Positions 1 through 64,000 of a stretch of DNA of 64,000 nt are shown here, piece after piece. The position numbers and the translations under genes were made by a program. The stretch covers positions 43,564,296 through 43,628,295 of the forward strand of contig NC_037590.1 of NCBI RefSeq assembly GCF_003073045.1, given 5' to 3'. The stretch's first letter is position 1, and the number at the start of each line of letters is the position of its first letter. This DNA is from Pomacea canaliculata. Taxonomy: Eukaryota; Mollusca; Gastropoda; Architaenioglossa; Ampullariidae. A model generated the notes under the pieces. It had not been told where the DNA came from and searched no databases. It saw only the letters and a list, made by a program, of their open reading frames with translations.

Positions 1-3000
1 AAGAAAGAAAAAAACAACTGAGTGTGCACGTGGAGAGAGAGAAGAGCAGACGCCGGCAGGAGCCCGTGATGGATTCACCGCTCAACATGATCCAAGAACG
101 AATGTGTAATTTTAAAACCAGTATCAAAATTACAACCCTTTGCTATATTGTTTGAAACTTTTATCAAGCGACGAAAGCTTGACTGAGTTTTCGTGTAAAC
201 ATGTCGCTTAAAACTTAACTTGATTACAACTTTATTTTTCCATGTTGGTGCGGATAAACCGAAATATTACGATTCTCACCGATACACAGACTCAGCGGCT
301 GACTGGGGACCGAACATCATAATAACGGTTTGTATGGTGAAAAAATATACAGCTCAACATATAATTAAGGTAAATGACAATCCAACAAATAATCCAAATT
401 GAAACAGTGCTAACCAGCAGGAAAACAATAATTTGACCTCACAGCTACATTCTCTCACAATGTGGTCACACTCTCCATTCACATCACAACTCAGCGAGCA
501 TCAACGCACACATGCACGACCATCATCATAAATATTTGACAAAGGAAAACATTCACAAATTATATATATACAATAGCATGTTCCGTGACATTACTGTTAG
601 GTCATACTTGAAACAGCAAAGAAGGCGGACATTTTATAATAAATAACTTGTGTCACTGAAGTAATATTTGATGTAGTCAACACATTATGTGAAAAAGAAA
701 TGATAATCTTGGTGAAATGATAGATAATTTTCCGATAAGGAAATATGATCTTAATGAAACGATTGTATTTTCAGAATTGTCATGAAGCCTGGCGGATGCG
801 GAGAGATATCGTTGTGTCTACACAGGTCGTGACTGGCTGACATATTGAGCATACAGGTGTACTTACATTGTAAACACAGTCTGTAACATTTCAGTGCAAA
901 TAAACAAAAATTTCCTCCAAGTTTTTTATTCATTCCCGAAGGATAGCGTAAGAGTAAAATGGTGAACTTTACAAACAGGAAGATGAAGAACAAATCTTTT
1001 TTATTATTATTTTTAAAACGTTATTGAAAAGTTAAAAAAGAGAATACGAGTTCGTGATGTCGGAGCGGTAATGTAGTAAAGTTTTGCATTTATTTTTTTT
1101 TTCAAATAAACATGATATACTTAGCTCATGTATCTGCCGGGAGGTTTTCTCAAAACATAACCCTAAAAAGCCAGTGATCAGGTGTGACAGATTTACGTGA
1201 AAGATTAAAATGTTTGTGTAGTCCTGATATTTGACTATCATTCTAAAAAATTCTCCTCGTGGATACCATGAAACGAGAGCTATCCAATTTAGAGTAAATG
1301 ACAAACTTCACTTTCAAATAAAAGGACGATGAAAGTATTTTTTAAAAGCCAGTTAAAGTGCCAGAAGACAACAACAGTCAGTGAGGATGGAGGCGGTCAT
1401 GTAGTATCGGGGAGGAGTAGTTCTTCCAGGAACTTGCTCATGCGTGACAGAGTTTTGATGAAGACTAAGTGTCCATGTTGTTGTGTGAGATGAGGGAGAT
1501 GAGGGTGCTCACTTAAATATTCTCTTTTACAGTTCGCTCTCTCCTTACTTTGACATGAGAGTTCTCGCCTTATTCTCACATCACAACGTGTGTAGCACCA
1601 AGGCATAATACTTCCTGAAGCAAGACCATCATTTCATGTTTCAAGTCATTCATCGGTCCCTCCTTGTCCCCCGGGTACTGTCTGTCACTTCCCAATGAGA
1701 TATTTTGATCTTCCTCGTCTCGAGCAATTAACGTCCAGGTGAAAGTCGAGCTTCTGATGACTGGAGACCGCCATGCCTCAAGGGGGGAGAAAAGTCCTCG
1801 TGTGGCTGCTGAAAGTGTCTGTTATAACGGAAGTGTCTGCCAAAGATGCCAGCCAACAAATCATTAGGAAACCATTTTGTTGACTGCACGGGGGGAGAGG
1901 AACATAGACTGTGGAGGAGGTGGAGCTTAAGAGGAGAGGGAGTGGGAAGAAAGGGAGAAAGAGAAATCACCCTCAGAAAAGGATAAAGAAAAAAGAAATG
2001 TAGATAAAAGATAGGGAAGTCGTTCTCAACTCTGAATTAAATCTTTTCACAAGCGCCTCCCATATTTTTTGTTCTGCTCACTAAACCCCATATTACTTGA
2101 AAATACTTAGTTTTCTCGTGCTGCAAAGATGTCAAGGTACACGACCAGGCATCCAGATACACGCACAGCAGCAAAGCGGACAAGTCACGTGGCTATCAGA
2201 CTAGTGGCCGACAGGGAGACAAGCAGGGAAAGAATGAATTCACGATTGCTTCCCCTTCTCGCTGGTTTGCTCGCTTCTGCTTCTTGACAAACCAGAAGTT
2301 GACGACACATTCGATGTTTTGACGGTATGGCAGTTATACCTTATACCTGGTCACATTATCTAACCCGCTTTCACAACCCACTGGGATTCAAGACTAAGTG
2401 CATTTTATCTGCACAAACATCATAGCGGGGCTATCAAAGGACATTTTCATCTCTTATTATAAAAATATGATCTCTCTCTGCCTCTGCAAGATGTTTGGGG
2501 TAGATGTGCTGGTAAAATGGCGTGGGACAACGCTGGTTGTACCTCAGTGTAATAATTGTCAAGTATTGGCAAGTGACACATACACAACCTGAAGTAAATA
2601 TAGTATTTTATCCAACAAACAATTTTCTCTCTCGCTGCTGTGAAAGTTATTGACACCGATAGCGAGTGAGCACCTCTACCACAAACACCTTACCAGACAA
2701 ACGTTTTAGTATATCAGTCGAGAGCATAATAAACGATGTGCTTCTAACAGTGACCGATACAAGAGTGCATGCATGCAAAGCTTAATTGAAATATCATCTA
2801 CGATGGCAGGTAGGAGACACTTTCCTATTCCTTCAAGCATGGTAAGCAGAGATATGGTAGACTGTACTGTCACACAGACCTTTATGCAGCATCGTTATAT
2901 CTTCATAAACATGTTGTTATTACTTGTTTATTCCGCCGACAAATGTGTAAGGGAGAAAACTCTGCTGTACACTGTTTTAGAAGTTAAAGAGTTCTTTCCC

Positions 3001-4110
3001 TTGATAGCTGATTTTAGTAGGCAAACATAACATCTCACGACTGTCGAGTTATATTGCATACAGGTGGGGAGAAATGTTAAGGCAAGTGAAAAAGAGTTAC
3101 ATCTCTTAACACAGGAACAGGAAACAATTAATTTGAAGGTTTGAATTTTTCAAGATGTACATTTCGTTTATAAAAAAACGATGGCGACATGTGAAGACGG
3201 CTAGCGATTGTTTTTACCATTTTAAGTCTGTTTCTGACTCTTAAGCCGCTTTTTATCATCTTAGTTATGTTGCAGTGATCATCAATTGGGAGTTCTTTTT
3301 GGCTTTACAATTACTATCATTTGAATTTATAAGAAAGTGCAATTCATGATAACATGACAACATCAGCAACAAAATACTATGTTTAGCATGTTTCATTAGC
3401 AAACAGTTGGCATGGAACTGCATTATTGCATGCTATACTTGTATACAACAGGGCTCTTAGCACTCTTGAAGTGTTCGACTGTGTATGTATACCTGCATAA
3501 TTTATGTGGTAATGTATCCCTCCGTCCGTCAATCCGTCCGTCCGTCTGCTTTCGTGCCTATGATTTGTTGAGAAGACTGTTATAATAACTATTACTATCG
3601 GTAACTACGCTCTACATATATTTTTAGCATTTGTTTGCATTTAACTCGCTAATAAAATCTCAAAATATTAGCTAGTAATGCACGTTTACAATCATGTTTA
3701 TCATGTTAATACCCTTCGCACTATTTGTCCAAATTGATCAAACGTCTCTCTCGGTCCTTTATACAACTTATTTTTATTGCAACGAGTCCATGCAGTTGTC
3801 TGTCCGTGGATGCCAAATGTAAATCATGAGACTTCTGTTTGACAATAAATTAAGTAAATCACGAGGCAAGAAAAATGTCAATATGTTTACGACAGTGTAA
3901 TTAACGGTGCCTCCAACCGAAAAATATTCCACCTAAGTGCCCGGATAAAGGTGGTAACTCGTTCACATCTTTGCTGCCCTTACGCAGTTAGAGTGAGTAC
4001 AATCTAACAAAGTCTGGCATGCTCATTCTACAAACGTTGTCATGGCAACAGGTTTGCTGATACATTCTGTCAAACTCGTTCTACTGAGTGTGTAAGGATC
4101 ACAGAGGTGC
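1..4110. other. Non-coding stretch, no gene recognised
   Basis: Open frames here are short and lack convincing splice partners, signal peptides or domain motifs on either strand. The sequence is AT-rich with scattered low-complexity runs. I see nothing else that can be named apart from the CCGT-type microsatellite listed separately. It could hold UTRs or regulatory DNA of genes outside the window. Confidence 0.5.
3518..3549. repeat. Imperfect (TCCG)n microsatellite
   Basis: A run of TCCG/CCGT units (tccctccgtccgtcaatccg and onward) interrupted once by AA. It is an ordinary short tandem repeat. Confidence 0.8.
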
Positions 4111-4149
4111 ACGCTCACAAGAAATATTTTACATTCGATCCCGTTCCCT

Positions 4150-4850
4150 CGAGCCGATACTTCCGGTGTCTAGACCAACTTCTTCCAACGATTACAGACA
4201 TTACCAATACTTTTTGTCGCCTTGAACTGAGTCTCTGTCTTACTAGGGACTGGTAAGACCCACTTCTATCAAAGCCAGCCTGAATGCTGAATGGGTGAAA
4301 AATCACAGAAATAATCTTCTCTTCTCTCGAAAGTACTTGAACACATTGTCCTGCAGCAGCACATGGATGGCACCGAGGCTAATGATGTCTTTCAGCCTGC
4401 TAGTCACCCTGTCGACAGGCGTACAGCACTGAGACAGATTAGGTTCCAGGGCTGAATGATCTCTTGAATATGTCTGACGATTCTGGAGGCTCATTACTTT
4501 TTCTTCTGGACTTGCCTGCAGCCGTCGATACCATCAACAATGTGATTTTATGCAAACGGCTTTCATCGACCTTTGGGAATCACTGCCCAGAGGTCCGATA
4601 GCTGAAATTATATCTCAGCCAAGGTACGCAATCAGGGATTTTTAAACTGTTGTCTGCCCCTGGTCTCCGTAGATGCGGTGATCCTCGTGGGTCTGTATTG
4701 GAACCGCCTTTGTTTACGATGTCTGAAGTCTCTATCACTCGGTCTGGTGGTTATATTTATTCTCTGTACGCAGACGACATTCAATTGTCCGTTTCTGTTG
4801 CCCCGTCAATGTTGCTGTCTACCTTCATGGCGGTAAAATACTGAGTGGTA
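4150..4850 (+). mobile_element. Decayed non-LTR retrotransposon (CR1/Jockey-like LINE), reverse transcriptase part
   Basis: Conceptual translation across shifting frames gives a series of LINE reverse transcriptase landmarks in the right order. These are SKVLEHIVLQQH near 4330, a DTINNVILCKRLSSTFG-like stretch near 4530-4575, RGSVLEPPLFTM near 4688-4722 (family consensus PQGSVLGPLLFT), and the catalytic YADD box at about 4767-4778 (SLYADDIQLS). The order fingers, palm A region, GSVLGP, YADD matches CR1/Jockey-type elements common in molluscs. The copy has in-frame stops and frameshifts, has no intact ORF and no visible 5' end, endonuclease or tail, so it is a dead 5'-truncated fragment. The exact clade is not resolvable by eye. 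Confidence 0.75.
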
Positions 4851-5640
4851 GGATGGATGCTAGTTTATAAGTTGCAGATGAATGCGACAATAACTAGTCA
4901 TGATGATTAGCAGAAAACATGGACAGCAGCAGGTGAGTGTGTCTTGTTCACATTTTTGAATCATAAGACAGGATTTTATAGTTGGTGTATGCACTTGGAT
5001 GTACAGCTATATAAGTAACATAAACGGCCGTTGGTATTTCTGGGTGTTAGGTTCGCCAATATGGAAAATTGTTTACCCTTCCCCCTTATCACAAACCTTA
5101 ACTCTTGATACTGTTGACATTATTTAATCCCCTCTCTATACACAGATCACTGGAACAGCAAATATTCTTCAGCGAAGGAGATTTTCTAGAAAATTTAGAA
5201 ACTTATATTCTTTCTCTGCATGTATCATCTGTTTATAGGGCTGGCTGCCGTGATACAATCTTAGTTGCTGGCTGAGTAAATTATTTCTCCTCCACCCAGT
5301 GAATTAAAGTTTATACCAAGCACATAAGTATTTTCTTTCCAGGCTTACATATTGACGGCCATGCATAAGTGTTTATATTTGTATATATAATGTACAAGGA
5401 GAGTAGCTGGTGAAATATAATTAATTATTATTAATATTTCTCAAATGCGTTTTACTATCTGGTTAAGCTTTCGCAAATGTTTGACCAATACACTCTGGCA
5501 CATGAATACACAGACTCACGTGCACAGACAGCAAACATGTGTGTGTGTGTGAAAGAGAGAGATAGAGAAAGAGAGAGAGTCAACATTTAAAACGATGGAG
5601 ATATATATATAGAGAAGAAAATGTACCACGTGGTTTTAAT
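4851..5640. other. Non-coding stretch with simple repeats
   Basis: No coding frame with splice support was found. It contains AT-rich sequence and, near its right end, a GT run followed by GA-rich repeats. Confidence 0.5.
5537..5579. repeat. (GT)n / (GA)n compound microsatellite
   Basis: An alternating GT tract (about 7 units) passes directly into AGAGAGAGATAGAGAAAGAGAGAGAG. It is a simple compound repeat. Confidence 0.8.
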
Positions 5641-5644
5641 CAAA

Positions 5645-5650
5645 TTTATT
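5645..5650 (-). terminator. Polyadenylation signal of the VWC gene
   Basis: TTTATT on the plus strand is AATAAA on the minus strand. It starts 17 bases downstream of the VWC gene stop codon (5667-5669), so the implied 3' UTR is very short. Confidence 0.55.
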
Positions 5651-5666
5651 TTGATTTTGCTATCAC

Positions 5667-6483
5667 TCAGTTGGCTACGCTAACACACTCTGCCATCAGA
5701 CCCGACAGGTAAATAAGTCCACCGGTGGGACACACGCAGGTGGTTCCATCGTTGATTTTCACTTGTTTCCCAGCTGGAATGATGCTTCCGTCAAACGCTC
5801 GACAGTTTTGACCTTTGAAAAGAAGTAAAACACACAAAGTGATAATTATTACAATAAAGGTGATTATCTAGGATACTAAATTTAGCAAAAAACCAAATAT
5901 GAGGTATGGGTTTTAATTGTTTCAATGGGCTGACGGCTTTCATTCATTATATTCTACAACTGCTTCTCTCTTTTTGTGTACATATAGACCATAGAGGTAG
6001 GTGTGTGTGTGTTGGTATGCATGCGCTACTGTGTTTGCTCGTATTAATGCATACTGTTTCTTTGAAATACCCGAAGTGCTTTTAAACCATCTTTCTTATC
6101 CTTCCCCACAGACTGTCTTATTCCCGTTGCTTCATTGCATGCAGAGAGAGAGAGAAATGAGAAAGACTGATAGAGACAGAGGAGGACGAGAAAATCGGAG
6201 AAACAAAATGAAGACGGTTGTTGTTACCGTTGGGACACACGGGACAGCACTTGTCGGGTTGGCGCACGGGGTCGACACACGAGGGCATCATGCAGTCGGC
6301 CACAGCGCACGCCGCCCTCCCGTCCCGACAGAAGCAGAAGGTGCAGGGGTCGGGCTTGTACTGCTCCCCCTCCGAGAAGGTGTGACCATTCCACGTGCAC
6401 ACAGAGCCCGGCGTTGTCAACACAGCCGCCTGTGTGCACCAGGCTACTGATGTTGCGGCAACAACAAACAACAAGGAATTCAT
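5667..6483 (-). CDS. Secreted single von Willebrand factor type C (VWC) domain protein
   Basis: Two coding exons: 6483-6228 and 5812-5667. The donor is AACG|GTAACA and the acceptor TTTCAAAG|GTC; both are phase 1 and join as CPNG-QNC. The product is 133 residues. Residues 1-19 (MNSLLFVVAATSVAWCTQA) form a signal peptide. A VWC module follows with the diagnostic CxxCxC (CTFCFC) and CCxxC (CCPVC) motifs and an expected cysteine order. Exon 2 adds a shorter cysteine-containing tail (NCRAFDGSIIPAG, then TTCVCPTGG) ending SVAN-stop, like a partial second VWC repeat. Such proteins are usually extracellular binders of TGF-beta/BMP ligands or matrix or defence factors; which applies here is unknown. 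A 3' splice site at 6523-6525 with branch-like TACTAAC (minus strand, 6543-6537) implies an upstream 5' UTR exon. No frame defects. Confidence 0.88.
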
Positions 6484-6755
6484 GGCCTCTTGTCGTCTTC
6501 CTGTCTTTCTCTCAATTCTTGTCTGTAAAAAGCTCGGTTAGTAACGATGTTTTACTCAGTGCTGTCAGTAGGGCTGGGCACACGATTTGGCGACAGTACA
6601 AAGGTTTGTGTATGTCTTTGCCTTTTACTCCACTAGGCAATGGTGCGAAAGGAACACCTGTCTCATGCCATCATGGCGTCTTTCGCACTCTTTATCTCTC
6701 TTTATCTCTTGTCACAAGCCTGTTTTGTTCGGATGAGAACGGAAAACGCGCGTGC

Positions 6756-6785
6756 GCGTGTGTGTGTGTGCGCGCGCGTGCGCCC
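6756..6785. repeat. GT/GC alternating purine-pyrimidine tract
   Basis: A GCGTGTGTGTGTGTGCGCGC-type alternating run. It is a simple repeat with Z-DNA-prone composition and nothing else is visible. Confidence 0.7.
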
Positions 6786-6959
6786 GAGCGTGGATGTGTC
6801 TCATAACGGCCGCTTTTTCTTTGATGTAAGGATCACTGAGGGCTCCACTCTTCTGAATGGTGAAGATGGAGAAAAAAAGAGATGTTTGCTGACCATTGAG
6901 TGTCCGTGACTGGGACGGGGCAAGAACCTGTTCTCTCTGTCTGTCTGCAGTCCTGACCA

Positions 6960-9900
6960 AACTGTGAAGTCCTAACTAAACTGATTAATTAATAGTGCAA
7001 ATTATTTATGTGGAAGCTGTTGAGTTTTTTTTTTAAATTATTTTTTCGTTTTCTTACTCTGTCTTCATCATTGGCTTGTGGCTGGTGCGCTGGACCCAAC
7101 TGAACAGACGAAGGGCGGCAACTGCGCACAGACTGTGTAGTGGATTACCAGACCTGACGGCAGTTACCAAGACTTGCTACAAGTGAACGTTTGCCGAAGA
7201 CTTTTATTATGAAAAGTGAGAAAGGATGAAATTTATTGCTATATGTTTGAATGCATGGTTAATTAAGTAATCATTTTCTTTGTCGCTTACTTTTCCAATT
7301 TTATATTTATTTCTTAAAGTCAGATTTTCTTGGTGTTTTTATCTAGCTGGTACATAGTTGTAGAACTGCAAGTCACATCTCTCTTTCTCTTTTTATATAC
7401 TATATATAATAAATCTCTGCTTTTATGATTGTGCATGTCTATGATTCGTTCTTTGTGGATGTCTCTCTCTTTCTCTAGTAAGTATAGAAAAATAAATTGA
7501 TAATCTGAATATAAGTGCTATTTATTACTGTACACTGTAATTCTTTGTCAGTAATGAAACATTTACTTCACACATATTTGCAGGTCAGTTCATTACTGTT
7601 GTTCCATCTTATAATAGTTGTTTGTAACATCACTAAGTCCCAGAGCTTGAGGAACTAATGAACTACATATCAACATGGATACCTAGCTTCTAGCCGGTGT
7701 TTATACACAGCCTGTGTACGATAGCGAAGCTCGTAGTTTTTATTTTTTTTTTTTTTCATGAGTTGACAGTAAATATAAACAGATGGAACCGATTCCCCGA
7801 CATCTTTGTAATCCATTATACTATTTAGTCTTAGAATAAGTCCAGTAGGAATACTCTGTTTCAGGAAGACTCATCTGTATATACCCTTTAGGAATGAATG
7901 TTGTGGGACTCACTACAGTTAGAGTTTCTTGCTCAATCAGACCAAGTGAAGGTTTTTATTTTCACTACAAACTCAACAAATACTTCATTTAAGTGTTTTC
8001 TTGTGAGCGTCAGTTGAAGTGTAGGGTTAGAAAGTTGAGTGTGTGCAGAACAGTTGCTGCTGATGAGGGCCTAAAGAAAGCTGCAGTTTTGCAGGTGGAA
8101 CATCATTGGCCATCGCGCGAGTTAATGAAGCGTGAAATGGAAGAGGACACACTGGATGGATCATGCTTGCCGCATTTCCTCTTGTTTACACAGATGTAGC
8201 ATGAAGGAATCATGTGTTTGAGAATGTGAATGTTCAGGATGACAGCTGTCTCTCCGCTGCTCGTCGGGGCAGAAAGAATGTCTCAAATGTTTAAAGGAAA
8301 ATAGCCACACACCTCCGATCCGCCGAAACTTTCATGTCGAGCAAGGTTGTGTTACCACTTAAAGACCTAGTATGGTGCAAAATCTTTTCTAAACCACTGA
8401 ATATAGCTCAGTGCTAACAAATACTCATCTTAATGTGGATCAACAACTCTCTAACTCCTCTGTTGTCGAAATTCATGTTTACAAATTATTGCGAAGAAAG
8501 ATTCTAAAGTCATGGCGGTACGATTGTACACAAATTAATTAACATATTGTGTGAGTTTTCCCATAGTCTAAAATCTTATTAATGTAAATGTAATCCTGAT
8601 GTCTGTGTTGTTTCAAGAGTAGTGGAGGTCTTTGCTGTTCTTGTCCACCCTGGGCAAGTGAGTTCTCTTCTTACAGACAGCAGCCAACCATCTTCATCTC
8701 TTCGGCCTTTCTGACTGTCATCTGTTTGATTAATGGGAAATTAAAGACTGTCCTGGAAGTTGTATAGATGACTGATGTTTCTTTTATTGAAGACCTGATC
8801 TTTGTGATGATCTGACTGCTAGGTTTTATTAGCAAGAAATGAGCCAACAGCTGAAGACAGATCCGACCTCTTGTTTCTGTATTAGCAGCCCTACAACACA
8901 GCCTCATGTTGTCCTTCCTTCTCCGCTGCACCCTTGTAAGACCTTCGTCCTTTAATGTTTATTTAGACTGTAGTCTACATTATTATCGTAAACCAAAGAA
9001 GTTATCAAGTAAACATTTTTAGAACTGGAAAGAGCTGTGTGGATTTACAGAAACGAACCTCATAGTACCTTCCATGTAAGTATACTAAGATAAATATTTT
9101 TCCCTACCTTCAAGATTCGCGTGTGTCATTTTTACTGAAATGTATCCAGCTTTGGAGATCATAAGAAAGATAAACGAAAAAAAAAGTTGAAGGAACTGGC
9201 TCTTGCCTGGGGGACTCTACATGCAAGTCAAAGATTGGAAGTGAAGAAGAGGATGCAAAATGTCAAACAAATCATCACAGGCGTGGCATTTCACTAGACG
9301 CACCATCATCTACTCCAAGCACCACCAAGCATCCTCCAGGACACCTCAAGAGATGCTGTTGTAGATCAATGGACGAGAAAAACAAATTCATCTGTATCCA
9401 TTGTAATAAGTTTTATGTGCAAAACATAGCAAATGGTAGTTTAACCAACGCCTACAGTAAAAATCTCTCGATATATAACTCTCACATGTACAGTGTTGTG
9501 CAATATTATTTGGAGTTTATAATACATTATAATGTTAACTGGAAAAAAGATTAGAACAAAGTGTTTTTATTCTGATAAAGTAGTAAAGTTTTTTTTACAA
9601 TAGAGTCCAACCGACCCCAAGGTGACTTGTTCATGGTACTAGAGCAGGCTGAAGCTAGTGAGTGCTTGCTTTTTGGTTTAGTCTGAGTTATTCTGTAATT
9701 TTGTTGACATTTTATTGCTAAATTACAGTTTGTGTTAGTATCGTGTTAATTCCTTATTTTCTCACAGTGCTTTTCTCCACTGTGATTCTTTTAATTAGAC
9801 ATAAGAAGTAATGACTTGTCCTCATTAGCAGCCTTTCAGATAAGAGCTTTTTTGTGGTGAGCCGTCGGTGCAAACAAAGAAGTTCTCCCTAATGACAAGA

Positions 9901-10226
9901 GATGACATGTGGGGCCAACTTCTGGATTTGAAGAAAGGTATGGCTTGGTTTCCCACGTCAACATGACAGACCAGCTCGCTTGAAAAACTGTCATTAAGTG
10001 CAGGTCGTCTTCCGAGGGTCCTGTAAATTCGTCTAACGAGCGCTGGTCTTGTTTGCTCACACAGAGCTTCCTTACCTTCTGGTCCACAAACCTCTCACCT
10101 GTCGCCACCTCAGGCCTCGTGGGGCAGAGACCAATTTTGGAAAAGTGTGGCCATGTTTTGATACCTGGACAACTACAAGTAGGTGAAGATTACCTGTATC
10201 GGTGAAAGAACAAACTATCTGTTTAA
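6960..10226. other. Non-coding stretch, no gene recognised
   Basis: I read both strands and found only short open frames without matching splice phases. The 90-codon minus-strand frame at 9836-10108 looks coding-like in places, but its flanking exons could not be found. It probably includes the promoter and 5' UTR of the mucin-like gene that starts at 10227. Confidence 0.45.
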
Positions 10227-13200
10227 ATGGCTTCTCATGAAAGTGTCTTACTCTTGTGGAGTTTGTTTATTCTGAGTCTTAGACTACAGACGGCGTCTAC
10301 TTTTGGCGATCCAGGTACCGCAAGACAATGGTCACCATTGGTGACGAGAGGTAAATCCATGATCATATATATATGTGTGTGATTACATGCAGAAGATGCA
10401 CATGTTTGTGTGCAGAGGCGCGCGTGTGAGAGAGTGTATAAATAATATGTGTATAAGTGTTCGTGTGTTTGTCAATTATTTTATTGTGGTGTCATTCCCT
10501 GCTTCTATTGCCGCTAGTTTACAAGACCATTATTATCCTACACTTACAAAATCCATTAAGAATTAGTTTAAACACCACTTTAGCAAATTGAGAAAAAATA
10601 CTTTAGAAGTATATCCTTAAACTGATTTTTAAATTATATTGTCTGTTAATCTTAAATAAAATTAAATGCTACTTTCGAAGCCTTTTACTTTATTTCACTG
10701 TTTATTCCTTTACTGATGTAATGTCTGAACCAGTACAAAAAGCAGAAAGAGTACAAGAAGAACAAGAAGAACAAACACAACTATGTGGTAATCTTCACTC
10801 AGTCTGTTATCTCGCGTGTCTGTCAGTCTTTTCTTGCGTGTCCCTTGGTCAGTCTATTTACTGCTTGTTTATCGCTTAGTTCAAACTACCTCAGCAAATG
10901 TTGACAGTTCCGACAGCAAGTTATGGTGACTACACTACACACCCGCCTCTCTGACTTCTGTTGTCAGGTGGACGCCAGGGGGCTGCTGGGAGAGTACCAC
11001 GTGACTACCCGCCACCCCCACAGGTCGCCATCACACAATGAGACACGTGACTTGCTTATGTCGGTGAGTCAGGCAGCTACCGATGTGTCATCAACAGCCT
11101 TCAGACAACAGGCGACGACTGACGACACGTTGATAATGTAGAAAACGCGGGTAGTTTGATGTTACCGACTGCAGAAACTGTTATAAACATGGATTGTTCT
11201 CAACAAAATTTTTTTTCTTCTTGCATAATCAAGGGCAAGCTAGATGAATATCTATATAATATCTTAATTTCTGTAAAACTTTGCTAACAAGAGGGGTAAC
11301 ATATTATTTTCTCCACTTTTCAGCTGGTTTCCTTATTGGTATCTGTGTTGTGACAGAAAAATTGTCATCAATCACTTTGAATTGCTGCCGCATTACAACG
11401 AAGTGTTTCCTAGACTGGTATGTGGGTACCTCGTGTGTGTGTGAGAGAGAGAGGCGTGTGTGATGTATGAATAAAATAATGATGAAAATTTGAAGTGGGA
11501 AGTCAGATTGGTGAACTGCCAGGCTGGCTGGGGAAGATTATAGACTGATACACGGTAGAAATGCAATAATGCAATGAAGTATTATGTAACTAAACATCAA
11601 TTAAAATTATTTTTGAAAGTTAGCCTGCTTTTTTCATCCTCTTCTCTTTTTCGTGCTTTTTTTTTGCTTTTGCTTTTGCTACATCCGGTCACTATTATTA
11701 TCTTTTGGCTTTTTCTTCTTTAGTAAAATTAATTTGCGCGGCTATCTTACTCATCTTAAAACTAATTTTTTGCTCTATTATCTTCGACTTCACACAAAAT
11801 TGAAAAATAGAAAAATAGGCTAGACAATGACAAATGATTATGTATAGTAATGATGCCTAACATTTCCATACACTAAGAAACGATTGGTGTTTTCTAAAAA
11901 CAGAGAATAGCAGACAACCAAGTTGCTTTCCATCCATCCTCTTCAGCCTCGTCTGATCCGCCAGACCTTCCCACCTACCGCCAGGCTCTTGGCTTTGTCA
12001 GTCTGCGGAATCAATGGCAGACAAGGAATGGAGGAAAGGCTAATGGCAGAGAGCTGAGTGGCACTAAGACTGGTGTCACACTCTACCTGCCAGTGTCGAG
12101 GGCCAAACCCTGGTCGCAGCAGCAGGGTGGCCTCCCTTTGTCACCGTCAATCGATTCACATCGCAACTTACTGCGACCTCTGGTGGCAGATACAGCAGCA
12201 AGCGACTCCGGCAGCAGGGAGATGTGGCTCTATCCAACACCTAGTTACACCCTGTCAGATACAACTAGTTACACTAGCGACATCGTACCACAGTGGACAC
12301 CCAGTAATGCTAGCACCACAAAGCTGATCTCAGTTGCGGCCCCTACTAACGCTGATATCATCCTCTCAGATACAACACCTAACAACATCCTGTCGGATAC
12401 AACACCAAGTACCGCTAACGATAAAGAAACTTTATCAGATACAAAGCCTAGCAACGCCCGAGGTAAGAAAACCTCATGGTCTACACAAACAATCACTGGC
12501 TCCCATGAAACCTTGTATGACAGAACACATAGCAACACTCTCGCCATGGGGAGCCCCTCTGACAACACTCAGATTAGTACTAGAAACATAGAACTGTCGA
12601 CACCTAGCAAAACAATGTTGTCAGAGACAACAACTAGAAGCCTTACCTTGTCTCAGACAGTCCCTTTGACCTCTGTCGCCGAGGAAATCCGACCTCATCT
12701 AGCTCCAGGTAACACTAGAAACACAGGACTGGCAACAGGTACGATGCCTAGCAACCAAGACACTCTGTCACGTGGCTCACCTGGAAACACTAGCAACATG
12801 GAAATCCTGTCTGATGTCCTCCATCTGACTTCGGGTACTGCACTATGCCATCCAAGGAAGGAAGGAATAACTGCAGATGTCGGGAAAACAAAAGAGGCTT
12901 CAAGTCCAGGACCGAACACACAGAGCTCCAGCAGAGTTCAAAGTCTCGATATAACAGAAATTCCCTTAGTTCACGAAAGCCTGAAAATGGTATCAAACAG
13001 AAGTAAAGCAGGTACCGGACTCCTAAAGGCGGCTACACCTAGCACACTGGGACAGCACCAGCTTCCTGATTCTGCAGTTTTCTCTGGATTCCAAGAAAAA
13101 AATAATATTTTATTAGAACTAAAATCGTCTTTTCTTGCAAGAAATTCTGTGACCTACGAAGACATAATATTACAGGAAATATCAACAGCATTTATCGCAA

Positions 13201-15507
13201 ATAAATTCCTTGAGTCTGTAAACATTCAGCCTTCTCCACTCAGCATATCTTTCCAGACCCCTGCACCGGCTATGAAAAGCAAGACAGTTACTTTTGACAG
13301 ACTTAACCCTCTCAGTGACCTTTCTCCTACAAGCGACCTCTTGACCTCCTTCGTGATAAATCCCAGTTTTGCATTTGCAACTATGCCTACCATACCTGCA
13401 ACACCTGCCTTTGACACTGGGCGGACCAAGGATGTGTATCATCATCACAGGAACTTAGAAGACATGCAATATAATTCTGGAGGTGATGACAGTTTGAGTT
13501 ATCTGTTGGGTGAACACAGTTTAAATGTTGGTCCGCTGACATCTTCAAGGTTGGAGGACTCTCTACCTCAGCCATCCAGACGCTTCTATCATTTCCCTCA
13601 CATCATCTTCAATTCTCGAAGAGCAGAAAGAGAGTAGTCTTTTACCTACCCCATCATTTCTACTGGAAAATCAGCTTTCTTCTTTATCTATATTGACAAA
13701 ACTAGTTGGAGACTTAGATCCGATATTTATTGTGTCGAAACAAACAAAACTCCCAAACTCCATGGAATACCCACAAGAATCTGAGGAACTCGCTTCTTCA
13801 AACATCGTTTCACCGAATTTAAGTGGTCGTCGTGAGATGTTTGTTTTTTCCTCTAGTTTATCACAAGCTCCGGCAACTTCTGCGACTACACTACTATACA
13901 AACCTGCTCCTCCTCCAGGTAGCGAACCTTTGCGAGAAAATTCCCAACTGAAAGTTTCCTTGGTAACCTCAGGGATATATGTGACAGATGATTCTGATGC
14001 CTCTTCTTCAGTTCTCCCAGTGCTGACAGTCTACAGCAAGAAGTGAGCAGTGCTTACCCTTCACCTTCTGGTACTGTAAGGTTAGACCATGGCTGGCCCG
14101 CAGACCATACGGGTAAGAACACCTCCACAGGTACCCCTCTGGTCCCCTCACCTGGTGTAACGGTGTCTCAGTGGATTACAGGTACAACCGATACCTTGGG
14201 TGCTGCTAAGGGAGGTGACTGCGGTGTGTCATCTACCAGCTTTGCCGGCGCAGACGACCACGTAGACTTGAAGTGAAGAGCGCGAGGAGGTCAGAACGAC
14301 CCGCCAGCGAGGCCGGCCAGCCTAAGTGAAAGACAGCACGTGACACACGAGGGCTCCACGTCACCTGCAGTGTCCTCTACCTCCCACCCAGGTGTAGACA
14401 AAAGTCTACCTGCAAGACAAAGTCACAGTAAGCATCTTTGGTTTTTTTTCCACAAGGATGTTTACGGATGAGTGAGCGTAAGGTAGACAAACATCAAAGG
14501 ACAACATGTAGAGTACAGGGTCCTACCCTTAGTTGTTTGCTTGGAGTAAAAACACATATTCCCCTCCCTCCCGCTGCCCCGACTGGACAATCGTGTGAAT
14601 GACTCACAGGACTAGGCTAAACTAGTGAATTCATTTGTTACGATATTTTAGCTGTTTGCTAAGAGTTGACCATCCAGCTAGTCTGTAACTGTATGTTGTG
14701 CAACCGCCGCTAGACGGTCATTGCATAAGACTTCTTGAGGACAGATGATAGATGATGGTAACATTCTTCTCAAACTCCGTAAAACTTTGGTTATTACTTT
14801 TAAAAATCTTTACTTTTATGTTTATCAGATTAGTTTATTCCTTTATGTAGCATTTCTTTTCCTCTGCTTTTTATTTCTTTCCTATTTTATAACTCCTTTT
14901 TTTTTATTTTGTTCGTTTGTTTCTCGCATCTCTTATAGTCTCGTCAAACACATTCATGTAACTGCTACTGTTTATATTGTTTTGTTGAATTTTACAAACA
15001 CATCCGAGCGGCTACTAACTAGGAAGGTTGTGTAACACCAAACATACACAACACTATGTCACAGCCCTCAAGGTTGGAGCTGCCATCGGGGTAGGACTAA
15101 TGTGTCTGAGTCTGGTTGTCATGGTAATTGTGCATCGCAGCAGACGACGAGAACGGGGAAGAGATGGTTTACTTCGAGATGGAAGGCTCTTGTTACAGGT
15201 AAATTCAGGGTAGACGTTTCTTGTAACGGGTACATTGAGTATTATAATATTATTATAATTCTCAGAGCCCAATGGACATTGATATTGATATACTTATTCT
15301 TCAACGTCCACTATCAGGGTATAAAATAAAAAAGTGAAATCATGTTGGTTTGGTTGTTTTCAGAGAGATGACAACATAAGACACTGCCTACTCAGGGCCC
15401 CGAGATGGTACCCGGGGTATAGCAGAGGGCTGCACAAGGCGACTGGCAGGGAAGAACTACAAGAAACTGATCAAATGGGAATTTCAACTGTCTGTCACAA
15501 AAAGTAG
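10227..15507 (+). CDS. Mucin-like Ser/Thr-rich single-pass type I membrane protein
   Basis: Phase-matched exons: 10227-10350 (ends phase 1), 11947-14427, 15065-15198, 15364-15507; about 960 codons. Exon 1 encodes a signal peptide (MASHESVLLLWSLFILSLRL, then QTAS). Exon 2 encodes a long ectodomain dominated by Ser, Thr, Pro and Asn, with degenerate repeats such as LSDTTPSN and TLSDTKPSN, typical of O-glycosylated stalks. Exon 3 encodes a membrane span (VGAAIGVGLMCLSLVVMVIV) and a basic stop-transfer (HRSRRRERGR). Exon 4 is a 47-residue cytoplasmic tail ending VCHKK. In exon 2 the open frame moves from frame 0 (to about 13.60 kb) to frame 1 (to about 14.03 kb) and back. There is also a TGA at 14274-14276, yet total exon length keeps the phase. 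This fits small consensus errors. A second donor at 10314 is also phase 1. I do not recognise a named family. Confidence 0.72.
10968..11063 (+). other. Possible alternative 96-nt exon inside intron 1 of the mucin-like gene
   Basis: The segment is bounded by a good acceptor (ctgttgtcag) and donor (TCG|GTGAGT). It is open in phase 0 (VDARGLLGEYHVTTRHPHR...). Because the neighbouring exons meet in phase 1, including it would bring in a TGA after about 26 codons. If spliced it would act as a truncating or poison exon, or belong to another transcript. It is predicted from splice signals only. Confidence 0.3.
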
Positions 15508-17279
15508 GCAGGTGTAAAGGTGTAAAAATGATTGATAAAAATCTTTAGTAACACTCTAATAGCTATATCACACTGAAATGTTTATCAACAGCCATGACAT
15601 ATATTCCATAATTTCTTCACATGGTGCATGACATGCATCATTAGTACGTGTGGCAAAAGATTTTATTTACTTTTTTATATGGCCTTCCTCACTGTCACCC
15701 ACTTCAACAGACAGGCCATTTTAAAATAGAAAATAGAGAACATCTATTCGTGGAGAGCCGAGATTGAATTCTCGAAAGGAAAGAAGATAAAGGAAACTAT
15801 TAAACTCGTAGAGTGTCATTACCAGCCTCCATCGCCCGCTCTCCCCACAGACTTAGAAGAGAGAGTGACTGTGTTTATACCTCTCATGACGATCTCTTGC
15901 CGACAAAAGAGGAAGATAACCTGAAGTTACCCATATAACCAGCGAAGTGCCTGGGTTCCTCCTTTGCTGCCTCACTTTATCACAGCAGGATCGCTGATAT
16001 TGCATCCATTGTATTCATTTACTTCTTCAGGAAGAACATCCTGTCCTGAAAGGTTTTAGAAATGAAATGATGGCCGCCCTCGTCATCGTCCCGCCCACAG
16101 GAGGCTAAACGGGGAAACAAGAATTTTCTCTTCTTTGTACAAGTGCTTGTAGTCGACAGTTTGCGTTTCTTTGATTTCACTTTTTAATAACAGAATTAGT
16201 TTTGAACAAAAAAAACTTTTTGATAAGATCGCTTTGAAGAAGTTATTGTGATTTGAAGGAGAAATTGCCTGTAGGAGCATTTGCAAAACTAATGAGTGTA
16301 AATAAATAACAAACACAACGGTCTCAGTGTTCTCGCTCATTATTGTGTTGACTGCCTTTACTGTCAGTTTATTTTCGTTAACAAGATAACAAGTATTTTT
16401 ATTTCACCAGTGATTCTAAATCCCGAGTGATTCGTATCGACAACAAAGGCTGAAGGATTTCATGTGAAAAAATGGAAAAAAGCTATGTAGGTCAACATTT
16501 TAAACTCTTGGACTCTGTTCTCTACCACTGTTGAAACCTAATCCCATGTAAAGGTTTCCTGATGTTGATCCACTGTACCACTCGTGACTGGCATCCTGTC
16601 CCTGGAGTCATCGCCAAGACGCAAATGTCAGACGCCCTGCCTCGCTGGCTGCGGAAGACAAAGACGAGAGAGTGTGGAGGACAGAAACAGGAGCAGGAGG
16701 AGCAAAGATCGAGGCCACAAAGAAGAGATCAGCAGGAAAGGAAGCTTCTAATGATCTTATTTTTCTTCAGCGAATGGCATCGACGTTTGCCAGTCGTTGT
16801 CCGGATCTTCTTCCAGGGATCGTGACACATTGATTCCCTTCTGGAAACGACCGCAGCGACCTTCCGTTGGCTGCCTGGTGACAGACAGAGCATTGACCAT
16901 CTTGACTCATACAGTTTCTTGAAATACAGTGTTGAAACATCACCACCACATTATGAGGATTCTGTGTACTAAAATAAGTAAATAAACACAAAACACAAAA
17001 GATAAAAGGAACTTTTAATAAATGCTGCAGTTAATAATTTTCGAGATAGTTTCGATACTGAGAAGCAAATGGCTTCCATTAAATCTGAATATTTTATGAT
17101 AATGATTGTGCCATAACCATCTTTATTGGCTTGTTTGTTGTAAAGCTTGCGACTGTCAGATACTGAAAAAGATACGAGAGTTTGAGGGAAAATGTCAACA
17201 TCAGTACCTGCGCGATTTACATGTGTTCTTGTCATTCTGTTATCGGGGTTATATCAGTGCAGTTTAGCCAGTTCTATGA
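15508..17279. other. 3' flank of mucin-like gene, no further gene seen
   Basis: No spliced or single-exon coding model was found. It probably includes the 3' UTR of the mucin-like gene; an AATAAA within gtaaataaataac lies near 16300. Short open frames around 16560-16990 are not conserved as frames in the B copy. Confidence 0.45.
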
Positions 17280-17284
17280 ACAGA

Positions 17285-17390
17285 TGTCACATACAGAGAA
17301 AGAGCAGGCACCGAGACGAGAGTTGAACCCAGGACAGTTAAGCTTCACTGTGTTGCACACCGGACTGTCCATCCTATGACCAGGTGATCC
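17285..17390 (-). mobile_element. tRNA-derived SINE head (candidate), minus strand; B copy at about 31690-31815
   Basis: The reverse complement shows a tRNA-like arrangement. An A-box-like TCATAGGATGGACAG (from 17383 leftwards) precedes a strong B-box GGGTTCAACTC (around 17331-17320) at about the right spacing. The cloverleaf is imperfect and no intact tRNA can be folded by eye, so a SINE head is more likely than a tRNA gene. Confidence 0.4.
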
Positions 17391-17519
17391 TGTATGACTG
17401 GACTTTGACATTGGACATTTCGTTTGACATGGACATTAGTGAGTTGACAGATTAGAAAAAGACTTATAAATACTTGGGAATAAGACATAGAGACCAAGAC
17501 TTATTTTTTGAGTCCTTGT

Positions 17520-18198
17520 CTGACTTGTAGTTCACGAGGTGCACTGTACTTGATGCTCACATCAGATCGTTGAGACCTCGCCCACCCCAGACGTGCACGT
17601 GCAGGTGAGAATCAACACAACGCCTCGTGCAAGGTGTGGTCGTGGAGAGGAGGGGTGTACTTTGTCACACAGGTGTAGGCTATGTAATTGTGTTTGTGTG
17701 TGTTAGAGTGTATGTGTGTGATTGAGAGAGATAAAGAGTTAGAGAGAGGCTATCAGCGTGTACGCACGGGTGCGTGCTTGTGCGTATGTAAGTGTGTACG
17801 GGCTTTAGCATGACAAGAGTGCATGATCATGCGAGCTAAGCATCTTTACCAACGATTGCTAAGCAGTTTAGTAACTCAAGGGAGACAACTTCCTGCCAGC
17901 CACGGTTGTCTCCTCATGATCACGACATTTCCCAATCTCGCCGCCCACCTGTGTGTGGCGACACCGTACAGCGGGTACGCGCCACCACACTGTGGTCGTC
18001 ACCGTCTCACCACCTGGAGTGGAGCACTTGAGACTGAGAGGCGAACAGCTACACGACAAGGCTGTGCACCCCGAGTACACCACACACAACTCATCTTCAC
18101 AACAATCTCACAAAGCTAACAACACAAACCTCGGATTGTCTACTTCGCCACAGACGACATCGCTTTTATCATCTCGGGGGATGCACTTGGGCTGCAAC
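17520..18198 (+). promoter_or_regulatory. Putative promoter / 5' UTR region of the secreted coiled-coil gene
   Basis: The stretch immediately upstream of the start codon is more GC- and CpG-rich than its surroundings. It includes a possible 5' UTR splice donor (cacgtgcag|gtgaga near 17605) and a 9-bp inverted repeat GGAGACAAC...GTTGTCTCC at 17881-17913. It is open in the frame of the start for some distance, so a longer N-terminus (ATG at 18181) is possible. However, the signal peptide begins best at 18199. Confidence 0.35.
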
Positions 18199-21100
18199 AT
18201 GATCCACTCGGTCGTCGTGTTACTTTGTGTGTGCCTTTGTTTGTTTATCACCATTAACGGCTACCCAGCAGGATTTCCAGGTGAGTACAAAAATATCAAA
18301 GACATTTTTTTGAACTGTTTGTCATGGCGTCTGAGCGTTCGCGCAGTTTTCTGTCAGTTAAAATGTCAGACTTTAGCAGAGGACGAATAAACGTTTGATT
18401 TCTTCGATTTTTGTCTGCACGTGACACAGTTGTAGCCTCAGCTAAATGTCGACGGGTACAAGTGGAATGCGATTGATAAAACCGTGAAGGACCGCACCTA
18501 ACAATGCAAAAGCAAACAGCGAAACATGTTTGTTTGGATTGTAGACCTTCTCCGTCTGACAGCAATGGAGGGCGACACACAGACACCAGCCTCTGCTCCT
18601 CACATCTCACGTGGACAAGAAATCATGTCAAGTAGTTTGTGGACAGAAGGATGTCAACTTTATCCTCACAGTCACAGTAGTTGGTTAATGAAACACGAAA
18701 TTAACTGAGGAGCAAGAATGGTTGATCATAGACAGATCGGGTATCCAGTCCACACTGCTTGTCATGCTACATGACTGCTCCTCCGTGTGTGTGTGTGATA
18801 ATTTTATTCCTGGGGTAGTGTTTGAATGTTTATTTGTTTGTGTAGCGTGTATCCAACTAAAATTCACATACACACCCACACCCACACACACTATTATCTG
18901 TTTGCACCGATGGTGACTGTCACTAGTTTTAGTTATTATTCTGTTCGTCAGGAACATTCTAAAGTTCTTCCCTCTGAAAGATGAGTTAAACAATTATTTG
19001 AGCCTCTTATCGAGGTCTTGCTTACTTTAGCAGCCGGTAAATCAGGATCCACACAACTGAAGGCTCGGGTGTTGAAGGCAAATATGCAATGTGATGTATC
19101 CCGGGTGCGTAGCAAGGGGTGTACTACAACTGTTTCCTGTCGACTCAGTGCCCTCTGACCTTTACTGATAACCTCAGCCTCGTTGTGAGATGGATGGGGC
19201 CCTGGGAGGAGGGCATCGGTGCAGTGTGTTTGACCTCCACCATAGTAGCAATAATCAGATATCAGGATCTGACATTAACTCTTATCATTTGTGTACAAAA
19301 TAATTCTGTATTGTAATATTATTTAAATACGAAACTACTATATATATTATTTATTTCAAATATCTGCAGTGTTTACAATGTTGCAATGACAATCTAAATT
19401 ATTAAAGCTGTTATGATATGAAACTCATCAATCTGTGATCACACATTGCACATCTCATTCTATTATTATAATTAGTATTTTTTGTGTCTGCTTCATCCAC
19501 AAACAGTCCAATGTACATGTCGATATAATTCAAAAGAATAAATATAAACTTGTTTATAATCTACTTTTTGCTGTTTTGCAGAAAGACGTGTTTCGAGAGA
19601 CCTTGACCAGGTACCTGTAGTTTTCTCCTTGTATGGGACCACAACATCATAAAAGATGTTGCAGAAAAATATAATGATATCAGAACAGGGGTTGAAGCTG
19701 AAATAATAGTTGTAATGATTGTTTTCACTCCAAAAGTGCCTTGTGAAAGCCGCCGTCTGTAATCATTTTGTGATTCCACCATGGCTTTCTTCGGGACAGA
19801 GACAATGACTGATGCTTTGAAACAATGTCCGACCACAGTGAGATGGAGATGGGGATGGGGATGGGGAGGGACTGTGTTCCAGACAGAAGAGGACTAGTTG
19901 GTACAGTAGGAGACACAGTCAGTGCCAGCTGCTTTCCTAAACATTTGTTGCCGGAATAAGTTGCTCACCTCGTGTTCACTTATCACAAGGGGAAGTGGTA
20001 GTTGTGAGCTGTGGTGGCCACTGGTGTTGTTACTGTTTTGATCAAATGGTTTTATATAGTGATAGCTCAATGAGAAAATTAGCTTGATTAAATAACCCAT
20101 CACCAGTACCAGGCAATCTAGACACCTTTATTCAATTTTTGGAGCTACTCAGCTGTCGACTCCGCGAGAAACTTTGTGTAGACGTCACTAGCACAAGGGA
20201 GATAATTTACTTCGTCCAAAGGTTGAAGAGGAGAGTTATCGTTTCAATGACTCCGTGAACACTTGTCAGTCTCTCTAGTCGGGGAGATTTATGTCAGAGG
20301 AACAGCTTTCTTTCTTGTGCACTAGAGAGATCATGGTAGATAAAAACATGTCACAGGGAGGTTGACTGCAGTGTTACAAGTCGTAACTGTAACGCTGACC
20401 TGCTTACCTCCGCCTGAATGAAACAAAAGACGATCTGAGAGGTTTATCAGGGGAAAGAAGAGGAGCATACTCTTACTTTCAGTCGACAATGTCTTTAACA
20501 CGCAGTAAATCTTTATTAGTGTACACCAATGTACCTTAGTTTTCTCAAACAACAAAATAAAACATATTTTAGAATAAAAGGCCGTCGGTCGTCATGTTTA
20601 CCCACGCCTTCTGTTTGTAATTTGCTTTTCTGGTCTGCAAATTTTACTTTTCATAAATATACCTTTAGCAATAAAAATAAATATAACCTTTAGCAATAAT
20701 TCCTACAAATTACACTTAATGATTGTTGCCTTTTCTGTCTTCCAGGCTGAGACTCTGCGCACCCAGGTGTGTAAACTTCTTCTTTATTATCATGCGATGT
20801 GTTTCCTAACAATGTACTAAGGTGCTGAAGTGGTTGTGTTGTATGAATTCATTCTCGTATTTATTATTTCTTATAATTTTTTGTTTTAAGAATTTAATTT
20901 TCATTGGGCATAGAATTATTTAGGGATGTCCAAATATGTCAAATATTAAAAAAAATATACAATAATTATCTACAATTAAATATAGTTTTATATTATATAT
21001 AAATATATAGTATGCATAGTTTGTAACTGTCCATATTTTTTCAGCTGAAACGATTGCAAGAGAAGGTAAGGTACACTAAACTTTTTTGGATTTAGCTATA

Positions 21101-24100
21101 TGACATTTCCTTATTGACAAATCAGCTGCATTTTACTTTTTGGTTTAAATTTCTTCTCCGTTAAAATAGTTCTTCTCCCCGACAGATCGGTTTGTGCAAT
21201 TACTAATCATACAAAGACCCGCGATACAAAATAAGACAAACCACAATTACAGGAGGTACGATGATGTAGTAATCACACCTAATGTTACTATGAAACTTGT
21301 AAAACAAGGTGTTGTGGAATCGCTGGCAAAAGTGATTTGTTTTTTGTAGCGCTATTTCATGAACTCTGTATCAGATTTCCATCTGGAGCCATGAGATGGG
21401 GTTCGGCCGACTCCCGAGATGCGCCGCGCGCGAGAGTCAGCGAGAACGACGACAACGCGGAGTCGGACATCAGCAGCCTCGCCAACGATCCGCACGCCCA
21501 GACTATCAGCCCATCTCGGACAACCAACGAAAGATTCAGAGCTTGGGAAACTCTGTCAGATCAAACCTGTCTCACAGGTAGAGGAGTTTCATAGTCAGTT
21601 TGTTATCAAAGACAAACTGTTAAACTTCACACAGGCTGCTGTCAACATTACCCATAGTTATTTTTCACCTGTCGTTTGCCTGTATTTATTTTTCAACTGT
21701 CTGCTGCTCCGGAAGCTCGACCTCTGTGTTTATGCTATGAATTCGTATTTTTTATTTGCTAAAGCCTCATTGAATCCTACTGTATTTTCATACTTTGTAT
21801 CTTCTTTAAAAGATTTTTATGTTATCTTCAGCCAAAAGCTGTTTTTCTTATATAGTAAATTACGGTACACATCAAGTTCTTACGATATTACTGTGTTAGT
21901 GGATGATTATGATGTTTGTTTAGTTTCAAAGAGCTTAGAAAGCGAGTGCTAACAAGAGCCTTCTCAGACACGAGTGGATAAAAAATTCAGCAGAAGGGTA
22001 ATGTTACAGAAGTTCTTTCTCGCTTGTCAGATGAGGGAACCTCGAAAAATGTTTCAGTAAAGTTACTTAATTATTTTATTTTATGAATCATGTTTAATAG
22101 ATTTGCATTCAGAATAAACACGCTAATCAACTGCAATATAAAGGACAACACGAGAGCCAAAACACAAGAACGAAACTTTGCCAATAGACGATGCTGCAGC
22201 GTGTGAAGAGATAGAGTTGTTCTGTCTCAGAGTACCTTGTGACAACTATCTTCCTCAAGGAGGGAGACGAAAGTCCCTCAGGTCTGCCAATGGAGGAGAG
22301 TCTGACACGAGGGCAGCAGATGGAGCCATCTACAGAATGTTGCTTCGTATGTACAGCAAACAGTCGACAGCAAAGTGAACTCTGGTCACGAGGACGCCCC
22401 AATGCGAGTATGACAAGTTTGCTTGACACTTGAGATGTCACATCCTTGTAAGTAATCCTTAAAATTGAAAAATCTGCTAACAACATCAAACAAACTGGTT
22501 AACATCAAGCTCTTTTTAAATCTTTATTTGCTACTCCATCAATTTTTTGGTTGGTGTGATTTTCATTTTCTCTTTCGTCTATTTCGTTTATCGGCGTTTT
22601 ACTTCTTTCATATGTTTGCTTATTTTGTTTTGCTCCTGCTTCATTTTTTTCCTTTAATTCATTTCGATATATAAAGAATTGTTGGAGAACAATCACTTAA
22701 ACATGATCAAGATTTTCTGATGGAGAAGAGGTTCTGATTGATTCTTAAAGCTGGGAAAGTTGAAATCTTGTGATCTGATGAATGAATGTGGGAACGCATT
22801 ACTAGCTGACTTTTTGGTATGAGTTTGGACTTTCTATTAGTTTATCTATATATATGTGTGTGGAAAATACTGTTTAATCTCTCCTAAAAAGATGGAAACA
22901 TTTTATTTTCGAAAGAAGTGCAGCAAGACACGACAGGAAGGACACACACCTTCCAAAGTGACAGTGAGTTTCGAGACGCAGTGAGTCTCAGGTGTAAAGG
23001 TAGATGATGATGGTTGGTCCCACACGAAGTGGTGGACTTGTCGCTATATAGAAGATGTTGTATTCAAGTGGAGTTGATTTTTGTAATAAATATGAAATAT
23101 GTGTGACAGAACTTTTTAATTTAGTAATAATTAGTATTATGGTTTCATGTTCACGTTATTTGAGTGAAATGTAACTCCTAACTCTTACAAAAGGGGGAAA
23201 AAAAAGAATTATTTACGTACACATAAGAAGGAGATCAATAACAGTACGTTAGAAGTTTGTTTTCTCTTGCACATATTTGTAAACTGTTCACAGGAATCTT
23301 TGTATTTTCATTTTTTACATACACCATTGCAGTGCTGGAAGCGTTCGAAGTGAAACTTTTGAAATATCGACTCGCGAACAAGCCGGCTTTTCTGTTGAGA
23401 AATACATGCCGACTTCGAAAAAAGAAGTAAGACACACACACACACATTGTATGCTAGTGAATAAATGTTGAGTTTGTGTGTATGTCTGTGTTTTAAGGAG
23501 AAATAGCAGTCAAACTCAATGTAACTATTATCCTGCTAAAGACCCACTGGTGCTCCAGTCAGAGACCAGCAGACGAGGCTGCAGACCTCAAGAGCACTGG
23601 ACGAGTTGGATCGCTCCCCAGCTGTAGTTGTCCATGATGTGCAATGTATATGAATCTGTTTGGAACTCACTCACAGTCGAACTTCCGATCCCACGTGTTC
23701 ATGGCAAAAATCAAACCTCTGAAGTTTCTTAAATTATGTCCGCAGAGAAGCTACAGTCTGAGTTGTTCTCAGTAATATTCAGGACACAGATGTTGCGATT
23801 TTAAGCGCTCGTGCAGTTGTCAACTAATTACTGTCTCCTTAAATAAACAGCCACACATAATGGCAGTATTGAGATAAATTCTCATCCAAGTTGCTAGCCA
23901 TTTTTGTGTTTGTTTCTAAAATAGCTTAAAAACAAGGTGATTTAGTGAAAGAACATATTAAAATTTAAAGACATCCATTTCATTTTCGTAAAAGAAAATT
24001 TTTTTTATCTAACACTTTTCGCTTGGCGTCCCTAATTGCCACTATTTCGGTTTCTATTTTCTTTTTTCGAGTCTAAAGCACTGACAGCTTTGATATGATA

Positions 24101-27100
24101 CATATCCACAAACGGTCTGTGACATGTTGTTATGACATTCATGTAACACCGTGTCTCAGCATGCATATCTCAGCAGCAACTATGGTTAATTGCCTGCACC
24201 TGCTTACTCAGGCTCCACTATTTCCACATCTACTTCTGTCACAATAATTTCTCTGCCTTCACATACTAACTATATATTAATTAACCAATAATCGCAAAAG
24301 CCAATCGAAATCATTTAGTACAGACACTTTATCACGTTATATAAGGATTAATTTGTTTAGTTAGATAATCCTGTTCTCATACTTCACTCTTGTCTCTGTG
24401 CATATCATAAAAATGAAAGTTACTAAGGATTGGAACAGAGGGATAAATCATCATATTTGGATAAGGTGCTGATATGGGAAGTCCGCAACAGCAATCACCG
24501 AAGTGAGATTATGAATTGTAATGATTCACTAAACGACAATTGAGAGACTTGTTTGTTCTTATGGATTGCGGCGAAAATGACAGAAATAAACAAGGACACA
24601 TTACAGTCCTGTGTACCCCCTTCATCTCTATATCAGAATATCTATTNNNNNNNNNNNNNNNNNNNNNNNNNNNNNNNNNNNNNNNNNNNNNNNNNNNNNN
24701 NNNNNNNNNNNNNNNNNNNNNNNNNNNNNNNNNNNNNNNNNNNNNNACGGATCTGCACAGCGTACCATATGAATTCGTACGAAAAGGCCTCTAAGGCAGG
24801 TTAGGTTTTATGGAGTCTACGGAGACCTGCAGAGACTGTATTAAACATGGGATTGTGTCTCAACAAAATGTAGTTTTATTTGGTCTTCCTTGCATAATCA
24901 AGGCAAGCGGAGGTGAATATCTCTATACTGAATTCTGGGTAAGTTCTGGTAACTGTCTGCAACAAGAGGGGATATACATCATTATGTGCTTCCACTTTCT
25001 TAGCTGGTTTCGCTTCATTCGGTATCCTGTGCTCTTGCTGAACAGACAAAATTTGTCATCAAATCACTTTGAATTCGCTGCGCAGTTAGCACACGAAGTG
25101 CGTTTTCTGCTAGACTAGTTTATGTGGGACTCGGTGTGTGTGTGAGAGAGAGAAGCGTGTGTGATTACTGAAATAAAAATCACATGACGAGAATATTTTG
25201 AATGGGCAAGTCAGATATGGTGAACATGCAGGCTGGCTGGGGAAGATTATAGACTATCAACGGTAGAAATGCAATAATTGCAATGAGTAATATGTAACTG
25301 AAAACATCCAAGCTTAAGAATCTATTTCTTGAAAGTTAGCCTGCTTTTTCGATAATCCCTTGGCTCTTTTCGGCGTTTTTGTTTTTGCTTTTGCTTTTGC
25401 TCACAAGTCCGTTCACTATCGTATTATCGTTTTGGCTTTTTCTTCTTTAGTAATTAATGATATACGTCGCGCTATCTTATCTGCATCTTAACAACTAATT
25501 TTTTCGGCTCTATTATCTTCTAACCACACAAATGAAAATAGTAAAAATGAGGCCTTGATATGACAAAATGAATATGGTGACTAGTAATGGAGCCGTAACA
25601 TTCACCTCCATACACTAAGAAACGATTGGTGATTTCTAAAAAAGCGAGGAGAATAGAATACCATCAATAACGTGCTTCTCATCCATCCCCTCAGCCTCGT
25701 CTGATCCGCAACAGCCTTCCATCCCACCGCCAGTCTTCTTGGCTTTGTCACGTCTGCGGAATCAATTGCAGCAAGGAATGGAAGGAAATGGCTAATGACA
25801 AAGCTGAGTGGCCTAAGACTGGCTGTCAGCCTCTACCTGCCAGTGTCGAGGGCCAAACCCTGGTCGGAGCAGAGGGTGGCCTCCCTTTGTCAGGCCGGTC
25901 AAATAGATATCACTATCGCAGACTTATACTGCACCTCTGGTGCTAGATTAACCAGCAGGCAAGCGACTACCGGCAGAACAGGGAAATGGTGGCCTCTATC
26001 CTATACACCTAGTTACAACCTGTTCAGATTCAACTAGTACACAGCGGACATCCTTAACTAACAGTGGATCACCGACCGTTATGAACATTAGCGACCTAAA
26101 GCTGATTCTTCCAGTTGCGGCCCCCTCTATTACGCTTTGAATCATCATCTCTCAGATACACACCTAACCAAGCATCCTGTGCGGATAACAAACACAAGTA
26201 CCTGCTATACGATAAAATGAACTTAATCTAATACAAAGCCTAGCAACGCACGAGGTAATGAAGAACCTCTATGGTCTACAAATACAAATCAACTGGCTCC
26301 TCATAAACCTTGTATACAGATAACATAGCAACACTTGCTGCCATGGGAGCCCCTCTGACATACACTCACACTATCTAGATGGAACATAGAACTGTTCTTG
26401 ACACCTACAAAAGCAATGTGCAGATGACATTATACTAGAAGCCTTACAACTTGTCTAGCACACCGTCCCTTGGATCCTCTGTCGCCGAGGAAATCGACCT
26501 ATCATTCTAGCTGCCAAGGTAACACTAGAAACTACAGGACTGGGCACAGGTACGATGCTAGCAACATCAAGAAACTCTGCACGTGGCTCACCTGGAAACA
26601 CTAGCAACATGGGAAATTCCCTGATCTGATTTTTCTCTGCATGCTGACATTCGGGGTACTGCATTCTTATGTCCACTCGCATACATTGGAGGAAGGAATG
26701 AACTGAGCACGCTGATATTAAGGGGAAAACTAAAAGAGGGTTCAATGCCAGCGCCCGACAGCGAACACACCAGAGCTCCAGAAGAGCTTATAAGTCTAGA
26801 ATAAGAATTTCCTTAGCTTCACGAAAGTCCTGAGAGATGGTATCAAAAACAGAAGTACAGCAAGTACCGGAGCTGCCTAAAGGCGGGCTACACCTATCAC
26901 AGTAGCCGCAAGGCGGGCCTGGAGCAAACAGTCACCGGTGAGACTTACGTGACATCTGCAGTTTTTCTTCTGGATTCCAGGGAGTAAAAAGATAATATTA
27001 CTTATTTAGAACTCAAAATCGTCTTGTTGAAGAAATCTGTGGCCACTGGGTACGAACTGAATAATCATTACAGAAATATCCACACAGCATTTATCGCAAT

Positions 27101-30100
27101 AAATTCGGTTGAAGTCGTAAACATTCAGACCTTGCGCACTTCAGCGCATATCTTTCCAAGGACCCCTGCAGCCCGGCTAGAAAGCAAGACAGTTACTATT
27201 TGACAGACTTTACCCTCTCAGTGACCTCTGAGCGTGCTCCGTACAACGCGACCCGTCGTTGACACTCTGTACGTGATAAATCCCAGTTTTGCATTTGAAT
27301 ATCTATGTCTACCAGTACCTGCAAACACACTGCCTTGACACTGGTGGCGACCAAGGATGTGTAATCATCATCACAGAACTTAGAAGATGCAATATAAAAT
27401 TATGGCACAGATGAGACATGTTTGTGTTATACCGGTTGGGTGATAGCGGAGGAGTCTTAAGCATGTTTTCCTTTGTTCTGACATCTGAGAGGTGGGAGGA
27501 CTGCAGTACTTTGCAGCCATGCAGAGCATTTATGGATTTCCGTCGCATACACAACTCATCTTCAAAGGTTTTCTCGAAGAGCAGAAAGAGAGAGTCTTTT
27601 TCCCCTCCACCGAGTTCATTTCTACTGGAAAACTCCAAGCCTTTCTTCTTTATCTATATTCGACAAAATAGTTGGAGACTTAGATTTCGATCATTTTGTG
27701 TCGAAACAAACAAAACCCACAACTCCATGGACTTTCCCCGGGAGCACAAGAATCCGTGAGGAATCGCTTCTCAAACATCGTTTCACCGAATTTAGTGGTC
27801 GTCGTGAGATGTTTGTTTTTTTCCTACTTACGTGATTTATGCAGCAAGCTCCCGCATCCTTCGGGCGACTACAACTACTAATAACAAACCTGCTCCTCCT
27901 CCCCGGTAGCGAACCTTTGCGAGAAAATTCCCAACTGAAAGTTTCCTTGGTAACCTCCAGGGATATAATGCTGAGCGATTGATTTCTGATGCATTCTTCT
28001 TCAGCTTTCTCAAGTGCTGACAGGTTACCAGCAAAGAAGTGGCAGCTGCTTTCCTTCACCTTCTTGTACTGGGGTAAAGGTTAAACCATGGCCTGGCCCG
28101 CAGACCATACGGGTAAGAACACCTCCAAGGTACCGCGAACTCACACACGCACTCAGCGAGGCCGGAGTTTTTATAGGCAAAAATTCGCCGCCTGGTCCCC
28201 TCACGCTGGTGTAACGTGTGTTGCGCTCAGTGGACTTACAGAACAACGAAGATTACTTGGGTGCTGCTTCAAGGAGGGTTGATTTTTTGCGGTGTGTCAT
28301 CTACCAACTTTGCCGGCGCAGGCCACGACCGACGTAGACTTGAAGTTGAGAGAGCGAGCGAGGAGGTCAGTAACGTATTTGACAACCCGTCCAGTTGAGG
28401 ACCGGCCCAGCCTACAGTGAACAGACAGCACGTGACACACGAGGGCTCCACGTCACATGACAGTGTCCTCGCACCTCCTACACCCAAGGTGTAGACAAAG
28501 TCTACCTGCAAGCAAAGTCACAGTAAGCCTCTTTGGTTTTTTTTCCAGCAAGGATGTTTACCGCTGAGTGAGCGTAGGTAGACAAACATCAAGGACAGCA
28601 TGTAGAGTACAGGGTCCTACCGCTTAGATCTGTTTGCTTGGAGTAAAAACACAATATTTCCCACCCATCACGTGCGCGACTGGACCAATGTGTGAAGAAC
28701 TCACAGGACTAGCTAGAACTAGTGACTTCATGTCTGTTAGTCGAGAGTATTTTAAGTTGTTTGCTAGGAGGTTGACCATGACGCAGCCTCAAGAGTCTGT
28801 AACTGTATGTTGTGAGCATCCCGCCACGCTAGATGATACAGGTCATAGGAGTGTGAATTAGAGACCTAGTCTTAGTGGCGCATGCGGAGCGACAGGATTG
28901 ATAGAGTATGATGTAACATTCTTGTCTCACATTATGATCGTAATAGGTGTCTTTGGTTTATTGTACTTTTAAAAATCGTGCCTAATCGGTGGCATAATGG
29001 TCATTAGTCGAGGATTGTATTTTATTCGCGGCTTTAGTAGCATTTATCTTTTCCTCTGCTTATTTATTATCTTTCCGTATTTTGATAAACTCCTTTTTTT
29101 CATGGTTTTGTTCGGTTGCGGTGTGTATTCATACGCATCTCTTATGGTGCTGCAGTCAAGAGCTCACGATGTCTCAGTGTTCTACTGTTGCAATATATGT
29201 TTTGGGATATCTGAATTTTCAAACAAACACAGTCCGAGTGGGAGGCTACTAACGTAGGATAGTGTGTGTAAGCGATGACCAACGGACTCTAACGGCACAG
29301 AGGCATACTGTCATCAGCCGCGCTACACAGGAGTTGGAGGCTGCCATCACCGGGTAGAACTGGACTATGTGTCTAGTTCTGGTTGTCAATGGTAACTTGT
29401 GCATCGCAGCACGACGACGAGAACGGGAAGAGGAATGGTGTACTAAGGCTTTGATCGAGATAGGAGTAAGAGCTCGTGTTACGGTTAAGGTAACTTAGGG
29501 TAGACGTTTCTTGTAAACAGGAAACAATTGAAAGTATATAATAGATGGAGGGGATTGTAGGTTCTCAAGAGCCCAATGGACATTGGATAGTTGTAAGCTT
29601 AATGTCTTCAACGTCACCACTAATCATAGGGTGATAGAAAGTAAAACGGATGGGTGAGAAATCATAACGTTTGGTTTGCGTTTGTTTTCAGAGAGAGATG
29701 ACAACGAAAGACACTGCGTACTCAGCTGTGGCCCCGAAGATGGAGACCACACGAGAGTATAGGTGGAGGCATAGAGGAGGGGCTGCACAAAGAGGCGCGA
29801 CTGGCAAGAGAGAAGAGGCGGAGAAGAAGGAGGGCAAATGGAATTTTCAAACACTGTTGTCACAAACAAGTAGGCAGGTGTACAAGGTGTAAAAAATGAT
29901 TGATAAAATCTTTAGTAACACTATCTAATGCTATATTAACTGAAATGGTTTTCAACAGCCATGACGCACCCATAATTTCTTCATGGGTGCATGAACATGG
30001 CATCAATAGTACGGTGGGCAAAAGATTATGTTATCTTTATTTACGATGGGGACTCTTGCCCCTCACTGTGCACCACACTTACAGACAGAGCCATGTTAAA

Positions 30101-33100
30101 ATAGAAAAGGAGAACATCTATTGGTGGAGAGCCGCAGATTGAATCGGTCGAAAGGAAAGGAAGATAAAGGAAACTATTAAACTCGTAGGAGTGTCATTAC
30201 CGCCACCTCATACGCCCGCCTCGTGTACCGCACCGAACACTCACACACGCACTGTGTTTATCCTCTCATGAATCTCCTGCGACAAAAGACGGAAGATAAC
30301 CTGAAGTTACCCTATAACCAGCATATGCCTGGGTTCCTCCGTTGCTGCTCCTTATCACAGCAGGACGGCTGATATTGCATCATTGTATTCCATTTACTCT
30401 TCAGAAAGAACATCCGTCCTGAAGGATTTTAGAAATGAAACAGGGCGCCGCTCGTCATCGTCCGCCACAGAGGCTAAACGGGAAAAACCCAGGAATATTT
30501 CTCTTCTTTCAAACAGAGTGCTTGTCCGACAGTTTTGCGTTTTCTTTGATTTCACTTTTTATTAACAGAATTAGTTTTGAACAAAACTTTTTGATAAGAT
30601 CGATTTGAGAAGTGTATTGTGATTTGAAGGAACAGAATTGCCTGTAGGGAAGATTGCAAAAACTATGAGTGTAAAGTAAATAACAATCACACAGAAAGTC
30701 ATCAGGTAGTTTCTCCGCTCGATTAGTCGGTGTTGACTTGCTGTACGGTCAGTTTATTTTTTCGTTTACACAACGATACACACGTATTTTTATTTCAACC
30801 ATGTGAATTCTAATCCCGAGTGATCGTATTCGACAACAAAGAGCTGAGAGGATTTTCATGAAAAGATTGAAAAAACTACGATAGGTCAACATATAAATGC
30901 TCTTGACTCTGTTGCATCTACCACTGTATGAAAACCTAATCCCATGTAAGGTTCTGACTGTTGATTTGTCCACTGTGACAAACTCGTGACTGCAATCCTG
31001 TCCCTTGGAAGTCCATCGCAGACGCAAACTGTCAGATTGCCCTGCTCGCTGGCTGCGAGACAGAGACGATGAGAGTGTGGAGAAAGAACAGGAGCAGGAG
31101 GAGCAACAGATGCGAGGCACAAGAAGAGATCAGAGCAGGCAATGGAAGCTTCTAACTGATCTTATTTTCCTTCAGCGAATGGCATGCGACGTTTGCCACG
31201 TCGTTGCATCGGTCTTCTTCAGGGATCGGACACATTGATTCCTTTCTGGAAACGAACCGCAGCGAACCTTCCGTGCTGCCTGTGAACGACAAGAGCATTG
31301 GACCATCTTTGAACTCATACGTTTTCTTGAAATACGTGTTGAACATCACCCACATGGATGAGGGATTCTGTGTACTAAATAAGATAAATAGAACAAAAAC
31401 ACAAAGATAAAGAATTTTAATAAATGCTGCCAGTTATAATTTTCCGAGATTACGTCTCGACTACTGGAGAGGCAGATGGCTTCATTAAATCTGATCTTTT
31501 GATGATAATGCTTGTGCATAAGCCATTCTTTGTTGCTTGTTTGCTTGTAATAAGCTTCGCGACCTGTCAGATACTGAAAAAGATAAGAGAGTTTGAGGGA
31601 TAAATGTCAACATGCAGTACACTGCGCGATTTACGCGTGTTTCTTTCTCATCTCATGTTATCGGGTTATATCAAGTGCAGTTCAGCCAGTTCTATGACCA
31701 GATGTCACATACAGAGAAAGAGCAGGCACCTAGAGAACGAGAGTGAACCCAGGCAGTATAAGCCCCTCAACATGTGTTGCACACCGGACTGTCATCCTAT
31801 GACCAGGTGATCCTGTATGACTCGGACTCTATGACATTCGACTTTCGTTTGACATGGACATTAGTGAGGTTGACCAGATTAAGAAAAAAGACTATAAATA
31901 CTGGGAAGAAGACAGAGCAGACCACGCACTATTTTTTGAGCCCATTGTCGACTTGTAGTTCACGAGGTGCACTGATACTTGATGCTCAGCATCAGATCCG
32001 TGAGCCTCGCCCACCCCAAGAACGTGCACGTGCAGGTGAGAACAACAAACGCCTACCGGCCAAGGTGTGTCGGTGGAGAGAGGGTGTACTTTTGTCCACA
32101 CAGGTGTAGGCTATGTATTGTGTTTGGTTGTGTGTTAGAGTGTATGGTGTGGTGTGAGAGAGAGATAAGAGTAGAGAGAGGCTATCTAAGCGTGTAAGAC
32201 GGGTGCGTGCTTGTGCGTATGTAGTGTGTAGCGGCTTTAGCTGCACAAGAGGCAATGATCAGCGAGCTAAAGCATCTTTACCAACGATTGCTAAGCAGTT
32301 TAGTAACTCAAGGGAGACAACATCCTGCCAGCCCACGGTTGTCTCCTCATGTCGCGACATTCTTCCCAATCTCGCCCGCCCAGCTCTGTTTTTTGGGGGA
32401 CACTGGGTACAGAGCGGGTATCGCGCCACCAACTGAGTGGTCGTCCACCGTCTCAGCCACCTGGAGTGGAGCACTTGAGACTGAGAGGCGAACAGCTACG
32501 CACGACAAGCTGTGCAGCCCCGAGTACACCACACAGAACTCAATCTCACAACAATCGTCACAAGCTAACAACCAGACCTCGGATTGTCTACTTCGCCACA
32601 GACGAATCGCTTATCATCTCGGGGATCACTTGGGCTGCACATGACAGCATCGGTCGTGCGGTTACTTTGTGTGTTGCTTTTGTTCTGTTTAAACACCATT
32701 AATCGGTTTACCAGCAAGGATTCCAGAGGGAGATACAAAAAATATCAAAGACATTTTTGAACTGTTTGTCGATGGCGTCTGGAGCGTTCGCGCAGTTTTC
32801 GTCAGCTTAAAATGTCAGACTTTAGCAGAGGGCCGAATAAACGTTTGATTTCTTACGAATTTTCTGTCTGCACGTGACTCAGTGTAGCCGGAGCAAGAAA
32901 ATGTCGGCGGGTTAACAAGTGGACAATGCGATTGATAAAACCGAGAAGGCCGGGCGACGCTGAAACAAATGGAGCAGTAGACAGCGATACAACAGCGAAT
33001 AACGCATATAGCTGTTATGTTATGGACTTGTATCGAGCATCCCCCGGTCTGACAGCATAAATGGAGGCTGACAACCACATTCGGCAAGCCAGCGCCCTCA

Positions 33101-36100
33101 CTAGCTCACATCTCACACGTGGGAACAAGAGATCATGATTCAAAAGTAGTTTGTGGACAGAGGGATGTCGACTTAGAACCCTGCAGTCATAGCAGGACGC
33201 CAAGCGAGTTGGTGTTAACATGAGAACCCGTGAAACACACTAGAGAGTCTGGTGGAAAATCTGAGGAACAGACAATTAATCATAGAGACAGATCTCGGTA
33301 CCAGTCCTGTACTGATTTGTCATAGCTACTGATGCTGTCTCCGTGTTCTGTGTGATAGATTTTATTCCTGGGGTAGTGTTTGAGCATGTTCTATTTGCTA
33401 TGTGTGAGCGTGTGTGATCCAACTAATTCATCTTAACAAACATACACACCCACACCCACACACACTCACCGACTGAGGTTCAGCGCGGAGGATTTATCTA
33501 TGCCTCATTTGCACTGATAGTGCAAAGAGTGCACATAGTATTTAAGGCAGCAGTTACTATATGTCCTGGTTATACTCGTCGGCCAAGACGTGGACTGTCG
33601 TGCTGCAATCTGAAGCATAAGAGAGTCCCGCGTTGTATGCGTGTTACTAATGTCACAAATCAATTCTACGTCAAGTTTTTGGTGCCACTCGGGAAACTAG
33701 CGGGAGCGGATTAACAACTTTATGGACTGCAGCTCTCGGCATTTATCCGGACAGGTCGTGTGCTAGGATTCTGAACATAATATAGCACGCTGGTTCAAGA
33801 AATCAAGCGTATCCCACGACAACTCGTAGAAATCGCGCCTCGCGGTGTGCTGAAGCGGAGTAAAAATGCCTAGCCAGAATTGGTAGGTATGTATCAACGC
33901 CGAGTGCGTAGCAAGGGGTGTACTACAACTGTTTCCTGTCGACCTCAAGAAACGGCCCCTCGATGCCCATTTGCGTGATAGGGGAACTCAAGCGCAGGAG
34001 TCATAATGAGAGTATTGGTGATACGGGTAGAAGCCCGCTGGAAGAGAGAAGGGAGTGAGAACAAGAAGCGATGGGGAATAGGTACTGCAGTTCGTTCTGA
34101 CCTCTACCATAAAACAGCAGACAGCAATCAGATAAATCAGGATTTGCCGACTAAGAGTGTAACATCATAAACACGTTATCAATGTACACAAATATTCTGT
34201 GTGTTACAAGGTTATTTAACACGAAAGCTAGCTATTTAATGATTTAGTTCTCAAATATGTGCAAAGACTAGTGTTTAGAATGTATGCAATGACAAGCAGT
34301 CTATATATTATTTAAAGCTGCTAGTCGCAGTAAGTGAAACTCTCGCAGAACTGTGGATCACAGACCATCGCAGCAGTTCTCATTACATCCTTCTGGTAAT
34401 ATTAGTGATTATTTGATGATCCGTCGCCATCAGTGCAAGACCAAGTCCGCAGGTGATAATGTCGATGATCGTTTTCGGAGACAATTAAATATGAAATCTT
34501 GTTTATAAATTATCAATTTATGCTGAGTTTGCGCCGGAAGACGGAATGGATGGTCGAGAGAAACACCATTGACCCAGAAGTACCGTAAATGCAGTACTAT
34601 CGATCGTTAGGAGAAGTGGATAGCACAAGCCAGGCTATTGGCGGACTCTTCCTAAGATCAGATGAGAAGAGAGAACACTCGTCATAGGAGGGACTCTATT
34701 ATTAGAACATAGGTGAGCGGAGAATATCGAGGCACATGGTCTGATATTTGAGCTGAGTGAGAGACCCACAGAGCGAGAGTGCGGTGGAGGGACTATGCCA
34801 CACTAGATATGGGACACGCCTATTCCAAAATTCTAAGACGGAGAGTTAGGTCGTTTCAGACGACGCAGTGAGCACTAGGCAGATCTCCTGCAATCTCGGA
34901 GAGATTGTATGTCAGAGCAGCGGCGAAACAGCTTTTGACTTTGTCACTAAGAGAGCGATCCGATAGGGTGAATAAATGACGCAGGGAGACGGCGACTGGC
35001 AGGTAGCTTACAAATCGAGTGTGACCTGACCTCTTACCGCGGTAACTCCAGCCTGAGAATGAACAAAAGCCACTTGATTCGAGTAAAGGTTTAAGATTTA
35101 GAGCAAAGGCATACTCTTACTTTCAGTCGACCACCAATTTTCTTTACGATCGGCGGCACAAGTAACGATCCTATATTAGGTGTAAGCACAGATAATTAGT
35201 TTTCTCGAACATTACAAAATAAACCAATTTGGAATACACAAGGCGTCGTCGTGATGTGTACCCACTCTGATCTACTTAGCTCGTAAGTTGGGCTTTTCCG
35301 TCGCAAATTTTACTTTTCCATAAATATAACTTTAAGCAATAAATAAAGAAGTATGAACCTTTAGCGAATATTCCTATTTACAAATTTACCACTTAGTGGA
35401 TTGTTTGCCTCGGACCCTCAGTGTCTTCTTCCAGTCGCTGAGACTCTAGCGCACACCCGAGGTGGGTACAATCTATCTCTTTAATTGATCATGCGCGAGT
35501 GTCTCACTAACGATAGTATAAGGTGCTGAGTGGCCTATGTGGTTGGCGAGTATGCAATATCATGAGTCTCGTACTTTAGTGTTCTTTTAATTTGTTTTAA
35601 AAACAAAAAAGAATTTTTTCATTGGGCTAGAATTACTTAGAGGATGTCCAAATACATGTCAAATATAAAAAAGTATATACAATAATTATCTATAATTAAA
35701 TATAGTTTTATATTATATATAAATTATACATAGTTTGTAACTGTCCATATTTTTTCAGCTGAAACGATTGCAAGAGAAGGTAAGGTACACTAAACTTTTT
35801 TGGATTTAGCTATATGACATTTCCTTATTTGACAAATCAGCGCATTTTACTTTTTGTTTAAATGTTCTTCTCCGTTAAAGTAGTTCTTCTCCCCCGACAG
35901 TCGGTTTGTGCAATACTAACTCATACAAAGACCCCGCCGATACAAAATAAAGACAAACCACAATACAGGGAGGTAGATGATGTAAGTAATCACACCTAAT
36001 ATTGATAAACTTGTAAACAAGGTGTTGTGGAATCGCTAGGAAAAGTGGATTTGTTTGTAGCTGCTATTGTCATGAACTCCTGTATCAGATTTCCCATCTG

Positions 36101-38426
36101 GAGGCCAGTGAGATGGGGGTTCGGCCGACTCCCGAGATGCCGCGCGACGCGAGAGTCAGCGAGAACGACGACAAGGCGGAGTCGGACATCAGCAGCCTCG
36201 CCAACGACCGCACGGCCCAGACCATCAGCGCCATCTCGGACAACCAACGAAAGATTCAGAGCTTGGGGAAAACTCTGTCAGACAAGAAACCTGTCTCACA
36301 GGTAGGGAGGAGTTTCATAGTCAGTTGTTGATCAAAGACAACTGTTGAAACTCCACACAGGCTGCTGTCAACAACTCTATGTAGTGTACTTTAAAATGTC
36401 ACCTGTCTGTTTGCCTGTATTTTATTTTTCAACTGTCTGCTGCTCTGGAAGTCTCGACTCTCTGTTGTTATGCTTGAATTCGTATTTTTTATTTGCTAAA
36501 GCCTCATTGAATTCCTACTGGATTTGTCATACTTGTGTATCTTCTTTAAAAGATTTTATTGTATCCTTCAGTCAAAAACTGTTTTTCTTATGGAGTGAAA
36601 TTACGGTACACATCAAGTCTTACCGATATTACTGTGTTAGTGTGGATTATTATGTGTTTTGTTTAGGTTCTCAAAGAGGCCTTAGAGAAGCTGCGTGAAC
36701 AAGAAGCTTCTCAGACACGGAGTGGATACAAAGAATTCAGCAGGAGGTAATGTTACAGAAGTTCTTTCTCGCTGTCAGATGAGGGAACCTCAAAGTGTTT
36801 CAGTAAAAGTTACTTAATGTATTTTACTTTAAATGTCATGTTTAATATGATTTGCATTCAGAATAACACACACGCTAATCAACTGGCAATATAAAGGACA
36901 ACACGAGTGCCAAACACAAGAATAGAACTTTGCCAATATGACGATGCTGCAGCGGTGAGAGATGAGAGTTGTTTGTCTCAGAGTACCTTGGTGACAACTA
37001 TCTTCCTCAAGAGGAGGGGGAGACGAAAGTCCCTCAGTCTGCCAATGGAGGAGAGTCTGACAGAGGGCAGAGACTGGAGGCCATCTACAGAATGTTGCTT
37101 CGTATGTACAGCAAACAGTCGGACAGCAAAGTGAACTCTGGTCACGAGGACGGCCCCAATGGCGGTATGACAATGTTTGCTTGACACTGAGATGTCACAT
37201 CCTTGTAGATAATCCTTAAAATTGAAAAATCTGCCTAACAACATCAAACAAATGGTTAACATCAAGCTCTTGTTTTTAAATCTTTATTTGCTACATCCAC
37301 ATTTTTGTGTGTGTGGATTTTCATTTTCTTTCGTTATTTCGGTTTATCGGCGTTTTACTTTCTTTCATTTGTTTGCTATTTTGTTTTTGCTCCTGTTCAT
37401 TTTTTTCCTTTAATTCATTTTGCGATATTATAAGAATTGTTAGGAGAAACAATCACTTAAATGATCAAGATTTTCTGATTGGAGGAAGAGGGTGCTGGAT
37501 TATGTTCTTAAAGCTGGAAAAGTTTGGTGAATCTTGAAATGTAGTGGGGACACTGCATTACTAGCTGACTTTTTGGTACAATGAGTTTGGACTGTTCTAT
37601 TAGGTTTATCTATATATATGTGTGTGGAAAATACTGTTTAATCTCCTCCTAAAAAGATGGGAAACATTTTGTTATTTTCGAACAGAAGTGCAGCAAGACA
37701 GACAGGAAGGACACACACCTGTCCAAAGTGACAGTGAGTTTCGAGACGCAGGTGAGTCTCAGGTGTAAAGGTAGTGATGATGGTTGGTCCCACAGAAGGT
37801 GGTGGACTTGTCGCTCATATAATGAAGATGTTGTATTCAAGTGTAGTTGATTTTTGTAAATATGAAATATGTGTTGACAGAACTTTTTTAATTTAGTAAT
37901 AATTTAGTATTATGGTTTCATGTTCACGTTATTTGAGTGAAACTGTAACTCCTAACTCTTACCAAAAGGGAAAAAAAGAATTATTTTACGTACATAAGAA
38001 GGGAGACAATAACAGTACGTTAGAAGTTTGTTTCTCTTGCACATATTTGTAGAACTTGTCTCACAGGAATCTTTGTATTTTCATTTTTGTAACATCCCGT
38101 TGGCATCTGCAGTGCTGGAAGCGTTCGAAGTGAAACTTTTGAAAGATCTGGACCTCGCAGAACAAGCCGGCTTTTCTGTTGAGGAAATCATGGCCGACCT
38201 TCGAAAAAAGAGTAAGGACACACACACACACATGTATGCTAGTTGAATAAATGTTGAGTTTGTGTGTATGTCTGTGTTTTAAGGGAGAGAAAGTAGCAGT
38301 CAAACTCAATGTAACTATTTATCCTGCTAATGACCCACTGGTGCTCCAGGTGCCAGAGACCAGCAGACGAGGCTGCAGACCATCAAGAGGCAGCTGGACG
38401 AGTTGGATCGCTCCCCCAGGCTGTAG
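18199..38426 (+). CDS. Secreted coiled-coil protein, nine exons, split across the assembly gap
   Basis: Clean exons in A: 18199-18280, 19582-19610, 20746-20766, 21045-21065 (repeated at 35759-35779). Clean exons in B: 36089-36301, 36667-36746, 36862-37164, 38113-38211, 38350-38426. Every junction is phase-matched. The product is about 310 residues. Residues 1-22 are a signal peptide (MIHSVVVLLCVCLCLFITIN). Heptads RRVSRDLDQ, AETLRTQ, LKRLQEK, ISHLEA follow, then an acidic Ser-rich linker, more helix (VLKEALEKLREQ), a central region (EYLGDNYLPQEEGE), and a C-terminal coiled coil (RLQTIKRQLDELDRSPRL-stop). Exon 7 is 303 nt in B but needs 305 for phase, and the A copy supplies the two missing bases. 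B also has an in-frame TAG there where A reads CGA, so part of exon 7 is uncertain. No globular domain was recognised. The likely role is extracellular oligomerisation; the function is unknown. Confidence 0.72.
21375..23628 (+). pseudogene. Error-rich duplicate of exons 5-9 of the secreted coiled-coil gene (segment A end)
   Basis: Counterparts of exons 5 (21375-21577), 6 (about 21924-21998), 7 (22113-about 22407), 8 (23333-about 23426) and 9 (about 23556-23628) are all present in order with their splice sites. Each contains single-base losses or gains that break the frame relative to 36089-38426. I read these as duplicate assembly of the same exons and not as a second gene. Confidence 0.65.
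24647..24746. other. Assembly gap of exactly 100 N
   Basis: One hundred consecutive N, the usual placeholder for a gap of unknown size. The sequence on its left matches about 39440 and the sequence on its right matches about 11.15 kb, so the two contig ends overlap and do not abut. Confidence 0.99.
25695..29880 (+). pseudogene. Error-rich duplicate of exons 2-4 of the mucin-like membrane protein gene
   Basis: Exon 2 counterpart at 25695-28522 (acceptor ctcag|CCTCG and donor CACA|GTAAG retained), membrane-span exon at about 29330-29487, tail exon at about 29692-29875. The Ser/Thr-rich frame is broken many times. The signal-peptide exon has no counterpart because it lies left of the overlap. 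The tail counterpart is open in a different way (TAYSAVAPKMETTREYR), so the true tail sequence is uncertain. Confidence 0.6.
32641..35779 (+). pseudogene. Error-rich duplicate of exons 1-4 of the secreted coiled-coil gene
   Basis: The signal-peptide exon is recognisable at about 32641-32728 but out of frame. Exon 2 is barely recognisable at about 34535-34580. Exon 3 lies at about 35434-35461 with extra bases. Exon 4 is identical at 35759-35779. The last is where segment B becomes clean. Confidence 0.55.
33480..33905. other. Sequence present in B without a match in A
   Basis: Between the CA-rich stretch near 33465 and the shared gtagcaaggggtgtactac (33907; A 19109) lie about 425 bases, where A has about 200 bases of different sequence. 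It shows no coding frame or repeat signature and has a more GC-balanced, random-looking composition than its surroundings. It could be misassembled sequence or an allelic insertion. Confidence 0.5.
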
Positions 38427-38646
38427 TGTCCATGATGTGCAATGTATTGGAACTCTGTCTTTGGAACTCACTCACAGGTCGAACTTCCGCACCCACTGTG
38501 TTCATGGCTCAAAATCAAAACCTCTGAAGTTCTAAACTTATGTTCCGCAGAGAAGCTACATGTCTGAGTTGTCTAGTAATACTTCAGGACACAGATGTTG
38601 CGATTTTAAGCGCTCGTGCAGTTGTCAACTAATTACTGTCTCCTTA

Positions 38647-38652
38647 AATAAA
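38647..38652 (+). terminator. Polyadenylation signal of the secreted coiled-coil gene
   Basis: AATAAA within ccttaaataaacagcc, about 220 bases after the stop at 38424-38426. It is conserved at the homologous place in segment A (about 23842). Confidence 0.5.
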
Positions 38653-39450
38653 CAGCCACAAGCATAATGGCAGTATTGAGATAAAGTTGTCATCAAAGTT
38701 GCTAGCCATTGTTTTTGTGTAGTGTTTCTAAAAATAGCTTAAAAGACAAGTGATTTAGTGAAGAACATATAAAGATTTAAAGACAATCCATTTCATCTTT
38801 AAAGAGAAAATTTTTTTTATCTAACACTTTTCGCTGTCTTCCCTAATTGCCACTATTTGGTTTTTCATCATTTTCTTTTTTCGAGTCTAAAGCACTGACA
38901 GCTTTGATATGATGACATTATCCACAAACGGTCTGTGACATGTTGTTTATGACATTCATGTGACACCTGTACTCACTGCAGTAATCTTCCAGCAGCAACT
39001 ATGAGTATTGCCTGCACCTGCTTACTCCAGCTCCACTATTTCTCCACATCTACTTTCTGTCACAATAATTTTTCTGTCACATACTACTATTATACTTAAT
39101 AACAATAATCGCAAAAGCAATCGAAATCATTTAGTACATTTTATCACCGTTATATAAGGATTAATTTTTAGTTTAGATACATCCTGTTCTCATACTTCAC
39201 TTCTTGTCTCTGTGTGCATATCATAAAAAATGAAAGTTACTAAGGATTGGAACATATTAAAACAATCATATTTGATAAGTGCTTTTGATAGGAAGAAAGT
39301 CCGCAAAGCAATCACCGAATCGTGAGATAAAATTGTAATTGATTCAACTAAACGACAATTGAGAACTTGTTTGTTCTATGGATTGAAATAACAGAAATAA
39401 ACAAGGAACACTTTACAGTCCTGTTGTACAACCCTTCATTCTATATCAGA

Positions 39451-40715
39451 AGATCTGGTTACCAAGGTTTTGACCATATTGGAAATATTGTGAAAAGAAG
39501 CTCGACTTTCCAGCCTTTTGTCCCATGGAGATCACATTGTTTGAAATGAAACAGAATATTGACTGATGTCAGTAATTTGTTATGTATACTCTTAGGTGAT
39601 GATATTCTTTATCTGAAAAGCATGTAGATAATTATCAATATGAAAACAAAAAGAAAGATTAGATTGGTAATAAATGATGTGTTCTGTTCAATGACATTTA
39701 GAAGTCTGTTTATGAATAAATGTGAATATTCTGACAGAACGTGTCTCTGATCCATGGACTACTTCTTCTCATCCACCAGCCTCGTTCTTTGTCACTTTTT
39801 CCTTCTTCTCATTGTCAAGACTTTAGATCGTTGGGTACAGACGACGCCGACAGTGTTTATTCTGCTCCATGGATTTTCTTATCATCATCATCGGCAGCAG
39901 CAGCATCATTCTCATCCTCCTCCTCATCATCATCCTCATTATTTATTTTAAACGTGTCTTTTCGAAAGAGAAATGCGAAGGAATAACAGACACATTGTAG
40001 TATTGTGAACATGTGACTACAGAATATTTTTTTATAATGCATTGTGTGACAAAAATATGAAAAAGGTTAGGATGTACAGCCTTGAGATGGCGCCGTGTAT
40101 TGTTTTCATAGTTTCGGGACATATAAAAAAGCCACTACAATGTTGTGGCTGTGGTAAAGGCCATGCAACACAGGTCATTGACGATGAGACTCATCGACGA
40201 CGACAATGTCAAAAACACGATTCAAGACGACATCGCTCGCTACTTGTAAGAGAAATCCGGTAACCAGATGTAATGAATGTCATTTTGCCTCATTTTCTAA
40301 TAAAAAATCCTAAAATGTAGAAATTTACTGAAAATGTGGGTGGGGTAAAAAATATCTAGCACTGACTCTGAACACATTCGTGCAGAAATGTCTGAATCTC
40401 AAGTGAGATATAAAAAAAAAACTAGATTGACTAGTAAGTAAATACTAAATTACTTTCCTTTACACCTACATGTATCAGCTGATAATAATATGGTCAATTT
40501 TGATTATTTATGGTCTTTTTTTTTTTTTTTGTCTTTTATGTCATCGACATATCAATATCCGTGATAACGACTTGTCATAAAAAGCATCGCCGTCACCGAC
40601 AGTGGATGAGTAAGTGCAAGGACTGTAGATAATAAATTTTGTTAGACAGAGACCAGGCAGACCAGTCTTACTGGATCCAGAAGACAGAGAGCGGGCATGT
40701 CAGCTACACGACACA
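39451..40715. other. Non-coding stretch right of the duplicated block
   Basis: Only short open frames, AT-rich, with a CAT/CTC-rich low-complexity patch at about 39885-39945 and a T-run near 40517. I see no gene here. Confidence 0.5.
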
Positions 40716-40717
40716 GA

Positions 40718-40815
40718 AAGGTGGTCCGATAGTGTATTGGTACAGAACCTGTCTTCACTGGAGTGAGAAGCACAAAGGCCTGCGTTCAAATCTGGTCTCG
40801 GGAAACACAAACACA
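40718..40815 (+). mobile_element. tRNA-derived SINE head (candidate)
   Basis: A tRNA-like head with an A-box-like GATAGTGTATTGGTA at about 40728-40742 and a B-box GCGTTCAAATCTGG at about 40792-40805, spaced as in tRNA promoters. A body follows to about 40960. It lies against the 3' end of the minus-strand cysteine-rich gene. The element family is not identified. Confidence 0.5.
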
Positions 40816-40966
40816 TTTTTATCTCGTTGTGAATCTGCTGGCGGGTCTAGACATTAGGAGCTTCCCAACCCTCCCCATGTTTCCAGGTTTCCTCCCTTTT
40901 TGTAGCCCCTGTCCTCCTTAGATGACAAATGATATCCACGCAAGGTGGGGGCACTTCGTCGTCAAA

Positions 40967-43662
40967 TTATCCAACCAGCCAGTGAAGCAGACAGCAGCTT
41001 TGTCTCCACGATAGAATGTACACCAGTGTTAGCTCCACACAGGAAGTCAGCAACAGGAGTGGAATGAAATGTCGAACACCAGCAGCAGCAGCAGCCACAG
41101 TGCTGCACGTGATGGGGTCACTGCGTGCACACAGGACTGGATGGAACATACGGGTCATCGCGGACAGGGCGCCTGCTGTTCGAAGAGAGCAAACTCCATA
41201 CGTCCGTCCTGTGCAAGCAGCAGACGCCTCCACTGTTCTGAAAAAAATAACAAGCAAAAGCTAGATTGATTTTGTTTATGCTTCATATTTTTACAGTTTT
41301 ATCTTTTATAATTTATAAATTAAATTTGGATCGAATTTCCCTCACATCGCTAACGTGCCTGTAAAGCGCAACAAGGGGAGGCTACTCCTTCATGACTTTT
41401 AGTTTTAACCTTAATAGGAGTTGTCTCCCTCTTATTGAGTAAAAAAGACGATCACAAGAGCTGGATGTCAGGAATGACATAACAAAGGGAAGTTACCAGC
41501 CACAGAGTTACCTGCAGATGTGGAAGATGTCGGCTGTGTGCGCCTCGTGTTGATGCAGACGACGTTTGGTGCAAAGCGACACCTGGTGCTCGACATGAGC
41601 AAGACACGGGAGGTCCTTCACTAGGTCTCCTGGCAACACAGTAGAGACTTACTCAGGACTAGAAGTGTGGAAACCAGGTAATGAATAATATCTGACGAGG
41701 ATTCACAAACAACTCATGTACATGACTCACTTTCGCTATTTAAGTACATTATATTTAAAAAAAAAAAACAACACTTTCGGCATTTTATTTATTTTATTTA
41801 TCTGAAGTCAAATTTAGTCGGAAATTTAGCATCATATGTCCACGTGTTGACTTCTCCACTGTACATCATTGACTAGCCTTGTGTAGCAGGATGTAATAAC
41901 AAACAAGATTAAGACCCATAACACAACCAGTGCTCTATTAATTCATTCAATGAAAGAACTCAAACTGCTCGCAATACCATGAATTTCGCATATCTGCGCC
42001 TGTGCGTTCTGAAAGGCAACAAGTGGAGGCAGCTGGAGGAAAATCAGTCTGGAATCTGGATCATCCCTTGCCGTTTGGTTGTAGACACTGGAAATACACT
42101 CGGTCACATTCACCTGGCTGGTGAGGGCGCTGAAATAAACAGGTCATCAATAGGTCAAGGTCTGCACAGAAAGTGTTTGAAGGTTGATAACCATCTCTCT
42201 CTCCTTCTGACAATTTTCCCCTTTTGCTGATGAATGAGATATCGGTTGCACGAACCTAGAATAACCGGTCTTCTATTCTGGAGTTGAGTGCTGTAACCAC
42301 ACAATTACATGGCTCTTTTTGTTAGCTCTATTTAACTTTCAGGAAGACAGGAATTTCTCTTCTCATGTCTTCATTCCGATGCATCTGAATGTAAAGGAAT
42401 ATATATGGTAGAGACCGCGTGCGCATGAGAAAAAAAAAATGATTGTAGATATGTCTACACGGATTCTTTGGGACTTTTCAAGTTACTTCTGAACTCGAAG
42501 ACAGAATAGGAGACAGAAGAAGGAACTTTTTCTGTGGTTTCATTATGTTCATTATGTTCATTATGTCCCTGTTCGTGCAAAAGACAGCAGAATAATAAAA
42601 ACAGTTCAAAGCAGGTAACTGGCCTCTCGCCATACACAGTAACGGCTGCACAGACACAATAGCACGCGCACGCACCCACAGACGTTTGTCAACAACAACT
42701 CATTAATTAATCTCGTTGTATCATCTCCTCCCCTCTACAACACCTTCTCAAACACTCACTCAGAAAAGTACTTACAAGCACATCACCATGGAAGCTTGTA
42801 TAAAGAGGACCGACAAAGGTGAGGGAGGAGACCAGTCACCTGCTGACAGGTGAAAACCCGTCAAATCAAAGCATCCAGACACCTGGTCCACAACACTAGA
42901 CAGTTTCGTCTGCACCCAGCTCTCTGTGTCAACATAATAACAACAATGGTCTCAAAACAAAGAGTTAATTATGTTCCGATGGTAAGAAGGTAAATGCCAT
43001 CACTACAACTCACTACTACTGATAAAATTTCTTTTTCTAGCCATTTCTTCTACTTTGACTTGCAGTTGTTTTTAGTTTGCTTCCACTAGGCGTCGCATGT
43101 GTTATTTACCGACCAAAGGTCTTTGAGTACAAGCACTTTCAGAAGCTAATAAGCCACGTATGTCGTTAAAGGCCTCTGTGAAGTGTAGTCCTTGGTTGCT
43201 CATAGCAACTACAAAAAAGCTTTTTGGTGTTGTATTGTGATCAGCAGGTAGACAGCGGGTACACCTGACATCATAGACTCATGTCGAGTTTTGTAAACAC
43301 TAGGATGTCTTTTGTAAACTGTATACAATATAACAATCTATACAAAAAAGAATTTTTGGTCAGGTACGTCTACGCGTTTTTTTCGATGTTTTTTTCCGTT
43401 GTCCTAGTTTGTTTTCTGGGTGTCTTGTACCTCTCACGTGACATTATATATTGTACTGCCTTCGTTAGCTCCAAGCTTGTCACATGATTTGATCATCAGA
43501 GTGAATGTCAAATAAGTAAACCAAACACTACACTAAAAAAAAAATAAATAAAAAAAACCACAAGGGACAATAACACTAGTGCAAACAAACGATCTTACCT
43601 GAAATACAAACTACCGTTAGTGAAGTCATCAACGCACATTTAAACACGGCCGGTGGGGCCAT
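40967..43662 (-). CDS. Cysteine-rich secreted or GPI-anchored protein, five exons
   Basis: Exons on the minus strand: 43662-43599, 42923-42840, 42129-41978, 41629-41512, 41237-40967; about 229 residues. Exon 1 is a signal peptide (MAPPAVFKCALMTSLTVVCIS). The mature part has about ten cysteines (SGCFD, TECISS, AQICEI, LPCLAH, SLCTKR, HICR, AACTG, GVCSL, VLCAR, ITCST) and two NxT sites (NVT, NQT). The C-terminus has an Ala run, then a hydrophobic stretch (HFIPLLLLTSCVEL, TLVYIL), as in GPI-anchor signals or a membrane span, ending HWLVG-stop. Junctions 1-2, 3-4 and 4-5 are phase-perfect. Exon 2 (strong donor CAG|GTGACT, phase 1) and exon 3 (phase 2) disagree by one base, so a base error, a weaker donor (CACCT|GTCAGC) or a missing exon is implied. 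The layout recalls nematode and mollusc cysteine-patterned ectodomains, but I recognise no family. Confidence 0.68.
42240..42318 (-). mobile_element. tRNA-derived SINE head (candidate), minus strand
   Basis: Reading the minus strand, GTGTGGTTACAGCACT (A-box-like, about 42305-42288) is followed by TCTAGGTTCGTGCAACC (B-box-like, about 42260-42243). It is not a foldable intact tRNA. It lies in the intron between exons 2 and 3 of the cysteine-rich gene. Confidence 0.35.
42538..42567. repeat. Three-copy 9-bp tandem repeat (TTCATTATG)
   Basis: Three consecutive copies of TTCATTATG, inside an intron of the cysteine-rich gene. Confidence 0.8.
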
Positions 43663-43669
43663 ATCTGTG

Positions 43670-44480
43670 GGGCAAGTAGTCAAAGGCCGACAACTCACGT
43701 CACCTCTGTGTCAGTCTGTCTTTTGAAGACTGCGAGCGGGAGACAGGAGGTTGACATCGTCCTCCTGCCAGTCTCCTGACAAGAAATCAATTGTCTGTAA
43801 TCCTAGAACATCTCCACGTTACTCCATCGTTTTATTCCTCCATCAGGCACCGCCATTTAATTCAAATATATCAGCTAGACGAGTATTAAGCTTCTCTGAC
43901 AACTTCAAGCAACTTGAAATTGATTTTTCTTTCCTCATTAATTCTTTGATGGCGGTGTTCTTATTGTGATGGAGCTCAAATATAAAATGTTATCTGAAGC
44001 TGCACGTGGACTTTCTCCATTTCCTCTCCGAGAGATCTTATTCTTCGATGTCCACAAAGGGCGACTTGGCTTAGTATTCATTTGTCAATAGTAAAATAGT
44101 TTGCTTTCTGAAATGCGCGGTGTCTCTTTTCTACCTTCCATCCATCTTGCCGAGTGCTGATAACACCAAAAGGTTAATTGTAGTTCCCTAAGTAGACAAA
44201 TGATGATGCCGTTGTAGAAAGGTACAACGGTGATTTGCTTCGCCTGTTCAAACCTTAATCTATTTGAAACTTCTTAAATCTTGTGTTGACTGTTCTATCC
44301 TGTCTCCTTTCTCGGGTGACAAAGGTTGTTTACTCTAGAACTCAAGAAGGTTCGTCTAGTGGATGTAGAGCGCCGTGCGGTGACCTCCGGCAGTTTCAGT
44401 TACAAGTCCAGTAATCCAGACACAACTCGCTGAACTCTCCGGACTGCAATGCCATCAAGAAAATCCAGTTGAGAAGTTGT
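43670..44480. other. Upstream region of the minus-strand cysteine-rich gene
   Basis: No coding model. Because the gene reads leftward from 43662, this interval may hold its 5' UTR and proximal promoter. No TATA box or other decisive motif was identified. Confidence 0.35.
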
Positions 44481-44539
44481 CCTCGCTACTAATATTCCTT
44501 CATCCCGAGCTACATGACAGGAGGTCGTCGCTGCAGCGA

Positions 44540-44860
44540 CAAAACTCGCCCAACTGGTGGGGAGACAATCGATGTGGAGGGGAGGTGGTTGGAGCGGGAG
44601 AGGTGGGCGACAACGCTATTGCGCATGCGCCTTGCACGACAGGTCGTGGAGGAAGCTGTCCCACCACCACCATCATCACCACCACCACCTTTTTGAGTGT
44701 AGTTCAGACTTTCCCCACGCGCATGACGCTAAGAGATGCGCAGCCAATTAACACGTGTCTGCCCTCGCGGCGGCTCACTTCAAACGGCGCTTAGCGAATA
44801 TTTTAGCGCCGGGCCGCTCCCTCCCTCACTGGCACTCCCTGGAGTCCCGCCATGCTCTTT
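44540..44860. promoter_or_regulatory. CpG-rich promoter-like segment with an NRF-1-like palindrome
   Basis: This is the most CpG-dense stretch of the local sequence (ggcggctcacttcaaacggc, gcgccgggccgc and neighbours). It contains TTGCGCATGCGCC at 44619-44631, whose core GCGCATGCGC is a perfect palindrome matching the NRF-1 consensus (YGCGCAYGCGCR), and a CCAAT-like GCCAATTA near 44740. The minus-strand gene starting at 43662 is the nearest gene that could use it. No transcription start is visible directly. Confidence 0.4.
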
Positions 44861-44899
44861 CAGCACTCCGTGAAAGCATTGTAGTGCACTCAAAGCTCA

Positions 44900-46480
44900 A
44901 CTTCGCAGATTGTTGGTTTGTTTTTTGCTTTTTTCACTATCTACCTAATTCATGCACTCTCCGTCCGTCTGTTAGTCCATCCTTACATTCATTTGCCCGT
45001 GTGTGTCTCCTAGCTTTTCTCTTCACGTCTCTGTCTCCTACTTTCTGTGTCTCTGTCTCTCTAGTATCTGTCTTTCTGTACCGCTTATCGATTTTGATTT
45101 CCTTTCTGGTTTCTTCTCTTTTTCCTCCCTTTCAGCCTCTGTTTGAGCTTTTTAATTCTGCATCGCTCTTTCGCTCAATTTTTATCAATTAATGTGTTGT
45201 TGGGCAAGTTTATTTCGTCATCCTTTAAAGGATTTGCATCGGTATTGCTGTGGTTGGACGTCTGGTGGAGAAGGTGGGTAGGTAGGGAGGACAAAGAAGA
45301 ACACCAGAAGACTAGAGAGTCTGAGACATAAAAGAGTTTAGCACAGAGAGGACAATAATTATGTCCTCCTAGACTAGGATAAGAAGAACAATCACCTCTT
45401 CAAGATGTTTGTTATGACAACAAACATGGCGACGGAGCAAACAACTCGGACAAAGAGTGTTTTTATCACGGTCAGATCGTCAACATCTATTTATACAAAA
45501 TACGAGGGTTATATATTACCCACCATGCCACGCAATGACAATTTTGTCCCCTACCCTTCCATCCTTAGTAACAGATCGCATCATTTATATCGCATGTCGA
45601 TACAGTTTCGGGAATTTCCTGCTCAGCTTCCTGTGGTTGTGTTTGCAGACGACACTGTCCCAGTGTTCACGGGTCATGCGCAATGAGACCAAAATCGCGA
45701 ACGTTTTTCCAACCTAAGAATTACCCGCCTCCATCCACCCACAATACCCGATAAATGCGGTTTCTGTACCACAAGATAGATGTGTCCACACACAGTCAGG
45801 CCTGTGGCTACATACACAGTAGCCCCCTAATGGTTATGTACTACCCCGTGTACGCCCTCACGTCCTCGGCCCTCACGTCACGTGGTACGAACGTAGCTGG
45901 AAGGGAAGGTGGTCGTCTGCTGTCCTTCTTCTCATCCTTTTTCCCTCAATCGTTTGCTTACTTTCTCTATTTCTTCATCTCACGTCTGTACACGTATCTG
46001 GTGAATGTCATCTACTGAAACTCGAACTACAAAACCAATAACTCGCCTTGTACAAGACTTTCTAACAAAGTCGTTTAGTACATTTGACGTTTGACATTTT
46101 TTTATTTTATTCATTCACCACATGATGGATATGGAGAAATTTTAACTTTACACAATACATACACACTTTATTCACCTATACGAAACTTATATACCCGTAC
46201 AAAGATATAAGATAAAAAAATTAAGTACAAGTAAATACACAACTGTGTTATATAAAAAGGAAAGCATAACAATGATAGTAACAATGGCTAAGATGATAAT
46301 AACTTATTACCGGACTGCGATAACAAACCTTGTACCTGACCTCTGGTAAACGTGCCTAGTGAAGTGTTTTGTAGACAGTCTTTAAAACGATGTTTGTTGA
46401 ACGACCTCGGTAAACAAAGCTGAGTAAACTAAATCCGGTAAACAATATGATGAAGGTCGGTCTACAGCAAACGACAGGAA
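44900..46480. other. Non-coding stretch with pyrimidine-rich tracts
   Basis: Long CT-rich runs (about 44940-45170) and AT-rich sequence. A 93-codon ATG frame at 45405-45686 is open, but it has no domain, signal peptide or splice support, so it is not called as a gene. Confidence 0.45.
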
Positions 46481-46504
46481 CAACGACAAGCAGGAGCTGG
46501 GGAG

Positions 46505-46592
46505 GAGACAGTACTGATGTGAGTACAACACAATGAACTTCTCTCAGTTTGGATGACAGCACTCTGACCACTCGGCTCTCCACTACTTCTGG
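46505..46592 (-). mobile_element. tRNA-derived SINE head (candidate), minus strand
   Basis: The minus strand reads GGAGAGCCGAGTGGTCAGAG, a very good Leu/Ser-type tRNA A-box (about 46581-46562), followed by GAGAAGTTCATTGTG, a degenerate B-box (about 46545-46531). The lack of a full cloverleaf favours a SINE over a gene. Confidence 0.45.
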
Positions 46593-46599
46593 ATAATGT

Positions 46600-47870
46600 A
46601 GATAAACTTTAAATTTTAGATATCAACACACGGAAGGTTTTTACTTTGAACATAGTCTGTTGTACTCAGCAACTCACAGGTGTCCATACGATGTAATGTT
46701 TCATATACGGTAAAATTCATCAACATTTACTTCTTATTATTGTTATAATAGGATTAATATTCATGCAGATTATTTTCCTGTTCAGCATGCTAATGCTTTT
46801 GTAACTTACTTCTTAATGCTAACAACCCGTTCTTGTGTTCTGTTTTCATTGTACTTCAGCTTTTTACCAGGTTTACTGTAAGTCCATTGATGAAGCAGAC
46901 CTTTGGATGGTCCACACACTGTATTTGTGTACTCGCCATAACCAGACTGAAAGACATCATTGACCCTTTGTTCAGTTTAGTCATCAGACCCACTAGATGA
47001 ACTCTTCATACTCTAGAGAGGGATTAGAACTTTTATAGTTGCCTCATACATTCATCCATGAACACTCGCGATGTAGGAGGCCGTTGGTGCTCGGCCAGTC
47101 CTGTGTAAACACCTTGACCTTTTGCTGAAGTCCTTAATCGACTGAAGGTTGCTCCTGCAGCAGGAGCCATTGTTAACACTCTACTCACCTCTCGCTAATG
47201 AGCGCCGAGATGTCGGCAAGGAACAGCAGCACAGGGGGACACAACTCTGTGGTCGATACCTTCTCTCCCTTTAACAAAAATGCCGAATGCAGTCTCAGCA
47301 TGTCTGAAAGACTGGTTTACACACAACTCAAGTCCTTTGGCTGAATTCTGCTCACGTTCGTGGCTTTTGTTTTCATCTCGAGTTGCGGCTGCCGAGAGGC
47401 CGCCAGTGAAATACAACTCACTAATTATTCCAATTCCTCCCTCGGTGGTCCTTCCCTGTATGTTCTGTGCTGACATCTAGTTTACAGCAACCTCGAGCTG
47501 ACTGACACGGTTCGTCCCTCAGTCTGCCATCTCCTTCTCTTTCTTCTTTCAGTCTGTCTGTCTGTCCGGGTTTGCGCTCTGCAATAGATGAGAATGGCAA
47601 AAGACTTGTATACCACATCATCACGATGAAGACGATGAACATTGTAATGGTGATAATAAATGTTTAAGAGCAATTCAGTGTCTGTGTGTGTGTGTGTTTC
47701 TATTTTTGCATACAAGACTTATGCTAGCGAAATGCAAATGCGGCTGGAGCCCGACGGAAGGAAGTGGCAACATATTCGCGGGTCTGTGAAAGAAAATCGC
47801 TATTCAAAGCATGGTGTTGGTCGATACTGGAATTAAAAAGTAAAATGCTTTCTGTGGATTTACTTTCCAC
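46600..47870. other. Mostly non-coding, with weak coding-like traces at 47195-47480
   Basis: A 93-codon ATG-to-stop frame lies on the minus strand at 47195-47476 (MSAQNIQGRTTEGG...). On the plus strand a hydrophobic signal-peptide-like string, ILLTFVAFVFISSCG, lies at 47345-47389. Neither has a convincing partner exon. A perfect 17-bp palindrome, GCTCCTGCAGCAGGAGC, lies near 47152-47168, and a GT run near 47683-47697. Confidence 0.35.
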
Positions 47871-47908
47871 GGGTGGTGGGGAGTGGGTGGGGAGTGGGTG
47901 GGGAGTGT
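47871..47908 (+). repeat. G-rich tandem repeat (GTGGGTGGGGA), possible G-quadruplex
   Basis: Repeated GGTGGGGAGTGG units give at least four runs of three or more G separated by 1-3 bases, the classic G-quadruplex pattern on the plus strand. Confidence 0.7.
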
Positions 47909-47911
47909 GCT

Positions 47912-48064
47912 AATGTAATTGTTCCGCTCGGAATCTTGTTCCCTGAGGACGAGTACAGTCTTGGACAACCTGCAGGACCAGTGATACTCGGTGTAGATAC
48001 CCTGGCAGTGACACTGGAAGTAGTGAATGTGTTACAGCATACGACAGGATTTTTCTGGGCATAA
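47912..48064 (+). other. Possible exon fragment resembling the start of an ANF/natriuretic-peptide-receptor ligand-binding domain
   Basis: The plus-strand frame reads CANVIVPLGILFPEDEYSL, then GPVILGVDTLAVTLEVVN and a stop. The spacing of a hydrophobic strand, a Pro-Glu-Asp-x-Tyr-Ser-Leu motif, and a Gly-Pro-x-Ile helix resembles the N-terminus of receptor guanylyl cyclases and NPR-C (for example LLPQDDSYLFSL..VRPAIEYA). No acceptor or donor was identified and the opposite strand is also open. It may be a fragment or chance. Confidence 0.22.
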
Positions 48065-48069
48065 ATACA

Positions 48070-49520
48070 GGGAAAGAGAGAAATCACAACTTTCATCATT
48101 TCTGTATAACATGGAAACAAAAAAATTACAAAGGACAATTTGTATTAACAACACACCTCAGTAATTAATAACAATTAACATAATATGTGTAAACAAAGGC
48201 GAGATTGGAGCCCACAGAGAATACAGATATTTACAGAAAATTAGACAATCACAGATTAATTATCTACATAAACAAAAGCCAGCCACCTCAGAGAATTAGA
48301 ATCACAGTAAAGATAGAAATAAATAAATCCATCCGAAAGGCACTAATGGACCCAGCAGAAAAAATAGTTCAAACGAGAGAGAAGACGCAGGAATGCAGAA
48401 AATTCATTCAAAATATAAATGTCAGTCAGGGACGAATAAGTGAATTCATTTTTGTCTGGTTGTCTGACCACGTGTACATGTTGGCCATTGCATGCAGATA
48501 TCGCCACACGAAAGGCACTTGACAGGCTTTCATTTGTTATTGTGATCTACAGCCAGTCCACCCAGGGTTCATCACCCCACAGATAATTAGGATATTTTTT
48601 TATTTTTGTTTATAGGTATTTGTCTTTTTTGTAGATATTCTTCCTTCAGTTTTTTTCAGCTTGCATTTGATGTGGTTATAGCAATATTTGATTATTCAAC
48701 ATGAACACTTGTTTACACACAGGGATAGTTGTATAACACGGGTAGCAATAACAATAACAATAACAACCAACTTTATTATTCACAGGGTATGTACACAGAG
48801 TCAAAGGTCACGTGCTTGTAGCCGTTGGTTTACCCACGTAGGCGCAGCACAAATCTGTTTATGCAAATTTGGAATTAGCTTATTATCAAATCTGTCTCCA
48901 CTAAGAGGGAATCGATGTTTACACACTATGAACATCAACATCGACACACTGGAGTATTTTTACACACCCTGGACGCACGTGTCCTGTTCATTAAACTGTA
49001 TTGTATCTGCCCCTAGGTGCTGTCAACCTGTAAACATGCGATCTGTGGACTTTAGTGTCCTTTGTAATTTACCTTTAGACAGAGCAGTCTGACTGGCTCA
49101 TGGACATTATTTCTATTTCCATGTCACATTGAAATATTTCTTTCAGTCAATTGCTCCTTCCTTCTGCTAACTTTATAAATACGAGTGAAGTTTCAAAATG
49201 TTTGTATATAACCGTCATGTAAAAACTTCCACAAACTTGGGTAAAGGTTACTCCTCTGTATTCTAAAATCTTTTAGTGTTACACAAAGAAAAAAACTAAT
49301 GTAAATGTACATAAAGTGCCCTGGGTAAAGAAGACAGAAAGTAAAACAGAAGGTAGGCTCACCAACACCAGTACACTCGGGGAGCCTGAAAGATTTCCCA
49401 GAGCACAAGAAAGATTCGTGTTTATTGAAACTAATGGAATACTGACCTAAAATATCCTAACCTAGAAATGATGACAAACACACAGAGAGAAGCACACTCC
49501 ACCTGATATTTCACTGCTAA
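48070..49520. other. Non-coding stretch, no gene recognised
   Basis: AT-rich with a few open frames (for example 48205-48522) of lysine- and isoleucine-rich, low-complexity character. These are not supported as genes. Confidence 0.45.
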
Positions 49521-49523
49521 TGA

Positions 49524-49529
49524 TTTATT
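49524..49529 (-). terminator. Polyadenylation signal overlapping the stop codon of the 49.5-51.4 kb gene
   Basis: The minus strand reads CAATAAATC: the TAA stop is inside AATAAA. If used, the mRNA would have almost no 3' UTR. Confidence 0.45.
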
Positions 49530-51374
49530 GAGCAGCTGTGCCAAAGCCATTAACACCTGGAGGGTTAACACTCAAGATGAAAGCATGGAGAGCGACACCA
49601 AGGGGCCCGCAGGAACTGTTAAAAGGTTTATGTAGCTGTCCTTCACTCCTTCATTGCCTGTGGCTTCTGCTTTCTGAGTCCGTATACATTCGAGAAAATT
49701 AAATACACATCGAATTTTAATTGTTTCCTTCCTTTTCTACTTATTTCCTCCCCTCTCTTCTTCCCTTCTCGAGTTTCTTTGTCACTTGACTGCATCAGTC
49801 TTCTCGATTTCACTTTCGTTATCTCTTTATTTTTCTATCTCAATACCCGTCTGATACGCTATGTTATAAATACTATATTATAAATACTATATTATAAATA
49901 CTATATTATAACTACTATACTTTATATAAATAGACTGACATTTGTATTACTCATTCACACACTCATGCGGTCTGATATTCATGTGGAATAAAACAGTTTA
50001 TGTGTGAAGTAACACAATGTGTTTGGACTTTTTCCAGCCATAACGGTAACAGGAACCAAAAAGAAATATTAAGCCATGAAACTGAGAGAAGAAAGCAAAC
50101 TGCAATGGGTCATTATTGTAGAGTTGGTGAGAATGGTGGAAAACCCTGTTTTATACCTCCATTGGCACGAAACCTCACTACATTATTTAGAGGAGAATCT
50201 AGAGAGCTTTTTTCCTCCTTTGTCATTTTCAGCTTCGTGTTCCAAGCTTTTTACCATTGACTGAAATTTTTATTAGCCTTCATGTCTGCCTGCAACTAAA
50301 AAATACTCTCTCTCTCTTTCCTTTTTTCTCTCTCTCTCACACCCACACGCACACACATATCCATAAGCTAGAAGAGTAACACACATGCAAATACACAAAG
50401 GTAGGTGTTGACAAAGACATACACGCACGTGCAGGTGTGCATACACACAGTCAGACATCAATGGTGAGGTGGCTGCACACGTGTCATGGCGGCTGTGGTC
50501 CTCGCTGCTGTTATCGACAAGCACCTCGCCTCTGCACGCGGTGAATCTGCTTGTGTTGACGTTGTCGTAACTCTCGCCCACCGGTGGGTCCAGTCATCTG
50601 TCACAGCCTCCAGAGCTCGGGCAATCATGTAGCCTCCCCTGTCCTGGTCACCGTGAGAGCGGGTCACGTGATCCAGACGGCCAGTCAAAGCTCCTGCACT
50701 TTGATGACAGTTTAGTGTTGACGGCAGTAAATACATTTGTGTCTCACCTGTTGTTTACATATTAACGAACGAGGCGCGCAGGTATCACGGTAGATAACTC
50801 AAGGCGTACAAGGGGAAGAAATACCTTACTGGCTTGTGTGTGTGTGTGTGTGATATGCGTGCTTGTGTACGTGCTCGCGGGCGTGTGTAAATATAAATGA
50901 ATATAAATAGCGTGATTAGATTATCTAATGATGACAGGGGCAATAACATTATTTGTGAGTTACCTGAATAACTGTTAAAAGGTCAAAGGACATGACAAGA
51001 ATGTTGGTGTCATGGAGGGGAGTGTTTGCCGTCTCAGCACAGCTCTGTCACCAGCCAGAACTCTCACTCGCCAACTCCTCCTGCAATCAGGACAAGACTG
51101 TGAGACCTGATAGCCAGTGGGTGCTGCCAAGTCTTTTGATAATCAAGTTGGACATTAAATAACAGCCCTTGACATGCCAGAGCGCATGGCGTCAGCAGAC
51201 CAGCTTGCCCGGATGCAGAGGCAGGGAAGGAACATCTCTGGGCTGTGGTTACCTTGACACCGAGAGAGCTGCGAGCACCGACCATCATTTGCAGACATCG
51301 TTAGTAGTAGCTCCACCGTCTGCTGATGTGAGACGACAACAGCTTCAACTCCCACCTGGTCGCTGGTCCTGGAA
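49525..51374 (-). CDS. Unrecognised gene, three phase-matched 3' exons
   Basis: Exons on the minus strand: 51374-51253 (acceptor accaccacag, donor CAAG|GTAACC), 50693-50582 (acceptor aagtgcag, donor CACCG|GTGGGC), 49615-49525 (acceptor ccttttaacag, stop TAA). Phases match exactly (1/1 and 2/2). Together they encode about 106 residues: SRTSDQVGVEAVVVSHQQTV..., two nearby cysteines (GRCSQLSRCQ), a helix-like charged middle (RSHGDQDRGG, ARALEAVTDDWTH), and a compact C-terminus rich in Gly and Pro (SCGPLGVALHAF, NPPGVNGFGTAAQ-stop). There is no known domain. The 5' end is unresolved: a candidate first exon ends at 52669 (GGCATCAA|GTGAGG), but its frame depends on a run of about 12 C. The three frames, three splice pairs and a correctly placed AATAAA make a real gene likely. 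Confidence 0.55.
49863..49920. repeat. AT-rich minisatellite, about four copies of a 15-bp unit
   Basis: TTATAAATACTATA units repeated in tandem, with the last copy diverged (TTATAACTACTATAC). It lies just downstream in genome coordinates of the 49.5-kb terminal exon's upstream intron. Confidence 0.85.
50837..50853. repeat. (GT)n microsatellite
   Basis: About eight GT units in an otherwise anonymous intron region. Confidence 0.8.
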
Positions 51375-51439
51375 CTGTGGTGGTTGGTAAGGCGAGTATT
51401 CCAACTCAAACAGCTGTACATATTTATATATATATATGT

Positions 51440-52440
51440 TTCTTCTATTTCATTGTAAATATTATTCTCACAGTATATTGATGGATATATACATAAATGG
51501 GTAGAAGGAATTGTATCTACGCTGACTAAACAATCAGTTTGAAGAAAATAAATAATGTTCTTTTTTTATTTGTGAGCACTCGCAGCTTAGGTTCACTAAA
51601 GTGAGGCGATACATTTATCTCTGTAAGTCTGACAGACATCAGACAGACATCAGACAGACTATTGACTACAGAGAGTGAGATGGCGAGAGTTCGCATCCCA
51701 ACTTTCTTAAAAATAAACATGCAGAAAACCACTTCCGCTTGCCGACAAATGCGGGCATTCAAACAGTCGAAACAAATTGCTTATTTTTGTATGACATTAA
51801 TACAAATAACTCTAACTTTATAATTAAAACATCGATAGTTTTTAACTGCTAATAATAAATAATAATATAGTATTAGTAGTAGTATCAAGAGAAAATTTGG
51901 ACTTTGTAACACGTTTTGGCTGCATTTATTTTGGCTTTATTATTTACCGTTTCTTGATTTTCAATTATCTATGTAAGTTTAGGATTTATTCGCAGTTTAT
52001 TAAACAAAAACGCGTTTTATTAAAAATCAAGCATTCTTGATGTATAATAAACTGTTACCGATGACGATGGTATATATAATCACCTATATATATATATTTT
52101 ACACACACACCCACAATATACTTGTGTCTACTTACGGTACGCGATGTGAAAACATGAAAATTCTGTTATTTAACCATTAGATATATTTAAGCATAAGTAC
52201 CATGATGGACTAGTGATAAACCTGTATTGCACATGATAAACGTGTGGTGTGTTTACAAAACGTGTTCAGGCATGATTGAAACTGTAGAAACATTACAGAA
52301 AGATTCAAGAACAGGTGCTGCTACAGATTGTAGTTTGAGTAGCGGTGTGTCGACAAGGAAAATGATTAGTCATTAGCTCACAGAAAAGTTGTCTCCACAT
52401 GGTCTCTCACGTGATCTTTTGCTAACACCCACTCACCGAC
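51440..52440. other. AT-rich non-coding stretch
   Basis: Contains short tandem patches (TAGTAGTAG near 51868, CAGACAGACAT repeats near 51636-51660, TATATA near 52085). No gene seen. Confidence 0.5.
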
Positions 52441-52442
52441 CT

Positions 52443-52487
52443 CCACACACACACAGTCACACACACAAACACAAACACACACACAGA
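52443..52487. repeat. (CA)n microsatellite
   Basis: Interrupted CACACA/ACAAACACA tract. Confidence 0.8.
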
Positions 52488-52732
52488 GGAAACAACTTAT
52501 TAAGAAAACTGTTTCCAAGGTTCGTCTTTCAGCTGCTGCTCAGTGGCGGTGGAGATGCTGTGGGGTCAAAGGTTAAATCGTGATTACCACCAGATGTTAT
52601 TGACAAGTGTTTGTGTCAGACCAGCTCCGTGGTCGATGGCCGGTGCATGGAACTGGCTGCTTCCTCACTTGATGCCCACGCTTAGCATGGAACTCGATAA
52701 CGATGGCGCCGATAAAGGGGCAAAGGTCAACG

Positions 52733-52743
52733 AACATGGCGGC
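52733..52743 (+). promoter_or_regulatory. YY1-like motif near a poly-G tract
   Basis: AACATGGCGGC matches the canonical YY1 element (AANATGGCGGC). It sits in a CpG-containing stretch with a G run of about 12 at 52766-52777 and a GCCGCCATG start context on the minus strand. It could be a promoter or first exon of the minus-strand gene ending at 49525, or belong to the GPCR downstream on the plus strand. Confidence 0.3.
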
Positions 52744-53094
52744 GACAGGCGCTGGGGGACTGTGTTGGGGGGGGGGGGCAGGTGTTCTCTCATGGCGTCC
52801 GCTCTCAGCAAAGGGTCGTGGAATTTGATTACAGTTGAAAATCTGAAAGTAATTCTTCTTAATAATTAACTTGTAGAAGGTTACTGAATGCACAGGTTGC
52901 AACAGGACATGAAGTATTCGTTTATTTCAGGAAAGAACAGTTGCACCTGCTGTAAGCCTCACCTACGTCATCGCCACACAAGGGAGGCGAGGTGGACAGG
53001 TCCCTCTGTGTTTTACAATGTGCTGCCACTTACATTTCTTATATGAGAGATAACCTTTATGGTCATTCTACTCCTTTTCTTTTTATCATCTATT

Positions 53095-53097
<3 letters not shown>

Positions 53098-53137
<40 letters not shown>

Positions 53138-53139
53138 TT
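53098..53139. repeat. (ATC)n microsatellite, about 13 units
   Basis: An uninterrupted ATC trinucleotide run. Confidence 0.95.
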
Positions 53140-53772
53140 GGTCATTATCCTTGTCGTCGTTTCAATTTTCTTCTTCTATTTCTTACACTATGGCCTTGTA
53201 AATTCCATTTTTTTTTCCTGTTGACATCGTAGAAGAGGATCGTGGTGACCTGACCTAGAGCATGAATAATTACTCCTTCATCGACGAGGTTTCCAGCTTT
53301 CCCTCCAGTCCCACATCGCACAGAAGCACAACGTTTGAGGATTTTATCAGAAACAGGTAGCACTGTACTAGACTGACACCCTCATGAGATAAATAAGTTT
53401 TACTATCAAGTTATCGCTATTCCCATCAACTGTGTCATGAACTGTGTCATTGTATCCAGTAGTTGTACTTATCGTAAAGTATGTGTCATTGTTGTATCCA
53501 TTGCTTACATGGTTTTTGGTTTAAGCACTCCTAGCAAACATCTTTATTGTTTTATTACTGTCATAACTGACTTGTTCAGTCACTTTTGCTGCGTCCTAGT
53601 ACACTCAATGTGCCTCTACACTGTACAACTATATACGTTGTATGTATTACACATCGACTTTATTACTAAAATTTGGCATAGAACTATAAAAATGATATAA
53701 TTATTTTTGGCAACTTTAAATAGCACAAAACAAAAGTTGTATCGTGAGTAACACATAAAGTGTCGACAATTC

Positions 53773-55369
53773 ATGTATTGTCTTTTTTCCATCCTGGCGA
53801 CAAGGTCGATAGTGTTTTTCTACCCTCTGGAGAGCTTCCTTCCGCCGCCTCTGTCCTCCGACCTCTTGTCCATCCTGACCTCACTCTACGTCCTGGTCAT
53901 CGTGGCGGCGGCGGTGGCCAACACTCTGGTTGTCGTGGTGGTAGTGCGGGGCAGGATGCTGGGCTCCTTCACAGACACCTTCATCCTGTCGCTGTCCGCG
54001 AGTGACCTGCTGGTGGCGGGCATCAACATGCCCATTAGGTGACCTTTGACCCTCACTTGTAACGTGGTGTCATGAGTTGTCCTCATGTGAAATCGCTTTC
54101 GTAAAATTGTCTTTACCTTCAAAAACGCAATGAATAGTGTATTTAACTATAACTGTCATGGTACCACAAGGCTGGAATGACTAAAAGTTACTGTTTATAT
54201 TCCGATAATAATTTGTTGACATTTGTCAACTGCAAAGAAGGTCTCTCACACTTTGGAACCCATCCATTCATGAAATATGGCCACATCCAAGTTAATTTAA
54301 ACTTCCATTTAAAGTTTCGTTAGAACTCTCGTTGATGTTGATCTCTCCCATACTCATTGTGTTTTTCTCTCGCTAGACTCGTCAGCATAGTGGACAACGA
54401 GTGGCGACTTGGCCTTGCGCCTGCAAGATGACGGAATATCTCACTGGCATCACCATCATCAACAACATCCTCACTCTCACAGCCATCGCCATCGACAGGT
54501 GAGAAAACGACCCCTTGGTCTCTATTTCTTTTAGCCGCTACCTCTAGTGTTCACTCTTGGCGCTCAACCCTCAAACTGACATCCGCTGGCAGGTACCTCG
54601 TGATCTGCCGAGAGCAGCTGTACCGGCGCGTGAAAGGCCGGAAGTGGAAGGTGATTGGTCTGTTGCTGGTGTGGGTGCTGCCTGTCCTGGCCATCTCCCC
54701 GCAGCTGGTGATCACGGGCATGGCCATGAGGGTGAAGCGCAACGACTCCGGGACCATCACGGGGCTGGCGTGGGTGTGCGTGGAGACCTTCTCCAAAAGG
54801 ACAACAACCGCCACGTCTACACCTTTACCATCGCCGCCTGCTTCTACCTCCTCCCTCTCTCGGTCATGGGCTTCTGCTACGGTGCCATCGTCCGCAAGGT
54901 GTGGTCCCGCCGCAACATTCCCCAGGTCGTGACCGCAGGTCGCCTCAACCCACAGACCGGCGTGGCTCGCCGGAAGCGCGTGACGGCCATGTTGGTGACG
55001 TTGGTCATGGCCTTCACCTTGCTGTGGCTGCCCTTCTTCTCGGCCTCGTTGTACGTGGAGTTTGGCGGCAACTCCTACAAGCCCAGTGTTCGTGCTGCTC
55101 GAGCTTTCTTACAGTTGACTGGCTACTGCACCTGCTGCGTCAACCCCATCATCTACAGCTTCTTCAGCCGCAGGTTCCAGGATCACCTGTGCGACCTGTT
55201 TTGTCGGTCGCTGTCTTCTAGAGTACATCCCATAGGTAACCCCCCTGAACTCCAGATGACCCCGGCACACAATCAAGGCGGGCGTGAAAACCTCGCGAAC
55301 CTCCCGACGTCCGTGAGTCGTGACGAGGAAACCGAGGTGCAGACCATCACACAGGACAACAACAACTGA
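53773..55369 (+). CDS. Class A (rhodopsin family) G protein-coupled receptor, probable peptide receptor
   Basis: Exons 53773-54038, 54377-54498, 54593-55369; about 388 residues. TM1 has the conserved Asn (VANTLVVVVVV), TM2 the conserved Asp (LSLSASDLLVAGINMP), and the TM3 start a Cys (ACKMTEYLTG). DRY follows as IDRYLVICR, split by the second intron. TM4 is KVIGLLLVWVLPVL, the ECL2 Cys is in WVCVETF, TM5 is CFYLLPLSVMGFCYGAIV, and TM6 is FTLLWLPFF (Leu in place of the usual Cys of CWxP). TM7 is NPIIYSFFSRRF, with a Cys-containing tail. Exon 2 is 122 nt and exon 3 777 nt, and each needs one extra base to stay in frame. Both missing bases sit in C runs (GGCC|TTGC near 54413, TCTCC|AAAA near 54793). 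A consensus error is far likelier than a decayed gene. The N-terminus may continue in an unseen 5' exon. The ligand is unknown. Confidence 0.85.
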
Positions 55370-56270
55370 ACTACATGCCAGATGTGAACACACAAACTGT
55401 CATCAGTTAACACATTTGGTCTCGCGCTCTTTTATGTTGTCGACACTGCTGATCAATATTCCTGTTTTCCCACCTGCCTTGATTAAAGTAATTGTTCAAT
55501 ATAATTACTGTCAAAGAAATTATTGTCGTCGAAGAATCTGTACTCATTTTTTTAAGAAGATTTGCGAGGGTAATATTGAACTTGGTGTTTGTGATTAAAG
55601 GGAAGACATCCATGTGTAGTTAGGGAAACAATTCAGAATGGGTTTTCGTGTCCGTGTGTTGTTAATCAATTTTCTTTCATAATTAATTGTAAACTCAACA
55701 GAAGTCGTTTTCTTTTGGCTCAATATTTGTAGAGGTTCAGTATTTATTTCCTGTTACTTAAACCGTGTGGTATGTTTCGTAATGTTAAATCGTTTCTTGT
55801 ACTGAAATAAAATATTATATTTGTCGCTTGTCCCTTTATCATCTCACTGTTCAAATGTAATTTAATCGTTATCTGTAGAATAGAATTCTCAAATACAAGT
55901 GTTCATATATTAAAATAGCTTCTTTCGGAGATCATTTTTAAACTCATTTTTGCAAATTTTAAAATTGGTTTAACCTTAACTGTAGGTTTTCGTAAACCAG
56001 ATTCCATGACCTTTAAGTCTGACGGAAGGTAGAAGTCCTAAGTGTGTAGAGGTCGTGTTTATTCAAAACAGTTTTTTCAGCACAAACTCAACAGAACACA
56101 AGATGGATGCGCTGGTGTTTTAGTCAAACTACAAAATGCACTAATGAACGAAGAAATACTAATATTCTTCCACGCTAACATTTGTTCTATGTCCATAGCT
56201 GTAGCAGACGAGTGTTGCCATCTATGGGTAGCACGTGCAGTTCTCGCTGGCTGCTGAACCCAAGAAGGGG
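55370..56270. other. 3' UTR of the GPCR and intergenic DNA
   Basis: No coding frame. The GPCR polyadenylation signal lies here (55806-55811). The rest is AT-rich sequence up to the minus-strand DJ-1/PfpI gene end. Confidence 0.55.
55806..55811 (+). terminator. Polyadenylation signal of the GPCR gene
   Basis: AATAAA in ctgaaataaaatatt, about 440 bases after the GPCR stop. Confidence 0.5.
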
Positions 56271-56282
56271 CAAAGGTCAGGG

Positions 56283-56373
56283 TTACGACTTGCTCAGCAC
56301 CTGGACGACAGCTTCGCCAGTAGCCGTGGCTGATGCCGGGTTCTGTCCCAGTCACGATGCGTCCGCTTACCTG

Positions 56374-56429
<56 letters not shown>

Positions 56430-58542
56430 GTCATAGTCGTCGTCGTCTTCGTCTGGATTCATTATTCACTTATTAGTATCCACATTGTCCAGTTCTGGAT
56501 TACACTACTACGGTGACCACTAGTGTCAACTGTACCCGCTATGACCTGACCACACCGAGATGGTGCTCTACCGACTGATGCATGTCCTCTTAGCAGCTAC
56601 TGGAGCTTCCCTCACCCGCGAGTTGTTTGTCTTTGCCGACATTCTACACTCACACTTACCACCACATTCTTTTGAAAGTTGTCAGCGGCCTTGAACTTTG
56701 CCCCTAGCTCCTTGAGGCGCGTCTCCAGCATGAAGGGCATGGCCTTGGACAGGTCGACCGCGTCCTCCTCGCTGTTAGTGAATGACGTCACTGTCTGACC
56801 CTCCAACACGCTCTTGCCATTGGACAGTTTTACTGGCACCAAACCTGTAGAGGGCCAAAAACAATCTGTTTACACCTGACAACTAGAGATGTAATCAACT
56901 GTGTGGACCTACTGAGGTAGTGACAGGTAAGTCAGAACTAATCACACTGATCTCACCTTTGTGGTAGACAGGAAGGCATAGCTGCATAAGACTGTATCGT
57001 TTGCATTTTAGATATATTTGAAAAAAACAACTAAAAGAACTGTAAACAAGAACCCAAACAATTCCAATAAGTGACATTCGCACGCACCTGTGAGTTCTAA
57101 AACTGTAGCAGAAACGCAAACAGAGAGACAGAGATGGAGACAGAGAAAGAAGAAAACATAAAGTTTCAGACGACAGTTAAGGAAGCAGACAGGTAGTAAA
57201 GGTAAAGGTAGACCTACCAACAGTTCCATGACACACAGCAGACAAAACTCCTCCCTTCTCGTACACCTGGGTGGCCAGCTTGGCGATGGCTTGTTGTCAG
57301 GGATGTCGAACATCGGTCCGTGGCCCCCGGCGTAGAAGACTGCGTTAAAGTCACTGAAAGTAAACAAAAACTTAGTCACAAAATATTTTCTAAAATTATG
57401 GCACAAGCTACCTTTAAAAACTTCACAACTAATTACCTGACATACAAACTACGTGAAATCCACAGTGAAAGCAATCACCCAGCACACCAGGCTACACGGG
57501 AACCACACACATGGACTGACCAGGTGAAGTCCACCTCACACTGTAGTCAAGGAAACGACTCACCTGGCCGACACCTGGTCTGCTGTCACCGTGTTTTCAA
57601 GCTGCTTCTGGACCTCCTTGTCTGCCAGGAACTCCTGACAGATGGCATCGTCTTTGAAGGCCACCAGGCTGGCGGGGTCCTGGTGTGGTTGTTGGAGATG
57701 GAGGAGAGATGAGAGGAGGACAAGATTGTTGGAAAGAAATATATTTATGAGATATTTCTACAAATCATATATCACTATGACTTTTGGCATATCAGGGTTT
57801 CAAGATGGTCATGCATACAGGTAATATCAATAAAATAAGGTTTACACATGCTTTATCTATCTGTGTGTATGTGTGTGTGTCACAGTCTCAGTGCAGGACA
57901 CAAAGGACTCCACAAAATAATGCAAGTGCATGCCTACAGCTGATGATGCTCTTGTTGCTATAAATAAACTGTCCTCCAACGGTCGTCATGCTCTAAATGC
58001 TACAGCCCTCAAGCCAATACACAGTTGAGAATAGAGTATGAAGGCTTTCATGTTGATTTGTCATCGCGAAATCAGTCAACGAATGGTCCGACAGAATCTG
58101 AGAAATATTTATGTTTGAGTGAGAAATAGGTCTGTGAGAAAAATGCATATCTGAGAGCGATCTTCTAAACAGTCACCATGGTAACGACAGTCTCTACTGT
58201 TATTAATCTTGCAAAAGTTATGCAATGGTTGGAACTGTGCTAATGTTGATCAACTGGAACCATCGTAAATTTTTAGTGAAATTAATACATCACCAATCTT
58301 CTGCGATCTTTTCAATGATAATTACGGTTCAATGACTTGTCTCCGTTCCAAACTCAGTTTTTTACATGCGATCTTACCACGGGTGCCTTGCCGCCAGCCG
58401 GGCTCAGAAAGGTGACGGAAATTCCATTTTTCTTGAATTCGTGGTACGGGTGAGCTACCTCGGGTAGGTACCAGCCCGTGGGTTTACCGGTGTTGCCCAG
58501 CACCGAATGGCTGGTCAGGACCATCAGTACTTTCTTGCCCAT
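56283..58542 (-). CDS. DJ-1/PfpI superfamily protein (Hsp31-like class I glutamine amidotransferase fold)
   Basis: Exons on the minus strand: 58542-58378, 57679-57564, 57353-57218, 56844-56660, 56370-56283; about 229 residues, the usual length for Hsp31-like members. Family marks in order: MGKKVLMVLTSH, the LPEVAHPY segment with the catalytic-triad type Glu, TFLSPAGGKAPVDPASL, the FYAGGHGPMFDIP loop, the nucleophile elbow AVCHGTVG (Cys followed by His), SFTNSEEDAV, and GRIVTG before SATATGEAVVQVL-stop. Members act as glyoxalases, deglycases or holding chaperones in the cytosol; which activity applies is not readable here. Exon 3 lacks one base near 57290 (AAG|CC where AAGGCC is expected) and exon 5 has one extra base near 56347. 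Everything else is phase-perfect. An acceptor directly upstream of the ATG (ctgacag|AGTC) implies a 5' UTR intron. Confidence 0.88.
56374..56432. repeat. (CAT)n microsatellite, about 18-19 units, abutting a splice acceptor
   Basis: An uninterrupted CAT run passing into CGT units. On the minus strand it is (ATG)n and ends next to the CAG acceptor (56373-56371) of the last exon of the DJ-1/PfpI gene. Confidence 0.95.
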
Positions 58543-58559
58543 GACTCTGTCAGACACAA

Positions 58560-59360
58560 CGCACAGCGACCTTAGACTACAAACAACAGGCTGCAGCCAT
58601 CACTATATTTACATTATTGTGTAAACGATCTTTTCTTCTGTCTTGCTACGATACAAGATGGCTGAGGTACATCCTTTGCGAAACAACTGACTACAAAACT
58701 CTATTCCAAAGGAACAGCAAACACGGTGGGAGCTACAGTTAATAGTTTTGTCAGAGTACCACCCGGGTGGCTGCAAGGTTTCAAGGAAATCTGTGTATCA
58801 ACGGAACTATCCGCTGCGCTGTCGCGTGTTCCACAAACAGCCGCGAGGCCGCCATGTTGGAAGTCGGGTGTTTGCATGGAGGGTGGCACCCCGAGTGTGC
58901 AGTGCATCAGTCCTCAATGGATGCAAGTAGGCCACCAGCCCGGCAAGTGCGCCCAGCACCGGGTGTGTTGTTCCTGTTGTTCATGCGTGTGTTTGCCTGT
59001 ACGCACCTCGCGCACCCTTTCCTATGCACGCGCTGGGAAGACGGGTCACTGGGGCGGCACGTGAAAGCGATCCGGCTGAGTTCGTTTGTACCTGAGTATA
59101 GTGTTCCTTTCTTCCCCTGGAAATATGTAGCTATAGTGTAGTCCCTAAATAATAGAAGAGCCTAATCAGGGTTCAGACGAGCCTTCCGTGCGTGTGCGCA
59201 AGAAACTGCTAAACAAAGTTTGGTGTCACGCTTGGCTGCCTTTATGATACACGAGACGAGCAGCTGACTACACTGCCTGGTCATTATAGGACACACACAC
59301 GCACACAGACAGACATCACACACACACACAAGCACATAGACATCACGCACACGCCGCGCC
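58560..59360. other. Upstream region of the DJ-1/PfpI gene, moderately CpG-rich
   Basis: It probably contains the 5' UTR exon and promoter of the minus-strand gene. A YY1-like ACAAGATGGCTG lies near 58654, and CpG density rises around 58800-59060. Frames open on the plus strand here (58726-59141) have no domain or splice support. CA/GT-type repeats lie at about 59290-59335. Confidence 0.35.
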
Positions 59361-59362
59361 GA

Positions 59363-59390
59363 TATATATATAAAACTGCTGTCACGTGAC
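59363..59390 (+). promoter_or_regulatory. TATA-like run followed by a palindromic E-box
   Basis: TATATATATAAAAC at 59363-59376 is followed by GTCACGTGAC (59381-59390), a perfect 10-bp palindrome of the USF/MITF E-box type. The arrangement suggests a promoter, for example for a plus-strand transcript through 59.7-60.0 kb, but no start site is proven. Confidence 0.3.
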
Positions 59391-59724
59391 TCTCAGTGAC
59401 TCAGCTACATTATTCAGGCCATTTCAGCGTCAACGAAACTCTAGCCGAGGGGCAGGGCACGAATGTCTAGACTACACACGTGTTACGACAGACATCACAG
59501 TCATTAACAAGCTCTTAGTTCACTACCATCCACTTAATTTAACATTTTTTTCACGAGAAAAATGGAGTAATGGTCACAACAAACGTGGTGTCAGGGTTAG
59601 AGTGCATGAGACACGAAGTGGAGCAATCAGTCACGTGGTCTATGTCCCTGCGTGTACACATCATTCTGTACTCAGTGCTAATTACACCTGCAATAAATCA
59701 AAGACTGTAATGAGCGGTGGCTGA

Positions 59725-60000
59725 GGGCTCGTCTGTAGTGCTTACCTTGGTGTACGTACGTCTGACGACCTTCGACCTCAGCAACGCGATGTACAGCTGC
59801 AACTCGCACCGCCGACGATGGGAGCAATGTCTGTGTGGTCGGTGCAGACGACAGCAAGTGTGAGCCGCCTACGTTACAGCAACGACAGCAACTACATGTA
59901 TGGCAGCCCCACTGGGTCACAACTTCAGTTCTCGCTACTCTCGGGTGGAGAACACACCGACGGACCAACCGACACAAATGAGGCTGGCGTTTGGCAGTAA
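59725..60000 (+). other. Open, coding-like terminal segment of unknown identity
   Basis: The plus-strand frame is open from just after a TGA at 59722-59724 to TAA at 59998-60000 (YLGVRTSDDLRPQQRDVQ, then SVSRLRYSNDSNYMYG, ending NEAGVWQ-stop). It has GC-rich third positions and no low complexity. It resembles a Ser/Asn-rich cytoplasmic tail in composition. The acceptor candidate (gtctgtag) is weak and no upstream exon was found. Confidence 0.28.
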
Positions 60001-60511
60001 TGTTCTCTGTATATAATATTTACTATTTAATCATTTCAATTATATGTTTTGTATCTATCGTGAATATTATACAAACAGTGACTCCATTCCTGCAAAGAAT
60101 AGAAAAAGAATATGAAGAGAGTAATCAAAAGACAAAAAGTCTGCAGCAGCTTAAAAAATGTTTTAATGAATCATCAGAGCTAGAAGTGCAAAAGTCTCAG
60201 TCTCTATACTACTGAAGCTAAAATAAAAATCAATTTTCACTTGTCAATCTGTTAAGTAAGTTTTATCTAGTAGACCACAGTTGCTTATTCTTCGTCAAAT
60301 CAAGTAAAATATACGAATACAAATAAAGTGAAACTCTAAATACACCGCCCTTCATTTTTATGTGAAAAAAGTCATTTTGGAAACTTCCTGTGATATATTA
60401 CAGACACACACGGTGCATCGTATATTTTTTCTCTCTCTCCTAGTCAACGACCTACTTGCTTAGCTGCATTCTTGGTTCCCTGTTCAAACACACTGCACAC
60501 TGCAGTCAGTT

Positions 60512-62045
60512 CTACCCGAGGCCCAGACACCTGAATGTTTGCAGACATCGTCGGTGTTTCTCCAGGATTTGAAGGTCCACCATACCTGTGCCTGGGGCTG
60601 CTGTGCACCCGTCATTTGCATAAAACTCACAAGAGGTCACGTGTTTGGGGTGTACACTAGTGTAAGGTGTGCTCACCCACTCACATCCTCCCTGCACTGA
60701 CATGCACTGTAATGTGTACTCATCTTTGGAAGATGTCACACAGTTTCTCTAATCTTGTTTTTGAGAATTTGGCAGGTGCCTCCTGCGCCCAACATGGTCG
60801 TACCTGACTGTTGGTAGAGAGCTCCAACGTGTCGCTTGAATCAGTCCCATAGCCACCCAACAAAACACAAAACCTGACTGACTGGAGGAGGCAAAGACCC
60901 AGAAGGGAGGATTATACTTGGCTCCTTAGGCAATGCATGGTCTTGACGCATTGAACCACTTCATGTCGCCGTGTCTTTGTTACACGGACAAAACCTTTGA
61001 CTTTTTCTATATGACCTCAACTGTCTTTTTTCCTTTGACCTCGTGTGTAAATGTTATCACAATTATCCACTTAGCTTTGTGTGTTTGCTGGTCTGTGTGT
61101 GTGTGAGAGAGAGTGAGGCTGTGATGGTGTGAGTAGTTGTGAGTCTAAGTAATGAAGTGCTTTCTTCCACGGATCACAAAGTTAATACAAGATGTAGACA
61201 CCATGGGTTCTTTTCGCTGAAAGCTTTGGCTGTCCTAGGCCAGTGTTAAGTACATTTCTTAATCTTTACTTCTTTGCTTCTAAATATCTCATAAATCCCA
61301 ACTTAGTACTGAACTCTTTTCGTGTAGTGGGTGGATGAGTGAGTGCCAGGTGGTATGACGCAGGTAAGTCTGTGCTGTCATCGTCAGACCAGATACAAAC
61401 TTGCACGAAGCAGAAGATAAGCTTGGCTGCTAACAATTTATGCGAACAAATTCTTATCTTTCTCCTCTTAGCAGCAAATAGGGACAAATTCTGTATTAGA
61501 GGACCGTAGTGCACACTCAGAAGTGCATACACACACACACATACACACTAATTCCTGGTCCTACATACACGGCTTGCTGTCCTGTTGCAAACATTAAAGC
61601 ATCCTATTCTCGCCTTCTGTATGTGTGATAACTTACTGAACAGGCTGTTTTATGTTATTTTTGGAGGATTGTACCCACAACCGCTACAAAACTGTTGTGA
61701 CGTCCAATCAGAGTTTATCCTTCTCCTTCTCCGGTAATGGCGACACCCACATGACCCACAAAGCTTTTGAATGAAACTGTCTTTTAATCAGTGTTGTATG
61801 CTGTACTTAAAAAGATGTTGTGGTAATTGGAGACCAGGTGTAAGACTTGGACAGCCCGTGTCCCGTTGTGTGTCAGAGAATACCTGACGAATACCTGGCT
61901 CGTGTCACGTACAGACACTGACGTAGGTCGCCGTGTCCACATGTCACAGTCACAAGGACTGCACCACGGACCGTGGTAGTCAATGGTTTCCAGGTCCAGG
62001 TCCTGCCTCGATAAAGACAGATTGTCTCTGGTGCCACACAGTTGC
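60512..62045 (-). CDS. Candidate cysteine-rich (probably secreted) protein, two 3' exons
   Basis: Exon 62045-61895 (151 nt, donor CAG|GTATTC) and exon 60748-60512 (237 nt, acceptor gattag, stop TAG) meet in phase 0. They encode about 128 residues with ten or so cysteines: QLCGTRDN, GPWCSPCDCDMW, RNCVTSSKDEY, LQCMSVQGGCEW, TSCEFYANDGCT, HRRCLQTFRC. Spacing suggests a disulphide-bonded ectodomain, but I recognise no family. A further candidate 5' exon with acceptor ttacctcag starts at 62745 (CLHQQVIGANSL, then RQCVCQCEL), and its donor phase could not be matched. The acceptor before 60748 has a poor pyrimidine tract, so the model needs transcript support. Confidence 0.4.
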
Positions 62046-62279
62046 CTGCCTTTATACACTCATTCAGCATTTTGAGTCCTCAAACGGATCTTACCACACG
62101 CGGCAATAAAAACATTGTAACATATTATGCTTAGAGTTTTCTGTGCAAATATTTCAATGTTTAGCCCGCCTATAACAAGAAATATGTGGGGCGCGCTGAT
62201 ATTGTTTCCATAATGTCCCAGCAGGAGGAGATAAGCGGCGCCCATCGCCTGCCATCTGTCCCAGGGCTGATGTGAGTGA

Positions 62280-62310
62280 TTTCATGTGATGTGATGTGAT
62301 GTGATGTGGA
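62280..62310. repeat. (TGATG)n pentanucleotide repeat
   Basis: Five to six tandem TGATG units (reverse strand CATCA). Confidence 0.85.
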
Positions 62311-62759
62311 GGCAGGACGACCCGCTGGTCTCGTGTCACGCAGTCCGTGCGCCTGTCCTCCAGGACACAGGTTGCCATGGCTACCAGCCCGTGGTGGGCA
62401 CAGACGCTGCTGTAGGCAGGACAGACCTTTGACCAGCCTGTAGCTACAGCCTCGATATGAAACCAACACAACTTTGTAAATCAACTGAAGAACAAATGCT
62501 ACTTGACTGTAACATGCCTGCCAGAAACTTGTAAAAATGCAGCTAATGGTGCTTGGATTTTAATATTGCACAAAATGGTAGAAATGCCTGTAACTCAGGT
62601 GGTTGCTCCCTTGTACATAAAGACAGTAGATGTTGGTACTTAGTTCGCACTGACAAACACACTGACGTTCCTCCTCTGTTTCCACAAGTCCTCCTCTGCT
62701 CTGAGTGAGACTGTTCGCCCCTATAACCTGCTGGTGCAAACACACCTGAGGTAAATAGA

Positions 62760-63560
62760 ATAATTCTTTGTCACCAGTCCAGCTCAGCAAAATGCACAAA
62801 TTCAAATTTGTAACTTGTATACTTCATAATTGTTTACAATACTGTAGATACAATCACAGTCTGTCCACCAATAAGGTACACGTGTCTACATTTACGTATG
62901 ATAGAAAGACAGATGTATTAGAAAACCTAATCTTATTTTTCTTATGTTTTTTGTAAAGAAATACAATCCAGGATGTTCATCACTCGATCAATTAACTACC
63001 AGTCCATTAATTAATAAGTCAATGCCATTTTCCTGTCTAGTCGAGGGAAAATCCCATGACGACCATCATAAAAGTTTCATACGGTCTTTTCCTGGGTTCT
63101 CTCTGACCTTTGGCACACAACTGTCATGCCTGTGACACAGTCAGATCTTCGATAACGAATGTTTTAGTTCGAACATCTGTTTCATTTCTGAAAATGTGGT
63201 TCAGAAGTTAAAGGTAAAAAAGGTCATCAATTTTTTTTCATCCAGCTACGATTTGAGGACGACGACTGTAACTGTTATTACTAGAAAGAGGACGGTAGCA
63301 GGGGCTATAAATCTTCGGGGGACAACTTGTCTTTGGTTGTTTCACTGGACGAAAACAATGTTGGCAGCTGTGCTGTGCTCGTTAGTTGGTAAGAACACTG
63401 TGTTGTCTTTGTTGAAGCTTGGGCTAAATTAATTGCAATTATTTCAGTAAAAATAAATAAAAATGGTTAATCAACCACAGGTCACGTGGCAGGCTTATCA
63501 ATCATTCTGTCAAACGAAAAGCTTTAACCAGTCACACATCTGTTTGCGAATTATTATAGT
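62760..63560. other. Non-coding stretch left of the serine protease exon
   Basis: AT-rich; no supported exon. It could be an intron or the upstream region of the protease gene. Confidence 0.45.
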
Positions 63561-63567
63561 TAAAAAA

Positions 63568-63662
<95 letters not shown>
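63568..63662. repeat. (ATT)n microsatellite, about 31 units
   Basis: A long uninterrupted trinucleotide run, the longest simple repeat in the window. Confidence 0.97.
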
Positions 63663-63664
<2 letters not shown>

Positions 63665-63804
63665 TGCACTAGTATTATCATCACAGTCATCAGACCCACG
63701 TTTATGTAGTCGGTGCACATGGACACCATAGATGCAGTTATATCACACATGTAAAATGAAAGAAAATAAAGAGGACTGATGCATCCAGTGACGACCAAAC
63801 AACA

Positions 63805-63987
63805 ATGTCGACGGTTGGTGTTGCAGCGGTTGCAGCGTCCATTCCCCTTGAGCTCAGTGGAAGTGCCATCGATCAGTGGAAGATCGATGCTGAGGGGTGC
63901 GGCAAGCGAAACCCTCCCTACACCCGGGATGCAGAGCACTATGTGGTGGGGGGGAGTGAGGCATCACCATACACCTACCCCTTCATC
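63805..63987 (+). CDS. S1 (trypsin/chymotrypsin-like) serine protease, N-terminal exon, cut by the window edge
   Basis: The frame is open from an ATG at 63805 to a donor TTCATC|GTGAGT at 63987/63988 (61 codons, phase 0). It encodes a short propeptide with the zymogen cysteine (EGCGKRNPPYTRD) followed by the activation neo-N-terminus VVGGSEASPYTYPFI, the hallmark start of an S1 protease domain (I/V-V-G-G). The catalytic His, Asp and Ser exons lie beyond the window. The start is uncertain: the segment before the propeptide (MSTVGVAAVAAS) is Ala/Val-rich but short for a signal peptide, and the exon may begin at one of the gttgcag acceptors inside it. The residue before VVGG is Tyr, not the usual Arg or Lys. 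Confidence 0.7.
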
Positions 63988-64000
63988 GTGAGTACTTTAT

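Follow-up and report, generated by a model that had tools for sequence, protein, structure and literature searches.

Two collinear copies around a scaffold gap in Pomacea canaliculata: a probable false duplication from unmerged contig ends

The window, i.e. the whole 64 000 nt stretch of P. canaliculata DNA that was analyzed, contains two segments that are homologous over their full length and flank a 100-N gap: copy A at 11115–24643 and copy B at 24747–39456. We regard this pair as almost certainly a false duplication, with or without some internal haplotype difference. The apparent second gene copy would most likely be an assembly artefact produced by two contigs that were placed end to end and left unmerged. 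An unmerged contig overlap had already been proposed in the initial annotation, and this reading is supported by the dovetail geometry of the ends, by the read-like spectrum of differences and by frameshifts that are complementary about one homologous point.

Geometry and gene content of the duplicated block

A block of 13.5–14.6 kb had been described as present twice around the gap, and self-comparison of the window (E up to 1e-10) recovered it as six pairs of A and B pieces, all on one same-strand diagonal with 80.7 to 95.8% identity; simple repeats (53.1/56.4 kb and 63.6 kb) account for the remaining pairs. The gap itself (24647–24746, 100 N) is the sole N run in the window. In a noise-tolerant alignment of the ends, B 24747, the first base past the gap, pairs with A 11115, and A 24643, 3 bases short of the gap (the contig ends at 24646), pairs with B 39456. 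The collinear homology of the initial annotation was thereby recovered, but its block starts lay 35 bases (A) and 93 bases (B) too late. Two contig ends that overlap as a dovetail have this geometry, here with offsets of 0 and 3 bases from the edges of the gap, and the repeat has its outer limits where the other contig runs out. A tandem duplication would need ends that coincide by chance with the gap on both sides.

Each copy is composed of an accurate and a noisy part, all on the forward strand. The accurate part of A (11115–21100) is the right-hand portion of the left contig; it is followed by the noisy contig end (21101–24646), in which the indel counts against B consist chiefly of missing bases. 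The right contig starts with the noisy part of B (24747–35670), where extra bases prevail in the counts against A, and continues with the accurate part (35671–39456), which runs without a gap into the unique sequence on the right. A stretch of ∼550 bases in A (19650–20200, edges approximate) has no counterpart in B.

None of the ten open frames of the block reached the cut-off in a Pfam search, and a PDB search with its 579-codon frame (see below) gave no match up to E 1. Below the threshold, 15019–15210 matched Syndecan (E 0.056) and EphA2_TM (E 0.2), which is weakly consistent with a transmembrane helix only, and 36966–37181 matched Erythro-docking (E 0.11). Searches of the window for tRNAs and Rfam families gave no match, nor did megablast of 40000–52000 against plasmids. 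Outside the block, the reverse strand carries an open frame at 6118–6537 whose product looks secreted and matches the von Willebrand factor C domain (VWC2L_2nd E 5e-12, VWC E 8e-10). A rhodopsin-family (7tm_1) receptor is located at 54432–55369 on the forward strand; its domain match changes frame near 54797–54803, with 26.6 bits in one frame (below the cut-off of 30.5) and 73.6 bits in the other. The frame change may mark a short intron that went unrecognised, a pseudogene, or an error that persisted in the consensus beyond the limits of the block. Among the best 60 of 366 PDB matches to this region, receptors for pyroglutamylated RF-amide peptide and the gastrin/cholecystokinin type B peptide receptor ranked at the top. 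Together with the way exons and introns are arranged, these two flanking genes make an animal the likely source. A perfect ATT microsatellite of 31.7 copies occupies 63568–63662.

Spectrum of the differences between the copies

The differences between A and B resemble read error and not evolution. With a low gap cost and A 11150–18880 as reference, 1218 bases are extra in B, 298 are missing and 260 mismatch; A over 21130–24560, compared with B, misses 234 bases, has 131 extra and mismatches at 43. For each mismatch there are thus 5.8 gap bases in the noisy part of B and 8.5 in that of A. In the same alignments, 972 of 1016 indel events (A 11150–18880) and 284 of 288 (A 21130–24560) comprise 1–3 bases, in agreement with the initial annotation, which had described the differences as mostly indels of this size. 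It had also described them as evenly spread, and this was not borne out: counted in steps of 250 bases and with the divergent zone excluded, B gains between about 0.05 and more than 0.3 extra bases per base, a several-fold variation, and the ∼550 bases of A are unmatched in B.

The balance of gaps and mismatches depends on the alignment. In the three longest blastn pieces, gap openings exceed mismatches (342/122, 441/170 and 396/154), but MAFFT with costlier gaps yields more mismatches than gaps between the copies. Simulations were therefore carried out under two gap costs, each in three runs, with divergence modeled as 18% substitutions and 2% indels. For A 11150–16149 we observed 6.35 gap bases per mismatch at the low and 1.66 at the high gap cost; simulated divergence gave 0.37–0.46 and 0.09–0.10, respectively. 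Simulated read noise gave 6.7–7.2 and 1.67–1.82, an agreement that is partly by construction as the noise rates were chosen near the observed values, and it produced fewer missing bases than observed (113–118 versus 186, low gap cost). For the right-hand part, simulated by three divergence runs only, the observed ratios of 8.27 and 1.29 compare with 0.20–0.30 and 0.05–0.09. The informative part of the simulations is the failure of divergence to give the observed spectrum: at either gap cost and in both parts it stayed within 0.05–0.46.

The noise has an opposite bias in the two copies, with B rich in insertions and A rich in deletions (odds ratio 7.3 and p about 1e-58 from base counts); a single error process of raw reads can therefore not have yielded both tails. 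Probably they were made differently, for example from a nearly raw read in one case and a thin consensus in the other. As a possible pointer to the sequencing platform, raw PacBio reads are generally rich in insertions, but a tabulation in PMC5964698 places deletions above insertions.

We also compared transitions and transversions among isolated mismatches, i.e. those with four matching bases on each side. The noisy part of B (against A 11150–18880) contains 18 transitions and 35 transversions (n = 53); the transition share equals the one third of random error (p = 1.0) and differs from one half (p = 0.027) and from 60% (p = 0.0002). Substitution-dominated divergence with an excess of transitions, as expected of a tandem segmental duplication, was thus not found; together with the gap-to-mismatch ratio this share is what sequencing errors in a homotype false duplication would give, but the ∼550-base segment is not so explained. 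Ten further isolated mismatches lie outside these p-values, with transition-to-transversion counts of 3:1 in the divergent stretch, 1:3 in the last noisy part of B and 2:0 in the switch zone.

A possible but rather unlikely explanation of the pair is that A and B represent the two parental haplotypes, which were not merged as they differ, and each of which was poorly corrected on one side. This would likewise be an artefact, with real allelic differences, and it overlaps with the unmerged contig ends favored here and does not exclude them. Heterotype (haplotype) false duplications, the target of purge_haplotigs and purge_dups, also place copies side by side across a gap and create an apparent extra gene copy. 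The noisy part of A offers some room for this explanation, as its nine transitions and seven transversions (9/16) exceed one third, non-significantly (p = 0.064), and a few allelic SNPs may be among them. However, the excess is gone in stricter contexts (3 transitions and 5 transversions with six matching bases on each side, 1 and 3 with eight), and the isolated base differences in the noisy part of B, with their random share of 18/53, fit read error and not allelic SNPs. Over most of the block the noise would mask any SNP signal.

Reading frames, consensus quality and the ∼550-base stretch

To the left of about 21 kb, a long reading frame is open in A and broken in B. From stop to stop, A 11898–13637 stays open for 579 codons; frames in the counterpart at B 25640–27594 reach at most 110 codons, and of the 247 indels that B has within the A frame only 8 are multiples of three. 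The end of the A frame at 13637 lies within another open frame on the forward strand (13540–14046, 168 codons), and this overlap may mean that a frameshift has persisted even where A is accurate. The exon-like block A 20746–20766 is disrupted in B by three indels whose lengths are not multiples of three. For A 19582–19610 we counted seven (two multiples of three), but B is poorly positioned by the alignment at this place, which makes the count uninformative.

To the right the situation is reversed. In B, four exon-like blocks (at 36679, 37686, 38113 and 38350) stay open and are edged by splice-like AG/GT or, in the last case, by a stop; their A counterparts carry 10, 3, 8 and 7 indels, respectively, without a single multiple of three. 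In a fifth block, B 36088–36302, one of the 13 indels of A is a multiple of three, but the frame has 68 codons in A and 71 in B, so frame length alone cannot tell the copies apart there. On the left it is thus B whose frames are broken, and on the right it is A, for four of the five blocks, as differing consensus quality in a homotype duplication would have it.

The quality switch falls at about A 20950–21130 and B 35670–35850. A switch at the same homologous range in both copies, as the initial annotation had placed it, is therefore confirmed, with the frames complementary about it. The range holds a perfect run of 99 bases, at which a small block (A 21045–21065) is the same in both copies. 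It also holds a C/T difference and small indels within an otherwise clean zone; these would suit two haplotypes, and the perfect run argues against them. As an alignment-free measure, we trained an order-4 model on the flanks and took the entropy that it assigns to each block, with one block across the switch excluded from both counts. Entropy is higher in B for 19 of 19 left blocks and higher in A for only 4 of 6 right blocks, with small differences. The mirror image of quality that had been claimed thus stands for the coding frames and for the entropy of the left half, and the entropy of the right half lends it weak support.

The ∼550-base stretch of A exceeds base-level noise. Of the 150-base pieces of A, the six with starts from 19600 to 20100 had no significant match in B 33201–35700 and scored within 1.3 s.d. 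of shuffles. In B, the place of this stretch is taken by about 34633–34805; B 34633–34808 compared with the rest of the window on either strand (33001–35500 masked) did not exceed 20 shuffles. A missed-adapter palindrome was rejected: with shuffles scored on the forward strand, 0 of 26 overlapping 150-base pieces of A (18500–21149) beat the best of 60 shuffles on the reverse complement of B 33201–35700. The difference could be a heterozygous insertion, which would favor two haplotypes, or a defect of the read that forms the tail of B; a mobile element as its source is possible. Among exact repeats no terminal inverted repeat framing the stretch was found, and a second copy of it was not found in the window. 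Direct repeats of 8 bases with a separation of over 200 bases occur six times in 19560–20330 (exact repeats only), which by our own estimate is about the number expected by chance, and one of the six (19690 and 20221) lies near both edges. The motif AAGGGAGATAA, which we take to be frequent in mollusc repeats, is found at 20195, inside the stretch.

Origin of the duplication and its consequences

A mirror image of consensus quality would also be expected if two real and very recent, nearly identical tandem copies existed, the assembly broke at their junction and reads were mapped to one copy in each part. We consider this highly improbable, as it requires an assembly break that comes no more than 3 bases from the junction on either side, and it is less simple than an overlap; two contigs carrying haplotypes that differ by a ∼550-base insertion would be less far-fetched. 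A genuine tandem duplication in which one copy, or both, decayed to pseudogenes is barely credible: it shares two collinear, adjacent copies on the same strand with the pair described here, its sole point in favor, and is rejected on the difference spectrum and the simulations, as the indel-dominated differences and the random-error share of transitions are unlike simulated divergence, the frames are broken in complementary parts, and the ends of the duplicate coincide with the gap edges, unlike the outcome of evolution.

The false duplication by unmerged contig ends may be pictured as follows. We infer a single locus from which a noisy long-read assembly produced two contigs overlapping by about 13.5–14.6 kb. 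The reads of this locus would have been split between them, such that correction reached as far as about 21.1 kb in the left contig and began at about 35.7 kb in the right one, and both tails would have been left poorly corrected. Merging probably failed because the overlapping tails contained too many errors, and the scaffolder would then have abutted both contigs with a fixed gap of 100 N. Several points count against this reading: the ∼550-base gap in B, the opposite bias of the noise, the entropy in 4 of 6 right blocks, the 68-codon frame kept in A and the mismatch counts of MAFFT.

In the description of the Vertebrate Genomes Project, homotype duplications lie near contig boundaries, have about the length of a read and differ in consensus quality (Rhie et al. 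2021, PMC8081667); gaps between the copies and low depth are named among the primary characteristics of false duplications (Ko et al. 2022, PMC9516828). As far as these descriptions go, A and B share the position at a contig boundary (homology ends 0 and 3 bases from the gap edges), the read-like length, the scaffold gap between the copies, the differing consensus quality and the errors in the ends, but here a ∼550-base segment also differs; the homotype class is defined by read depth and k-mer counts, and A and B are putative members, judged from the sequence alone. A figure legend of the former paper presents a combined homotype/haplotype example (PMC8081667), and A and B may likewise be a mixture in which the haplotypes differ to some extent.

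A 21100 pairs with B 35814, so that about 14.7 kb of the window, the N run included, would be surplus, close to the 14 kb first suggested, and its 64 kb would represent about 49.3 kb. Everything to the right of the gap would then sit about 14.7 kb too far away, and annotators could call two tandem paralogues of one gene, each damaged by frameshifts. False duplications and the false gene gains that result from them have already been described (PMC8081667, PMC9516828), and the pair adds nothing new on biology; it is a teaching case of a false duplication that is recognisable without further data types, by its dovetail ends, indel-heavy spectrum, random ratio of transitions to transversions and complementary broken frames.
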